64,000 nt of DNA from Albugo candida (lineage: Eukaryota > Oomycota > Peronosporomycetes > Albuginales > Albuginaceae): positions 479,718 through 543,717 of the forward strand of contig CAJNAR010000166.1 in the NCBI GenBank assembly GCA_905220665.1, written 5' to 3'. Below are positions 1-64,000 of the stretch, piece after piece. Made by a program: the position numbers and the translations under genes. A model generated the notes under the pieces. It had not been told where the DNA came from. It worked only from the letters and a program-made list of their open reading frames with translations, and ran no database searches. The first letter of the stretch is position 1; each line of letters begins with the position of its first letter.

Positions 1-1050
1 TGAAAGCGTTGCATTACCAGCCGAGAGAGTCGCTGCCAACAAAGTGAGCATCATTAAATCAAACTTCCTTCCACGTGACTGAAGAGAAGTCGAATGAAAA
101 AAACCAGTGCGTTTACGATCCATTTTATATGCTTCGATGCTCGGAGATATAATCAAAAGTGAGTTCTGCCTTCCTGATAGCTTGGTTAAAAATAAAAAAA
201 TTACTTGCCACGTAGATCCACGTCATCATCAAGAACGTTCTCAATTAGCAATGCGTCGGGTCACCCCAAATGCGGATATACCCACATGATGACAAAGGGT
301 CCACCTAGAGCCATTCGAGTTTTAGCTGTCAAAACGACCGGCTTCGTTTCCATGCAGGCTTGTGACGGATTAAACTGGTGACTCATCCAAGCATCATACC
401 ATAATATTTGATTCGATTTGCTATGAGCAGAGATCGACTGGACTTCTGTACCCCTTTCTCCTATACACAAGCTATAGAACAGAGAATGCAATAAGGTCGA
501 ATCTGTTGGTTGCATCTACAGCAATTGTTGTGTCGCACGTACAAATCTGTACTCGATAAACGGCGGCGAGTCTACTCGGATTCAGCTTATAAGTTTTCTC
601 GACATCGAGCTGCTTGATATCATTTATTCGCTTTAAAAAGAAGCATTTGTGAATAGTAAAAGAGTCGGAGACGTGGCTCTGAACCAAATGGGTGAGAAGC
701 AAAGCAACTGCACGGATAAAGAGGCGTGCTGATTGCGTGCATACTAGTTGATCGTTTTGATCCCGTGCAAAGCCTTTACCGGTCGTACGTTTGTACACAA
801 TCGTACACGTACCCTACATCACTGTCACCGGATGAGTGCCATGGAATCATAACGATAGGCTTGATGGAATGAGGTGGAAGTGGGTGTTGATTTTGAAGAT
901 GACAGAAACAATGGTACGCTGGTTCCCACGCATTGAACTACAATTATACAATCATAATGGAAGCATACATTCCAACGATAAAAAACCCTCCGGTCCACGT
1001 GGAACATCCAAGTCTTACAACAATTATCCAGCAAAAATACTATCTTGATT
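1..1050. repeat. Left copy of an old ~1-kb direct duplication
   Basis: This stretch aligns by eye, with many substitutions and small indels, to 3662-4590. Shared blocks include the opening TGAAAGCGTTGCAT (1-14 and 3664-3677), the GCTTGATGGAATG plus GGAAGTGGGTGTTG block (858-884 and 4391-4418), and the AACCCTCC..CCACGTGGAA..AAGTCTTAC block (986-1018 and 4550-4582). The right copy is the upstream region of the Kazal-like gene, so this may be the orphaned upstream region of a lost paralogue. No open frame here looks coding. Confidence 0.6.
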
Positions 1051-1850
1051 CACTATATACTCGAGCCAGTTTTTAGCTCTCCGAACATCAAATTAGTGTG
1101 AGCGTAACATCTCGCGGTATCGATGTTCACATACAATGCACGATGATGTGAAGTATGGCGTTTGGATAATTGTGATGAAGACAGAAACTGATATGTCGAG
1201 GCTCGAAGTGGAATTTGAAGAAATTAGACCGAACGGGTTTCGGACTAGCTGCTGAATTCCAAGACGATGAGAGGGTCTCGCGATACGATTTGCAAAGTTT
1301 GCTAGATTGAGATCTCGTTAGTAGCACTGAGACCGATTATAAATCCAGCTTAACTTTCCAGAAACAAGAAGCAGGTTCATCGCGAAAAAGATGAACGGAG
1401 TAGATTTTGAGCTGAGATATTGCACTTTGATTCGAGGTATTATGTCTAGGACGAAAAAATATTCGGGTAAGAAGATGATAATAGCATTGGTCGTCCCCTG
1501 CTAAATTTTCTAGTGAGAACGTGCATGCGATAATTTCGGTCCTGCATATGTTCGGGTAGCCAAGCATTTACGAGTGAATGCATAGCGATATGCCTCGATC
1601 CGAATTTCCAACTCTAACATCAAGGACATTGCCTCCAAGAACGAAATTGTAAAGTTGCCAACCAAACACTAGAATTTGTTGGATTCGACATCGGGCGAAG
1701 TGTCGAGTCAGATGATCGTTCGGTACCTTTATAAACAAGTGCCTATCTGATATATTCTTCGGTATTCTCGCACATGTCTGAAGCTCGTACTCAGAATCAT
1801 TAAAAGCGCAAAATAGAGCAATCGTTAAGCAGTCAGTAAATTTTCGACGC
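1051..1850. other. Gene-poor stretch, nothing recognised
   Basis: By analogy with the right-hand duplicate, a Kazal-like coding region would be expected to start soon after position 1050. I see no Kazal cysteine pattern in any frame, and the short open frames have no convincing codon pattern. Confidence 0.4.
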
Positions 1851-2680
1851 AGGAGAGTATTTATTCAAGGGTAAGCAGGATATCAATGCTATATTGTGTG
1901 AGGCTTTGTTAAGTAAAACTGTGAGCGCTGAAGGAATCAAGGAAAAAGCGGATGCTTGGAATACAAGGTTTATTTGGGACTTTATTATGAGCTAACAAGA
2001 GAGGTCGCCGAATGAGCGAATTCTACGAAATCATCACGCTCAAGGCGCTGATCGGATTGCAATGGGAGCTCAAATTCCTCGATATATTGTGTAGAAGAAG
2101 AAACGTCAGGGCTAGGAAGAGATTCGATAGAATAATGAAACACTTTATCGAATTTGCAAGACGTGCACGAACAAGTAATGGGTCACTAGTCACCTTGCCT
2201 CATTGTGAGTTTAATCACTCGACGTGAATAGCAAGACTGAAGATATTATCATTGGGAGATTCTAATGTCGCGACCGTGTGAATTTGAAAAGAATTGACGG
2301 TACCAGAAATGCAGAAACTTGGGCTGAAAAGGACGTCATTAAATGCAGGTCTGAGAACATCTCGACTGAAAAAATATTTACAGAGCTCGGATTAGCATGA
2401 TTATCGATTGGATGATTGGAGTATGTACTCTCCAGCCTATATCATCACTGGGAATGGATGTGCACAACTTGAAGACGAAATATATAACGAGAAAGAATTC
2501 AGAGCATTTGGAACGCCTCTCCAAGTGAAAAATGGAAGCATTGAAGACTTGCATGTTTCGAAGGTATGAGGCGAGATGAGAGAGCAGTCGTCGGATGCAT
2601 CTAAGACGAGTATATCTCGATATTGGCTATAATACTTTCTGTTAAAGTAACGAAAAAAGAAATTGTGTGTGGTTGTGAGC
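1847..2680 (+). pseudogene. Decayed protein-coding remnant, family unknown
   Basis: Several short plus-strand stretches read like real protein but are broken by stops and shifts. The first, about 1835-1995, includes ..EYLFKGKQDINAILCEALL.. and ..GIKEKADAWNTRFIWDF.. then a stop. The second, 2012-2227, opens at ATG (MSEFYEIITLKAL..). The third, about 2266-2400, includes ..NAETWAEKDVIKCRSEN.. then a stop. The fourth, about 2440-2575, includes ..GNGCAQLEDEIYNEKEF... Helical, Lys/Glu-rich composition with spaced Trp recurs in them. I read this as one dead gene, possibly a lineage-specific secreted or effector-type protein, but I cannot name the family. Small introns joining some pieces are an alternative. 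Seen: open pieces. Inferred: common origin and decay. Confidence 0.3.
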
Positions 2681-2699
2681 TCGATATAATGATTCAAAT

Positions 2700-3661
2700 G
2701 CAGAAAGTGTTTTCACTTTGTGTGTCTTCTTTAACGTGACATTTGACAATTGATACAGGGATACAGATGATCATTATAAGCAATCTTAGTGTGCCTTGAC
2801 TTGAGCAAAGGGAAAGCCTTAAGCGACTGGATTTCGCTTGGATCAAATATCTATGAATCTTTGAGTTTCATGTGACCTTCATCTCTTTCTATCACACACA
2901 TTAGGTATCAAGGGATCAGCACCAACAAACGGTATAGACGGATACACTTCATCGGGAAGCAATAATTGTCACCAAATAGTTCTATAATTTCTCTCACTTT
3001 GATCGTTCGAAATGAAAATTGGGCGATCACCGGATTGTCGATGGCCAGATCCCGTGGGTGTCGTACTCAAAGATCGAATTTGTTTGGTGCCATAAATACA
3101 GTAGGAGCTGAAGGGCGTGAGGCGTCCTCTTATCTGAGGCATCTTGCACTTTATTTGCAGGACCAGCGACAAGAGCAATTACGCCCCATTTGACTACTGC
3201 CATTAGTGGTGTCAGGATTTGGCATGGATGACTCTCTTCCTGTCGTACGAGTTTCTGGAAAAAACGTCCACTACCATCAGTAGGTAATTCATTTTCCTTT
3301 TTGTTCTAACCAAAGTTATCATTTTCAAATTACTTGCATCATTCTGTCCAGTAAGACGCCTTGATGCATCAGCAATAGCAAAGAGATTGTGACTCTCGTA
3401 TCTCTGGTTCGTTTACTGCCGCAGTGGATTGTGGTCCAATTTTTTTCTTAATATTGGGCTCAAATTTTGATCGAATCAACTCCTGTTCATCGCTGGGGAT
3501 TTTCATTTCCGATATGGACGTTGCTTAATATTGACTTGGCCACGTACTTTGGCTATTCCGAATTTAATTAATCATCAGTAGTGGTCCGCGAGAAGCAGTA
3601 GAGTAAGATCTTGGTAGTCCGAGGGTAACAATGTCAGGGCCAAATGTTTCGGATAAGCCAG
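2700..3661. other. Gene-poor stretch with weak coding-like scraps
   Basis: A 75-codon plus frame (2966-3193) and an overlapping frame opening at an ATG near 3011 both look partly protein-like but contradict each other and end quickly. No domain is recognised. The segment separates the two duplicated blocks. Confidence 0.3.
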
Positions 3662-4590
3662 CTGAAAGCGTTGCATCAGCAGCCTAGAGACTTGCAGCCA
3701 ACACTAGATCATCATAAAAATCAGCTTCGTTCCTCGTGGTTGACGTATAATTGATACCTCAATTTGTAAAAGTTATTTCTACCTTTCGTGATAGTCTCGA
3801 TTTGAATAATGACGTCTCACAGAATTCTGCATCGTCAAAATTGTTCTCCCATAATGACTGCACGAGGTAATGACATGCCACATAGCTACCTGTATATAGT
3901 CGAGTGTTGAGCTGTCAGCACGACCCACTTGTATCAAGCAAGCTCAAGGTGCAACAAAGAGTGATTCATGTCAGTTAGATATACAAACGAAACCAATATA
4001 TGAATGCGATGTTGCTGCCACCAGATCGAATAGCTCCCACCTTCTATTAACATGTTATTCAGTACATCTGAATTTGCTGGTTGATTCTACAAAATTCCTA
4101 ATGAAAATATACGTATTAAGTTGCGTGTTCTGTTCGCTTTCTTCATAGTAGCAGATACTTTAATATGTACGATCCAAACAACAGCGACAGACTGATACCA
4201 AACTTGCTTGACGTTCTGCATTCGGCAAATCGGTCGGTATGTGGGCGGAGCGTAATGGCTGCCTAACAAAGCGTCTTTACCCTTGCACCTAATATAAAGT
4301 TTGCGAAGCCTTCACGTCGCATGTTTGTCATGAATCGCACACTTACCCTGTGTTACGGTCACCGGGTGGGTACACGGATCGACAACGATTGGCTTGATGG
4401 AATGCGTTGGAAGTGGGTGTTGGGTCCATTTGCGACTGAGAGTATGGTACACTCGTAAACTATAGACTGGAAGGTAAGCTTTTGGAAAGAAAGAACCCTC
4501 CGTTGAGTATTCGAAGTCAAGATGGAAGCTTTCGTTTCAACAATTAAGAACCCCCCGGGCCACGTAGAATTTATAAGTCTTACTTGCACC
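3662..4590. repeat. Right copy of the ~1-kb direct duplication, upstream of the Kazal-like gene
   Basis: Counterpart of 1-1050, lying directly upstream of the Kazal-like gene (ATG at 4651). It probably contains that gene's promoter region. Similarity is spread over the whole length, which argues for one segmental duplication followed by long divergence rather than a mobile element. No terminal repeats or transposase were seen. Confidence 0.6.
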
Positions 4591-4610
4591 AGGTAACCAA
4601 TCCTTCTTCT

Positions 4611-4628
4611 CTCACTTTCAATCTTACT
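4611..4628 (+). promoter_or_regulatory. Possible oomycete initiator (Inr-like) site
   Basis: CTCACTTTCAATCTT about 35 nt before the start codon resembles the pyrimidine-rich TCA(N)TT initiator described for oomycete core promoters. This is pattern similarity only; no transcript evidence exists here. Confidence 0.3.
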
Positions 4629-4650
4629 CGCATCTTCTCAACCAAGAACG

Positions 4651-5859
4651 ATGCGATTACCAGCTTCTCTTCAGATGATCTCCGTGGCACTCACTGTCAT
4701 TGGAGTCACTACGACCTTGCAAGAAGTGCAAAGCAGTTCAAGCAGCTTGCGGTCTCTACAATCATCGGATCAAAGTGAACGCAATAATCGTCCCACGATA
4801 TCAATGGTTGTAATCTCGGAATATTTTCCAATTCCGCCCACAGAAGAAGCTGATCAGTCACAAAATGAGCTGAAAGTAGTAATACCCGACGATACATTCA
4901 ATGAGAAGTATGGCATTTTCGACGGCGGTGATGACGAGGAGGAAGAGGAAGAAGAGAAAGTGCATACAGGGTATGAATTGGAGTGTGAAGGGCTCGAAAA
5001 GGATAGTGCCGAGAGTGTCAATGAGATTTCTTCTGACTATTTATTGGATTGTCAGGACGACGAGAAGGTCGATCTAGACACAGAAAAGCATTCGAAAGAA
5101 ACGGGATATGGGCAAACGTTCTTTGATTGCGATGATGAGGGCGACAACATCGACGAGGGCGACAACGTTGACGAGGTTGTTCAGGACAAAGAAGAAAATA
5201 CTGAAGAAATGCGATACGAACTGCAACCGCTTCTCGATTGCGATGACGAGGACGAGGACAGTAACGAGATCGATCAGGACAAAGAAGAAAATACTGAAGC
5301 AGCGCGATACAATACGCAACCAATTCTTATTTGCGATGAAGACGAAGACGAAGATATTGACCACAAATCAAACTCAATGGTCCTGAAGGAAGAAGCGAAG
5401 TCATTGCAAGAGAGTAAGCGAGAAGAGAATTGGAGCGAGATTTTACAATATGATTCGATGCAGGCTTATCTCGATAAAGAGGCCGAAAAATCACGCGAAT
5501 CCGAATTTGACTATAACTTTGGCCGTTCCAATGACAACGAATTCAGGAGTTGCAAGTCGTTATGCGCATACGATACCACTGGTCCTGCATGCGGTTCGGA
5601 TGGCCAAACGTACTCGAACGAATGTATGATGAGATGCCTTGAACCCGATATCAAATACTATCACGAAGGATACTGTCTCCAACAAGAAGATTCCTCATGC
5701 GATGTCGATTGCAGTCACACGCAAGACTTGGTCTGCGGAATTGATGGCCAAACATACATCAATTATTGCTTATATGCAGTCACATACTGCGATAAGAATC
5801 TGGCCACGTTACCATTTCTATTCGGGGCGTGTGAATCCGATAAGGTGACTGCATTTTAA
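4651..5859 (+). CDS. Secreted Kazal-like serine protease inhibitor with acidic repeats
   Basis: A 402-aa protein with a hydrophobic N-terminal signal peptide (about residues 1-27). Residues about 131-237 hold four imperfect acidic repeats, each opening with a (L/F/I)(L/F)xC motif followed by a run of Asp/Glu. Two Kazal domains lie at the C-terminus: residues 301-342 (CGSDGQTYSNEC core) and 350-394 (CGIDGQTYINYC core), each with six cysteines. In domain 1 the spacing between Cys2 and Cys3 is 8 rather than the usual 7, and Tyr307 sits at the P1 position by count; in domain 2 His356 does. Secreted Kazal inhibitors of plant-pathogenic oomycetes (EPI family) block host apoplastic proteases, so extracellular protease inhibition is likely. 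The long acidic repeat region is unusual for the family. The only sensible ATG is used and no intron was seen. The RNase H2 gene follows 176 bp downstream on the same strand. Confidence 0.85.
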   Translation: MRLPASLQMISVALTVIGVTTTLQEVQSSSSSLRSLQSSDQSERNNRPTISMVVISEYFPIPPTEEADQSQNELKVVIPDDTFNEKYGIFDGGDDEEEEEEEKVHTGYELECEGLEKDSAESVNEISSDYLLDCQDDEKVDLDTEKHSKETGYGQTFFDCDDEGDNIDEGDNVDEVVQDKEENTEEMRYELQPLLDCDDEDEDSNEIDQDKEENTEAARYNTQPILICDEDEDEDIDHKSNSMVLKEEAKSLQESKREENWSEILQYDSMQAYLDKEAEKSRESEFDYNFGRSNDNEFRSCKSLCAYDTTGPACGSDGQTYSNECMMRCLEPDIKYYHEGYCLQQEDSSCDVDCSHTQDLVCGIDGQTYINYCLYAVTYCDKNLATLPFLFGACESDKVTAF

Positions 5860-6035
5860 GTTCGCGCTTCCGGCACCCAGCAGTTGCATGCTTATATCAT
5901 TTCTAATATCGAAGAGCTCAATACACATTTTTCATATTCGCTGACATTGTCTCAGATTCTGATCACGCAATAATCGTCTGATTCAGTACATTCGAAACAC
6001 ATTTTCTGACTTGGTTTACCGCCAAAATTGACGTG

Positions 6036-7149
6036 ATGCGCTTCCAGGAGCAAAAGCTCATTGAGACCGATGTGCCTGCTAGCTGTAGTAGTGGCAATCC
6101 AGTCATAATGGGAATTGATGAGGCTGGTCGTGGACCAGTGCTGGGCCCAATGGTCTATTGTGCAGCATATTGGGCCGTCGAATCGAGTGGGTCATGTGAG
6201 GCAATGGGATTCGATGATTCCAAGGTGCTCTCGGCAGCGTCCAGAAAGAATCTATACGATAAGATCAACGAGACTGTAGAAATAGGGTACTTTATTATGC
6301 ATATATTTCTATTTCTCAGCCTAAGAGCTCTTCTAGCTGGATCGCGCGAAGTGTTTCAGCCTCTGAGATTTCGGACAAAATGCAGCGAAAAGTGCGAAAT
6401 TTGAATGAAATCGCACGCGATGCCACCATTCAGATTATAGAGACTATCCAATCCAAAGGCGTGTGCTTGCAATGTGTATACGTGGACACTATCGGAGATC
6501 CTCTATGGTATCAAAATTTCTTGACCAAACACTTTCAAAATAAAATCAGCTTTATCGTGAGAAAAAAAGCAGATCAATTGTTCAAAGTACGAACTACATC
6601 GCACATGTAATCAGTCTCAAATGATTCTGTAGATTGTCAGTGCTGCGAGTATCGTTGCAAAAGTGATTCGGGATACCATCTTGGAGGAATGGAAGTGGGA
6701 GATGTTGGATCATAATTTGCCCACAACGTTTGGCTCAGGGTACCCGAGTGATCCAAGGTATGCAGATTTCCACATTTGCGAGCGATTTGATTGTGCAATC
6801 TCGTATCGTCCAGCACAAAAGCGTGGCTGCTGCAGCATCGAGACCCTGTATTTGCATATCCAAATATCGTTCGCTTCAGCTGGAGCACAATCGAAACATT
6901 GATGCAAGCAACTCCAAAAGTCGATTGGGCGTTCGAGTTCGAGGACCGGACCAAAGAGGTACGTGAACATCACATGCCAAAACATCTGTTCTCAAGTCTT
7001 TTTCCCCGTAGAATGGAAGCCTACGAGCTTCGATAACGTCCTTTTTCCCTCCATCCACAAACGCAAAATCGAGCGAAAAAAAGCGAAAAAGATCGAGCAT
7101 CCTTACTGCAAGACAACTTTGCGCTGTCCAGCGGATCGAAGATTTGTGA
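6036..7149 (+). CDS. RNASEH2A: Ribonuclease H2 catalytic subunit A (five exons)
   Basis: Exons 6036-6275, 6320-6586, 6633-6757, 6814-6958 and 7012-7149 join to a 304-aa protein. The introns are 44, 46, 56 and 53 nt, all GT-AG. RNase H2 cuts RNA in RNA-DNA hybrids and removes single ribonucleotides from DNA in the nucleus. Signature residues are present: the GIDEAGRGP motif (Asp28, Glu29), DDSKVLS, VYVDTIGDP with the third acidic residue, and IVSAASIVAKVIRD with the fourth. GSGYPSDPSTKAW spans intron 3 exactly, which supports the splice model. The C-terminal tail is basic and includes ITSFFPP, loosely like a PCNA-binding box (weak inference). The first codon of the open frame is GTG; the ATG right after it was chosen. 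The gene ends 18 bp from the convergent S33-like gene, so the two 3' UTRs must overlap. Confidence 0.9.
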
Positions 7150-7167
7150 CTTGGATGCCGAGTAATA

Positions 7168-9138
7168 TCACATGTACGTTACGGAACGAGGCGTTGATAG
7201 AAAGCAATCTGGAGAGCTCCAAGCGCGATGTGAATTACCAAATTGAAGCTTTTGCTCTTCGTCACGCAATCGTTTCATACTGCGCCATCGGATGTAAAGT
7301 ATTAGTGCACCGAGACACACTAAAGCCAATGCTACTCCAATACAAATGACTGTGATCTGATACGCATCTCTCGAGCAAAATGACTCACAATCACCGTATG
7401 ACGTGAGGAAAAGCTGCATCATCGTATCCATCCAAATATCATCGCCAAGCGACATTCGATCCATACTGATTCCTCCATCGAATGCATTTGGAGTGTGGAG
7501 GTACCACTCGGAAATATTTTCTGAAGTACTTTTCGGTAATGCGAGATCGGACGCGCATGTTGTATCGATTCCATCAATTTGGCCATTGCGATCAATATAT
7601 GAGGCAAAAATTTGCAATCCACACAACGATGTCGCAGTCGATTCCGAATGACTCGTGGGTGTTGCCAATATATTGTGCGTACCTGACGGAAATGCAACGA
7701 GCTTTTTTGAAGCGGCATTTAGAAGATCGTGATACATTTCGGTGTCTCGGTATAGCGCCAATGGATTCATCGTTCCATGAAATTGCAAGACACTCGCGGA
7801 GGACGATTGGCGTGTAGCCATCTTGAAGATTTTTGGAGTATATCGTAATGAGCTGTCGTTTGAACGCACGCGAAGTCCCTGGTCTTTTACACACAGTGGC
7901 GAATTGTCATTCTGATATGCGCAATAGCGATCCATTTGATCATACATTTGACCGACGCTTATCAATTGATCGGTGAATCTCGACTGCATGACTTGCTTTG
8001 ATGGAATCGGTCTCTCCCAAAGCTCGGAAAATGTGACCAGATCAAAGACTATAGGAATGCTTTCAGTTGTTAGCTCTCGATTTGTGAAGAATTTCTGCAT
8101 GAAATAGGCGACAATTGCGATATCTTTCTGGTCGCATCGATGAATGCGATATAAAATGGCTGGTAAAAGCGTTCGCACTTCTTCATTGAGCATAATTCGA
8201 GCCAAGAGCATACGAAGTAAGTGAGAAAACGGTTTGTCAGAATCGTACGGCCTCACCGACTTCCATTTAGCAGCTACGGCGTTCATACACGCTGTTGGTT
8301 TGGAGGAATCTGCTGCAACTAAAGTTTCTTGGAGTGTCGTGACAATGTCCCGATCACGAAAATAGGAAGCGCATGAGGTCTGGGACGCACATTGCATGAG
8401 GAATTCTTGGCCAATAAGGCTGGAAGTTTGATCCATACTGGAGATATAGGCGTGTCCATCGCTCTGATGAGGAAAGATGCTGTCGAATAAGTAGCCAGTC
8501 ACAAAAGGTAGCTGATATCGTCGTACTTTTTCAACAAGAAGAGCCCCGAAACCAACGCCGTAAAGGAAGACGGATGTCCCAGATTGGTACCGTACCAAAA
8601 ATGTGACAATGTCAATGGCTCCGCTGTGTAGTGAGAAAGATGAGAGATTGCTACCATACGTTTCACTGATCTGTTTGGCACATGCCGGGACGTCCGCTGG
8701 ATTAAGACGTGTTTTTGGGTCTGACTGGATGCAAGTAAGAGCGGTACCGTGTGTCCCACTTCCACGAAAGTCCATTGTGTATACATTGATTGTCCCTTGG
8801 AGTGCGTTGTATATCTGAAACATTTGTTGACGAATGCCCACACGTTCAAGTGCAGGATGATAGTCGGGAAGAAGCCAGACATTTTTCTCGACACGTGATG
8901 GTTTGAGCGCTTTTATGCGTTGAACAGCGACCGTTACCGTGAGGTCACTATCACATATATCATTATAACATAATGGAGCAAGTACGGTACCGCATTCCAA
9001 TGGGACGTCTGGTGCTTTGGTGTCCGTGGTACATGGGTACCAACTTTGTACCTTATAGATGGACGATGGTACAAACTGATCGGGTGTGACAGAGGTTATT
9101 CCCAGTATTTGCAACGCTACTATCAGGAAAGGTGACAT
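7168..9138 (-). CDS. S33-type alpha/beta-hydrolase, probably catalytically dead, membrane-anchored
   Basis: A single-exon 656-aa protein starting with a signal peptide (MSPFLIVALQILGITSV). The body resembles the tripeptidyl-aminopeptidase-like serine peptidases (family S33) common in oomycetes: a TMDFRGSGTHG segment near the oxyanion region, a nucleophile-elbow strand FLYGVGFGALL, and a C-terminal FPSGTHNIL block with the His. The elbow should read GxSxG, but Ser is replaced by Gly (residue 196; codon GGT, complement of 8551-8553). The usual Asp block reads TMNP, giving Asn458. Only His488 of the triad remains. A C-terminal membrane helix lies at about 595-616 with a short basic cytoplasmic tail. 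Likely a surface pseudoenzyme with a binding or scaffolding role. The frame is fully open, so it is not an obvious pseudogene. An upstream GTG was rejected in favour of the ATG at 9138. Confidence 0.75.
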   Translation of the reverse strand: MSPFLIVALQILGITSVTPDQFVPSSIYKVQSWYPCTTDTKAPDVPLECGTVLAPLCYNDICDSDLTVTVAVQRIKALKPSRVEKNVWLLPDYHPALERVGIRQQMFQIYNALQGTINVYTMDFRGSGTHGTALTCIQSDPKTRLNPADVPACAKQISETYGSNLSSFSLHSGAIDIVTFLVRYQSGTSVFLYGVGFGALLVEKVRRYQLPFVTGYLFDSIFPHQSDGHAYISSMDQTSSLIGQEFLMQCASQTSCASYFRDRDIVTTLQETLVAADSSKPTACMNAVAAKWKSVRPYDSDKPFSHLLRMLLARIMLNEEVRTLLPAILYRIHRCDQKDIAIVAYFMQKFFTNRELTTESIPIVFDLVTFSELWERPIPSKQVMQSRFTDQLISVGQMYDQMDRYCAYQNDNSPLCVKDQGLRVRSNDSSLRYTPKIFKMATRQSSSASVLQFHGTMNPLALYRDTEMYHDLLNAASKKLVAFPSGTHNILATPTSHSESTATSLCGLQIFASYIDRNGQIDGIDTTCASDLALPKSTSENISEWYLHTPNAFDGGISMDRMSLGDDIWMDTMMQLFLTSYGDCESFCSRDAYQITVICIGVALALVCLGALILYIRWRSMKRLRDEEQKLQFGNSHRAWSSPDCFLSTPRSVTYM

Positions 9139-10071
9139 CGGTGGCACAAGTGCAAATTATTCTTCCAAGAAAAGCAAAGTGAAGCACAAGCGCAAAACAC
9201 AAAGCGAATGCAATTCTGATCCTTATTTGATGGGTTGCGATTTCCGAGTGCTCCCATTGACTATTATATCGCATCGCGGATTATATGATTGGAATATTTA
9301 CATTAATTTTCAAATATTAATGCGTCCATATAACTAAATTTTGAAGATTTCAAGGGTCATTCGAGTAGCGATGCAAGCTATCGCGCTATAAGTGTCCACC
9401 AGGGTTGGCACATCACTGTTACATAATCAAAAAACGAAATCTAATCGAACTGAAATTGAAATTGAAATTGAATCCACATTTGGTGTACCATGGGGCTGAG
9501 AAAATTAGCAGACTTTCGCCCGGAAAGTTCACCGTAAACACGATACAAATGTAAAGGATACGAGTTTATAGAACGTACAAGCGCATGTATAGATCTCGAA
9601 AACGATTACTCTGACCAATTGGTGCATGTCACACGCGCGAATCAGCTGCAATATCATCGCACCTGCTGACTTGTTCGATATGAGTTCTATTCTACCAGCA
9701 ACGTAGTACATAAACTGACGTGCGTTGAGTAAAAAAAAGGCTTTAATCTCGTATGAGCCTGTGATATATTACCCCTTTAAATTCTCTTACTCACACATCT
9801 CGAACGCTACACGCACGCGTATTTAATTACAAGAACTTGCACTTTCTTTCTCACGCCATTCTAGCGCGCGTCATACGATTGGTGGGTAATTGCTGCTTTT
9901 TTAAATCATACTTTGCACACACGACTTGCGCAACCCGTGCTTTCGTCTATATTTTTATTCCACGAATATTTTACCATTTTTTTTTGCAGTCACTCACACT
10001 TTTGTGACTATTTGAAGCGTCTGTGAATCTTTCTTTCTATACTTTTTGTCAGCTTGGAAATTCAGTCGTCT
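9139..10071. other. Intergenic region between divergent genes
   Basis: This holds the promoters of the S33-like gene (-) and the TAZ gene (+). It is AT-rich with pyrimidine tracts. A short (TTGAAA)-type repeat sits near 9449-9473. An initiator-like CTCACACTTTT lies near 9991. The 5' leader of the TAZ gene may contain an intron ending at TTTGTCAG (10052), but this cannot be settled here. No gene was seen. Confidence 0.5.
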
Positions 10072-12290
10072 ATGAGTGATCGAGATTCAAATACAGACTC
10101 CTCAACTCCCTGGAACCAAGAAGTAGAGTATGCTGGATACATTTCTTCAATGACAGAACCGAGCTATGCGTACTCGGTACCCGATGGGGCTTCGCCGCAT
10201 TACGCAAATTACAATACTACTCTCCAAATGTATCAACCACTTCAATCGACATCTCCTAGCGGCACAATCAGTTACGGGAACACAATGACCTCCTCAACAT
10301 CATGTCCTTCCTTTACTTCTTTATATTTTGAGCCTGAGGGCACATCGTCAACGAATATGCTAAACGCCAGAATCCAAGACGAATGGACAGCAGCGATGAA
10401 TTACGACATGAACACATCGGTACAGAATCCACCATCTTCGTATTCACACATACAGTATCAAATTACTCCCACACAATCGGAACTGCCGGGTCATTGGGAA
10501 GGATACGCTGCCTGTGACTCCAGGCAGCCTACCCGAATGCGACAGCAAAATGAAGAGTTTCGAGGACGAGAGACTATGAATCGCTCGAAAATGCGTGCTT
10601 CTGCATCATTCACTTGTTTATCGAGTATGGAGAAGGAAAATCGTCGTCCGTATGGTAAGAATTCCTTGTTTTACGATTTCGACTAAAAGCTACTATTTCC
10701 AGCGTCTAAACGCCGAAAAGCTTCAGAGCCGTGGTACCGAAAAGGACGTCAGAAATCATGTGCGTCTGACATTTTATGTCTTATGAATGTTTCCTCAATT
10801 ATTTTGCATAGTCGACTCCTCGACCACAAGCACAATGACTTTAATGTCTCGATCGACATCGACGGGATGCCTTAGCAATCCGTACGAGACGCCGGACACC
10901 TACTACATGGAAGAGTACGTGACCTGATTATCGAAATGATTGAAAGTTGCTCATTTGGGATGGGTTCAGTAATATTGACGAAAATGAAATGGTTGGGTAC
11001 TCAATCGATGATTTTCCTAGCAGTTCGACGGAAGCCAACCAGACGAAGAAGCTTGAAAATTTGGATGCAATGATGACCATCCAGGCCTCTGAGCCGCAAT
11101 CAGCGAGTGTGATTACGTCTCAAACGTCGTATAAAAGCGATCAGAATCAAAATTGTGGGAGAACGCAGGTTACACCAATTGATGAGGAAGGCTCACCAAT
11201 GTCGGCTTTACTTCAATCTATCGGGCTCGTCGATCTACAAGATGAAATGGAGAGCTCGCTAATCATGTTGACGGAAAATAGAAACCAGTCGGAAGATTCG
11301 TGGGAAAGTAAAAGGTCGGTCATCAATACGGAATCGAATTCACTAACGGAATCAATCACTTCTCGACTTGCGTGTGTGCTACAAGCATTCAATCGTAGAA
11401 ATTCTGTATCTATCAAGCAGTCTGAGAAATCATATTTGGCCAAAACAACTTTATTTTCTTCAGCTCGATGTGCTTCCACAGCCGGCTCCCTATGGCTTTT
11501 ATTGCATTCGGTGAAGTGTGTGACTACTTGTGATATTTCTGGATGCTCCACTATGAAGCGAGTCATCAACCATTGCATGAATTGTGAGGCTCCACTGGGA
11601 AATTGTCAAGTGACTTGCGATGAAGCGAAAGCTATTTTACTGCATTATGGCTCGTGTTCTAGCAGAGAAGATGCCCGTGTGTGTCCAGTATGCTCACAGT
11701 TGGATGAGATCGAAGAGGCCCATCAAGCACTCAAAAGCAAAAACGCAGACAATCTTTTGTCATTGGCTGCTTCGGCCCCAAATGGTTCGATTTCATCCAA
11801 ACACGTTCCAATACAACCAAACTTACACTCACAGAACTCCATGACACCGTTTGTATGTTCATTCGCGCTTTATTTGGAGCAGAGCTGTCCGTCTTTCCGG
11901 GCAGAGCTCAACGCGCGTGTGGAAAAACGAGTCACAGCATCAGCGAGTCAAAATCTGATACAGCACATGCAAAAGAAAACACGGCTTCGATCACTCGATA
12001 ACATACGCACAGAGTCCCGATTGGCAGCGCTGGCCGAAATGGAACGTGAGCTGTATTTGTACATGCAGACGGCCTCGTTGGCATCCCTTGGTAATGGCAC
12101 ACCCGCCAATCAGTCGAAGCCCTGGCCTCACGAATTGAGCGCGTTTGCCTTCCACAGTGCTAATAGCTCTGGATTTTTTGCGTCTGTGCCTTCGTATTTA
12201 CTCAATGGAACTGCAGCCTCGAGCTTGGCCGCATTCTTTGCTCAACATCCAACTTACGCCACTTATTCCAGAAATTCGGATTCCTCATGA
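10072..12290 (+). CDS. TAZ-type zinc-finger protein (four exons)
   Basis: Exons 10072-10654, 10703-10759, 10812-10914 and 10970-12290 give a 687-aa protein. The introns are 48, 52 and 55 nt, GT-AG, and phases agree at every junction. The first half is low-complexity Ser/Thr/Tyr/Gln-rich and probably disordered. Residues about 427-489 form a TAZ zinc finger: a His-Cys-rich series HSVKC, HCMNC, CQVTC, LLHYGSC, CPVC with MKRVINH in the middle, as in CBP/p300 TAZ domains that bind transactivation domains. No bromodomain or acetyltransferase domain is present, so this is a stand-alone TAZ protein, probably a transcriptional adaptor (inference). The C-terminal part is Ala/Ser-rich with a basic patch. 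The first ATG in frame is 10072; an upstream leader exon is possible. It converges on the aspartokinase gene 155 bp away. Confidence 0.7.
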
Positions 12291-12444
12291 GACACCTCTC
12301 AATGATTATAAGCACACTCTGAAATTGCATGGTGATGAGTATTATAGAAAGTATCATTTTATTTATGTTATCTATCAATGGCAGACTCGCTTCTGCTCTA
12401 CTCGACACATGATTGGATACTTTTCCAGGATTTTGAACACGGGT

Positions 12445-14250
12445 TTACGATGCGTTCACTTTCCTTTCAACCGGATTTTGCGCGTGATTTTGAAGCTTTT
12501 CCCAAGTCGCTCCGAACAAACGATTTCTTGAAGTTGATCGGTAGATAGTAGGGGCCCTACTCGTCGCACAAACAGCCTCTGTTAAGCTCCCATTCGGGTC
12601 TAAACCGAAAAAAAATTCGTGCATTGCTGCCACAATCGCGTCTGCGTTTCCTTGTTTGATCACGAACGAAAGATTGAGATCTTCAGCTGATTCGCTCAAT
12701 AAAAGTACGTCATAACCCTCCAAGACGCCAAAAACGTGGCCCAATTCTGAAAGAGCTTTTCGTAACTTTCGACCGACGATCGATACCACTGAACACGACT
12801 CAAATACTTTGACGGAAGAGTGTGTGTCTAATTCTTGTAGTAATTGTCTAAATGGTTCACCTTTCACGCCACCAGGAATATGGTCGAGCGTCACAGTAAC
12901 TGAAAACTGAGAAGTTGCAATGAGATCCACTGAAATACCGTTACGTTCAAAAGGTGCGAATACTTTGGACAGGAATCCCGAGGTGCCGCACATATTAAAT
13001 GCTGTGATACTGAGTGTCGTCATTTCTTGTCGACGAACAACTGCGAGAATCTTCGGTGAACCTGAATGAGACTCAGACTCATTCTCTGCTGAATGGATGA
13101 CTGTTCGATCTCCAGCAGGATCGTTCGTATTGCGTATCTCAATAGGAATATGAGCCCACTGAGCTGGAATGATGCAACGTGGATGAAGCACTTTGGCACC
13201 CATAGCAGCTAGTTCCTGAGCCTCACGATAATCCAGTGATTTAATTAGTCGAGCATCAGCGACATGACGCGGATCACTCGTAAACATTCCGTGCACATCT
13301 GTCCAAATCTCATACTTTTCAGCCTTCAAAAGAGCAGCAAACAGGGAGCCGGAAGTGTCGCTTCCACCCCGGCCTAACACACATGTCATCAAACAATCTG
13401 AGGATCCCATTCCGGCTATGAATCCCTGGGTTAGGACCACACGCTTTCCATTGCTCTTTTGCACTGCAGCATCCAAATTTGAGTGTGGGGGCACCTCTGC
13501 CTGTAGGAATTTATCTTCATCAGATTTGGAAAGACTTGGGTCACTCAAGAGCAATGCTCGAGCGTCAACGCGTTCTACTTGCCCATTCAAGCCGAGACGC
13601 TGCAGGATACATAAGCCTAATTGTGTCGAAATAAGCTCTCCAAATGCTAAAACCCGAGCCTGGATACGTGGAGAAGCCTCTTCTGTCAGACGAATTCCTT
13701 CAAGAACGCGAACGAGATGCTGAAATTCTTTCAATAATGGATGAAACGTTTCGGGAATTACAGAAAGCGACATGTTTGTATTGGAGGAGAGTGTTTCGAT
13801 ATTATGTGGTTCATTTCCAAAAACGCACGTGATCCATTGTTGTTGGAGGAAATCGACGTCACCATTGTGAGTGGATGGGGAATTAGAATCAGGTGCGAAA
13901 AAACCGATTTCGTAAGCCAACATAAAATGCTGGATTAGGATATGTCGGACTACTTCAAGATGCGACTCCTGATGTGAAGAGGAGCTATTGCGAAATGCGA
14001 GGGCGAGTTGGATGGCGCGTTGCAACTTGTTGGTGACTTGCGTCATTGCTGATATGGTTAGCCAGACATTACGCTGGATACCATCTTGCTTATTATCTAA
14101 ATGCCAAACGATTCGAGAATAAATGCATTTCCATCTCGAAGCGGTAGATACACTTGTACCACCAAACTTCAGGACCACCCAACGGGTCTCAGGAACGCTG
14201 GGTGTTGAATGATTACACTGTGCACGGTCCGACAATCCGTTAGCGTGCAT
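12445..14250 (-). CDS. Aspartokinase (aspartate kinase)
   Basis: A single-exon 601-aa protein. Aspartokinase phosphorylates L-aspartate, the first step toward lysine, threonine and methionine. The N-terminal kinase domain opens with VLKFGGTSVS (Lys28-Phe-Gly-Gly) and continues with GFIAGMGSSD, GRGGSDTSGS, the IWTDVHGMFTSDPR loop and the AMGAKVLHPR motif. A pair of ACT regulatory domains follows from about residue 400 to 555, opening with TTLSITAFNMCGTSGFLSKVF; these usually bind lysine or threonine for feedback control. There is no homoserine dehydrogenase fusion. It is somewhat longer than typical 450-550-aa enzymes because of the N-terminus and an insertion around residues 125-180. No organelle targeting peptide is evident. 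The only upstream ATG was used. Confidence 0.92.
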   Translation of the reverse strand: MHANGLSDRAQCNHSTPSVPETRWVVLKFGGTSVSTASRWKCIYSRIVWHLDNKQDGIQRNVWLTISAMTQVTNKLQRAIQLALAFRNSSSSHQESHLEVVRHILIQHFMLAYEIGFFAPDSNSPSTHNGDVDFLQQQWITCVFGNEPHNIETLSSNTNMSLSVIPETFHPLLKEFQHLVRVLEGIRLTEEASPRIQARVLAFGELISTQLGLCILQRLGLNGQVERVDARALLLSDPSLSKSDEDKFLQAEVPPHSNLDAAVQKSNGKRVVLTQGFIAGMGSSDCLMTCVLGRGGSDTSGSLFAALLKAEKYEIWTDVHGMFTSDPRHVADARLIKSLDYREAQELAAMGAKVLHPRCIIPAQWAHIPIEIRNTNDPAGDRTVIHSAENESESHSGSPKILAVVRRQEMTTLSITAFNMCGTSGFLSKVFAPFERNGISVDLIATSQFSVTVTLDHIPGGVKGEPFRQLLQELDTHSSVKVFESCSVVSIVGRKLRKALSELGHVFGVLEGYDVLLLSESAEDLNLSFVIKQGNADAIVAAMHEFFFGLDPNGSLTEAVCATSRAPTIYRSTSRNRLFGATWEKLQNHAQNPVERKVNAS

Positions 14251-14362
14251 AAGTACGGAAGGTAACTATTTTTAATTTTCTTACAGTCGTTACGTTCGTA
14301 TACCCGAACTCTGTTATTATTTCAGTTATGAAGTGGTACTTCACGCAACAATTGGTCATTGC

Positions 14363-15115
14363 TTAGTCGAGATGCTGATGTAACTTCTCCTCCATGATTT
14401 GAGCGCCAAAGAGGTCCAACAGCAAGAAATCACGTATTGCAGGTAGTCGACATATCTTCCCGTCTTCATAAGACAAGACTTGCTCCATCCAATTTTCTAA
14501 TTTGGAGCGTCGGTCCTCGATAGCGCAAGTATGTGTCACGCGAAACCAAGTTTTAGGCGGAAGCTCTGCGCGTACATTCACATTCAAACAGCTCTTTACG
14601 AGCTCCCCCTCATACGCTGAATGAGCTCTTTGAATTTGGGACTCAATCCTTTCGGCAAATCCGATAAAATCAGAGAAGCGTCGCTCTAATTGGAACTGCT
14701 TTTGCTCATCATGACACATTCGAACAAGGACAGTATACGCGGTATACCCGTCACTTGTTTCATGGAAAGTTGGTATACGCACGGTAAAGAAACGCAAATC
14801 GCCGGAATCGCTTTGTTCTTGATAAATAGGCTTCCAAGGAACGAACCGTGTACAGATGTCGGGTGCTGTTGCTCGACACACGAATACCAGCTCATCATCT
14901 TCGATTTCCGTATCGATCTGAGTTGACTGCTGATTGTCTTGACACGCAATTGGTTGCATGGCAACGTCAAGATCTTCATCACATTCTGGCCCCTGGCTTT
15001 GCTTCATTCTCTCACCCAAAGATTTTGCTTCATCAGATCGATTCGCACGCAACGCTTTCTTCCGACGATTTCGCGCTCGTTTATTTAATAGAATTGATCG
15101 CTTATCAGCCGCCAT
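14363..15115 (-). CDS. PX-domain (phosphoinositide-binding) protein
   Basis: A single-exon 250-aa protein. The N-terminus (residues 8-25) is strongly basic, like a nuclear signal or membrane-contact patch, followed by an acidic stretch to about residue 75. The PX domain covers about 107-236. It includes the RRFSDF motif (Arg145/146, the residues that grip PI3P in PX domains), the proline loop LPPKTW (187-189) and the Arg-Lys helix RRSKLENWMEQVL. PX proteins bind endosomal phosphoinositides, so a role in endosomal trafficking is likely. There is no BAR domain and no other domain. It sits 113 bp beyond the start of the aspartokinase gene and 98 bp from the end of the RAE1-like gene, all on the minus strand; nothing suggests co-function. 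Confidence 0.8.
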   Translation of the reverse strand: MAADKRSILLNKRARNRRKKALRANRSDEAKSLGERMKQSQGPECDEDLDVAMQPIACQDNQQSTQIDTEIEDDELVFVCRATAPDICTRFVPWKPIYQEQSDSGDLRFFTVRIPTFHETSDGYTAYTVLVRMCHDEQKQFQLERRFSDFIGFAERIESQIQRAHSAYEGELVKSCLNVNVRAELPPKTWFRVTHTCAIEDRRSKLENWMEQVLSYEDGKICRLPAIRDFLLLDLFGAQIMEEKLHQHLD

Positions 15116-15213
15116 GTTTGTCAGGGATAGAAAACGTCAAATATCAGCTTGCTCAGGAAGCGACGCGCTAGGGCAAAACTGTCTTTACACTACAAAAAAT
15201 GGAAAATACACGA

Positions 15214-16394
15214 TCATTTCTTTTTTTGTTTAATCTCCTGCTCCAGAACATTATGAAGTCGTATAACGCTGGGTTGATTGGGATTATATTTTTCAGATCC
15301 CATTGACCAATCATACGACAGCGCGTATGCATAAATATCGCCAACAGCATTAAATTTTGCGCACGTGATAGACTGTTGACTACAAAGTACAAAGTAATAT
15401 AATTGCAAATTCAGCAAAGTCTGCATACCTTTTTGTGAATGCTTTCAGCTTTTGCCGCGCATCTTTGTCCCAGAATGTGAATGCGCCGTCCCCGCCCGCA
15501 GTTGCAAATGTACCAAACGGGTGGAATACTATATTATTGACCGGATAAATGTCACTTCCGTCGCGATGACATTTGAACGCGAAATCTTTCTCGCGATCTC
15601 GATCCTCCACGTGCTGAATCGCGACCCGGCCTTCAATCGACCCAATTGCGAATCCTTGTGCGTCAGAGAAACAAGCGATACTTCGGGTTTGAAACTTCAA
15701 ATTTGACGTGATCGATTTATAAATTTGCGTAGGTTTTCGGATGTCGACCACATGAATTTGACGATCGGCAGTCGCGACCACAAGCAGCGGATGCTTCACG
15801 TCCATTGCATAGCATCGCTCAGAGACGTTCAGCGATCCCATTGGATTCGGAGTACGGGTATCCCAATATTTGACTGTTTTATCCCAGCTTGCTGTGACGA
15901 CACAGCCTGCTTCTTGTACAGCAGCAATCGCTCGGATTGGAGCTTCATGCTAATATAATGTTAGAAGAATGTTTGTACCTTAAGTAATGTAGCTGTACCG
16001 ATGCGATTTGTTGGCCTTGGGCTGGTCCATTTAGATTCCACATCTTCGCGGTTTTATCACATGACCCAGAGAACACAGTCGTACCGTCCTAAATTTCAAA
16101 TTAGTAGATAGCTATGTGAAGAAGAGAAAGCGTACTTACACCGCTGAAACATGTGCATAGAACGGGACCATCATGAGTGATTTGTGCTTTTGGAACTGCA
16201 TTGAATTGTGTTCCTGCGTGCTGAACGTCCCAACATCGTACATGATTGTCCCAAGAGCCTGCAACCAGAGTGTTGGACGTCGAGCTCCATGAAAGGCTCT
16301 GTACACCATCGTTTATTGTCTGGGGAATCGTATAGTCGCCATTTGGATTCGGATAAGCACTGGCGCTGCTGGTAGCAGCTCCGAAAGCTGACAT
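15214..16394 (-). CDS. RAE1: RAE1/Gle2-like WD40 mRNA export factor (four exons)
   Basis: Exons on the minus strand are 16394-16140, 16088-15999, 15949-15429 and 15379-15214; the introns are 51, 49 and 49 nt. The product is 343 aa (human RAE1 is 368). RAE1 binds the nucleoporin NUP98 GLEBS motif and takes part in mRNA export at the nuclear pore and in spindle assembly. WD-repeat blocks in order: GSWDNHVRCWDV, GSCDKTAKMWNL, TASWDKTVKYWDTR, the family hallmark GFAIGSIEGRVAIQ followed by DFAFKCHR, then FATAGGDGAFTFWDKDARQKLKAF and ALSYDWSMGSEKYNP. Splicing restores exactly the conserved SWDKTVKYWDTR and ITCAKFNAVGDIYAYALSYDW segments, which supports the model. The start at MSAFG matches the family's MSLFG start; an upstream open stretch was not used. 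It shares a 146-bp divergent promoter region with the sedolisin gene. Confidence 0.92.
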
Positions 16395-16540
16395 TGCGAT
16401 TGCACTGGCGTGGTAAACGTTATTGTAGGACACCAGACGCTGTACTGTTGTAAAGTGAGTCACACATAAAAGCGATCTTAAACGAAACGACGTTACAATG
16501 CCATTTCGAATTGTTGCAAGCGTATTTGTACTCCATTAAG
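16395..16540. promoter_or_regulatory. Short divergent intergenic (shared promoter) region
   Basis: Only 146 bp separate the start codons of the RAE1-like gene (-) and the sedolisin gene (+). Both promoters and both 5' leaders must lie here or overlap the coding regions. No specific motif is called. Confidence 0.5.
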
Positions 16541-18721
16541 ATGAAATTTATCAAAGTAGCTTTAATATGTATCATACACGTATCCGTGGGACTCTCTGTA
16601 CATTATCTCAATTCTTCAAACATTATCCACGTCGCACAACATCCACAATGGAATAAACTTTCTCAAGCCAGGCCTTTTGAAAAGATCTGCATCAAGCTCA
16701 TACTTCCACTGGCGCTATCTAACCTCAGACTAGAGAAAATGATAGATTCGATTTCCAATGTGCATTCTACCTCATATGGTAACTACAAAACTCAAAATGA
16801 GTCTTTGATCCATTTTGCCCCAGCAACCGAATCACTGCGCGTAATTCACGATTTGAAGGCTCAGTATGGAAACATAAGTCAGCTGAATACATACGGGGAT
16901 CATTGGCTTATGTCGATGTCAGCAAATATCGTCGAGGAGTTATTCCAAACAAAATTGTTTCATTTCGAGCACAAACAGCATGATCTCATCGATTTGGTGC
17001 GACCCGAGGCCCAATTCAGTATTCCTACCCCTTTAAAGGATCATGTCGTATACTTTGATGGCCTCGAAGACTTTCCTACCGAATTGCAAGCGCTTTCTTT
17101 GCAAAAAAGATATCAATCACGCTTGATGAACAATAACAAACAATCTGCAAGGTCGAAAACGCATATCCCATTTGATAGAGTACGGCCTCGATACGTTTCT
17201 CCTTCCATGATTCGAGCACAGTATGAGCTGAGCGACACAAAAAGAGTATCGAATGTAACGCACCGAAAGAATAAACTCGTCATTGCCTCGTTTTTGCAGG
17301 AGTACTACAAAGAAAAAGACATTGAGCTCTTTTTATCTGAGTTTGATCCGAATCCGGCAAAAGTCTATTATCCAAGTACATTTGGCGATTGTCTTGCTTC
17401 CTCTCCGCAAAACAAAAATCAGTACGTGGCCACCGGTGAGGCATCCTTAGATGTCGAGGTAGCCGTAGCTTTAACGAAAAGTGAATTCATCCAAGTTCGA
17501 TGCAATCAGCGATTGAGGGATCCAACACATCCATTTGATGACGGTAATCAGGAGCCGTTCCTATTATTCATGCAGGAGATCAATGAGCTAGGAGATGAGG
17601 AGCGCCCTGCAGTGGTTTCTCTGAGTTATGCGGATGATGAATGTGCACTATCGCGTTCTTATGTCCACGCAGTGAATCGTGAATTTATGAAGGCGGCGAT
17701 GAAAGGGATCACAATATTGACCTCGGCTGGAGACGCGGGCGCTCAGGGAAGTGAATTTGCACAGACGTACTGCAAGATGCCAGCCTGCTCACAGTATCTC
17801 GCAGTATTCCCGTCTTCGTCCCCATACGTCACATCTGTGGGAGCTACAAGCTTTGGAGTTCAGTCTTTATCGCGTCAGAAGTGGGAAGAGCGAGTCACAT
17901 CGACCGAACACATGGATCTCATTACTTCAGGTGGCGGATTCAGTGATCTATTTCGACGTCCCGCTTATCAATATGAAGCGGTACAATCATATTTGGATCG
18001 TTTGAGGGATGGAAATTCATCCATTCTTCAGCGGTTCAATCAGGCAGGACGAGCTTATCCCGACATTAGTGCGCTTGGGCATGGATTTCCCGTATATATC
18101 AACGGAATGGTAAGCTTGACAGACGGAACATCCGTTTCCGCGCCGATTGTAGCGTCGATGGTGATTCGTATGAACGAGTGGCTTCTCAATCGTGGGGAGC
18201 CGATGCTGGGTTTCTTGAATCCTTTTCTGTATCAAATGCTCCAAGTCTGTCCACATGTATTCAACGACATTTTGCATGGTGACAATGCGTGCGGTGGTAT
18301 GGAAATGAAATGCTGTAAACAAGGTCATTACGCTATGGAAGGCTGGGATGCTACTTCAGGCGTCGGGACGATGCGAGTCAGTAGCTGGATGAATTCATTC
18401 GATGAATGTCGAGAAAGAATCCGCAAGACGCGCCCACGAAGTCTGGGCTCAGGCACGAAGGATGATGCGAGACAGAATGACTTTCTTGTTTTTTCAAAAT
18501 GGTCTAAAGGGGAGAAACAGCTTTGGAATGCTTTGTTTGTGATTGGAATTTTAGCTGGTCTCGTAATTTCGAGCGTCTTCTTTACCATGCGCGAAAATCT
18601 ATTGAAACCGATTGCGAATAATCCCAAATACACATTCAAGCATCCAGCTACTGAATGCTTACTGGCCAACAATACGGAGCAAAGACCCCGATGGCCATCC
18701 AGCGCCCACTCAAGAAAATGA
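16541..18721 (+). CDS. Sedolisin / tripeptidyl-peptidase I-like serine peptidase (S53), membrane-anchored
   Basis: A single-exon 726-aa protein. The start at 16541 gives a clean signal peptide (MKFIKVALICIIHVSVGLS); the upstream TTG of the open frame was ignored. The long N-terminal region (about 30-210) is a pro-domain of the pro-kumamolisin type. The catalytic domain follows, with Glu300 and Asp304 in GEASLDVEV, the oxyanion Asp398 in SAGDAG, and nucleophile Ser531 in DGTSVSAP. The VFNDILHGDNACG segment corresponds to the calcium-binding end of the fold. All key residues of the family are present, so an active acid peptidase that trims proteins in an acidic compartment or outside the cell is likely. 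Unlike lysosomal TPP1 it has a C-terminal transmembrane helix (about 661-682) and a 44-residue tail, suggesting a vacuolar-membrane or surface enzyme. Confidence 0.9.
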   Translation: MKFIKVALICIIHVSVGLSVHYLNSSNIIHVAQHPQWNKLSQARPFEKICIKLILPLALSNLRLEKMIDSISNVHSTSYGNYKTQNESLIHFAPATESLRVIHDLKAQYGNISQLNTYGDHWLMSMSANIVEELFQTKLFHFEHKQHDLIDLVRPEAQFSIPTPLKDHVVYFDGLEDFPTELQALSLQKRYQSRLMNNNKQSARSKTHIPFDRVRPRYVSPSMIRAQYELSDTKRVSNVTHRKNKLVIASFLQEYYKEKDIELFLSEFDPNPAKVYYPSTFGDCLASSPQNKNQYVATGEASLDVEVAVALTKSEFIQVRCNQRLRDPTHPFDDGNQEPFLLFMQEINELGDEERPAVVSLSYADDECALSRSYVHAVNREFMKAAMKGITILTSAGDAGAQGSEFAQTYCKMPACSQYLAVFPSSSPYVTSVGATSFGVQSLSRQKWEERVTSTEHMDLITSGGGFSDLFRRPAYQYEAVQSYLDRLRDGNSSILQRFNQAGRAYPDISALGHGFPVYINGMVSLTDGTSVSAPIVASMVIRMNEWLLNRGEPMLGFLNPFLYQMLQVCPHVFNDILHGDNACGGMEMKCCKQGHYAMEGWDATSGVGTMRVSSWMNSFDECRERIRKTRPRSLGSGTKDDARQNDFLVFSKWSKGEKQLWNALFVIGILAGLVISSVFFTMRENLLKPIANNPKYTFKHPATECLLANNTEQRPRWPSSAHSRK

Positions 18722-19098
18722 CTGCTTTTTCTCTGACGTTAATGCTCGTCAACGTCTGATACGTATCGAATAAGTTTCGTAATGGGATTGAGGCCGCATA
18801 GCAATACATTCTTATTATCATTCTTGTAGACTTGATCCTAGAGCTATTGGACGCAGTCGGAAATAAAATGCTTTTTGTCGGGTCTACTAGATCCTTTGGA
18901 TTAGTTTGCTCTGTAGATGATTCATCCAGACAATATACTGATCCTTAGCAATCTTACTCCAGATTGTGACGACTTTGATAGGCATCCAAGCTGCCATTTC
19001 CGTGACATCGCTCCAAAATAAAAAACTCAACTTTTGAAACATTGAAATGTTTTGAGCTCTGAAAAGGCGCATTGGACGAGTTGTAATACGCTCAGAAT
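18722..19098. other. Intergenic region upstream of BBS9
   Basis: 377 bp between the sedolisin stop and the BBS9 start. No gene or clear repeat was seen. It should hold the sedolisin 3' UTR and the BBS9 promoter. Confidence 0.5.
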
Positions 19099-21768
19099 AT
19101 GTCTCTGTTCCAGGCCCAGGAATGGTGGAGTGTTCGATCCGATTCGGAAGAAGAATACTCTTTTGGTGCTCTTGATGTTGGGAATATAGATAATGATCCA
19201 TCGAGTCAAGGTTAGAACGATGCTGATACGACTGGAAGCTCAATTGCATCTGGCTTGTAGATAAAATTGTCACTGGAAGCCTGAATGGAACATTGCGTAT
19301 ATACCTTCCAGCTCAAAAAGAGTACAGAATCGAGCACTTGTTGCTGGAAACCAATTTGAATTCTCCAATCCTCCAAATCTCCATTGGCTACTTTGCTCCG
19401 TACGTCCGATCGTTTTGTATCCTCAAAGTAAAAAGTGAATGACATTACGTTGGGTTGTAGCCATCGACGAGAGTTAGCACTTGCTGTTCTTCATCCGCGT
19501 AAAGTAAGCGTCTATTTTGTGGAAGCGGTGGGGGGATCTGGCATGACTGCTAGCTACTTCCAATTATTGTCACAATACGAGCATGCACTTGGTGTGGAAG
19601 GAAAGCATTTTACTGCATACAATATGATTCACGGTGAATTCACGACAACGACCAGCAATTCTCAAGGAGGTTGGGATCATATGTGCGTTCAATCGATGGA
19701 AGGCCGTATGCAATTCTTTCAGCAAGATCGTTGCACGTTTCTCCATGCTGGGCAAGACAATTTTCTTCCTAGAGCGCTTTGCTTCTTTCCACCAACTCGC
19801 GCTATTATTGCGTCAACGTCCGATCATTTTGTCGAATGTTATCGATATCAAGCATTAGCATCAACTTCGCTTCGAGAATCCAGACAAAAAGACGGAAGTG
19901 CTGACACCAATTCTCAACACAAACAAGTCGCAACACACGCTGACTGGAGAATCAATGTTGGGGAATCTGTTCTTGAAATACACTGTGGTAATTGCTTCCC
20001 GGACGCACAATCTGCCTCATCCGACATCATTGTGCTCGGAGAATTTACATTATTTTGCGTGAAACCAAAAGGATTATTGTATTTCCAGAAGCGGATGGAG
20101 TTTGCGCCAGCCACCATATGCTTATATCCTCGAAATTCACAGGGTGCACAATCCAAAGTACCAGACGTTCTCCGTGAACAGAATTATATCCTCGCAAGCC
20201 ACTCAAAACTATGGATGATCTTCAAAGGATCAAAAATGATCTGGTCGGCGTGTGCTTTGTCGATTCCAATCGCTTTGAAAGTCGCTTCTTTTGGGGGAAT
20301 AAACGGAATGATTGTTTGCCTCGATTCTGAAGGAAATTTATCCGTCAATTATCTTGGGACGGAGCCTCTCTCTACCGCCGTTGCAAGCGCTGAGCATTCA
20401 ACAAGAGAATTGAATTATGAAGAGATGGATGAAGAACATCGTCGTTTGCTGAGTGTCATCCGACGCACACAGATAGAGAAAAAAACAGAGCCAAAAGATC
20501 GAATACTTTTGCGAGTGCAAATTCCATCTGCGTTGGATTCATTGCGAGTGCCTGAAAATCCCTTTGACGTGAGCACTTTACCGTCAAACAGAAACACCTC
20601 AGTACAGATGACCGTGCGTATTTTGATCACTTTCACGGGTGTTTCGAGCATTTCGCAGGTGCAACTATCAGTGTCACCTCCGCCAAATGTGATCGCTAGT
20701 GAGGCAACCATTATGATCGACTCGATCCCTGCCAAAATTTCCACGCCACTCGTTTTCCCAATCGTATTATCACCTCATTCGACTGAGATCCCTTCTTCTT
20801 CAACACTTTTGGTGACAGCTGTGTACAAAATTTCTTCCGAGCAGCCACGCGTGTCCAAATGTGAGGTGGAGCTTCCACTGTGTCTTCTCTGTTACCTCAT
20901 TCCACCTGTGACAGCGAGCACATACAAATTTACTTTGGAAACGAATCAGGCACCGTGTGATCTGTCAGAACTTTTCCAAGATATGTTTACTCAACCGCTT
21001 CTCAATCGTGAATGGACTTTGCAAATTGATAGTTCGAAAAAGAGTGTGCTTAGTTTCCAGTACTTCAACGGATTTCAAACGACCATTTTGGTTTCCAGAA
21101 ATGCGGGACGGTATCGTATCCAATCGAATCATCTTGAAGCACTTTGGATCATCACCAAGCATCTCGTCGCACGGCTCCAAGCGATTCCAATGATGGAGAT
21201 TATATATAGAGAACCACTTCCCCTTGCGGATTTTTTTCGCGTCATTGAGGACCATTTAAAGCTGCGACATGAGAAAGACGAGATTGCAGCATTGATCAAT
21301 GATCGCGCGCATCAATTTCGAGTGATTCAAAAACGATTACTTATTCGATACAAAGATCAAAGTCCGAGTGAAATCGACTGTTTAGATGTATTGCTTCATG
21401 GAACATATCAACAGATTATAGATTTATCATTAAAAATGGAGGAGACACAGCGAGAATTGATGCGCGCAGCTGCGCGATTAGGATGCTGCGTCTCACTGAT
21501 TCTTATGCTGCTGAAGCTTCAAAAGAGAATAGAAGAGGAAGCAATGGAACGATTATACGCATGCATGACACCTCATATACAAGAAGAATTGGCTTTGGAA
21601 GGAACCGGCGCACAAGGATGGGAAGAAAGAACGACTACGGCGCTGATGAACATGATGCAAAAGGAAACCACAAAAGATTCGACGTATACTGAACTAAGTA
21701 TACCTAGTGATATACGTATGCTTCGAAAGCAGATTACCATTATATGTGGTGGCGCCACATTAAAGTAG
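19099..21768 (+). CDS. BBS9: BBSome subunit BBS9 / PTHB1 (three exons)
   Basis: Exons 19099-19210, 19261-19399 and 19461-21768 give 852 aa (human PTHB1 is about 887). The introns are 50 and 61 nt. BBS9 is a core subunit of the BBSome, the coat-like complex that moves membrane proteins in and out of cilia and flagella. The N-terminus MSLFQAQEWWS matches the family start. The spliced junction gives QDKIVTGSLNGTLRIY, the first strand of the N-terminal beta-propeller. Other family blocks are LAVLHPRKVSVY, the CVQSMEGRMQFF segment, WRINVGESVLEIHC, and GNLSVNYLGTEP at the end of the propeller. Later GAE-like and helical regions run to the C-terminus. Its presence implies the organism keeps flagellated zoospores (inference). 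Confidence 0.9.
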
Positions 21769-21906
21769 TACAAAACAAACTTGATTTTATGTGGTTGGAC
21801 GTGGTAAAAAGAATCTTGATAAACATAAACATAAATCTGATCTGAATCTGAATTTGAAGAGGTTTACACATACTTTAATTTATCGCATTTCAAAGGTCCT
21901 AAAGCG

Positions 21907-24034
21907 ATGGATAGCGAGACCAAAGAACAGTTGCGCGAATGGCTCGTGCGTAATTTGGAACCAGTGTACGACAAATCACTAATTAAAAACGCCTCCTTTC
22001 ATTACTATCATTCGGTTAACGAATGGATGATAAATTGTGAATTCGTATTGTAGATGCGATGCTGACCCGGAAGTACTCAGTAAATATGTGCTCGCGCTTG
22101 TGCAGAACGATCCTTTAAAAGACGGTATCCGTCAAGTTTGCGTCAATAAATTGGAAGAATTTTTAGGAGAAGGTGCGTCCTGAATAGCATTTCCCTGTCC
22201 ATAATTAAATTGAATTCTTTCTTTTAGAAACGGAAGAATTCGTCTCTCGGCTTTTTCAAGCTATCAAAACTGGAGAATATACTTTCGAAAATAAGAAAGG
22301 CACTCCGCACGACGATAGGAATGAAAAGACGACGGAAGGTCACAACAAAGTATGCATTTTCAACTTTCTGGCCTGTACATATTGATATAAATGATACTAT
22401 AGAAAGACAATGATCGACGACGTCACCGTGCCGAGGAAGATGATGGACGCTATCACAAACATCAAAAATATCTTTCCGAGCACGAGTATCAATCCCGGTC
22501 ATCCGACTATCACCCACGGTCGGCATTTGGACCTCTCATGCATTCAAATGGAGCTCGAGGTGATAGAAAAAACTATTCGATGAGTCGAGGGAGAAATTTG
22601 TCATCGGAATGGATGCCAGGTCCACTTCTCGAGATGGGTCCATGGGGTCCATCGATGGTCTATCAACAGGCTTCACGTGGAATAAGCTATCCCTCTCGTC
22701 GTGATTTTGAGTACAATCCGGAAAATCCAGGTATTATGCCTCTTTCCGGACCTATGGGTATGCCAATGCATCCCCGATATTCACGCATGCCTCGACCGTA
22801 TCATACTGGACGAGCAAGAAACATCCGAGGAATTGCTGCAGGACGACATAGAACGCTAGAAGACGCAACGAATGGTCACGGAAAGGAAGCGGATGGTTCG
22901 TCAGCCGCGACCACACCTGGGTCCAATGGAGCTAAAACGACACTTCGAGTCAGCAATATTGACCAAAAGTACATCAATATGACCAAGTTGAGCTTGCATT
23001 TCTCCAAGTTTGGGAATGTTGTGAATGTACAAATGCGTCCGAAATTCAGATGTGCTTATGTGCAATACGCAACAGAAGAAGAAGCTGGACGAGCACTTCA
23101 TTCTCCGATCTCTGTTTGTAATAACAGATTTATTGAGGTCAAATGGGCCAAATACGATGCCAAAGCACCAGATGGAGCTCCAGCCGATGAACATCAGGCA
23201 GATCAGATTGATGGTGAGAAATTAGATGGAGTTGATGGGGATTGCAAGGAAGATGAAAATGTCTTATCGACAGAGAAATTACGAGCTGCTGCATTAGAAA
23301 AGGGTCGCAAAGTGCTACAAGAGAAGCGGGAATTACTGGAGAAGCAAAAACAATTGATGGAACAGAAAAAAGAGTTGATAAAGCGTCAATTAGCACAGCA
23401 AAAGGAGATCTTGGAAACCATGACTCGTGTTGGAGCTCAGAACTCGACGCAAGATAAAAACGAATTGCTTAACAAAATCCTGGCCTTATCAGAAGAACTC
23501 AAAGCTTTGCAATCTGGCAAGCAATTGCCACTTGCATCTACCAATTCTGGTCGATTGGAGGGTCTCAAAGCTGAGTTGCGCTCACTGGAGGCTCAAGCGT
23601 CCGCTGGCTCACTTTCTAAACCTGAAGGAAGTCATCCATCGGTACATTCGAACAACCGCAATGCCAAATCGAGTCGCTATCGTGGAGGCCGAAACCCTGG
23701 TCGAGGTAGAGCTAAATTCCCGATGCGTTCTTCTCACACTTTGGACAATCGCACAACCATTCTGAAAGTGGAAAAGTTGCCGGAAGAAGCTCGTGATGGC
23801 AGCGTATTGGAGCAACATTTCGGCAATTTTGGTGCCATCGAAAAGGTTGTAGTGGAATCGAGTCAGCCCGAATGTGCGTATATAAAGTTTCGAGAGCGTC
23901 ATGCAGCTCAGGTGGCTTTCTCACGTGGTAAATTGTATGGAAACACGGTGCTGGAAATGAGTTGGACCGAACAGAACGAGGCGCCTGAGGAGCTAAACGC
24001 AAAGGAAAATGCTTTGGAGGAACAGAGTACGTAA
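21907..24034 (+). CDS. RBM26/RBM27-like RNA-binding protein (four exons)
   Basis: Exons 21907-21965, 22054-22172, 22228-22349 and 22403-24034 give 643 aa. The introns are 88, 55 and 53 nt, phases agree. The N-terminal PWI-like fold (residues 1-80) contains LREWLVRNLEPVCDADPEVL, the family's signature. An Arg/Gly/Met/Pro-rich linker follows. RRM 1 is at about 278-352 and RRM 2 at about 551-624. Between them lies a strongly charged Lys/Glu/Gln coiled coil (about 386-440). Animal RBM26/27 also have a CCCH zinc finger; I do not see one here. The animal proteins act in nuclear exosome targeting of polyadenylated RNA (PAXT). A nuclear RNA-processing role is therefore inferred. A GTACGT just before the stop (24028) could be a donor to one more tiny exon; the stop at 24034 is preferred. 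Confidence 0.85.
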
Positions 24035-24610
24035 TAAGCACTTTAGGAGAACAGAAAAACTGACACAACGCGAATTCTTATGCAGCGTAAGACTATTTAA
24101 TGCTGCACAATGGCTGGTGTGTGCTGTAGCAACACACACCGTTAAATACGAAAAGCGTCTGATACGCGCGGAAAGATCCTTTCGTACTTAAAGATATATC
24201 TGTCGACACTTTCGCACTTTGCCATTTTCTGCTGTATTAAATTGTAACTGCTGTCTGTTGCACCGACATGCGTACTTTACAGTGCTAAGCATAGCGCCTC
24301 TATGCATTCTTACCTGTTACTATAAATACATGCGGATGCGCTAATGAGAAATTACACCGTGCTGCCATCTGCCTCCATTTTTTGTATAGAACGAGACGAC
24401 AGCAGCTGGCCATAATCAGTCAAAGGCGAATGAGACTCAGACGCAAGGCGGACGTCAAGTACGTACTAGACACAGTAGAGTTGGATTACACCTTTACATC
24501 AAAGCGTAATCTTTTTGATTTAATTACATTTCTCAGTTGGACGTCAATTGTACCCATTCACGTGCGAGTTCTACTGTCTATTTTGGCTTATCTATTTTGA
24601 CGTATAAAGG
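24035..24610. other. Intergenic region upstream of the P4-ATPase gene
   Basis: About 576 bp with no convincing gene. A TTACATTTCTCAG sequence about 85 nt before the ATPase start is loosely initiator-like. Confidence 0.45.
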
Positions 24611-27600
24611 ATGCAATCGTTCGATGACACAAAAGACCCTACCGCCTCCGACCTGACGCAATTTGTACGCGCACAGACAGTTGACGTAGTACCACGTCAC
24701 AATGCCGCACAGCTTTCTAATGTCTCTGACACACTTCAAACCGCTCCAAACGCTGCAAACTTAACGACAGATATCCGTGCTTGCGTGGAAGAACGTCATC
24801 GCTCCTTCTCCTCTGCTGATTTATCGGCTTTAAACGCTCATTACCGGCGGAATCTCAGTGTGGAAAGAGAACCTTGTCAACGCAGGGAGAATCAGCATAC
24901 AGCAAATAGTCAATGGCAAATACTCACTCGCTTCCGCTTACCTCGTGACTTTCGATTTCGACAGTTGACCCGAACCAGCACGCGATATATCGATCCTTCC
25001 AATGCACAACCTCTTTCGGCGCGCCTACGCGCTCGTCAACATCAAGCAACCTTGCTGGAAGAAATGCGTATGCAAAGTTCCCATCCCAATTGCGATTATG
25101 TCGAAATTGCCACACCTGTGCATTCAGTCGACGAAGACGCACAAAAATTACGACCCGAAGCTATGCAAACTGCCTCCACAGACTTTGTCAGTGATTCTGA
25201 AGACATATCGAATGGTTTACAAGGTCCTGCAAGTGCTTCATCACGTTCCAATTACAGTTTGCTATGGGATGCAGACGAGAAGAATCAGTCTGCAGGTCAA
25301 TCGCGTTATTGTAAAGTGATTTATTTGAATAAACCAACGCCATATGCTCACTTAAAACGAATTGGCTCGGAAGCAGACGATTTTGATGCAGATACGACGT
25401 CTTTTGTATCGAATGAGATACGTACCGCTCAGTATACGTGGTGGTCGTTTCTTCCCGTATTTTTATTCCTCACATTTCAAAAGACCGCGAATCTTTATTT
25501 TCTTATGATTGGGATCTTCCAGATGATTCCCGGAATTTCTCCGACAAGTGGCGTTCCCCTCCAATTTCTTCCGCTTGGAATTGTCACATTTATCGATGCA
25601 ATTTTCGCCGCGTACGAGGATTACCATCGTCATCAAGCTGATCATCGGATGAATTCTTTCAAAACACGAGTCTACAATCGTCAAATGCGCGAATTCGAGT
25701 CGGTCGAGTGGCGTGAAGTCAAAGTGGGCGATTATGTGAAAGTGAAAAATCTCGAAGTTCTTCCAGCCGATCTTTTAATTGTATCGACAGATTCCGGAAA
25801 TTCACAAGGATCCAATATTGCGTCCGATTCGATTTGTTATATTGAAACAAAAAATCTCGATGGAGAAACAAATCTGAAATTACGGGAAGCTGCCGCGCCA
25901 ATTCGTTTCATGTTTGATAAGCACCAAGACACTTTTGAGCCGATTGATGGGTTTTTAGAGAGCGAACTGCCCAACGGCGATATCCATCATTACTCTGGAA
26001 CACTCCATATCACTTCAACATACACTGGCGTATCGAGTGTCACACCCGTACAATTGAAAAATGTCGTGTATCGTGGCAGTCGACTTCGCAATACGAATTG
26101 TATTTACGGCTTGGTAATTCATACTGGAACGGATTGCACGATTCTGATGAATTCCGGCGATGAATTCCCAGTCAAAGTCTCCTCCATTGATGAGAAAACC
26201 AATCGTCAAGTTGTCATTGTCGTGGCACTTGTAGCGCTCATGTCGTTTTTTGGTGCATTGGGAGCACAATTATATGCAAAGTCATCGAAGAATGTATCAT
26301 TTATTGTGTCCAATGTGTCTAATAATGACGTAATCAGCACATTCTTTTACTTTTTCACAACATTATCGTCCATGGTCCCCATCACACTCTATGTGTCCAT
26401 CACGGGCGTTCGAGCCATGCAAGCGTATTTCATGGAGCATGACCTGGAAATGTATGACGAGCCTACAGATACGCGGATGAGCGTTCGAAAAATGACACTG
26501 AATGAGCAATTGGGACAAATCTCCCACTTATTTAGCGATAAAACTGGCACACTTACGTGCAATATCATGGAATTCCGAAAATGCAGTATCAATGGAAAAG
26601 TGTACGGCACTGGAACGACTTTGATCGGGCAAGCTGCCATGATTCGTGACGATACAAAATTCGGTGTGGAAGAGCCGCTCGAAGAGGACGTAAGGCCAGC
26701 CGCAAACCAAGCGAGAAAACAATATTTTGGAGCTGTTGGGAGGAATGTTTACCCTCAACAAGTAAGCAATGTGAATTTCTTGGATGAAAAGCTGTGGACA
26801 GAAGCTTTGGGCAGTGAAAATCGGATGCAGAGAGAACTTATCCGAGGCTTTTTACTACATTTAGCGCTTTGTCATACAGTTCTGATTGAGCAACTCGACT
26901 CAGAAAATACCGCAAATGCAAGCGATCAAGTTCGATACTCAGCGTCTTCTCCTGATGAACAAGCTTTGGTATCTATGGCGAAATATTGTGGGTACGAATT
27001 CCTTCATCGTGACCCCGGCACGGTAACAATTCGCATCCCGGACGGCAATATGGAGACATACAAAGTTCTCGAAGTATTTGAGTTTGATTCCACACGAAAA
27101 AGGATGTCTGTAGTTGTTCAAAAGATGGCTCAAGAAAATGAGGAAGAAGTGCTTCTACTTACCAAAGGAGCTGATAGTGCGCTATTTCCTCGCCTGGCTA
27201 AAAACGCACACAATGAGCAGATCCGAAAAAGCACAGAGGATCATATTGAGACATTTGCGCGTGCCGGATTACGCACGCTGGTGATCTGTGGAAAACGACT
27301 CAACATCGCTGAATGGGAAGCATTCCAAAAACGGTATCAAGTTGCTTCGACGGATCTCACGCAGTTGGAGCTCAAGGGCAAAAACAATCCGCTGAATCAA
27401 ATCGATAAGCTTCAGGATGAGATGGAACAAGATCTATTTCTCATCGGAGCAACAGCTATTGAAGATCGATTGCAAGATCAAGTTCCAGAGACGATGGAAA
27501 AGCTAGGACTGGCCGGTATCAATTTATGGGTTCTCACGGGTGATATGGAGGAAACAGCAATCAATATCGGGTACGCGTGCAAGCTGTTACGCAATGAGAT

Positions 27601-29767
27601 GCATCGACACATTGTGAATGGCGTCCATTTCAAATCGCGTGGTACCGTTTTGCGTGAATTGGATCGAATTTTCCATTCAATTTATTCGACGGTCGAAAGA
27701 AGCACTCAGGACGAGCAATCGACTAATGAGCACGCACTTATTATCGATGGAGCTTCGCTGAATTTGATACTGGCGAGCTCAATTTGGAATTTACACCTTC
27801 TTCGCGTAGCACTACTATGCAAAGTCGTCATTGCATGTCGGGTCTCTCCTCAGCAAAAAGCACAATTGGTCGAATTGGTCAAAGTAAATGTGAAGGACTC
27901 ACACACACTTTCAATCGGCGATGGTGCTAACGACGTTCCGATGATTCAGACCGCGCACATTGGCGTTGGAATCAGCGGACAGGAAGGCATGCAAGCTGTC
28001 AATAGTTCTGATTTTTCTATTGCACAATTTCGATTTTTACTTCCCTTACTGCTGGTGCACGGTCGATGGAATTATCAGCGGATATCGATCCTGACAGTGT
28101 ACACATTCTACAGAAACACGCTTTACTGCTTGGCTCTCTTTTGGTACGCATTATGGATCACAGGATTTTCTGGCCAGAATTTCTATTCGATCTTGATACA
28201 GCAGGGGTATAATGTCTTCTTCACCGCATTGCCCATCATTGCATTTGCCATTTTCGATCACGACGTACCTCGGAAGATAGCCACCGAATTCCCAGCGCTC
28301 TATGATCCAGCCACTCGACAACGAGAAATGTTTAGCAACAAATTGTTTTGGAAGTGGATGTCGTTTGCATTTATTGACTCCATTCTCGTCGTATCTGTGA
28401 CTTTCATGGTCGCTTACGGACTAAACGCTTGGGGCAGTACGGTCATACTACTTCATTTGCAATCGCTCGGATGGACGATGTTGTGTGTGGCTGTGAATGC
28501 GCGTTTTTGTCTTCTTGTGCATACCTGGGACATCTTTGAGGTCTTGGCAATGGTCATTACAATCATGTCCGTGTATGTCGTGCAATGGATTGTGGATGCG
28601 ATTCCATGGTACGATCCAGACTACGATACCGAGTCCTTTCCTTGGATGTTTGGTGACGCCCAGTTCTGGCTTGGTCAATTACTTGTTATTATCGTCGTTT
28701 GTGCTAAAGACGTCCTCTATTCTGGACTCTGTCAGCGATTCTATCCTGCTTTTGTCGATCTGGTCAAGGAGACAACAGCCGCGTACGAAGCAGGCAAATA
28801 TCCTTCGAATCGACCGCATCACGAGCAGCAGAATAGGAACGAATTAGAGGGCACATTATCGAGACTCGGACAGTTTAAATCGACTCAGGTGCACGCGACC
28901 TCAGCATGGAGAACGGGCATGAAACATCGACTTGATCGACATTTGAATGAAGAGCTCATCTCAATGATGGATTATCAAGACCGACGGGATCAGAGTCGAT
29001 TACCTGAACGATTCCATGCACCTGGAAGAGAAGGATTACATCGCGGTTTTGCATTTGAGCAGCCTGTGGGTCTCATTCATTGGATACTTGCGACAGCTTT
29101 TGATTCTCGCAGACGAAAGGATACATCTGATAGAGAAGAACAAGACTCAGGTCGAGAACGGTCGTCATTCTTCAGTCGACTTACTCATCTTCATATCGAG
29201 TCGATCCATTCTCAGCGAGGAAGCGTGAAAAAGTATCGACAGGGAGTTAGTGAGCAAGTGCGGGATGAAATTCTAGCATCTGAGGATCCCGTCATTTTCG
29301 AGAATGAGCGATTCCAGCTGTTTGGTGGGTTTGGAAGTACGTATCCTGGGCACTTACTAACGAACGATCGATGTCGATGGAGCGATCGATCAGGCCGCAT
29401 CAGCGCTATGACAATTCCGCTAGCAGGACTTCGATTGAATCTCTCCGCGGAAGCCGATTCCAATGGATGGATGTATGCGGCCGATTTCGCATTCTTCCCA
29501 TCGTTTCCAGACATGACTGAAGGCGACATTGAGTCCATGCCGGAAGGTATGGAAAAAGAGGACTCAGATGCTCAGAATCCACCGCAATCGGAAGGTAGAG
29601 GATCTGAAAGGAGAATTTGCAAGCGCGGACTGTCGCGATTTGGACTAGTACGACGGAGGGAATGGATACAGGGAGAACAAGCACAGGCTGATGTAGCAGA
29701 AGAACCGAATCAGACGTCACCGAGGCATCGGCCTCTATCTGATGAAGTTGAATCCGATAATGTCTAA
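24611..29767 (+). CDS. P4-type ATPase (phospholipid flippase), unusually long
   Basis: A single-exon 1718-aa protein. P4-ATPases flip aminophospholipids to the cytosolic leaflet of the plasma membrane, Golgi or endosomes. The first membrane pair includes WWSFLPVFLFLTFQKTANLYF. The actuator motif is DGETNLK (Glu419). The PISL-type motif reads PITL (590-593), followed by the phosphorylation motif DKTGTLT (Asp643). The nucleotide domain contains YSASSPDEQALV and TKGADSALFPR, and the hinge motif GDGANDVPM (Asp1104 and Asp1108) comes next. Six further membrane helices lie between about 1135 and 1380. Typical flippases have 1100-1300 residues. This one adds about 270 residues N-terminal and about 330 C-terminal, both polar and probably disordered, with a very acidic end. 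The tails may be autoinhibitory or regulatory (inference). Most P4-ATPases need a CDC50 partner, which is not in this window. Confidence 0.95.
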   Translation: MQSFDDTKDPTASDLTQFVRAQTVDVVPRHNAAQLSNVSDTLQTAPNAANLTTDIRACVEERHRSFSSADLSALNAHYRRNLSVEREPCQRRENQHTANSQWQILTRFRLPRDFRFRQLTRTSTRYIDPSNAQPLSARLRARQHQATLLEEMRMQSSHPNCDYVEIATPVHSVDEDAQKLRPEAMQTASTDFVSDSEDISNGLQGPASASSRSNYSLLWDADEKNQSAGQSRYCKVIYLNKPTPYAHLKRIGSEADDFDADTTSFVSNEIRTAQYTWWSFLPVFLFLTFQKTANLYFLMIGIFQMIPGISPTSGVPLQFLPLGIVTFIDAIFAAYEDYHRHQADHRMNSFKTRVYNRQMREFESVEWREVKVGDYVKVKNLEVLPADLLIVSTDSGNSQGSNIASDSICYIETKNLDGETNLKLREAAAPIRFMFDKHQDTFEPIDGFLESELPNGDIHHYSGTLHITSTYTGVSSVTPVQLKNVVYRGSRLRNTNCIYGLVIHTGTDCTILMNSGDEFPVKVSSIDEKTNRQVVIVVALVALMSFFGALGAQLYAKSSKNVSFIVSNVSNNDVISTFFYFFTTLSSMVPITLYVSITGVRAMQAYFMEHDLEMYDEPTDTRMSVRKMTLNEQLGQISHLFSDKTGTLTCNIMEFRKCSINGKVYGTGTTLIGQAAMIRDDTKFGVEEPLEEDVRPAANQARKQYFGAVGRNVYPQQVSNVNFLDEKLWTEALGSENRMQRELIRGFLLHLALCHTVLIEQLDSENTANASDQVRYSASSPDEQALVSMAKYCGYEFLHRDPGTVTIRIPDGNMETYKVLEVFEFDSTRKRMSVVVQKMAQENEEEVLLLTKGADSALFPRLAKNAHNEQIRKSTEDHIETFARAGLRTLVICGKRLNIAEWEAFQKRYQVASTDLTQLELKGKNNPLNQIDKLQDEMEQDLFLIGATAIEDRLQDQVPETMEKLGLAGINLWVLTGDMEETAINIGYACKLLRNEMHRHIVNGVHFKSRGTVLRELDRIFHSIYSTVERSTQDEQSTNEHALIIDGASLNLILASSIWNLHLLRVALLCKVVIACRVSPQQKAQLVELVKVNVKDSHTLSIGDGANDVPMIQTAHIGVGISGQEGMQAVNSSDFSIAQFRFLLPLLLVHGRWNYQRISILTVYTFYRNTLYCLALFWYALWITGFSGQNFYSILIQQGYNVFFTALPIIAFAIFDHDVPRKIATEFPALYDPATRQREMFSNKLFWKWMSFAFIDSILVVSVTFMVAYGLNAWGSTVILLHLQSLGWTMLCVAVNARFCLLVHTWDIFEVLAMVITIMSVYVVQWIVDAIPWYDPDYDTESFPWMFGDAQFWLGQLLVIIVVCAKDVLYSGLCQRFYPAFVDLVKETTAAYEAGKYPSNRPHHEQQNRNELEGTLSRLGQFKSTQVHATSAWRTGMKHRLDRHLNEELISMMDYQDRRDQSRLPERFHAPGREGLHRGFAFEQPVGLIHWILATAFDSRRRKDTSDREEQDSGRERSSFFSRLTHLHIESIHSQRGSVKKYRQGVSEQVRDEILASEDPVIFENERFQLFGGFGSTYPGHLLTNDRCRWSDRSGRISAMTIPLAGLRLNLSAEADSNGWMYAADFAFFPSFPDMTEGDIESMPEGMEKEDSDAQNPPQSEGRGSERRICKRGLSRFGLVRRREWIQGEQAQADVAEEPNQTSPRHRPLSDEVESDNV

Positions 29768-29877
29768 TATACTGTGAGATGTAAAAACATGTTTTGGTAC
29801 AAAAATGTGTTTTTCTACTTGTGCGATTCAAATGAAAGTCAAAAATGGTTCCTAGTGCCATTGTCATCGTTTGCCGC

Positions 29878-30843
29878 CTATGCGCTGGTCTCCTCTTCCT
29901 GCTTGGTTTCTTCGATCGAATGATTAACAATCAAATCAGTGCTTTCTTCCTCCTTTTCCATTGTGACGGCATGTACCTGTTCCTGTGCGTTCGTATCATC
30001 AACCTCGTCCACATTTTGTTTCACCTCCTCACTTTGATTCTCAATTGTCTCAGACACAGCTGCTGTGTCTTCTTGTACAGGAGTCGTCTGTGTGAAATGC
30101 TCTTTCACTTCTTTTTCAACAATTACTTGAACTTCGGTCACTTCATTCGTTTCCTCATTATCTTCAGTAATCTTCACCTCTTTTGATTCGTTGGTACCTT
30201 CATCTTCCTTGACGGGAGTCTCAACTTTATCGAACAGAAATCTCTGAAATGCATCTGATTCATAGATGGTCGAGTCCTTCGCGATTGCATTGAGAATCGT
30301 CTCAAATCGCTCCTCACGACTTTTGATGATCTTAGCGTGCTGCAGTTTGCTTGTGAATGGAAGAGATGGAAATGAGGAGGGAAGAGATGGTAAATCAGCA
30401 ACACTTTTCAGCGCTCCGTACAAGTTCTTAAAATCATTGTATCGACGATTGAACGCGCCTTGTGGGCCTTCAATAACGTAATATACGACATCTTTAGGCA
30501 TTATAGTGTGACCACTGACTCGGAACGTCTTCATCTCCTCTGTATGTGCGGTAGAAGTGGGCGCCTCCACCTCTTCCTCTTCATCTCTGATTTCCTCAGT
30601 TTCATTTCGAGGTTCCTGATGCTCTGTCTCGGATGCAGCTTCCTTCTCTTCTATCTGCGCTGAAACGTCTTCTGATTCCACTACAGAATTCTGTTCCAAT
30701 GGGTCCACTCGATCAGTACTTTCCAAAGGATCTTCGATGTGTGCAGCGGTCTTCGTACCAGCATCAACAACATCTTGCTCGACGGAAGGAACAGTAATTT
30801 CTGCCGTTTCCGGTTCTCTGGCAGTTGACTGATTGCATCCCAT
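29878..30843 (-). CDS. Acylated acidic PX-domain protein
   Basis: A single-exon 321-aa protein. It starts MGCNQST: Gly2 with Ser6 fits N-myristoylation, and Cys3 next to it fits palmitoylation, so plasma-membrane or endosome anchoring is likely. Residues about 10-103 are a Glu-rich acidic region. The PX domain covers about 104-208 and contains NRRYNDF (the phosphoinositide-binding Arg motif), the proline-rich LPSLPSSFPSLPF loop and a C-terminal helix ending in FQRFLFDK. Residues about 209-321 are again highly acidic (Glu/Val/Thr-rich) and low complexity. A dual lipid anchor plus PX domain suggests a coincidence detector for phosphoinositides. It converges on the P4-ATPase gene 110 bp away. 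It is not closely similar to the other PX protein at 14363-15115. Confidence 0.8.
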   Translation of the reverse strand: MGCNQSTAREPETAEITVPSVEQDVVDAGTKTAAHIEDPLESTDRVDPLEQNSVVESEDVSAQIEEKEAASETEHQEPRNETEEIRDEEEEVEAPTSTAHTEEMKTFRVSGHTIMPKDVVYYVIEGPQGAFNRRYNDFKNLYGALKSVADLPSLPSSFPSLPFTSKLQHAKIIKSREERFETILNAIAKDSTIYESDAFQRFLFDKVETPVKEDEGTNESKEVKITEDNEETNEVTEVQVIVEKEVKEHFTQTTPVQEDTAAVSETIENQSEEVKQNVDEVDDTNAQEQVHAVTMEKEEESTDLIVNHSIEETKQEEETSA

Positions 30844-32011
30844 GTTGCTTGCTGGTGAGTGGTTTTATAAGTGGAAGAAAGAAGTCAAAGTATAAATCCG
30901 GAGAAAAGAAGTCAATTTCCTTCTGAGAGTGCAAAAATTATAGAGCGCACCAAACAGACGGTGCAAGAGAGTGATTGAGCGGTAAAGCATAACCATCAGG
31001 TGTACCTGTCATAATAGATATTAAGCAGGATACGATTTCACATTACATATTCAAGTATAGGATAGCCCCTGCCCGTTTTTATATACTGCGTGTTCAAAGC
31101 ATCAACCAGGCACGTATGTCACCATGTTAGGGCGCGCTATACGGATAATGCACAATATCGCGACATATTCTGATGCATCCGTATGTCTTCTCTATATCAG
31201 ACCCTCTCAGTGCAACAACACTAAGAAATGTATACGTGTACATCATCATGATGCGCAGAACATCGCGGTTGTCAATCAGCATGCCATTAATGGAGAATCT
31301 ATAAGTTTTAGATGTACACTCTTGTAAGATCTACATTCATGTCTATTTAAATTAGTACTCTCACAACTTTTTCTTTTTCTTTTTTTTGCAAAATACATAC
31401 ATAATTTTACATTTCTAATTAATTACCCCCACACACACCCTAAATTGTTGTGCCAATAACTTCACTCAGGAATTATTTGTGATTGGCTAGTACACAGAAC
31501 ATTCCAGCTGTGATAGGCTAATACATGTGACAAATTCTGTTTGACACATAGCATTTGAGCATCAGACTCACGGAAAATGCAGGTGCAGCAATTGCGGAAA
31601 ATAGCCATAACAAGCGGGGTTGCGGAATTCCGGTTAAAAAGCTCAGATTCAGGACAAGCTTGAGCAAAAAATTAGATATTTTTTCCTTCACAGAATTTTT
31701 CATGATACATTTTATTTTCGGCCGTTAGTGTATAATTGCTTTTGCATCTTTACAACGCATTATAGCTCAACAACCTGGCAATGAATCGTCGATCAATGAT
31801 GAATGTTTAGCTCAGTTGAAGGTATCTATATTACTAGATTAGCCTTAGACGTAAATGACTTTTATTAGTTAGACAGGTAAACTTCTTTGTCTTCAAGAAA
31901 GTTATGGGAGTAATAATTCAAGTAGGCATGACGTAATCTAAATGAAAAAAAACAAATGTAATTAAAAAAGAAGTTGTCGGAATATCAACACGCAAATAAA
32001 AAAATAAGAAT
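30844..32011. other. AT-rich intergenic region
   Basis: This holds the promoter of the acidic PX gene at its left end. Further right there is an imperfect short duplication (GTGATTGGCTAGTACA near 31481 and GTGATAGGCTAATACA near 31510). No gene, RNA gene or transposase was recognised. Confidence 0.45.
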
Positions 32012-32775
32012 ATCGTTATTCAGCACTCTCCTTTTCCGTAATCAGCACTTAGCTCCCATTGATTAATGGATTAGTGGCCTTTGGTTGGTTGAAAAAGTAT
32101 GACAGAATAAGAAAAGTAAAATTACGGGAATCGTTATTCAGCCCCCACCCTCCATAAACTAATGGCAATTGTAGCCTCTGATTGGTCTGAATAGATGCAA
32201 CGGAATAATTAAAAAATATATAAGTCACACTTGACTCCTTCAACTTCAATATACATACCTGTAGGCTTGACGACATCTACAATGGGCTATCCTTGCGCTC
32301 ACGCTTTTCGTCACCAAGTAATACCGCTGTCTGCTAATGATTTTGATCAGCATTGGTGACTGGTACAACCAATACCAGTTCAAATTGAGGGTGGGACCAT
32401 GCCGATTGGCATTGAGATAGCATTGAAGAGGATAAATGATGAGTATGGGAATGCTTCCAATCATCGTGAGCGTGCGCTACTAGACTATGTCTTGGCAGTC
32501 ACAGAGACAGAAACTCGCGATCCTGTGCAAGGCGCACGCGTGGTAGGCCATGGAGCTCAACGCAGCGACTTCCATCGAAGTTTGAGCATGTTAGCGCTGC
32601 TTTGGATGCTCCTGTGCATCGCCGAAGACGTAAAAAAATGCCAAAAGACAGGTCACAATGCCAGAACCTGCCGTCAGGGAGCAATAAAAGGACCAACAGC
32701 ACTAACAACACCAGCAACACCTGCAGCAGTAGATACAGACTAAGATTAAATAGTACAAAAATTTGCAGAAACCGT

Positions 32776-32806
<31 letters not shown>

Positions 32807-33006
32807 TATATTTCGTTGCATTCAATCAGACCAATCAGAGGCCACGAGTTTCATAAATTATTGAATGGTGCGGGCTGCTATACGATCCCGTGATTCATTT
32901 TTATTTATTCTCTTATATTTGTTTCAACCAATCAGTGGCCACAATTGCCATTAATTTATGGAGGATGAGTGCTGATTAAAAAAAAGGCGAGTGCTGAAAA
33001 ACGGTT
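32012..33006. mobile_element. Degenerate foldback MULE-like DNA transposon
   Basis: Two arms of about 200 nt are inverted repeats at roughly 70% identity by eye: 32012-32202 and 32814-33006. Matching blocks include GCCTCTGATTGGTCTGA (32173-32190) against its reverse complement (32826-32843), the TTATTCAGCACTC outer end, and ATTAATGG blocks. Each arm itself contains two related tandem units starting TTATTCAGC. Between the arms lies a Mutator-like transposase remnant. Long inverted repeats of this size are typical of MULEs. The target-site duplication could not be identified. A run of 27 T (32779-32805) sits at the inner edge of the right arm. Confidence 0.6.
32240..32743 (+). pseudogene. Mutator-like transposase remnant (SWIM finger and zinc knuckle)
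   Basis: The plus frame reads ..TSTMGYPCAHAFRHQ.. then ..NDFDQHW and a stop (TGA near 32357), then continues open from 32399 for 114 codons. GYPCAHA..DFDQHW resembles the C-terminal half of the SWIM zinc finger of MULE transposases. KKCQKTGHNARTC near 32634-32670 resembles the GHNxRTC zinc knuckle found at the C-terminus of many MULE transposases. The catalytic DDE domain is absent. It lies within inverted arms, consistent with an internally deleted element. The identification rests on motif similarity. Confidence 0.5.
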
Positions 33007-33055
33007 CACAAAAACAAAATAAAAAAAAAGAGTAAAGCTTGAATTTCTACATAAT

Positions 33056-33128
33056 TGGAGAAGCTGGGCATCGATCCCAGTACCTCTCGCATGCTAAGCG
33101 AGCGCTCTACCATCTGAGCTACATCCCC
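33056..33128 (-). tRNA. tRNA-Ala (AGC)
   Basis: The 73-nt cloverleaf reads on the minus strand from 33128 to 33056. The acceptor starts GGGGATG and pairs with CTTCTCC, including the G3-U70 pair that defines alanine tRNAs; one U-U mismatch sits at position 6-67. The D arm has an intact A box (TAGCTCAGATGG). The anticodon stem-loop is CTCGCTTAGCATGCGAG with anticodon AGC. The T arm CTGGGATCGATGCCCAG contains the ATCGATG loop typical of eukaryotic tRNA-Ala. CCA is not encoded and there is no intron. The retrotransposon fragment starts 2 nt beyond its 5' end. Confidence 0.92.
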
Positions 33129-33129
33129 C
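33114..33129. repeat. Target-site duplication, original copy (inside tRNA-Ala)
   Basis: CTGAGCTACATCCCCC occurs here, as tRNA nt -1 to 15 read on the minus strand, and again exactly at 33409-33424 after the solo LINE 3' end. The 16-bp perfect direct repeat flanks the insertion. Confidence 0.8.
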
Positions 33130-33408
33130 TCCAATTTGCAAACCACGGTACTTTTGGACCATTCTTACAACTTTACAAACTTACCACTTAACAACTTTAC
33201 AACTTTCAACATCTAACCGTTACACGATGGACACACTCTCGTACTGTAGTGGTGAACGCTACCGCACTGCAGCACTAGCAACGAGGGACATATTATCAAC
33301 TCTCACAGGTATTCTCGAACCGTTTTTATATGTATATATGTTATTTAAGATAGCCTAGGCAACTAGAGAAGTCAGTTAGTCTAATTCTAGTAATATAGAC
33401 ACCTTCAA
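33130..33408 (+). mobile_element. Solo 3' end of family A LINE
   Basis: About 279 bp nearly identical to the 3' UTR of family A (compare 47333-47610). It starts at CCAATTTGCAAACC and ends at ..GACACCTTCAA. It contains no coding sequence of the element. It is a strongly 5'-truncated copy inserted 1 bp upstream of the mature 5' end of tRNA-Ala and flanked by the 16-bp duplication. Confidence 0.85.
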
Positions 33409-33424
33409 CTGAGCTACATCCCCC
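33409..33424. repeat. Target-site duplication, second copy (tRNA-Ala fragment)
   Basis: Identical to 33114-33129. It is followed directly by the 5' end of the first full-length LINE (ACTTCTCAATTTGCCGGC). Confidence 0.8.
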
Positions 33425-33517
33425 AACTTCTCAATTTGCCGGCTACTAAGTGACCCGCCAATTTAGTAAAAACAACTCGAAAAAACAACTTTTTTCAACT
33501 CCTTCCTCTCGAAAACA

Positions 33518-36025
33518 ATGGTTCAAGTCGACATATCGACACAACCCAGGGTGCTAGCGTCCACTTGTAGTGACGTGGCAACCCTCATGAGTCACCCAGC
33601 CTTGGGTGATTGCATGATTGTTGATTCGTCATCACCCCTGTGTGATGACGTGGAAAGTACCCCCACCCCCTGTTTGACGGTACAGGGTAATACCGGTACT
33701 ACCGGTGTAGGATGTGGTACCGGTGGTACAAGCGGTACTGTCGTTGCCCCGTCACAGGGTGACGAAAAGGCAACTGCAACTGAAAGTGTGGACGACACCA
33801 AAGGTCCCACTTTGGCAGAAATAATCAAGTCGCAGGAGTCCTTGCGTAAGGACCAGGCTAGAGCTCGAGCGAAATTTCGCGTAGAGCTCGCAAAGCCGAA
33901 AGCCTCGGATATCGAGGCTATACTGCAGCTATATGCTGATGGGGAGCACCCGGATTGGTCTGTTCTGTCTGCTAAATTGGAAGCAGCAAGACCTTTCCAA
34001 ATCCGGAAAGCAACCTTCCCGATGGTCTTGGAGACGGGCCAGTCCTTGACCCGTACTCCAAATGGAAAAATACTAACATCCCTGATGCGAGACCACGGTA
34101 ATCCGGTTTTTGAAAGCCTCCTGGAGAGCCGGTCAATCGCTCAGGTGTCCAAAATGCCTGGGGGAAACATCAGAGTGATGGTCACCACAGCGGATGCCTG
34201 CCAACAGTTGGAGTGTCAGCCGGTGACTATCCTTGGGGAGAAGTACTTTTTTCGGGAGTTTGATACTCTTGAAACAAAGTACTACCTCGATGTTTTCGGC
34301 GTAGGCGTGGAGGAAGAACGGAACAACATTCTCCGTGCTCTTCACCAACTCGGGTGTCAAGTGGTATATGACACCTTTCGCGAGACGGTTCCAACCAAAG
34401 AGGTGGTAATGTCGACTTGGAGAGTCTACTTTGGCTGCTCAACGTGTCCCCAACAACTGGTTAGAGTTGGTAAAGTGATTGAACAAATCGCTTACGACAA
34501 ACAGCTCTACCCAGTACGGGGTAAGAATGCTCCTATTCCAACGGAACGACCACGTTTTGGTCAACGTGGTCCTTACTGCTTGGATTTGGGTGCTGCAATA
34601 TACACGGGAACACGGCAACAACCAAAGGAAAACAAAAAGAACAACACAAAACAACCAAACACAACTCACACTCAGCCTCAGAATCAAAAGCAAGCAAAAT
34701 CGCAACAAGAAAAACAAAAACAAACAACCGCGCCAACGGCAGTCGTGGTGGTCCCAAAAAAGGTGGAGAAGCCAATTCAAATTCAGGAATTGGAGACGAG
34801 GCGACCGGAGCGCAAAAATTCCGACCAAATTTCGTTGGAGCTCAACAGTCCTCCCTCTATCTCACCACCAGGGTCACCAGACTTATCACAGACCACTCCC
34901 CCCATCCTACATTTAAAAAGTCAATCATCTTCCCATCCACGGGTGGAGAAGGATGGTGACACATACATGCAGTTGGCATGGACGCGAGGAAAGCGTAATC
35001 GAACTGAGCCGTTCGACCAAATGGTTTCCAATGCACCACCTCGTGCGCTCCCAGCGTTGGCGACAAGCAAGTACTTTGCTGTGCTCGCAACCATGGAGGT
35101 GGATGTCGAAGAAGTTCAAGCGGTTGCCAATCCGGCGCATGGCAATCGCATTCAAATTATTCCCGTGAAAGCACGGATGCCAAAAGAGGTAGCCACTTCG
35201 AAAGAGGCGGCACACTTTTATAAGAAGCGTCATACAACGGTGGAAAAAGCAGAGCGACCAACTCGAATTGGTGAAATCGGAGAGCTCATGGAAATGGATT
35301 CCAAAAATGCACTCCACCAGCTTCGACCGGACAAGCTGGTCCAAGCCGATGCGTGCATCCCACATGTGCGTAGGCTGGTACAATTTTGTACTAACCCGGA
35401 CCAAATCATCCGGGCAGCATTAGATCATCCCATCACCATGCATGGGGTGCTTATTTCATGCATGGAGTCGAATGATCCTGCGTTGGACGAAGTAGCACAT
35501 CTACTTCTCATCAATCGCGTTTTTGCAGCGCACAATCTCGGCGAAGATGTCACATTTACGACGCGATGGAATCGCCACGTTGGTGGAAAAGTTCCCTCCA
35601 AGAGAGCTGTATTGTTCGAGAAAGTGATGCCTTGGTGGAGGTCAGTGCCGGACACTGTTCACGGTTTGACTCGGGCGACCAAAGCTCTCGCATTATTGGA
35701 ATTGTTATTTATGTCTACTGCCCCGACATTTTACACAAACGATCACTGGATCCACTATCTCACCGATAGACCAGTGATCTGGATTCCGGGTCACCATTGT
35801 CGTTTACTCCCCATCAATGTGCTTATCTTGTTGTTACGCTCCGACGTGGGCATAAAGTGTTGGTCGCAATGGTTTGGTGGTAAATGGCAAGGACTTCTCT
35901 GTGGCGATATCGGCGAGCTCTCAGTCAATCTCAGTTTTTTCCCTGAAGAGAAAGCAACACTTCACCTCTCAAAAGAAGATGGTGAAATGAGGTTGATTGC
36001 CGGTCCACTTCAGCGTGAATGCTAA
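33518..36025 (+). CDS. LINE family A ORF1 protein (copy 1, intact)
   Basis: An 835-aa open frame with ATG start (MVQVDISTQPRV). The N-terminal 90 residues are Thr/Gly/Ser-rich and low complexity. Residues about 95-370 form a compact region that is well conserved between families A and B (blocks MVLETGQ, LMRDHGNPVFESLLE, KMPGGNIRVMVTT, FREFD, YFLDVFG-like, STWRVYF). A Gln/Asn/Lys-rich linker follows (about 370-480). A second conserved region runs to the end (MPKEVATSKEAAHFY, VGGKVPSKR, TNDHWI, PGHHCRLLP). I see no CCHC zinc knuckle and no clear coiled coil. By position it should be the RNA-binding ORF1 protein that packages the transcript; the biochemical role is inferred. Confidence 0.85.
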   Translation: MVQVDISTQPRVLASTCSDVATLMSHPALGDCMIVDSSSPLCDDVESTPTPCLTVQGNTGTTGVGCGTGGTSGTVVAPSQGDEKATATESVDDTKGPTLAEIIKSQESLRKDQARARAKFRVELAKPKASDIEAILQLYADGEHPDWSVLSAKLEAARPFQIRKATFPMVLETGQSLTRTPNGKILTSLMRDHGNPVFESLLESRSIAQVSKMPGGNIRVMVTTADACQQLECQPVTILGEKYFFREFDTLETKYYLDVFGVGVEEERNNILRALHQLGCQVVYDTFRETVPTKEVVMSTWRVYFGCSTCPQQLVRVGKVIEQIAYDKQLYPVRGKNAPIPTERPRFGQRGPYCLDLGAAIYTGTRQQPKENKKNNTKQPNTTHTQPQNQKQAKSQQEKQKQTTAPTAVVVVPKKVEKPIQIQELETRRPERKNSDQISLELNSPPSISPPGSPDLSQTTPPILHLKSQSSSHPRVEKDGDTYMQLAWTRGKRNRTEPFDQMVSNAPPRALPALATSKYFAVLATMEVDVEEVQAVANPAHGNRIQIIPVKARMPKEVATSKEAAHFYKKRHTTVEKAERPTRIGEIGELMEMDSKNALHQLRPDKLVQADACIPHVRRLVQFCTNPDQIIRAALDHPITMHGVLISCMESNDPALDEVAHLLLINRVFAAHNLGEDVTFTTRWNRHVGGKVPSKRAVLFEKVMPWWRSVPDTVHGLTRATKALALLELLFMSTAPTFYTNDHWIHYLTDRPVIWIPGHHCRLLPINVLILLLRSDVGIKCWSQWFGGKWQGLLCGDIGELSVNLSFFPEEKATLHLSKEDGEMRLIAGPLQREC

Positions 36026-39000
36026 GGGCTCCTCGATTATTCCAACGTGGAACAATATCTCAGCACTCACGGTGAATGTCAATGGAATTCATAAAAATGG
36101 TCATCTTTTTATCGACCACATCCTATCACAACACTCCATTTGTTGTGTTCAAGAAACCAAGTTTCACGATCACAACCAACTGGACTCATTTCAGTTTTTA
36201 TTATCCTCAAAAATGCAGCACAAAATGTTTGTCAATGATCACAACAGTGCATTTCTACATCCGACTCAAAACCGCAGTGGCGGCGTCATGACAATTCTTC
36301 GTTCGGACTTTCCCGGTTACTCAACAGCTGAAGAACTTACCGAACGAAGCATTCGAAATCGTTATTTGGTTTTGCGTCTTCTCATTCACGATGCACCGGT
36401 GTATATTCACAATGTATATGCACCGGTCACGGCCGAGGAACGAGTGGGTTTTTATGATTTATTGCTTTCCAACACTTTCGAATCGACCGCAACACATATC
36501 GTATTTGGTGATTTCAACACGCCACTCGATTCAGCTATCGATGCTTCGAGTGGAACAATTCGACACGAACCAAGTCAATTAGCGTGTTTGGAATGGCTTT
36601 CACAGTTGGGTGTGGTAGACGCTTGGCGAATCCAACATCCGACTGAAAAAGTATTTACAGGACCATTACCGCGCAAGAATCGATTAGACTATATCTGCAT
36701 GTCGGAAGAGCTATTCAATATGGTATACAAAACCTCTGAGTATTTTCGTCCACGACATGCGGGAGATCATCTGGCACAAAAAGTAACTTTTGCAAATCCA
36801 ACTCAATCTCCGGGACGAGGATATTGGAAATGTTCATTACGATTATTTGAATATCCTAAAGTTGTCGAAGCAATCAAATTGGAAGCGAATTTGGTGCTCG
36901 AACAGTTACGGACAACTTCGAATCCCGGTAAAATGTGGGAAAGTTGGAAGACGAAAATCAAGAAACAGCTTCAAACCATTGAAAAAAAGGTTGCAAAAGA
37001 TAGCCGACGTGATGTTGAGTCTAGCCAGCGTGTTTTGGAAGTCGCAGCAGCTCGCTATCGCATCCAAGACACCAATGAGTCACGGTATTTTTACGAATCG
37101 AGTCTCCAACAATTTAAAATTTCAGTCGAAAACAACGCGAAATACAACCAAGATGAAAGCTTCGACCATCACGTGAAGCATATGGAAAACTCTTCAAAGC
37201 ATTTTTTTCGCCCTCCGGATAGTTCTTGTCGTCGCGTGCCGATCGAAAATGTTACCAAAAAATGTGGTACCGTGACATCGAACCCGAGGGAGATTATTGA
37301 CGAATTCAGACATCATTGGGGTGGCGTCATGGGCTCTGTTTATAGCTCTGAGACTGACTCACATGTTCCAAGTGAAAGAAAGCAAAAAAAGTTACTCGAT
37401 TCGATTCAAGTTTCACTTGCCTCAGCAGAGCAAGAACGTCTCTCAACTCGGTTAAGTACGACCGAGATGGCGGAAGCGATCAAGCACATGCGGAGTAGTT
37501 CTTCTCCAGGTATGGATGGACTACCAGCTGCATTTTATCAGCTTGATCCGGAAACGTTTGGCGAGTGTCTGAAGATCGTGTTCGAATATCAGCTGGAAAG
37601 AGGAATTCTACTGCGATCACAACGTCACTCAGCAATCACACTTTTATACAAAAAAGGATCACGAGGTGATCCTGGCAACTATCGACCGATCGCACTACTT
37701 TGCGTCGATGTGAAAGTACTTTCAAAAGTGTTGGCGTATCGATTGCAACGTTTTTTGCCAAAATTGATCCATCAAGATCAAAAAGCATTTGTGCGCGGAA
37801 GGTCAATGCATCATCATATTCGACATCTCACCGACATCCAAGACTTGGTCACTCATCGTGGGGAGGAAGCTTATGCGACTTTTCTCGACTTTGAGAAAGC
37901 TTATGATCGAGTCAATTGGACGTACATGTTTCGCGTTTTGGAAAAGATGGGCGTTGGAAAAGTTTCATCGACTGGGTTCGTCTTTTGTACAATAACACAA
38001 AGGCGCAGTTGATGATTAATGGAAATATCACACCGTCCATTACACCACAACGTGGAGTGAAACAAGGTGATCCTCTCTCAGCATTACTTTTTCTGATGAC
38101 GATCGAACCTTTGGGAAATTTACTTCGACAACATGAAGAACATGGAATTTGGATTAATGGCACGACTGTCGCAACTGGATTATTTTTTGCGGACGATTCG
38201 ACATTGCTTTCAGAGACACCAAATGGTTTTGACGCAACTCGAACTCGTCCAAGTCTATTGCGATGGATCGGGTGCGAAACTCAACTTGAGTAAATCATCT
38301 TTGCTCTCGTTGAATCGGACGAAGCCGTGTCCATGTATTCCCAATTTGACCATAATGGGTCCGGAGGATTCGGTCAAGTATTTGGGTATTCCGTTCGGCC
38401 AGAAACCAACTCATTCGATGGTTATTTCAACTCTCGACAAGCGTTTTTACGATGGGTTTGGTGTATGGTTTCGACGAGCACGAACTGTTCGTGGTCGACT
38501 ACTGGTTGCGCAGACGATGATTTTATCACGTTTGTGGCATTACACGATGCACGTAGACATACCAGCAGCGACAATTCGACAGTGGCAATCGATGTTAAAT
38601 CGATTTGTGCTTGGTCGGAAACACAAAAAAGATTCAAAACATGTTCACCTACTCAGCAAAGAGTTTATATATCTTCGCCGACAAGATGGTGGACTACAAG
38701 TTCCTTTTTTGGTGGGACGACTAAAGCTACAACGTATTCAATTCCTTCAGCAGTTTGCATCCGATGCGTCAACAATTATTCCTGCGAATTGGACAACTGC
38801 TTCGACGGAATTATTCCAACTTATCCAACCTTCCTTTGGACCACACAAGCCGATGGATATATTCACCATCGCACCAAATCGACATGGGAAAATGGTTCAA
38901 TGGGAGAGCATATCGTCATGGTGGAAACAAGCATTTAGAATGTGGCATCAGATGGAGTGGAGCATTTCAATATCAGATTTAAATGTTTCACAACGCCGTC

Positions 39001-40192
39001 AGTACTACATGGAACAGCCGATGTGGTTCCACTGGGACCAAAAATTACATTACGAAGCTGCTACTCGTCATCCGAGTACGCAGAACGTTTGGTACAATCT
39101 TGGCATGGTGGATGAACCACATCGAACATTTCGAAAAACGTTTGCTACACTTTTCGACGTTCGAAGTTTGCAAGACTTTTTTCGTGAAAGCGACACATGG
39201 CCAACGAAGGAAGATTTCGTCGCCAACTATTACAACGACGAAGAGCTAAACACATCGGATATGGCTGAAGAAAAGTTGCTGAGTCGACTTTACAATGAAG
39301 TCACTCAGATTCTCCAGCGTATCCACTTGACGATTGGTCTCATCACTTGGATTATACCAACCACAAGTGGCAGATCATTTTATGTGGGAGTAACAAGCAA
39401 GGAAAGGAAACATTATTTTCCATCTATTCCACGCTCACAACTCTCACGAATCGTCTGGAAACCTCCCGAACCAACCAAGAGTCATCCGATGTCGACACAT
39501 TGGTCATCACGGGAGAGATCGGACGCACTGGATTCAGAACGAGTTCGAACTTTTATGGCTACATCACGGCATCTTCGAAAACGTGTATTACCAATTTTCG
39601 AGGATTTACAGTTTCGTATCGCCTTTCGAATGTTGCCAGTTCGATCTCGTTTCTGGTTCTTAACAAATATTCAGCCCGACATTATCTTGTGCACGCAGCC
39701 TTCGTGTGGGGCAGTGGAATCCGATCAACATCTCTTTCTAGAGTGCGATCACACGGCACAGTTATGGAGGGAGTTACTCCCTAGTTGGGATCAGTTATTC
39801 TCCTCGAGACCACGTTGGACGCATATTGCATGTGCAATCGTACCAACACTACGGTCGGATTGGAAAGACTATTCGACATTATCTCAGATTTATGGCTTGC
39901 ATTGCAAGCGGTGACACTGCACTTCGTCTGGACCGATCGGAATCGTCGTTTGTTCGATCAACGATCAGCAACTCCGACAGTTCCAGCACTTTCCGTCATT
40001 TACACCACGTTTAGTGCGCACGTTCGGTACTTTCGAAGACAGTGTTACGACCAAGAGGAACGCATTCAGCTTGCAAAGGTACTGGATCAACTCGCAACGC
40101 AGGGATCATTTGGTGGATTTTTCAGCAGTCGAAGATCATTGCTGCGGGTCCGGCACAGGCGAGTGGAACGGCAAGTGCAACTCGGGTCCTAG
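35997..40192 (+). pseudogene. LINE family A ORF2 (endonuclease-reverse transcriptase), copy 1, frameshifted
   Basis: It encodes an APE-type endonuclease (ICCVQETKF, VFGDFNTPLD, NRLDYICMS, HAGDHLA), a reverse transcriptase (LDFEKAYDRVNW, GVKQGDPLSALLF, LFFADDSTLL) and a C-terminal CCHC finger of the zf-RVT type (CTQPSC..H..C). Compared with the other copies there are three lesions: one A lost from an A-run near 37960, GT lost near 38227, and one T lost near 39873. The last frame ends at 40192 with the same C-terminus as the other copies. There is no AUG between an in-frame TGA (35994-35996) and the endonuclease domain, so initiation is unusual. Confidence 0.85.
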
Positions 40193-40614
40193 TCCTAGTT
40201 GGACGGCGTTGTTCAGCCTAGTGTGGCGCACACCAATGTGCACAGTACTTTTGGACCATTTTACAACACACGGTAGTTTTGGACCATTTTTTCACAATTT
40301 TTTACAACTTTCAACATCTATCCGTTACACGATGGATACACTCTCGTACTGTAGTGGTGAGCGCTACCGCACTGCAGGACTAGACATATTATCATCTCTC
40401 ACAGGTATTTCACGAAATGTTTTTTATATGTATATATGTTATTTAGGATAGCCTAGGCAACTAGAGAAGTTAGTTTAGTCTAATTCTAGCAATATAGACA
40501 CCTTCAACTGAGCTAGACAGGCACTTCTCAATTTGCCGGCTACTACGTAAGCCGCCAAATTAGTACAAAACAACTCGAAAAACTACCTTTTTCAACTCTT
40601 TCCTCTCGAAAACA

Positions 40615-43123
40615 ATGGTCCAAGTCGACATATCGACACAACCAAGGGTGCTAGCGTCCACTTGTAGTGACGTGGCAACCCTCATGAGTCACCCAGCCTT
40701 GAGTGATTGCATGATTGTTGATGAGTCATCACCCCTATGTGATGACGTGGAAAGTACCCCCACCCCCTGTTTGACGGTACAGGGTAATACCGGTACTACC
40801 GGTGTAGGATGTGGTACCGGTGGTACAAGCGGTACTGTCGTTGCCCCGTCACAGGGTGACGAAAAGGCAACTGCAACTGAAAGTGTGGACGACACCAAAG
40901 GTCCCACTTTGGCAGAAATAATCAAGTCGCAGGAGTCCTTGCGTAAGGACCAGGCTAGAGCTCGAGCGAAATTTCGCGTAGAGCTCGCAAAGCCGAAAGC
41001 CTCGGATATCGAGGCTATATTGCAGCTATATGCTGATGGGGAGCACCCGGATTGGTCGGTTCTGTCTGCTAAATTGGAAGCAGCAAGACCTTTCCAAATC
41101 CGGAAAGCAACCTTCCCGATGGTCTTGGAGACGGGCCAGTCCTTGACCCGTACTCCAAATGGAAAAATACTAACATCCCTGATGCGAGACCACGGTAATC
41201 CGGTTTTTGAAAGCCTCCTGGAGAGCCGGTCAATCGCTCAGGTGTCCAAAATGCCTGGGGGAAACATCAGAGTGATGGTCACCACAGCGGATGCCTGCCA
41301 ACAGTTGGAGTGTCAGCCGGTGACTATCCTTGGGGAGAAGTACTTTTTTCGGGAGTTTGATACTCTTGAAACAAAGTACTACCTCGATGTTTTCGGCGTA
41401 GGCGTGGAGGAAGAACGGAACAACATTCTCCGTGCTCTTCACCAACTCGGGTGTCAAGTGGTATATGACACCTTTCGCGAGACGGTTCCAACCAAAGAGG
41501 TGGTAATGTCGACTTGGAGAGTCTACTTTGGCTGCTCAACGTGTCCCCAACAACTGGTTAGAGTTGGTAAAGTGATTGAACAAATCGCTTACGACAAACA
41601 GCTCTACCCAGTACGGGGTAAGAATGCTCCTATTCCAACGGAACGACCACGTTTTGGTCAACGTGGTCCTTACTGCTTGGATTTGGGTGCTGCAATATAC
41701 ACGGGAACACGGCAACAACCAAAGGAAAACAAAAAGAAAAACACAAAACAACCAAACACAACTCACACTCAGCCTCAGAATCAAAAGCAAGCAAAATCGC
41801 AACAAGAAAAACAAAAACAAACAACCGCGCCATCGGCAGTCGTGGTGGTCCCAAAAAAGGTGGAGAAGCCAATTCAAATTCAGGAATTGGAGACGAGGCG
41901 ACCGGAGCGCAAAAAATTCCGACCAAATTTCGTTGGAGCTCAACAGTCCTCCCTCTATCTCACCACCAGGGTCACCAGACTTATCACAGACCACTCCCCC
42001 CATCCTACATTTAAAAAGTCAATCATCTTCCCATCCACGGGTGGAGAAGGATGGTGACACATACATGCAGTTGGCATGGACGCGAGGAAAGCGTAATCGA
42101 ACTGAGCCGTTCGACCAAATGGTTTCCAATGCACCACCTCGTGCGCTCCCAACGTTGGCGACAAGCAATTACTTTGCTGTGCTCGCAACCATGGAGGTGG
42201 ATGTCGAAGAAGTTCAAGCGGTTGCCAATCCGGCGCATGGCAATCGCATTCAAATTATTCCCGTGAAAGCACGGATGCCAAAAGAGGTAGCCACTTCGAA
42301 AGAGGCGGCACACTTTTATAAGAAGCGTCATACAACGGTGGAAAAAGCAGAGCGACCAACTCGAATTGGTGAAATCGGAGAGCTCATGGAAATGGATTCC
42401 AAAAATGCACTCCACCAGCTTCGACCGGACAAGCTGGTCCAAGCCGATGCGTGCATCCCACATGTGCGTAGGCTGGTACAATTTTGTACTAACCCGGACC
42501 AAATCATCCGGGCAGCATTAGATCATCCCATCACCATGCATGGGGTGCTTATTTCATGCATGGAGTCGAATGATCCTGCGTTGGACGAAGTAGCACATCT
42601 ACTTCTCATCAATCGCGTTTTTGCAGCGCACAATCTCGGCGAAGATGTCACATTTACGACGCGATGGAATCGCCACGTTGGTGGAAAAGTTCCCTCCAAG
42701 AGAGCTGTATTGTTCGAGAAAGTGATGCCTTGGTGGAGGTCAGTGCCGGACACTGTTCACGGTTTGACTCGGGCGACCAAAGCTCTCGCATTATTGGAAT
42801 TGTTATTTATGTCTACTGCCCCGACATTTTACACAAACGATCACTGGATCCACTATCTCACCGATAGACCAGTGATCTGGATTCCGGGTCACCATTGTCG
42901 TTTACTCCCCATCAATGTGCTTATCTTGTTGTTACGCTCCGACGTGGGCATAAAGTGTTGGTCGCAATGGTTTGGTGGTAAATGGCAAGGACTTCTCTGT
43001 GGCGATATCGGCGAGCTCTCAGTCAATCTCAGTTTTTTCCCTGAAGAGAAAGCAACACTTCACCTCTCAAAAGAAGATGGTGAAATGAGGTTGATTGCCG
43101 GTCCACTTCAGCGTGAATGCTAA
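40615..43123 (+). pseudogene. LINE family A ORF1, copy 2, one frameshift
   Basis: Same protein as copy 1 ORF1. An A-run near 41911-41916 has six A instead of five, moving the frame in the linker between the two conserved regions. The second half continues open to the normal stop at 43123. An otherwise clean gene with a single homopolymer change could be a recent mutation or an assembly error. Confidence 0.85.
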
Positions 43124-46100
43124 GGGCTCCTCGATTATTCCAACGTGGAACAATATCTCAGCACTCACGGTGAATGTTAATGGAATTCATAAAAATGGTC
43201 ATCTTTTTATCGACCACATCCTATCACAACACTCCATTTGTTGTGTTCAAGAAACCAAGTTTCACGATCACAACCAACTGGACTCATTTCAGTTTTTATT
43301 ATCCTCAAAAATGCAGCACAAAATGTTTGTCAATGATCACAACAGTGCATTTCTACATCCGACTCAAAACCGCAGTGGCGGCGTCATGACAATTCTTCGT
43401 TCGGACTTTCCCGGTTACTCAACAGCTGAAGAACTTACCGAACGAAGCATTCGAAATCGTTATTTGGTTTTGCGTCTTCTCATTCACGATGCACCGGTGT
43501 ATATTCACAATGTATATGCACCGGTCACGGCCGAGGAACGAGTGGGTTTTTATGATTTATTGCTTTCCAACACTTTCGAATCGACCGCAACACATATCGT
43601 ATTTGGTGATTTCAACACGCCACTCGATTCAGCTATCGATGCTTCGAGTGGAACAATTCGACACGAACCAAGTCGATTAGCGTGTTTGGAATGGCTTTCA
43701 CAGTTGGGTGTGGTAGACGCTTGGCGAATCCAACATCCGACTGAAAAAGTATTTACAGGACCATTACCGCGCAAGAATCGATTAGATTATATCTGCATGT
43801 CGGAAGAGCTATTCAATATGGTATACAAAACCTCTGAGTATTTTCGTCCACGACATGCGGGAGATCATCTGGCACAAAAAGTAACTTTTGCAAATCCAAC
43901 TCAATCTCCGGGACGAGGATATTGGAAATGTTCATTACGATTATTTGAATATCCTAAAGTTGTCGAAGCAATCAAATTGGAAGCGAATTTGGTGCTCGAA
44001 CAGTTACGGACAACTTCGAATCCCGGTAAAATGTGGGAATGTTGGAAGACGAAAATCAAGAAACAGCTTCAAACCATTGAAAAAAAGGTTGCACAAGATA
44101 GCCGACGTGATGTTGAGTCTAGCCAGCGTGTTTTGGAAGTCGCAGCAGCTCGATATCGCATTCAGGACACCAATGAGTCACGGTATTTTTACGAATCGAG
44201 TCTCCAACAATTTCGAATTTCAGTCGAAAACAACGCGAAATACAACCAAGATGAAAGTTTCGACCATCACGTGAAGCATATGGAGAACTCTTCAAAGCAT
44301 TTTTTTCGCCCTCCGGATAGTTCTTGTCGTCGCGTGCCGATCGAAAATGTTACAAAAAAATGTGGTACCGTGACATCGAACCCGAGGGAGATTATTGACG
44401 AATTCAGAGATCATTGGGGTGGTGTCATGGGCTCTGTTTATAGCTCAGAGACCGACTCAAATGTTCCAAGTGACAGAAAGCAAAAAAAGTTACTCGATTC
44501 GATTCAAGTTTCACTTGCCTCAGCAGAGCAAGAACGTCTCTCAACTCGGTTAAGTACGACCGAGATGGCGGAAGCGATCAAGCACATGCGGAGTAGTTCT
44601 TCTCCAGGTATGGATGGACTACCAGCTGCATTTTATCAGCTTGATCCGGAAACGTTTGGCGAGTGTCTGAAGATCGTGTTCGAATTTCAGCTAGAAAGAG
44701 GAATTTTACTGCGATCACAACGTCACTCAGCAATCACACTTTTATACAAAAAAGGATCACGAGGTGATCCTGCAACTATCGACCGATCGCACTGCTTTGC
44801 GTCGATGTGAAAGTACTTTCAAAAGTGTTGGCGTATCGATTGCAACGTTTTTTGCCAAAATTGATCCATCAAGATCAAAAAGCATTTGTGCGCGGAAGGT
44901 CAATGCATCATCATATTCGACATCTCACCGACATCCAAGACTTGGTCACTCATCGTGGGGAGGAAGCTTATGCGACCTTTCTCGACTTTGAGAAAGCTTA
45001 TGATCGAGTCAATTGGACGTACATGTTTCGCGTTTTGGAAAAAATGGGTGTTGGAAAAAGTTTCATCGACTGGGTTCGTCTTTTGTACAATAACACAAAG
45101 GCGCAGTTGATGATTAATGGAAATATCACACCGTCCATTACACCACAACGTGGAGTGAAACAAGGTGATCCTCTCTCAGCATTACTTTTTCTGATGACGA
45201 TCGAACCTTTGGGAAATTTACTTCGACAACATGAAGAACATGGCATTTGGATTAATGGCACGACTGTCGCAACTGGATTATTTTTTGCGGACGATTCGAC
45301 ATTGCTTTCAGAGACACCAAATGGTGTTTTGACGCAACTCGAACTCGTCCAAGTCTATTGCGATGGATCGGGTGCGAAACTCAACTTGAGTAAATCATCT
45401 TTGCTCTCGTTGAATCGGACCATGCCGTGTCCATGTATTCCCAATTTGACCATAATGGGTCCGGAGGATTCGGTCAAGTATTTGGGTATGCCGTTCGGCC
45501 AGACACCGACTCATTCGATGGTTATTTCAACTCTCGACAAGCGTTTTTACGATGGGTTTGGTGCATGGTTTCGACGAGCACGAACTGTTCGTGGTCGACT
45601 ACTGGTTGCGCAGACGATGATTTTATCACGTTTGTGGCATTACACGATGCACGTAGACATACCAGCAGCGACAATTCGACAGTGGCAATCGATGTTAAAT
45701 CGATTTGTGCTTGGTCGGAAACACAAAAAAGATTCAAAACATGTTCACCTACTCAGCAAAGAGTTTTTATATCTTCGCCGACAAGATGGTGGACTACAAG
45801 TTCCTTTTTTGGTGGGACGACTAAAGCTACAACGTATTCAATTCCTTCAGCAGTTCGCATCCGATGCGTCAACAATTCTTCCTGCGAATTGGACAACAGC
45901 TTCGACGGAATTATTACAACTTATTCAACCTCCCTTTGGACCACACAAGCCGATGGATATATTCACCATCGCACCAAATCGACATGGAAAAATGGTTCAA
46001 TGGGAGAGCATATCATCATGGTGGAAAAAGCATTTAGAATGTGGCATCAGATGGATTGGAGCATTTCAATATCAGATTTAAATGTTTCACAACGCCGTCA

Positions 46101-47292
46101 GTACTACATGGAACAGCCGATGTGGTTTCACTGCGACCAAAAATTACATTACGAAGCTGCTACTCGTCATCCGAGTACACAGAACGTTTGGTACAATCTT
46201 GGCATGGTGGATGAACCACATCGAACATTTCGAAAAACGTTTGCTACACTTTTCGACGTTCGAAGTTTGCAAGACTTTTTTCGTGAAAGCGACACATGGC
46301 CAACGAAGGAAGATTTCGTCGCCAACTATTACAACGACGAAGAGCAGAACACCTCGGATATGTCTGAAGAAAAGTTGCTGAGTCGACTTTACAATGAAAT
46401 CACTCAGATTCTCCAGCGTATCCACTCGACGATTGGTCTCATCACTTGGATTATACCAACTACAAGTGGCAGATCATTTTATGTGGGAGTAAAAAGCAAG
46501 GAAAGGAAACATTATTTTCCATCTATTCCACGCTCACAACTCTCACGAATCGTCTGGAAACCACCCGAACCAACCAAGAGTCATCCGATGTCGACACATT
46601 GGTCATCACGGGAGAGATCGGACGCACTGGATTCAGAACGAGTTCGAACTTTTATGGCTACATCACGGCATCTTCGAAAACGTGTATTACCAATTTTCGA
46701 GGATTTACAGTTTCGTCTAGCCTTTCGAATGTTGCCAGTTCGATCTCGTTTCTGGTTCTTAACAAATATTCAGCCCGACATTATCTTGTGCACGCAGCCT
46801 TCGTGTGGGGCAGTGGAATCCGATCAACATCTCTTTCTAGAGTGCGATCACACGGCACAGTTATGGAGAGAGTTACTCCCTAGTTGGGATCAGTTTTTCT
46901 CCTTTCGACCACGTTGGACGCATATTGCATGTGCAATCGTACCAACACTACGGTCGGATTGGAAAGAATATTTAGCAATTATATCGGATTTGTGGCTTGC
47001 ATTGCAAGCGGTGACACTGCACTTCGTCTGGACAGATCGGAATCGTCGTTTGTTCGATCAGCGATCAGCAACTCCGACAGTTCCAGCACTTTCCGTCATT
47101 TACACCACGTTTAGTGCGCACGTTCGGTACTTTCGAAGACAGTGTTACGACCAAGAGGAACGCATTCGGCTTGCAAAGGTACTGGATCAACTCGAAACGC
47201 AAGGATCATTTGGTGGATTTTTCAGAAGTCGAAGATCATTGCTGCGGGTCCGGCACAGGCGAGTGGAACGGCAAGTGCAACTCGGATCCTAG
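43095..47292 (+). pseudogene. LINE family A ORF2, copy 2, two frameshifts
   Basis: Endonuclease, reverse transcriptase and C-terminal finger are all recognisable as in copy 1. One G is lost in GATCCTGGCAAC near 44771, between the RT motifs KKGSRGDP and NYRPIAL. One C is lost in the A-rich site near 46028. The RT core from 44807 to about 46025 is open, including LFFADDSTLL. There is no AUG at the ORF2 start, as in copy 1. Confidence 0.85.
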
Positions 47293-47610
47293 TCCTAGTT
47301 GGCTGGTCATGCTCACCGTAGTGTGGCGCACACCAATTTGCAAACCACGGTACTTTTGGACCATTTTTACAACTTTACAAACTTACCACTTAACAACTTT
47401 ACAACTTTCAACATCTATCCGTTACACGATGGACACACTCTCGTACTGTAGTGGTGAACGCTACCGCACTGCAGAACTAGCAACGAGGGACATATTATCA
47501 ACTCTCACAGGTATTCTCGAAACGTTTTTATATGTATATATGTTATTTAAGATAGCCTAGGCAACTAGAGAAGTCAGTTAGTCTAATTCTAGTAATATAG
47601 ACACCTTCAA

Positions 47611-47625
47611 CTGAGCTAGACAGGC
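47611..47625. repeat. tRNA-Lys-like 15-bp junction repeat
   Basis: CTGAGCTAGACAGGC, whose reverse complement GCCTGTCTAGCTCAG matches nt 1-15 expected for a eukaryotic tRNA-Lys gene, including the A-box start TAGCTCAG. The same 15 bp also occurs at 40508-40522, 54559-54573 and 57081-57095, always exactly between adjacent LINE units. Confidence 0.8.
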
Positions 47626-47726
47626 ACTTCTCAATTTGCCGGCTACTACGTAACCCGCAAAACGAATACAACAAAGCGACTTTTCAACAAAAACACGCAC
47701 TTTTCCACCCTTTCCTGTCGAAGACA

Positions 47727-50246
47727 ATGGTTACTATCGACATATCCAGCTTACCTATCGTTACATCGCCTGATGTGAGTAGTACTTCTACATGTAATGT
47801 GTCCGTTACTGACACGTTACCGGCGGAAAGTCCAGCAACCCGCACACCTATACCGGCGGAAAGTACAGCTACTGCCACACCTCTACCGTCGGACTCTACC
47901 GCGTCCGCTGGGGTTATTGGCCAATCCGAGACCGAGATGGAGATAGAGACGCCTCTCTCTGCCACTCCAATTTCTGCCAATCAGCCGGTGCCAATGGAGG
48001 TTGATGACAGCACCGCGTCATCAGCTTCGAAACCGGTTGAAACGGCGTGTGAAACCGACCATCGTCCAAGTTTAGCCGAAATCTTGAAAGGTCAAGAAGA
48101 AGCACGCAAGGACAAAGCTGTAAAAAAAGCGAAGTGGAAGGTTGAAATGCCAAAACCTTTAGCATCAGATCTGCGTGCTATCGAACAACTCTTTCAAGAC
48201 GGACGTCCGTCCTGGGATGTTTTGGCTGTACACTTGGCGGCAGCAAAGCCGTTTATGCTACCAAGTGCAAAGTTTTCGATTGTCCTGGAGACGGGACAAA
48301 CTTTTGTACGCTCACCACCCGCCCAAATCCTACAATCGTTCGTTAGAGATCATGGGAACAAGATCCTTGACGAGTTATTTGATGCGGGGAAAATTGGCCA
48401 ACTGGCTAAATTGCCTGGAGGTAATCTACGCCTTCTCGTCACGAGCGAGGAAGTTTGCCAGAAGTTGGCTCATGAGACGGTTTCCCTCATGGGGAACCAG
48501 TACTCCTTCCGAGAGTTCGATGTGCTCGGGTCACGCTACTTCATGGACGTTTTCGGAATTGGACCGGAAATGTCCACAATAACAGTTGCATCAGCACTGC
48601 ATCGTCTTGGCTGCGATGTTTTGTATGAAAACTTTCGTGAAGCTGTAGCTTCTAAACGGCTATCCATGTCTACGTGGAGAGTGTATTTTCGCTCCACGTC
48701 ATGTCCTAAACCTCTGGTCGTGGCTGGAAAAGTTTGCGAACAAATTTGTATCGAAGGGAGATACTATTTGGCTCGCGGAAAAGGGGCTCCGTTACCTGTT
48801 GAGCGATTGAGGATGGGTCAGCGCAGTCCACACTGCTTATTGCTGCCAGTGAACACTCCGAACTCGACTCAGCGAGCGACGAAGCCCCCGACTCCAACAA
48901 CTGAATCTAAATCGGTGCCAAGCAAGCGCACCGGAAAAACAACAAAACCAGCTCAAGAGAAGCAACACATAAAAGATAAAGAAAGAAAATCTACCTCAAG
49001 TAATGCTAAAAGTACATCCAAAACTGACGAAACATTCTGTCCTCTGACAACTACCGAAGCTAATACATCGGACCATCACCAGAAGGCATCTACGTCGCCT
49101 GTTTCAGAACCGGAAGAGAAGCTTGGAAGCAGTGATTCCCAACCTGCTGAGGAATCAAAACAAGCTGAAGAATCACAACCGGATTCTTGGACAGTTGTTC
49201 GCTCAAACAACAAAAGAAACCGCTCGTTAGACAGCTTCAAAAGCCTGCTCAGCAAAGCTCCTCCAAAAAAATTGGAAGGGCTTGCCACCAGCAATTTTTT
49301 CGATGTGCTTAGCACTATCGATGTGGAATATACAAAGATAGATGTAACGACCAATCCAGCGTTCGGAAAGCGCTACCATATCGTTCCGACCAATGTTGTG
49401 GTACCTAAAGATGTAGCTACGTCGAAAGAAGCGGCGCATTTTTTCACAAAGAAGCACACCAAAATCGTGAAGGACTCTCGTCCTACTCGCGTGGGTGAAG
49501 TGGTGAACTTGTTGGCAGAAGATCTACTGACGGCACAGATCCCAACGAAGCCCGATCGGCTTCTCCAAGCGGACATTCACGTGTCCAAGGCGGAGAAGCA
49601 TCTTGGATTCACGTCCAATGGAGATAGCCTTCTCCAGTTCGCATTTAATCATCCGATTGCATTACATGGAGTGCTCAATAAGGGTATGCGATTCAATGAT
49701 CCGTGTTTAGCTGAAGTGGTGCAAGTACACACGATCAATCGTATACTTGCTGCATCCGAGCCGAATTTGGACACCACTTTCATTACAAAATGGTCGAAAA
49801 AGATTGGGGGAAAAGTTCCAACAAAACGTCAAGCTATGTTTGACGCAACCAATAGTTGGTGGACGGAGTCACCTGAAGTGGAAGAGCTCACTCGAGCCAC
49901 CAAATCGCTCGCCTTCTTCGAGCTCATGCTGATGTGCACTGCTCCGGCAGTTTTTCATAATGACCACTGGATTCAACACATCACTGGTCGACCGGTGCTG
50001 TGGATACCGACACACCATTGTCGCTTACTACACACCAATGCACTGATTATGATACTGCGCTCCCCACTAGGCACACTTTGCCTTAGTGAGTGGTTTGATG
50101 CGCAGTGGGATAGTCCCCTTTACGACAATTTGGAAGCCATTCAGCTTTCGACAAATTTTCTACCCGATGAAGTGTCTATTTTGCAACTGAGCGAAGTAGA
50201 TGGAGTACAAACACTCGTTGTGGGTGCTCTCTCTGTTCAGTATTAA
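47727..50246 (+). CDS. LINE family B ORF1 protein (intact)
   Basis: An 839-aa frame starting MVTIDISSLP, with the same layout as family A ORF1: a Thr/Pro/Ser-rich N-terminus (to about 110), a first conserved region (about 112-370, blocks IVLETGQTF, FVRDHGNKI, LPGGNLRLLVTS, YSFREFDVLG, MDVFGIG, MSTWRVYF), a Lys/Ser/Thr/Gln-rich linker (about 375-500), and a second conserved region to the end (VVPKDVATSKEAAHFF, IGGKVPTKRQ, HNDHWIQHITGRPVLWIP). No zinc knuckle was seen. Conservation against family A in the two blocks but not the linker suggests selection on two folded domains. RNA binding is inferred from its place in the element. Confidence 0.85.
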   Translation: MVTIDISSLPIVTSPDVSSTSTCNVSVTDTLPAESPATRTPIPAESTATATPLPSDSTASAGVIGQSETEMEIETPLSATPISANQPVPMEVDDSTASSASKPVETACETDHRPSLAEILKGQEEARKDKAVKKAKWKVEMPKPLASDLRAIEQLFQDGRPSWDVLAVHLAAAKPFMLPSAKFSIVLETGQTFVRSPPAQILQSFVRDHGNKILDELFDAGKIGQLAKLPGGNLRLLVTSEEVCQKLAHETVSLMGNQYSFREFDVLGSRYFMDVFGIGPEMSTITVASALHRLGCDVLYENFREAVASKRLSMSTWRVYFRSTSCPKPLVVAGKVCEQICIEGRYYLARGKGAPLPVERLRMGQRSPHCLLLPVNTPNSTQRATKPPTPTTESKSVPSKRTGKTTKPAQEKQHIKDKERKSTSSNAKSTSKTDETFCPLTTTEANTSDHHQKASTSPVSEPEEKLGSSDSQPAEESKQAEESQPDSWTVVRSNNKRNRSLDSFKSLLSKAPPKKLEGLATSNFFDVLSTIDVEYTKIDVTTNPAFGKRYHIVPTNVVVPKDVATSKEAAHFFTKKHTKIVKDSRPTRVGEVVNLLAEDLLTAQIPTKPDRLLQADIHVSKAEKHLGFTSNGDSLLQFAFNHPIALHGVLNKGMRFNDPCLAEVVQVHTINRILAASEPNLDTTFITKWSKKIGGKVPTKRQAMFDATNSWWTESPEVEELTRATKSLAFFELMLMCTAPAVFHNDHWIQHITGRPVLWIPTHHCRLLHTNALIMILRSPLGTLCLSEWFDAQWDSPLYDNLEAIQLSTNFLPDEVSILQLSEVDGVQTLVVGALSVQY

Positions 50247-53200
50247 GGGAAGCTTATCGGATTACAATTCTTGGACCAATAAAACCATTCTATCAGTCAA
50301 TACAAACGGAATCAAAAAGAATGGTCACCTTGCAATCCAACATACATTTTCAAAATACGCACTTTGTTGCGTGCAGGATACACGTTTTCGTAATCGTCAG
50401 CACCTGGAGACGTTTCGCTTTCATCTGACATCGAACTTCAGAACTAAATCGTTTATCAGTGATACGAATAGTCTTCACTCTCACCCCTCTCGGGAACGAG
50501 TAAACGGTGTTATGACCATTATCCGGAACGATTTTCCCGGATTTCAAACTGCTGAAGCCGTGCACAATGTCACAGTTCAAGATCGTTATCTGGTAGTTCG
50601 TTTGGTGGTTCATGGAGCACCAGTATACGTCCACAACGTTTATGCTCCGGTTGATTTAACGGAACGAAAACCTTTTTTCGATCAGCTTCCAATTGGATCA
50701 TTCGAAGCAAACGCATCACATATCGTCTGTGGAGATCTCAACACAACTCTCTGTCCAAGTCTGGATTGTTCTAGTGGTGCATATCGCCATGATCCAAGTC
50801 GCCTCTCGTGCTTGGAATGGCTTTCAAACTTGGGTGTTCTCGATGCTTGGCGTCACCAGCATCCCGAAGAGCGTATCTTTACTGGCCCTCAGCCACGACG
50901 TAATCGATTGGATTACATCCTTTTGTCGGAACACCTATTCCGTACAATTTATAAGGATTCAAATTATGCCACCCTTCCTCACACGGGGGATCATTTGGCA
51001 CATGTACTCAAGTTTGCAAATCCGAGCCAACTTCAGGGCCGTGGTTACTGGAAATGTCCTCTCTCACTATTCGAGTACCCAGTAATCATCGAGGCGATCG
51101 AAGTCGACGCGGAACGCATTTTGGAAAAGCTTCGTGCTTCTTCCAGTCCCGGAAAGGACTGGGAGCGTTGGAAGAAGTATATGAAGCGTTTACTTCAGCA
51201 AATTCAAAAAATGATTCGACGTCAAGAGGAAGATGAGATCGTTCGAGCGCAATCGGAGTTGGAACATGCTGCATCCGCCTATCGAATGTCCGATCAGAGA
51301 AAAGAAAAGAAGATTTACAAGGACGCTCTTCATTCTTATCACGAACGAGTGAAGAGCTCGTCAAAGTACAATCAAGACTCCGCGTTCGACCACCAGATGC
51401 GAAATGTGGAGAAATCATCGAGATACTTCTTTCGTCCGCTGGATTCAACTTGTCATCGGGTGCCATTGGAAGAAGTCCTCCTTCCGAATGGCAAAGTATC
51501 AAAGAATCCACTTGAAATCACCCTTCAGTTCACCGACCATTGGGGTGGAATTATGGGTGATAAGGAAAGTTCAGCTGGAGTCCCACTCCGTCCTTGCATT
51601 CAAAAACAACAAACGCTTATCGACTCAATTACCAAAACATTAAACAGCTCTGATGAGTCGTTTCTTTCTGCTCCATTAACTAAATCGGAAATGGAAGGAG
51701 CCATCAAAAGTATGCGCGGACACTCATCACCTGGAATGGATGGATTGCCGGCAGCATTCTACCAACTTGCTCCGAGTGTCTTTGGTGAATGTTTGCAAAT
51801 TGTCTTTGACGATCAACTTCGTCGAGGCTCTCTGCTGCGCTCTCAGCGTAGTTCGGCAATCACGTTGCTTTACAAAAAAGGATCTCGAGCAGATCCTGGC
51901 AACTATCGTCCTATTGCATTAATATGCGTGGATGTGAAAGTGCTGTCAAAGGTACTTGCCTATCGACTCCAGAAAATGCTTCCGAAATTGATTCACGAAG
52001 ACCAAAAAGCATTTCTGAGAGGCAGATCCATCCACCACCACATTCGATACATGAGTGATCTACAAGATTTGATCACTCATCGTGGCGAGGAAGCATATGC
52101 AACCTTTCTCGATTTTGAGAAAGCGTACGATCGAGTGGATTGGTCGTACATGTTTGCTGTGCTTTCGAAAATGAACTGCGGAAATTCGTTTATCAAGTGG
52201 ACAAAGCTTCTATACACCAACACGAATGTTTCGCTGTTGTTGAATGGAACGCTTTCACCAAAGATCACTCCTTCTCGTGGAGTCAAACAAGGTGATCCAC
52301 TCTCCGCATTGCTCTTTCTTATGACTATTGAGCCGTTGGGAAATTTGTTGCGGAGACATGAAGGACCTGGTATTTGTATCACTCCAATGGATACATCAAC
52401 CAGTTTATTCTTTGCGGACGACTCGACTTTGTTATCGTCTTCGCTCGGTGGGGTGGAGGCTCAGCTTGATGTCGTTCAACACTATTGTGATGGTTCAGGA
52501 GCAAAGTTAAATCTTTCAAAGTCGACTTTACTTCCTCTTAACCGTCATCAAGCCTGTCAGCCGTTCGCTTTAGTGAAAGTTCTATCACGGTGCGAGTCGG
52601 TCAAGTATTTGGGAATTCCTTTCAGTCAATCACCAGTGAGTGATTTGATGATTGAATTCCTAGAAGATCGTTTCTATGGTGGTTTTCGTCAGTGGTTTCG
52701 TCGAGCAAGAACGGTGCGTGGACGTTTATTGGTGGCACAGACCATGGTTTTGTCACGATTATGGCATTTTACGACACATTTTGATATCCCGAAACATTTA
52801 CTGCGACGATGGCAATCGATGTTAAATCGATTTGTGTTGAGTCGAAAGTATGAGCGGGATTCAACACATGTGCAGCTCATTCGATCGGAACTTTTATATC
52901 TGCCTTATTCACAAGGTGGTTTACAGGTTCCGATGATCGAGAAGCAATTAATGAAACAACGACTCCAATTTCTACAACAATTTGCACTACATTCCAGTAC
53001 ACCTATTCCAAGCAACTGGACATTGACTGGTATGGAAATTGTGAAGAACATCTTACCCAACTTTGGACCGTTCAAGCCGCTCGATATCTTAACGATATCA
53101 CCTCGTCGGCATGCTACCATGGTTCGTTGGAATGTAGCGTCATCGTGGTGGAAGCAGACGTGCGTTTGGTGGAGTCAGAGTAAGTGGGAACTCACACCCC

Positions 53201-54396
53201 AGACCTTGTCTTCACAGGAGCAATACATCGTTATGTTAAATGCTCCTGTCTGGCTGCAGGTGGATTCTCATCTTCAGTTTGAGCAACGGCAACGTTCTAC
53301 TAGTGCGGTTGCTCATCGTCGATGTATGGGAATGGTCCCGGAACCTGCGCGTACTTTTAGGATGCAGTTCGCTCAAGCGTTCCGCATCCGTTCTCTACGT
53401 GATTTGTTCGGTGGAAGATCAACTTGGTTCAATTCGTCTTCCGAGTTTGTCTTGCGTTTCAGTACGCATACAGTTGGAAATTCAGCGGAAGTAGCCAAGA
53501 CAAAGCTTTTACGACGCTTGTACGTGGAAGCTACTCAAATTTTACGTCGCATTCAACCGGAGGGCGTTTTGTTGTGTCCAGAGCGTTCCATTGCAAAGGC
53601 GTATCCGGTTCAGTTTGGCATTCAAATTTCGGATACGAAGGTTTTCTTTCCGACAATTCCTCGGAATCAACTCTTTCGAGTTGTTGGGAAAGCAGAACCA
53701 CCGGACAAGCCTCACCCACTGCTGCTTCACATACCAGAGAGAGACCGGCCAAGTGCTTCGACTTGGGTAAAGGATTTCTCAACGGGTTTTAAACGTCTTC
53801 GAGGACGTTTATTACCAATATACTCGGACATTCAGCTCCGACTTACATATTCAATGTTACCAGTGCGATCCCGGTTCTGGTTTCTGAAGCAAGCTCATCC
53901 GGAAATCATCCTGTGTACACAGGAGCATTGTGGTGAGTTGGAAAGTTACCAGCATCTGTTTTTCGACTGTAGTAGGACATACCCAATTTGGGAGGAGCTA
54001 TTCCCTTCTTGGATAGCTTTCTTTTCAGCTCGACCGAAGTGGTCGCACATTGCGTGTCTACGACTTCCTCACCTTAGTGATAGGTGGAAGCCATTCAGGA
54101 TGGTGTTGGAAGATCTTTGGTTTGCATTGGTTGCCATTTCGATCCACTTCATCTGGACGGATCGGAATAGACGACTTTTCGACCAAGTATCTACAACACC
54201 AACAGGACCAGCTGTTTCGGTGATCTACAGCACATTCAGCGCCCATATTCGGTTTTATCAACGTCAGTGCTATGATATCGCACAGCTTTATCAGCTCCAG
54301 ACGGTTTTGCTCGGTTTATTGCAATCAGGTTCAGCAAAAAGATATTTCTCCGGGAGATCAGATCTTCTCAAGATACGAAGGCGTGAGCGCTCATAA
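50200..54396 (+). CDS. LINE family B ORF2 endonuclease-reverse transcriptase (intact)
   Basis: A 1398-aa frame that overlaps ORF1 by 47 bp in the +1 frame. An in-frame ATG exists at 50200, unlike family A. The APE endonuclease covers about residues 25-270: CCVQDTRF (Asp60 where the catalytic Glu is usual), GDLNTTL (Asp179, Asn181), RLDYILLS and GDHLAH (Asp264, His265). A linker rich in charged helices follows. The reverse transcriptase lies at about 500-780: SSPGMDGLPAAFY, GNYRPIALICVDVK, FLDFEKAYDRVDW, RGVKQGDPLSALLF, and the FADD catalytic box (Asp740, Asp741). The C-terminal CCHC finger is Cys1239, Cys1244, His1252, Cys1257 (zf-RVT type). Enzymes of this layout nick the target DNA and prime cDNA synthesis there. 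No stop or shift was found. Confidence 0.92.
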   Translation: MEYKHSLWVLSLFSIKGSLSDYNSWTNKTILSVNTNGIKKNGHLAIQHTFSKYALCCVQDTRFRNRQHLETFRFHLTSNFRTKSFISDTNSLHSHPSRERVNGVMTIIRNDFPGFQTAEAVHNVTVQDRYLVVRLVVHGAPVYVHNVYAPVDLTERKPFFDQLPIGSFEANASHIVCGDLNTTLCPSLDCSSGAYRHDPSRLSCLEWLSNLGVLDAWRHQHPEERIFTGPQPRRNRLDYILLSEHLFRTIYKDSNYATLPHTGDHLAHVLKFANPSQLQGRGYWKCPLSLFEYPVIIEAIEVDAERILEKLRASSSPGKDWERWKKYMKRLLQQIQKMIRRQEEDEIVRAQSELEHAASAYRMSDQRKEKKIYKDALHSYHERVKSSSKYNQDSAFDHQMRNVEKSSRYFFRPLDSTCHRVPLEEVLLPNGKVSKNPLEITLQFTDHWGGIMGDKESSAGVPLRPCIQKQQTLIDSITKTLNSSDESFLSAPLTKSEMEGAIKSMRGHSSPGMDGLPAAFYQLAPSVFGECLQIVFDDQLRRGSLLRSQRSSAITLLYKKGSRADPGNYRPIALICVDVKVLSKVLAYRLQKMLPKLIHEDQKAFLRGRSIHHHIRYMSDLQDLITHRGEEAYATFLDFEKAYDRVDWSYMFAVLSKMNCGNSFIKWTKLLYTNTNVSLLLNGTLSPKITPSRGVKQGDPLSALLFLMTIEPLGNLLRRHEGPGICITPMDTSTSLFFADDSTLLSSSLGGVEAQLDVVQHYCDGSGAKLNLSKSTLLPLNRHQACQPFALVKVLSRCESVKYLGIPFSQSPVSDLMIEFLEDRFYGGFRQWFRRARTVRGRLLVAQTMVLSRLWHFTTHFDIPKHLLRRWQSMLNRFVLSRKYERDSTHVQLIRSELLYLPYSQGGLQVPMIEKQLMKQRLQFLQQFALHSSTPIPSNWTLTGMEIVKNILPNFGPFKPLDILTISPRRHATMVRWNVASSWWKQTCVWWSQSKWELTPQTLSSQEQYIVMLNAPVWLQVDSHLQFEQRQRSTSAVAHRRCMGMVPEPARTFRMQFAQAFRIRSLRDLFGGRSTWFNSSSEFVLRFSTHTVGNSAEVAKTKLLRRLYVEATQILRRIQPEGVLLCPERSIAKAYPVQFGIQISDTKVFFPTIPRNQLFRVVGKAEPPDKPHPLLLHIPERDRPSASTWVKDFSTGFKRLRGRLLPIYSDIQLRLTYSMLPVRSRFWFLKQAHPEIILCTQEHCGELESYQHLFFDCSRTYPIWEELFPSWIAFFSARPKWSHIACLRLPHLSDRWKPFRMVLEDLWFALVAISIHFIWTDRNRRLFDQVSTTPTGPAVSVIYSTFSAHIRFYQRQCYDIAQLYQLQTVLLGLLQSGSAKRYFSGRSDLLKIRRRERS

Positions 54397-54573
54397 GTCT
54401 GAGCTGAGTGGCTAGTCTACTCAACTGTCTTCAACCGCACCAAGTTCACTATTTGTGACTTTTCAAGCCACATCTGCATGTATTATATGTTATTTATTGT
54501 AGTTTAGGCATTTAGAGAAGTCATTTACGTCTAATTCTAGTAATATGGACAACTTCAACTGAGCTAGACAGGC

Positions 54574-57095
54574 GCAGTTGATGATTAATGGAAATATCAC
54601 ACCGTCCATTACACCACAACGTGGAGTGAAACAAGGTGATCCTCTCTCAGCATTACTTTTTCTGATGACGATCGAACCTTTGGGAAATTTACTTCGACAG
54701 CATGAAGAACATGGCATTTGGATTAATAGCACGACTGTCGCAACTGGATTATTTTTTGCGGACGATTCGACATTGCTTTCAGAGACACCAAATGGTGTTT
54801 TGACGCAACTCGAACTCGTCCAAGTCTATTGCGATGGATCGGGTGCGAAACTCAACTTGAGTAAATCATCTTTGCTCTCGTTGAATCGGACCATGCCGTG
54901 TCCATGTATTCCCAATTTGACCATAATGGGTCCGGAGGATTCGGTCAAGTATTTGGGTATTCCGTTCGGCCAGAAACCAACTCATTCGATGGTTATTTCA
55001 ACTCTCGACAAGCGTTTTTACGATGGGTTTGGTGTATGGTTTCGACGAGCACGAACTGTCCGTGGTCGACTATTGGTTGCGCAGACGATGATTTTATCAC
55101 GTTTGTGGCATTACACGATGCACGTAGACATACCAGCAGCGACAATTCGACAGTGGCAATCGATGTTAAATCGATTTGTGCTTGGTCGGAAACACAAAAA
55201 AGATTCAAAACATGTTCACCTACTCAGCAAAGAGTTTTTATATCTTCGCCGACAAGATGGTGGACTACAAGTTCCTTTTTTGGTGGGACGATTAAAGCTA
55301 CAACGTATTCAATTCCTTCAGCAGTTCGCATCCGATGCGTCAACAATTATTCCTGCGAATTGGACAACTGCTTCGACGGAATTATTGCAACTTATCCAGC
55401 CTTCCTTTGGACCACACAATCCGATGGATATATTCACCATCGCACCAAATCGACATGGGAAAATGGTTCAATGGGAGAGCATATCGTCATGGTGGAAAAG
55501 CATTTAGAATGTGGCATCAGATGGATTGGAGCATTTCAATATCAGATTTAAATGTTTCACAACGCCGTCAGTACTACATGGAAGAACCGATGTGGTTTCA
55601 CTGCGACCAAAAATTACATTACGAAGCTGCTACTCGTCATCCGAGTACACAGAACGTTTGGTACAATCTTGGCATGGTGGATGAACCACATCGAACATTT
55701 CGAAAAACATTTGCTACACTTTTCGACGTTCGAAGTTTGCAAGACTTTTTTCGTGAAAGCGACACATGGCCAACGAAGGAAGATTTCGTCGCCAACTATT
55801 ACAACGACGAAGAGCAGAACACCTCGGATATGTCTGAAGAAAAGTTGCTGAGTCGACTTTACAATGAAATCACTCAGATTCTCCAGCGTATCCACTCGAC
55901 GATTGGTCTCATCACTTGGATTATACCAACTACAAGTGGCAGATCATTTTATGTGGGAGTAACAAGCAAGGAAAGGAAACATTATTTTCCATCTATTCCA
56001 CGCTCACAACTCTCACGAATCGTCTGGAAACCTCCCGAACCAACCAAGAGTCATCCGATGTCGACACATTGGTCATCACGGGAGAGATCGGACGCACTGG
56101 ATTCCGAACGAGTTCGAACTTTTATGGCTACATCACGGCATCTTCGAAAACGTGTATTACCAATTTTTGAGGATTTACAGTTTCGTATCGCCTTTTGAAT
56201 GTTGCCAGTTCGATCTCGTTTCTGGTTCTTAACAAATATTCAGCCCGACATTATCTTGTGCACGCAGCCTTCGTGTGGGGCAGTGGAATCCGATCAACAT
56301 CTCTTTCTCGAGTGCGACCACACGGCACAGTTATGGAGGGAGTTACTTCCTAGTTGGGATCAGTTTTTCTCCTCTCGACCACGTTGGACGCATATTGCAT
56401 GTGCAATCGTACCAACACTACGGTTGGATTGGAAAGATTATTTCGACATTATCTCAGATTTATGGCTTGCATTGCAAGCGGTGACACTGCACTTCGTCTG
56501 GACAGATCGGAATCGTCGTTTGTTCGATCATCGATCAGCAACTCCGACAGTTCCAGCACTTTCCGTCATTTACACCACGTTTAGTGCGCACGTTCGGTAC
56601 TTTCGAAGACAGTGTTACGACCAAGAGGAACGCATTCGGCTTGCAAAGGTACTGGATCAACTCGAAACGCAAGGATCATTTGGTGGATTTTTCAGAAGTC
56701 GAAGATCATTGCTGCGGGTCCGGCACAGGCGAGTGGAACGGCAAGTGCAACTCGGATCCTAGTCCTAGTTGGCTGGTTCTGCTCACCGTAGTGTGGCGCA
56801 CACCAATTTGCAAACCACGGTACTTTTGGACCATTTTTACAACTTTACAAACTTACCACTTAACAACTTTACAACTTTCAACATCTATCCGTTACACGAT
56901 GGACACACTCTCGTACTGTAGTGGTGAACGCTACCGCACTGCAGAACTAGCAACGAGGGACATATTATCAACTCTCACAGGTATTCTCCAAACGTTTTTA
57001 TATGTATATATGTTATTTAAGATAGCCTAGGCAACTAGAGAAGTCAGTTAGTCTAATTCTAGTAATATAGACACCTTCAACTGAGCTAGACAGGC
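54574..57095 (+). mobile_element. LINE family A, copy 4 (5'-truncated, ~2.5 kb)
   Basis: It begins abruptly inside the RT domain at GCAGTTGATGATTAATGG (equivalent to 45103 in copy 2), right after the family B junction GACAGGC. The shared AGGC(GCAG) at the join is microhomology typical of 5' truncation during target-primed reverse transcription. It runs through the complete 3' UTR and the 15-bp tRNA-like repeat. Confidence 0.9.
54578..56762 (+). pseudogene. LINE family A ORF2 C-terminal part, copy 4
   Basis: It retains the RT half from the GVKQGDPLSALLF motif through LFFADDSTLL to the C-terminal CCHC finger and the normal end. Two nucleotides are lost in the A-rich site near 55497, and a CGA-to-TGA change creates a stop at 56196-56198. 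Dead on arrival because of truncation, with later decay. Confidence 0.85.
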
Positions 57096-57187
57096 ACTTC
57101 TCAATTTGCCGGCTACTACGTAACCCGCCAAGTTAGTACAAAACAGCTCGAAAAACTACCTTTTTCAACTCTTTCCTCTCGAAAACA

Positions 57188-59677
57188 ATGGTCCAAGTCG
57201 ACATATCGACACAACCAAGGGTGCTAGCGTCCACTTGTAGTGACGTGGCAACCCTCATGAGTCACCCTGTTTTGGGTGATTGCATGATTGTTGATGAGTC
57301 ATCACCCCTATGTGATGACGTGGAAAGTACCCCCACCCCCAGTGTGACGGTACAGGGTAATACCGGTACTACCGGTGTAGGATGTGGTACCGGTGGTACA
57401 AGCGGTACTGTCGTTGCCCCGTCACAGGATGACCCAAAGGCAACTGCAAGTGTGGACGACACTAAAAGTCCCACTTTGGCTGACCTGATCAGGTCACAGG
57501 AGTCCTTGCGTAAGGACCAGGCTAGAGCTCGGGCGAAATTTCGCGTGGAGCTCGCAAAGCCGAAAGCCTCGGATATCGAGGCTATCCTGCAGCTATATGC
57601 TGATGGGGAGCACCCGGATTGGTCGGTTTTGTCTGCGAAATTGGAAGCAGCAAGACCTTTCCAAATCCGGAAAGCAACCTTCCCGATGGTCTTGGAGACG
57701 GGCCAGTCCTTGACCCGTACTCCGAATGGGAAAATTTTATCCTCTCTGATGCGAGACCACGGCAATCCGGTCTTTGAAAGTTTACTGGAGAGCCGGTCAA
57801 TCGCTCAAGTGTCCAAAATGCCTGGGGGAAACATCAGAGTGATGGTCACCACAGCGGATGCCTGCCAACAGTTGGAGTGTCAGCCGGTGACTATCCTTGG
57901 GGAAAAGTATTTTTTCCGAGAGTTTGATACTCTTGAAACAAAGTACTACCTCGATGTTTTCGGCGTAGGCGTGGAGGAAGAACGGAACAACATTCTCCGT
58001 GCTCTTCACCAACTAGGATGTCAAGTGGTGTATGACACCTTCCGCGAGACGATTCCCACAAAGGCAGTGGTGATGTCGACTTGGCGAGTTTACTTCGGTA
58101 GTTTGACGTGCCCCCAACAACTGGTTCGAGTTGGTAAAGTGATTGAACAAATCGCTTACGACAAACAGCTCTACCCAGTACGGGGTAAGAATGCTCCTAT
58201 TCCAACGGAACGACCACGTTTTGGTCAACGTGGTCCTTATTGCTTGGATTTGGGTGCTACATCAACCCCGGGAGCACGGCAACACCAAAGCAAGCAAAAC
58301 AATCCAAAACAACGCAAAAATCAATCTGCAACTCAGATTCACAACACCCAAAAACAACAAAAGAACCAGAAACATACAACCGAACCAGCGGCACTCATGG
58401 TGGCACCACAAAAGGTGGTGAATCCAGTTCCCAGTAAGGAATTGGTGGCGAGAAAACCTGACCGGAAGCTCTCCGATCAAATCTCGTTGGAGCTCAACAC
58501 TCCCCCCACTATCACACCACCAGGAGCACAAGCTTTATTGCAACCCACACCTCCCATCCTCCAACTGACCAATCAGTCATACTCACAACCACGGGTAGAG
58601 CGGGATGGGGATGTATCCATGAAGTTGGCTTGGACGAGTGGAAAACGTAATCGGGTGGAGCCGTTCAAACAAATGGTCTCCAAAGCACCACCTCTTGCGC
58701 TTCCAAAACTAGCGACGAGTAACTATTTTTCCGTGCTCGCAACTATGGAGGTGGAGATCGAAGAAGTAACAGCGGTTGCCAATCCAGAGAATGGCAATCG
58801 CGTTCAAATCATCCCCGTGAAAGCACGGATGCCAAAAGAGGTGGCCACCTCGAAAGAGGCGGCACACTTTTATCAAAAACGTCATACAACAATCGAGAAA
58901 TCGGAACGACCAACCCGAGTTGGTGAAATAGGGGAGCTGATGGAAATCGATTCGAAAAATGCCCTTCACTCACTCCGACCGGACAAGCTGGTCCAAGCGG
59001 ATTCTTGCATCCCTCATGTGCGGAAGCTAATCCAGTTCTGCACAAATCCGGACAAAATCATCCGAGCGGCACTTGATCATCCGATCACGATGAATGGTGT
59101 GCTACTTTCGTGTATGGAGTCGAATGATAAAGCTTTGGATGAAGTGGCTCATCTACTTATGATAAATCGCGTTTTTGCAACTCACAATCTCGGCGAAGAT
59201 GTTACGTTTGCGACACGATGGAGTCGCCACGTTGGTGGAAAAGTTCCCTCCAAGCGATCTGTACTGTTCGAGAAAGTAATGTCGTGGTGGACGTCAGTGC
59301 CGGACATTGTTATCGGTTTGACTCGAGCAACGAAAGCTCTCGCGTTGTTGGAACTTTTATTCATGTGTACTGCTCCGACATTCTACACCAACGACCACTG
59401 GATCCAATATCTCACCGATGGACCAGTGATCTGGATTCCGGGTCATCATTGTCGTTTACTTCCAACCAATGTGATCATATCCTTCTTCCGCTCCGACGTT
59501 GGGATAAAGTGTTGGTCTCAATGGTTTGGAGGTAGATGGCGTGGACTTCTCCTTGGTGACATCGCTGAGCTTTCCGTCAATCTCAGCTTTTTTCCAGAGG
59601 AACACACAACACTTCACCTCTCACAACAAGATGGTGAAATGAGGTTGATTACTGGTCCACTTCAGCGTGAATGCTAA
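57188..59677 (+). CDS. LINE family A ORF1 protein (copy 5, intact, divergent variant)
   Basis: An 829-aa open frame, same start and end as copy 1. The first ~350 residues are nearly identical to copies 1 and 2. From about 58245 the linker and the second conserved region differ strongly (different Gln/Asn linker, many substitutions), and from the ORF1 stop on the sequence is again close to the other copies. The frame is open although ORF2 of the same element is broken in at least six places. Confidence 0.85.
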   Translation: MVQVDISTQPRVLASTCSDVATLMSHPVLGDCMIVDESSPLCDDVESTPTPSVTVQGNTGTTGVGCGTGGTSGTVVAPSQDDPKATASVDDTKSPTLADLIRSQESLRKDQARARAKFRVELAKPKASDIEAILQLYADGEHPDWSVLSAKLEAARPFQIRKATFPMVLETGQSLTRTPNGKILSSLMRDHGNPVFESLLESRSIAQVSKMPGGNIRVMVTTADACQQLECQPVTILGEKYFFREFDTLETKYYLDVFGVGVEEERNNILRALHQLGCQVVYDTFRETIPTKAVVMSTWRVYFGSLTCPQQLVRVGKVIEQIAYDKQLYPVRGKNAPIPTERPRFGQRGPYCLDLGATSTPGARQHQSKQNNPKQRKNQSATQIHNTQKQQKNQKHTTEPAALMVAPQKVVNPVPSKELVARKPDRKLSDQISLELNTPPTITPPGAQALLQPTPPILQLTNQSYSQPRVERDGDVSMKLAWTSGKRNRVEPFKQMVSKAPPLALPKLATSNYFSVLATMEVEIEEVTAVANPENGNRVQIIPVKARMPKEVATSKEAAHFYQKRHTTIEKSERPTRVGEIGELMEIDSKNALHSLRPDKLVQADSCIPHVRKLIQFCTNPDKIIRAALDHPITMNGVLLSCMESNDKALDEVAHLLMINRVFATHNLGEDVTFATRWSRHVGGKVPSKRSVLFEKVMSWWTSVPDIVIGLTRATKALALLELLFMCTAPTFYTNDHWIQYLTDGPVIWIPGHHCRLLPTNVIISFFRSDVGIKCWSQWFGGRWRGLLLGDIAELSVNLSFFPEEHTTLHLSQQDGEMRLITGPLQREC

Positions 59678-62600
59678 GGGCTCCTCGATTATTTCGACGT
59701 GGAACAATATCTCAGCACTCACGGTGAATGTTAATGGAATTCATAAAAATGGTCATCTTTTTATCGACCACATCTTATCACAACACTCCATTTGTTGTGT
59801 TCAAGAAACCAAGTTTCACGATCACAACCAACTGGAATCATTTCAATTTTTATTATCCTTAAAAATGCAGCACAAAATGTTTGTCAATGATCACAACAGT
59901 GCTTTTCTCCATCCGACTCAAAACCGCAGTGGCGGCGTCATGACAATCCTTCGTTCGGACTTTCCCGGTTATACAACAGCTGAAGAACTCACCGATCGAA
60001 GCATTCGAAATCGTTATTTGGTTCTGCGTCTTCTCATTCACAATGCACCGGTGTATATTCACAATGTATATGCACCGGTCAAGGCCGAGGAACGAGTGAG
60101 TTTTTATGAGTTATTGCTTTCCAACACTTTCGAATCGACCGCAACACATATCGTATTTGGTGATTTCAACACACCACTCGATCCAGCTATCGATGCTTCG
60201 AGTGGAACAATTCGACACGAACCAAGTCGATTAGCGTGTTTGGAATGGCTTTCACAGTTGGGTGTGGTAGACGCTTGGCGAATCCAACATCCGACTGAAA
60301 AAGTATTTACAGGACCATTACCGCGCAAGAATCGACTTGATTATATCTGCATGTCGGAAGAGCTATTCAATATGGTCTACAAAACCTCTGAGTATTTTCG
60401 TCCACGACATGCGGGAGATCATCTGGCACAAAAAGTAACTTTTGCAAATCCAACTCAATCACCCGGTCGAGGATATTGGAAATGCTCATTACGACTATTT
60501 GAATATCCTCAAGTTGTCGAAGCAATCAAATTGGAAGCGATTTTGGTGCTCGAACAGTTACGGACAACTTCGAATCCCGGTAAAATGTGGGAAAGTTGGA
60601 AGACGAAAATCAAGAAACAGCTTCAAAGCATTGAAAAAAAGGTTGCACAAGATAGCCGACGTGATGTTGAGTCTAGCCAGCGTGTTTTGGAAGTCGCAGC
60701 AGCTCGCTATCGCATCCAAGACACCAATGAGTCACGGTATTTTTACGAATCGAGTCTCCAACAATTTAAAATTTCAGTCGAAAACAACGCGAAATACAAC
60801 CAAGATGAAAGCTTCGACCATCACGTGAAGCATATGGAAAACTCTTCAAAGCATTTTGTTCGCCCTCCGGATAGTTCTTGTCGATGCGTGCCGATCGAAA
60901 ATGTTACAAAAAAATGTGGTACCGTGACATCGAACCCGAGGGAGATTATTGACGAATTCAGAGATCATTGGGGTGGCGTCATGGGCTCTGTTTATAGCTC
61001 TGAGACCGACTCAAATGATCCAAGTGAAAGAAAGCAAAAAAAGTTACTCGATTCGATTCAAGTTTCACTTGCCTCAGCAGAGCAAGACCGTCTCTCCTCT
61101 CAGTTAAGTACGACCGAGATGGCGGAAGCGATCAAGCACATGCGGAGTAGTTCTTCTCCAGGTATGGATGGACTACCAGCTGCATTTTATCAGCTTGATC
61201 CGGAAACGTTTGGCGAGTGTCTGAAGATCGTGTTCGAATATCAACTGGAAAGAGGAATTTTACTTCGATCACAACGTCACTCGGCAATCACACTTTTATA
61301 CAAAAAAGGATCACGAGGTGATCCTGGCAACTATCGACCGATCGCACTACTTTGCGTCGATGTAAAAGTACTTTCAAAAGTGTTGGCGTATCGATTGCAA
61401 CGTTTTTTGCCAAAATTGATCCATCAAGATCAAAAAGCATTCGTGCGAGGAAGGTCAATGCATCACCATATTCGACATCTGACCGACATCCAAGACTTGG
61501 TCACTCATCGTGGGTAGGAAGCTTACGCGACTTTTCTCGACTTTGAGAATGCTTATGATCGAGTCAATTGGACGTACATGTTTCGCGTTTTGGAAAAAAT
61601 GGGCGTTGGAAAAAGTTTCATCGACTGGGTTCGTCTTTTGTACAATAACACAAAGCGCAGTTGATGATTAATGGAAATATCACACCGTCCATTACACCAC
61701 AACGTGGAGTGAAACAAGGTGATCCTCTCTCAGCATTACTTTTTCTGATGACGATCGAACCTTTGGGAAATTTACTTCGACAACATGAAGAACATGGCAT
61801 TTGGATTAATGGCACGACTGTCGCAACTGGATTATTTTTTGCGGACGATTCGACATTGCTTTCAGAGACACCAAATGGTGTTTTGACGCAACTCGAACTC
61901 GTCCAAGTCTATTGCGATGGATCGGGTGCGAAACTCAACTTGAGTAAATCATCTTTGCTCTCGTTGAATCGGACCATGCCGTGTCCATGTATTCCCAATT
62001 TGACCATAATGGGTCCGGAGGATTCGGTCAAGTATTTGGGTATGCCGTTCGGCCAGACACCGACTCATTCGATGGTTATTTCAACTCTCGACAAGCGTTT
62101 TTACGATGGGTTTGGTGTATGGTTTCGACGAGCACGAACTGTCCATGGTCGACTACTGGTTGCGCAGACGATGATTTTATCACGTTTGTGGCATTACACG
62201 ATGCACGTAGACATACCAGCAGTGACAATTCGACAGTGGCAATCGATGTTAAATCGATTTGTGCTTGGTCGGAAACACAAAAAAAGATTCAAAACATGTT
62301 CACCTACTCAGCAAAGAGTTTTTATATCTTCGCCGACAAGATGGTGGACTACAACTTCCTTTTTTGGTGGGACGACTAAAGCTACAACGTATTCAATTCC
62401 TTCAGCAGTTCGCATCCGATGCGTCAACAATTATTCCTGCGAATTGGACAACTGCTTCGACGGAATTATTGCAACTTATCCAGCCTTCCTTTGGACCACA
62501 CAATCCGATGGATATATTCACCATCGCACCAAATCGACATGGGAAAATGGTTCAATGGGAGAGCATATCGTCATGGTGGAAACAAGCATTTAGAAATGTG

Positions 62601-63571
62601 GCATCAGATGGATTGGAGCATTTCAATATCAGATTTAAATGTTTCACAACGCCGTCAGTACTACATGGAACAGCCGATGTGGTTCCACTGCGACCAAAAA
62701 TTACATTACGAAGCTACTACTCGTCATCCGAGTACGCAGAACGTTTGGTACAATCTTGGCATGGTGGATGAACCACATCGAACATTTCGAAAAACGTTTG
62801 CTACACTTTTCGACGTTCGAAGTTTGCAAGACTTTTTTCGTGAAAGCGACACATGGCCAACGAAGGAAGATTTCGTCGACATGTATTACAACGACGAAGA
62901 GCTGAACACATCGGATATGTCTGAAGAAAAGTTGCTGAGTCGACTTTACAATGAAGTCACTCAGATTCTCCAGCGTATCCACTCGACGATTGGTCTCATC
63001 ACTTGGATTATACCAAATACAAGTGGCAGATCATTTTATGTGGGAGTTACAAGCAAGGGAAGGAAACATTATTTTCCATCTATTCCACGCTCACAACTCT
63101 CACGAATCGTCTGGAAACCTCCCGAACCAACCAAGAGTCATCCGATGTCGACACATTGGTCATCACGGGAGAGATCGGACGCACTGGATTCAGAACGAGT
63201 TCGAACTTTTATGGCTTCATCACGGCATCTTCGAAAACGTGTATTACCAATTTTCGGGGATTTACAGTTTCGTCTAGCCTTCCGAATGCTGCCAGTTCGA
63301 TCTCGTTTCTGGTTCTTGAAGGATATTCAGCCGATATCATATTGTGCACACAGCCTTCGTGTGGCGCAGTGGAATCCGATCAACATCTCTTTTTAGAGTG
63401 CGATCACACGACACAATTATGGAGGGGGTTACTCCCTTGTTGGGATCAGTTTTTCTCCTCTTGACCACGTTGGACGCAGTTCCTGTGCAATTGTGCCAGA
63501 ACTACCGTCGGCATGGAAAGATTATCAGCAAATTAGATCCGATACAAGGCTTTCATTGCAAGCGGTGACAA
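59667..63571 (+). pseudogene. LINE family A ORF2, copy 5, heavily disrupted
   Basis: Endonuclease, RT and finger blocks are recognisable. Lesions relative to the other copies: GAG to TAG stop at 61515-61517; one G lost near 61654; one A gained near 62285; one A gained near 62597; one nucleotide lost near 63325; CGA to TGA stop near 63462; then loss of similarity. The catalytic LFFADDSTLL box is still readable near 61838. Confidence 0.85.
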
Positions 63572-63870
63572 GATAGGATAATATGCGCACGTGCCCATTA
63601 GGCCCTTTCTGTGAGCTTGTCACCCAGCCTGATCCGACTAGTATCATGGTGATAGCGCTGTACGTGGAGCATTAAAGCGTCTGGTAGGGCGTCCTGGTTT
63701 CCTTGCTACACACATTCATGCAGCCCATCAGCTAATCACGTGCTGCTATAGAATCGGTGTTCGTTCAAATTCATTAAAAACGCGATCACTAAATATTATA
63801 ATTTAGACGTCTATACAAATGTTGACACTACGAGTAACAATAAATGTTTTCGGGGACCCGGAGACCCTGC
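63572..63870. other. Intergenic region right of the LINE array
   Basis: Unique-looking sequence with no gene or tRNA recognised. No target-site duplication or tRNA fragment is visible at the array's right edge. Confidence 0.4.
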
Positions 63871-64000
63871 CTACTTGAACGCAGCATCGATCCACTTTTT
63901 CAGCTGATCCTTATTGGCAGTCAGATGGACCGCAATGCACCTGCAGAACTCTCTTTTCAAAGTAGGACACGTGAGCTTCAATGAAATTGTGAGAGCCCGT
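63871..64000 (-). CDS. 3' end of an unidentified gene (partial)
   Basis: The minus-strand frame is open from the window edge (64000) to a TAG at 63871-63873. The last residues read ..TANKDQLKKWIDAAFK, an amphipathic, charged C-terminus. Only about 42 codons are visible, so the family cannot be named. It could also be the last exon of a spliced gene. Confidence 0.4.
   Translation of the reverse strand, partial: RALTISLKLTCPTLKREFCRCIAVHLTANKDQLKKWIDAAFK

Follow-up and report, generated by a model that had tools for sequence, protein, structure and literature searches.

How do LINEs come to lie head to tail with nothing between them except short pieces of tRNA genes? The question is raised by a window of 64,000 nucleotides of Albugo candida DNA, in which the original prediction saw five LINE units and a solo LINE 3' end joined through tRNA fragments; every junction that it claimed is present. 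The array starts at its target, an intact tRNA-Ala(AGC) gene on the minus strand (33056..33128; ARAGORN and sequence), whose 5' end faces the array and carries the target-site copy (33114..33129, CTGAGCTACATCCCCC on the plus strand). All LINE parts lie on the plus strand. The first is the solo 3' end, a 5'-truncated fragment of repeat family D19 with 99% identity to the 3' end of LINE2 (33130..33408), followed by the 16 bp that duplicate the 5' end of tRNA-Ala, again CTGAGCTACATCCCCC (33409..33424). LINE1 (33425..40507) is a full-length member of family A with an open ORF1 and an ORF2 split between frames, and is separated by a 15-bp tRNA-Lys 5' piece (CTGAGCTAGACAGGC, of the GCCTGTCTAGCTCAG type; 40508..40522) from LINE2 (40523..47610), which is also full length, belongs to the same family and shares 98.3% identity with it. 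The next Lys piece (15 bp, 47611..47625) leads to the full-length LINE3 of family B (47626..54558), with 57.5% identity to LINE1 and likewise to LINE2 and LINE5. A third Lys piece (15 bp, 54559..54573), the 5'-truncated family A element LINE4 (54574..57080) and a fourth Lys piece (15 bp, 57081..57095) precede LINE5, of family A and without a 3' end (57096 to about 63571, the end point being that of the original prediction); a search of the window downstream of LINE5 for the LINE 3' motif did not find it.

The pieces between the units, 15–16 bp each, thus repeat the 5' ends of tRNAs: that of tRNA-Ala once and that of tRNA-Lys four times. The claim that each consists of the first 15 nt of a tRNA holds for the four Lys pieces, which match two tRNA-Lys(CTT) genes and one tRNA-Lys(TTT) gene elsewhere in the genome, and needs correction for Ala, where the duplication has 16 nt (tRNA positions −1 to 15). 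The junction motif is not a product of chance, since the 38.9-Mb genome has 398 copies of the 19-mer TAGACACCTTCAACTGAGC at up to 2 mismatches and a single one of a reversed control.

In LINE3, an ORF1 of 839 aa (47727-50246, plus strand) precedes an ORF2 of 1398 aa (50200-54396, plus strand) that combines an APE endonuclease and a reverse transcriptase on one frame (Pfam Exo_endo_phos and RVT_1). ORF2 aligns with human L1 ORF2p through both the endonuclease and the reverse transcriptase (E 2e-51, residues 26-820), its match to R2 proteins is confined to the reverse transcriptase part, and no Pfam match to an RNase H domain was obtained at E up to 1. Since the APE domain is present, the element falls outside the NeSL/R2 type, whose endonuclease is restriction-like and which lacks APE. 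Its best named relatives come from other oomycetes, and a scan of viral contigs found none. Judged by its predicted proteins, the element is an APE-type, L1-type non-LTR retrotransposon with two ORFs. The target duplications of 13–17 bp and the truncated copies at 33130 and 54574 fit target-primed reverse transcription. The 5' end of the LINE is nearly identical between the two families, which are otherwise 57% alike.

Across the 38.9-Mb genome, LINE 5' ends adjoin the mature 5' end of tRNA genes: an intact tRNA gene has the LINE 5' end 0–3 bp upstream in divergent orientation, and a 15–16-bp copy of the tRNA 5' end lies beyond the LINE. That the tRNA 5' end is left duplicated, as had been predicted, is borne out in 11 of the 13 tRNA-side insertions with both ends read, where the far end carries the first nucleotides of the very tRNA at the near end (Lys twice, at a TTT gene on contig C149 and a CTT gene on C157; Thr-TGT; Thr-AGT; Met at two loci; Arg-CCG; Phe; Ala; and a SINE at Asn and at Cys). 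At the remaining two, Thr-TGT on C23 and Lys-CTT on C30, the far end is unlike the adjacent tRNA. The predicted nick at about nt 15/16, inside the A box of the tRNA, is likewise supported by the junctions.

We assessed how far this preference extends with a target-blind sample of 98 distinct LINE 3' ends (100 places) from contigs C1-C71. Recognized tRNA pieces follow 21 of these ends (23 of 100 when all places are counted), A-box-like pieces of SINEs follow 4, and 73 have neither. The expectation that most copies would sit at tRNA genes therefore fails as to the genes, and strict tRNA specificity is rejected by the 21 of 98. The 73 other ends are not random, since CTG opens 63 of them and CTGAGC 28, in register with the A box; 10 begin without CTG. 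Base frequencies at the 73 ends (C.95, T.97, G.90, A.79, G.63, C.52, T.41, A.40) give a consensus that is the complement of TAGCTCAG. Where both ends of a site outside tRNA genes were read, 13–17-bp duplications flank the insertion in seven of seven cases (two with one mismatch). In an empty relative of one dispersed site CTGAGCTACTTACC is uninterrupted, and in the occupied site it stands on both sides; a second empty-site search found the occupied copy alone. The register at the 73 ends indicates that the LINE targets a motif resembling the A box, one exploited most fully within tRNA genes but not exclusive to them.

These data also bear on whether the 15-bp pieces might belong to the element, as a 3' tag or a transduced tail, and not to the target. 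The fourfold recurrence of the Lys piece in the window would suit such a tag, as would the C that follows CTTCAA in 109 of 114 junctions, and from the latter (compare C154 and Arg-CCG) one terminal C is probably element-derived. However, the pieces vary with the tRNA and match the adjacent gene in the 11 insertions above, the empty site has its sequence without a LINE, and the 73 ends carry other sequences. At Thr-TGT and Arg-CCG the junction tracks the deviating A box (CTAAGCC and TTAGGCC) instead of a fixed CTGAGC. These two junctions and the empty site lead us to reject the 15-mers as an element tag, and we give that origin hardly any credence.

Occupancy of the tRNA genes themselves was surveyed on the best Rfam scores, with 63 of 1851 candidates scored, so the survey is a partial one. 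An insertion occupies the mature 5' end of 18 of the 33 sampled genes (16 LINE, 2 SINE), and of 12 of the 13 with the exact AGCTCAGTNGGTAGAGC (10 LINE, 2 SINE). When the A box contains GCTCAG, 15 of 20 genes are occupied, leaving five free, versus 3 of 13 when it does not (Fisher p = 0.005). Such a concentration at a fixed place of tRNA genes is the behavior of a tRNA gene-targeting LINE of the TRE/NLTR kind.

A concentration of this sort could also arise if the Pol III machinery, rather than sequence recognition, brought the LINE to tRNA genes, and tethering of this kind has been proposed for Dictyostelium TRE5-A and yeast Ty3. Hits in tRNA genes do lie far above what the hexamer alone would give: 18 of 48 CTGAGC junctions are tRNA, versus about 21,000 CTGAGC sites expected genome-wide, a figure extrapolated from the 18 counted over the window's initial 33 kb. 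A binomial test that takes 17 of 48 and assumes 200 tRNA genes yields about 1e-22. In the part of the literature consulted, TRE5-A ORF1 contacts TFIIIB proteins (PMC5911963). Tethering alone nevertheless explains neither the junction at a fixed nucleotide within the gene, nor the shared motif register and similar duplication lengths of the dispersed sites, nor the sparing of most sampled tRNA genes with other A boxes (3 of 13 hit). We thus regard tethering in place of recognition as unlikely, though it may be added to sequence recognition in a mixed model.

Very probably, then, the A box of Pol III genes is the insertion site of this L1-type LINE group, with target-primed reverse transcription as the mechanism. 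From its sequence context, the nick appears to fall after TAGCTCAG in the A box; the junctions suggest that the endonuclease would cut the tRNA-sense strand just after 5'-TAGCTCA(G), at tRNA nt 14-16. The freed 3' end would prime cDNA on a LINE RNA ending in ACCTTCAAC, the end seen at the junctions. The duplication lengths suggest that the other strand would be cut 13–17 bp upstream, close to the mature 5' end when the target is a tRNA gene. The outcome is the arrangement found at the occupied genes, an intact tRNA, a divergent LINE and a tRNA copy beyond it. A degenerate form of the motif serves at dispersed sites and in tRNA-derived SINEs.

Because the duplication rebuilds the tRNA, the gene would stay open to new insertions, and elements striking it again would stack head to tail into arrays. 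We favor this repeated insertion since arrays are mostly of one tRNA type and a single array can mix LINE families. Unequal crossing-over, or tandem duplication of a single insertion, would also make an array, and the close identity of LINE1 and LINE2, with the same Lys piece after each, is what it would leave; a degree of recombination is also suggested by the two insertions whose far end fails to match. However, the divergent LINE3 does not fit copying of one unit, LINE4 is truncated at a point of its own and still has its own tRNA piece after it, and SINEs are interleaved with LINEs, which makes this origin of the array rather improbable.

The mixture of Ala and Lys pieces in the window's own array counts against stacking on one rebuilt tRNA. 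The window ends at the exact end of its contig (C164), and contig C149 stops at the equivalent base. The two agree at 100% in three compared stretches beyond LINE1 and at 99–100% in seven stretches of LINE1, so the array stands twice in the assembly. To the left of LINE1, C164 has the tRNA-Ala gene and the 279-bp fragment, and on C149 that side has a tRNA-Lys(TTT) gene together with roughly 7.1 kb in which both 5' and 3' LINE ends occur. The passage from Ala to Lys through LINE1 may therefore be a misjoin or a recombinant. The same relative end base, the 99–100% agreement in all ten stretches from LINE1 on and the different left sides would be expected if the assembly had joined two loci through their common LINEs; two real haplotypes, or exchange between arrays, would fit too, and both left ends carry their own matching duplication. 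We put the chance of an artefact at about even.

The site is shared by a tRNA-derived SINE, which occupies 2 of the 33 sampled tRNA genes, with duplications of the respective tRNA at Asn and Cys, and which is interleaved with LINEs in arrays. This SINE probably borrows the LINE machinery for the same site.

Keno, Mutsu and Dewa are site-specific LINEs of the Tx1 group. They lie at small-RNA loci, Dewa in a tRNA-Leu spacer, and their targets as described in the available text set them apart from the LINE here (PMC3706591). The same source, as far as available, reports that Dada-tIA, tIB and tY of Perkinsus marinus also target the tRNA A box, with a proposed duplication TAGCTC; unlike our LINE, Dada elements are DNA transposons that use a DDE transposase and duplicate 6 bp (PMC3706591). 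Closer in type, the accessible portions of two papers list Dictyostelium purpureum NLTR-A, P. pallidum NLTR-B and D. discoideum TRE5/TRE3 under L1 as non-LTR elements at tRNA genes, and TRE5 inserts in the opposite orientation, as does our LINE (PMC5006619, PMC5911963). However, TRE5 and TRE3 insert at a distance of 40-150 bp whereas our LINE abuts the tRNA gene, TRE5-A and TRE3-A end in oligo(A) and not in ACCTTCAAC, and NLTR-A and NLTR-B have the RNase H domain to which our ORF2 has no Pfam match; those portions do not mention an A-box duplication, element arrays or a companion SINE (PMC5006619, PMC5911963). NeSL-1_TV (tRNA-Pro), LIN15_SM (tRNA-Arg) and LIN25_SM (tRNA-Glu) are described, in the text available, as tRNA-specific, NeSL/R5-related non-LTR elements of the restriction-like-endonuclease group with one tRNA type each, in contrast to the APE/L1-type LINE and its many tRNA types (PMC4640811). 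Utopia of oomycetes is a target-specific LINE that stands in arrays of its target gene, but by that same partial account the target is U2 snRNA, the endonuclease is restriction-like and RNase H lies upstream of the reverse transcriptase (PMC4640811).

Thus, tRNA-targeting LINEs as such are already known, and what looks new beside these descriptions is an L1-type form that uses the A box, rebuilds the tRNA and has a SINE as its companion. A literature search, with subscription papers and Repbase outside its scope, gave no description of such an element among the matches listed. The form is of interest because a LINE can insert where an essential gene has its coding and promoter sequence and leave the gene unbroken, apparently repeatedly. 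With 12 of the 13 exact-motif tRNA genes directly behind a LINE or SINE, the upstream needs of Pol III and tRNA-parasite co-evolution become testable, and if the L1-type endonuclease has an A-box motif of its own, it would add a case of sequence-specific APE nicking.

More tentatively, the endonuclease might read the Pol III A box itself, with a 15-bp stagger tuned to the distance between the A box and the mature 5' end, making the tRNA gene a permanent, re-usable landing pad whose upstream DNA is replaced by the LINE 5' end. In that case a single divergent start region would serve both tRNA and LINE, and the majority of tRNA genes with an A box of this type would start transcription from upstream DNA derived from a LINE or SINE.

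As to a possible growth of arrays at their tRNA-proximal end, C193, C91 and C77 have no clear trend in open-frame length, and in C150 open frames are shorter away from the tRNA.

The array in the window begins beside a tRNA-Ala(AGC) gene (33056-33128, minus strand), on the 5' side of which lies a solo LINE 3' end (33130-33408, plus strand). On the plus strand there follow a 16-bp piece of the tRNA-Ala 5' end and then LINE1 to LINE5 in order, LINE4 being 5'-truncated, with a 15-bp Lys piece at each of the four junctions between them, the units together occupying 33425-63571; the LINE 3' motif was not found at the end of LINE5, near 63571. LINE1, 2, 4 and 5 form one family (92.7-98.3% identity), while LINE3 shares 57.5% identity with LINE1 and LINE2, and both its frames are open (ORF1, 839 aa; ORF2, 1398 aa). 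The comparison of LINE2 with LINE3 shows that the two families are nearly alike at both termini, with 94% identity over the first 35 nt and 89% over the last 35 nt, against an average of 53% over 35-nt windows, of which 0.04% reach 94% and 1.1% reach 89%.

ORF2 carries an APE-type endonuclease and a reverse transcriptase (RT), and its match to human L1 ORF2p spans the endonuclease through the RT (E 2e-51), whereas R2 proteins match in the RT part only. Among the 120 of 421 RT-region matches listed, the closest is an ENA protein (98% identity), followed by Globisporangium splendens, with at most 68% identity at full coverage, and then other oomycetes. ORF1 has 16 matches in all, including two in Albugo candida (81% over 44% of the query, and 60%); the other named ones are from A. 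laibachii, [Pythium] brassicae, Plasmopara halstedii and Phytophthora cactorum. The protein matches point to an Albugo as host, probably A. candida.

The junction motif is part of the target and not of the LINE. Both ends were read for 13 insertions that lie 5' of a tRNA gene; in 11 the far end repeats that tRNA's own 5' sequence, and the two without a match are on contigs C23 (Thr-TGT) and C30 (Lys-CTT). Junctions also track deviating A boxes, reading CTAAGCCACAAAGGC at a tRNA-Thr(TGT) on C162 and TTAGGCCACAAGGAC, preceded by one C, at a tRNA-Arg(CCG) on C156. One C at the LINE 3' end is probably the LINE's own, because the target is without it at C154 and Arg-CCG. Seven further sites, which lie outside tRNA genes and include two SINE A boxes, were read at both ends; each has a duplication of 13-17 nt, two of these with one mismatch. 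A second copy of the C27 flank, 97% identical, provides an empty site, where CTGAGCTACTTACC is unbroken; searching with the flank of a different site found only the occupied copy. LINE subfamilies may differ in the A box they prefer. At loci L162 and L164 a further subfamily seems to begin right after the Thr-TGT and Arg-CCG duplications; GGCTACAGCGC lies shortly past the junction in both, and at L164 the following frame resembles, by eye, the start of LINE3 ORF1.

Across the genome, TAGACACCTTCAACTGAGC occurs at 398 places with up to two mismatches, compared with one for the reversed control. So that the target would not steer the choice, we searched the LINE end without CTGAGC, which gave 267 exact places, and read every one of the first 100 along the contigs (C1-C71); 98 are distinct, the exact repeats over the letters compared being C60/C67 and one C39 pair. 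A tRNA 5' piece (up to two mismatches) stands at 21/98 distinct ends, probably a lower bound because only tRNA 5' ends read in this analysis were compared, and these 21 are not independent because they are spread over only about a dozen contigs. Fifteen of them lead directly into the next LINE and three into a SINE. A SINE A-box-like piece follows four of the 98 ends, and 73 have neither piece. Over all 98, the following sequence starts with CTG in 87, CTGA in 73, CTGAG in 55 and CTGAGC in 48; for the 73, CTG starts 63 and CTGAGC 28. Base frequencies at these 73 ends (C.95, T.97, G.90, A.79, G.63, C.52, T.41, A.40) give a consensus complementary to the A-box core, TAGCTCAG, so the dispersed copies mostly use a degenerate version of the same A-box motif. 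Of 33 full-length LINE 5' ends read, from 40 listed by likeness to LINE1, 18 adjoin a tRNA gene or tRNA piece.

We then consider tRNA genes themselves. An Rfam search gave 65 matches with 63 of 1851 candidates scored, and hence a sample, from which 32 matches on C134 and C196 were dropped as presumed organelle DNA, leaving 33 genes. Both contigs are dense in tRNA, the tRNA order on C196 is mirrored, and together they probably represent a mitochondrial genome that carries an inverted repeat. The flanks of all 33 genes were read: a LINE 5' end lies 0-3 bp from the tRNA in 15, a 5'-truncated LINE adjoins one and a SINE two, and in 18/18 occupied genes the element is directed away from the tRNA. 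Old, non-adjoining LINE pieces near two genes (L147, L152) were not counted. In this sample, 15/20 genes with GCTCAG in the A box are occupied and 3/13 without it (Fisher p = 0.005). The exact AGCTCAGTNGGTAGAGC is present in 13 tRNA genes, ten with a LINE, two with a SINE (C29, C32) and one with neither (C162:690175).

Outside the array, the two strands of the window's first 33 kb together contain 18 copies of CTGAGC, equivalent by extrapolation to about 21,000 sites genome-wide. Assuming 200 tRNA genes (153 are predicted for A. laibachii; PMC3130010), the binomial probability of 17/48 CTGAGC junctions at tRNA genes is near 1e-22, the full count being 18/48; a rough by-locus version (10/42) gives near 7e-12. 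Given this excess over expectation, something must act in addition to the hexamer: a more extended motif, Pol III factors, or selection against insertions elsewhere.

If a single rebuilt tRNA gene is hit again and again, the resulting array should be of one tRNA type. Among contigs with at least two tRNA pieces read, eight agree with this prediction: C150 (Met), C99 (Ile), C64 and C160 (Tyr; own labelling), C67 and C91 (Ala), C77 (Thr-AGT) and C39 (Asn). Mixed arrays are found on C71 (Phe and Ile), in the window (Ala and Lys) and on its twin C149 (two Lys forms). The mixture in the window may come from a misjoin or from exchange between arrays: C149 (495847 bp) and the window's contig C164 (543717 bp) have matching LINE arrays, end on the right at the same relative base and are 99-100% identical there in ten stretches compared, which points to haplotype duplication or a fork in the assembly. 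A tandem LINE pair on C7 has a duplication matching no tRNA in the data read; thus arrays form outside tRNA genes too.

LINEs near tRNA genes have been described in dictyostelids, with NLTR-A elements 2-6 bp upstream (PMC5006619, PMC5911963); RLE-group LINEs are each reported as specific for a single tRNA type (PMC4640811), and Dada DNA transposons as targeting the A box (PMC3706591). Since nothing in the literature searched describes an L1-type LINE with A-box nicking and rebuilding of the tRNA, we read the present elements as a new form of the known tRNA-linked LINEs; what looks new is the L1-type LINE with its putative A-box nick and tRNA rebuilding.

A SINE derived from a tRNA, about 0.32 kb long and ending in CACCCTTAAC, lies 5' of tRNA-Asn, tRNA-Cys and tRNA-Ile genes, and a duplication matching its own tRNA was read for tRNA-Asn and tRNA-Cys. 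CTGAGC directly follows 48 of 56 exact SINE ends. With the target in common and the last 10 nt similar, the SINE would appear to use the LINE machinery. Further tRNA-derived SINE-like repeats serve as LINE targets, some at the A box (L009, L038, L050, L178, L180, L185).

The first 15 nt of the LINE (ACTTCTCAATTTGCC; 40523-40537 of the window in LINE2) are complementary, at 12-13 of these 15 positions, to a segment located roughly 40-50 nt upstream of the 3' end in LINE1, LINE2 (last 75 nt searched) and LINE3, thus in both families. Such complementarity could join the RNA ends or aid 5' end attachment.
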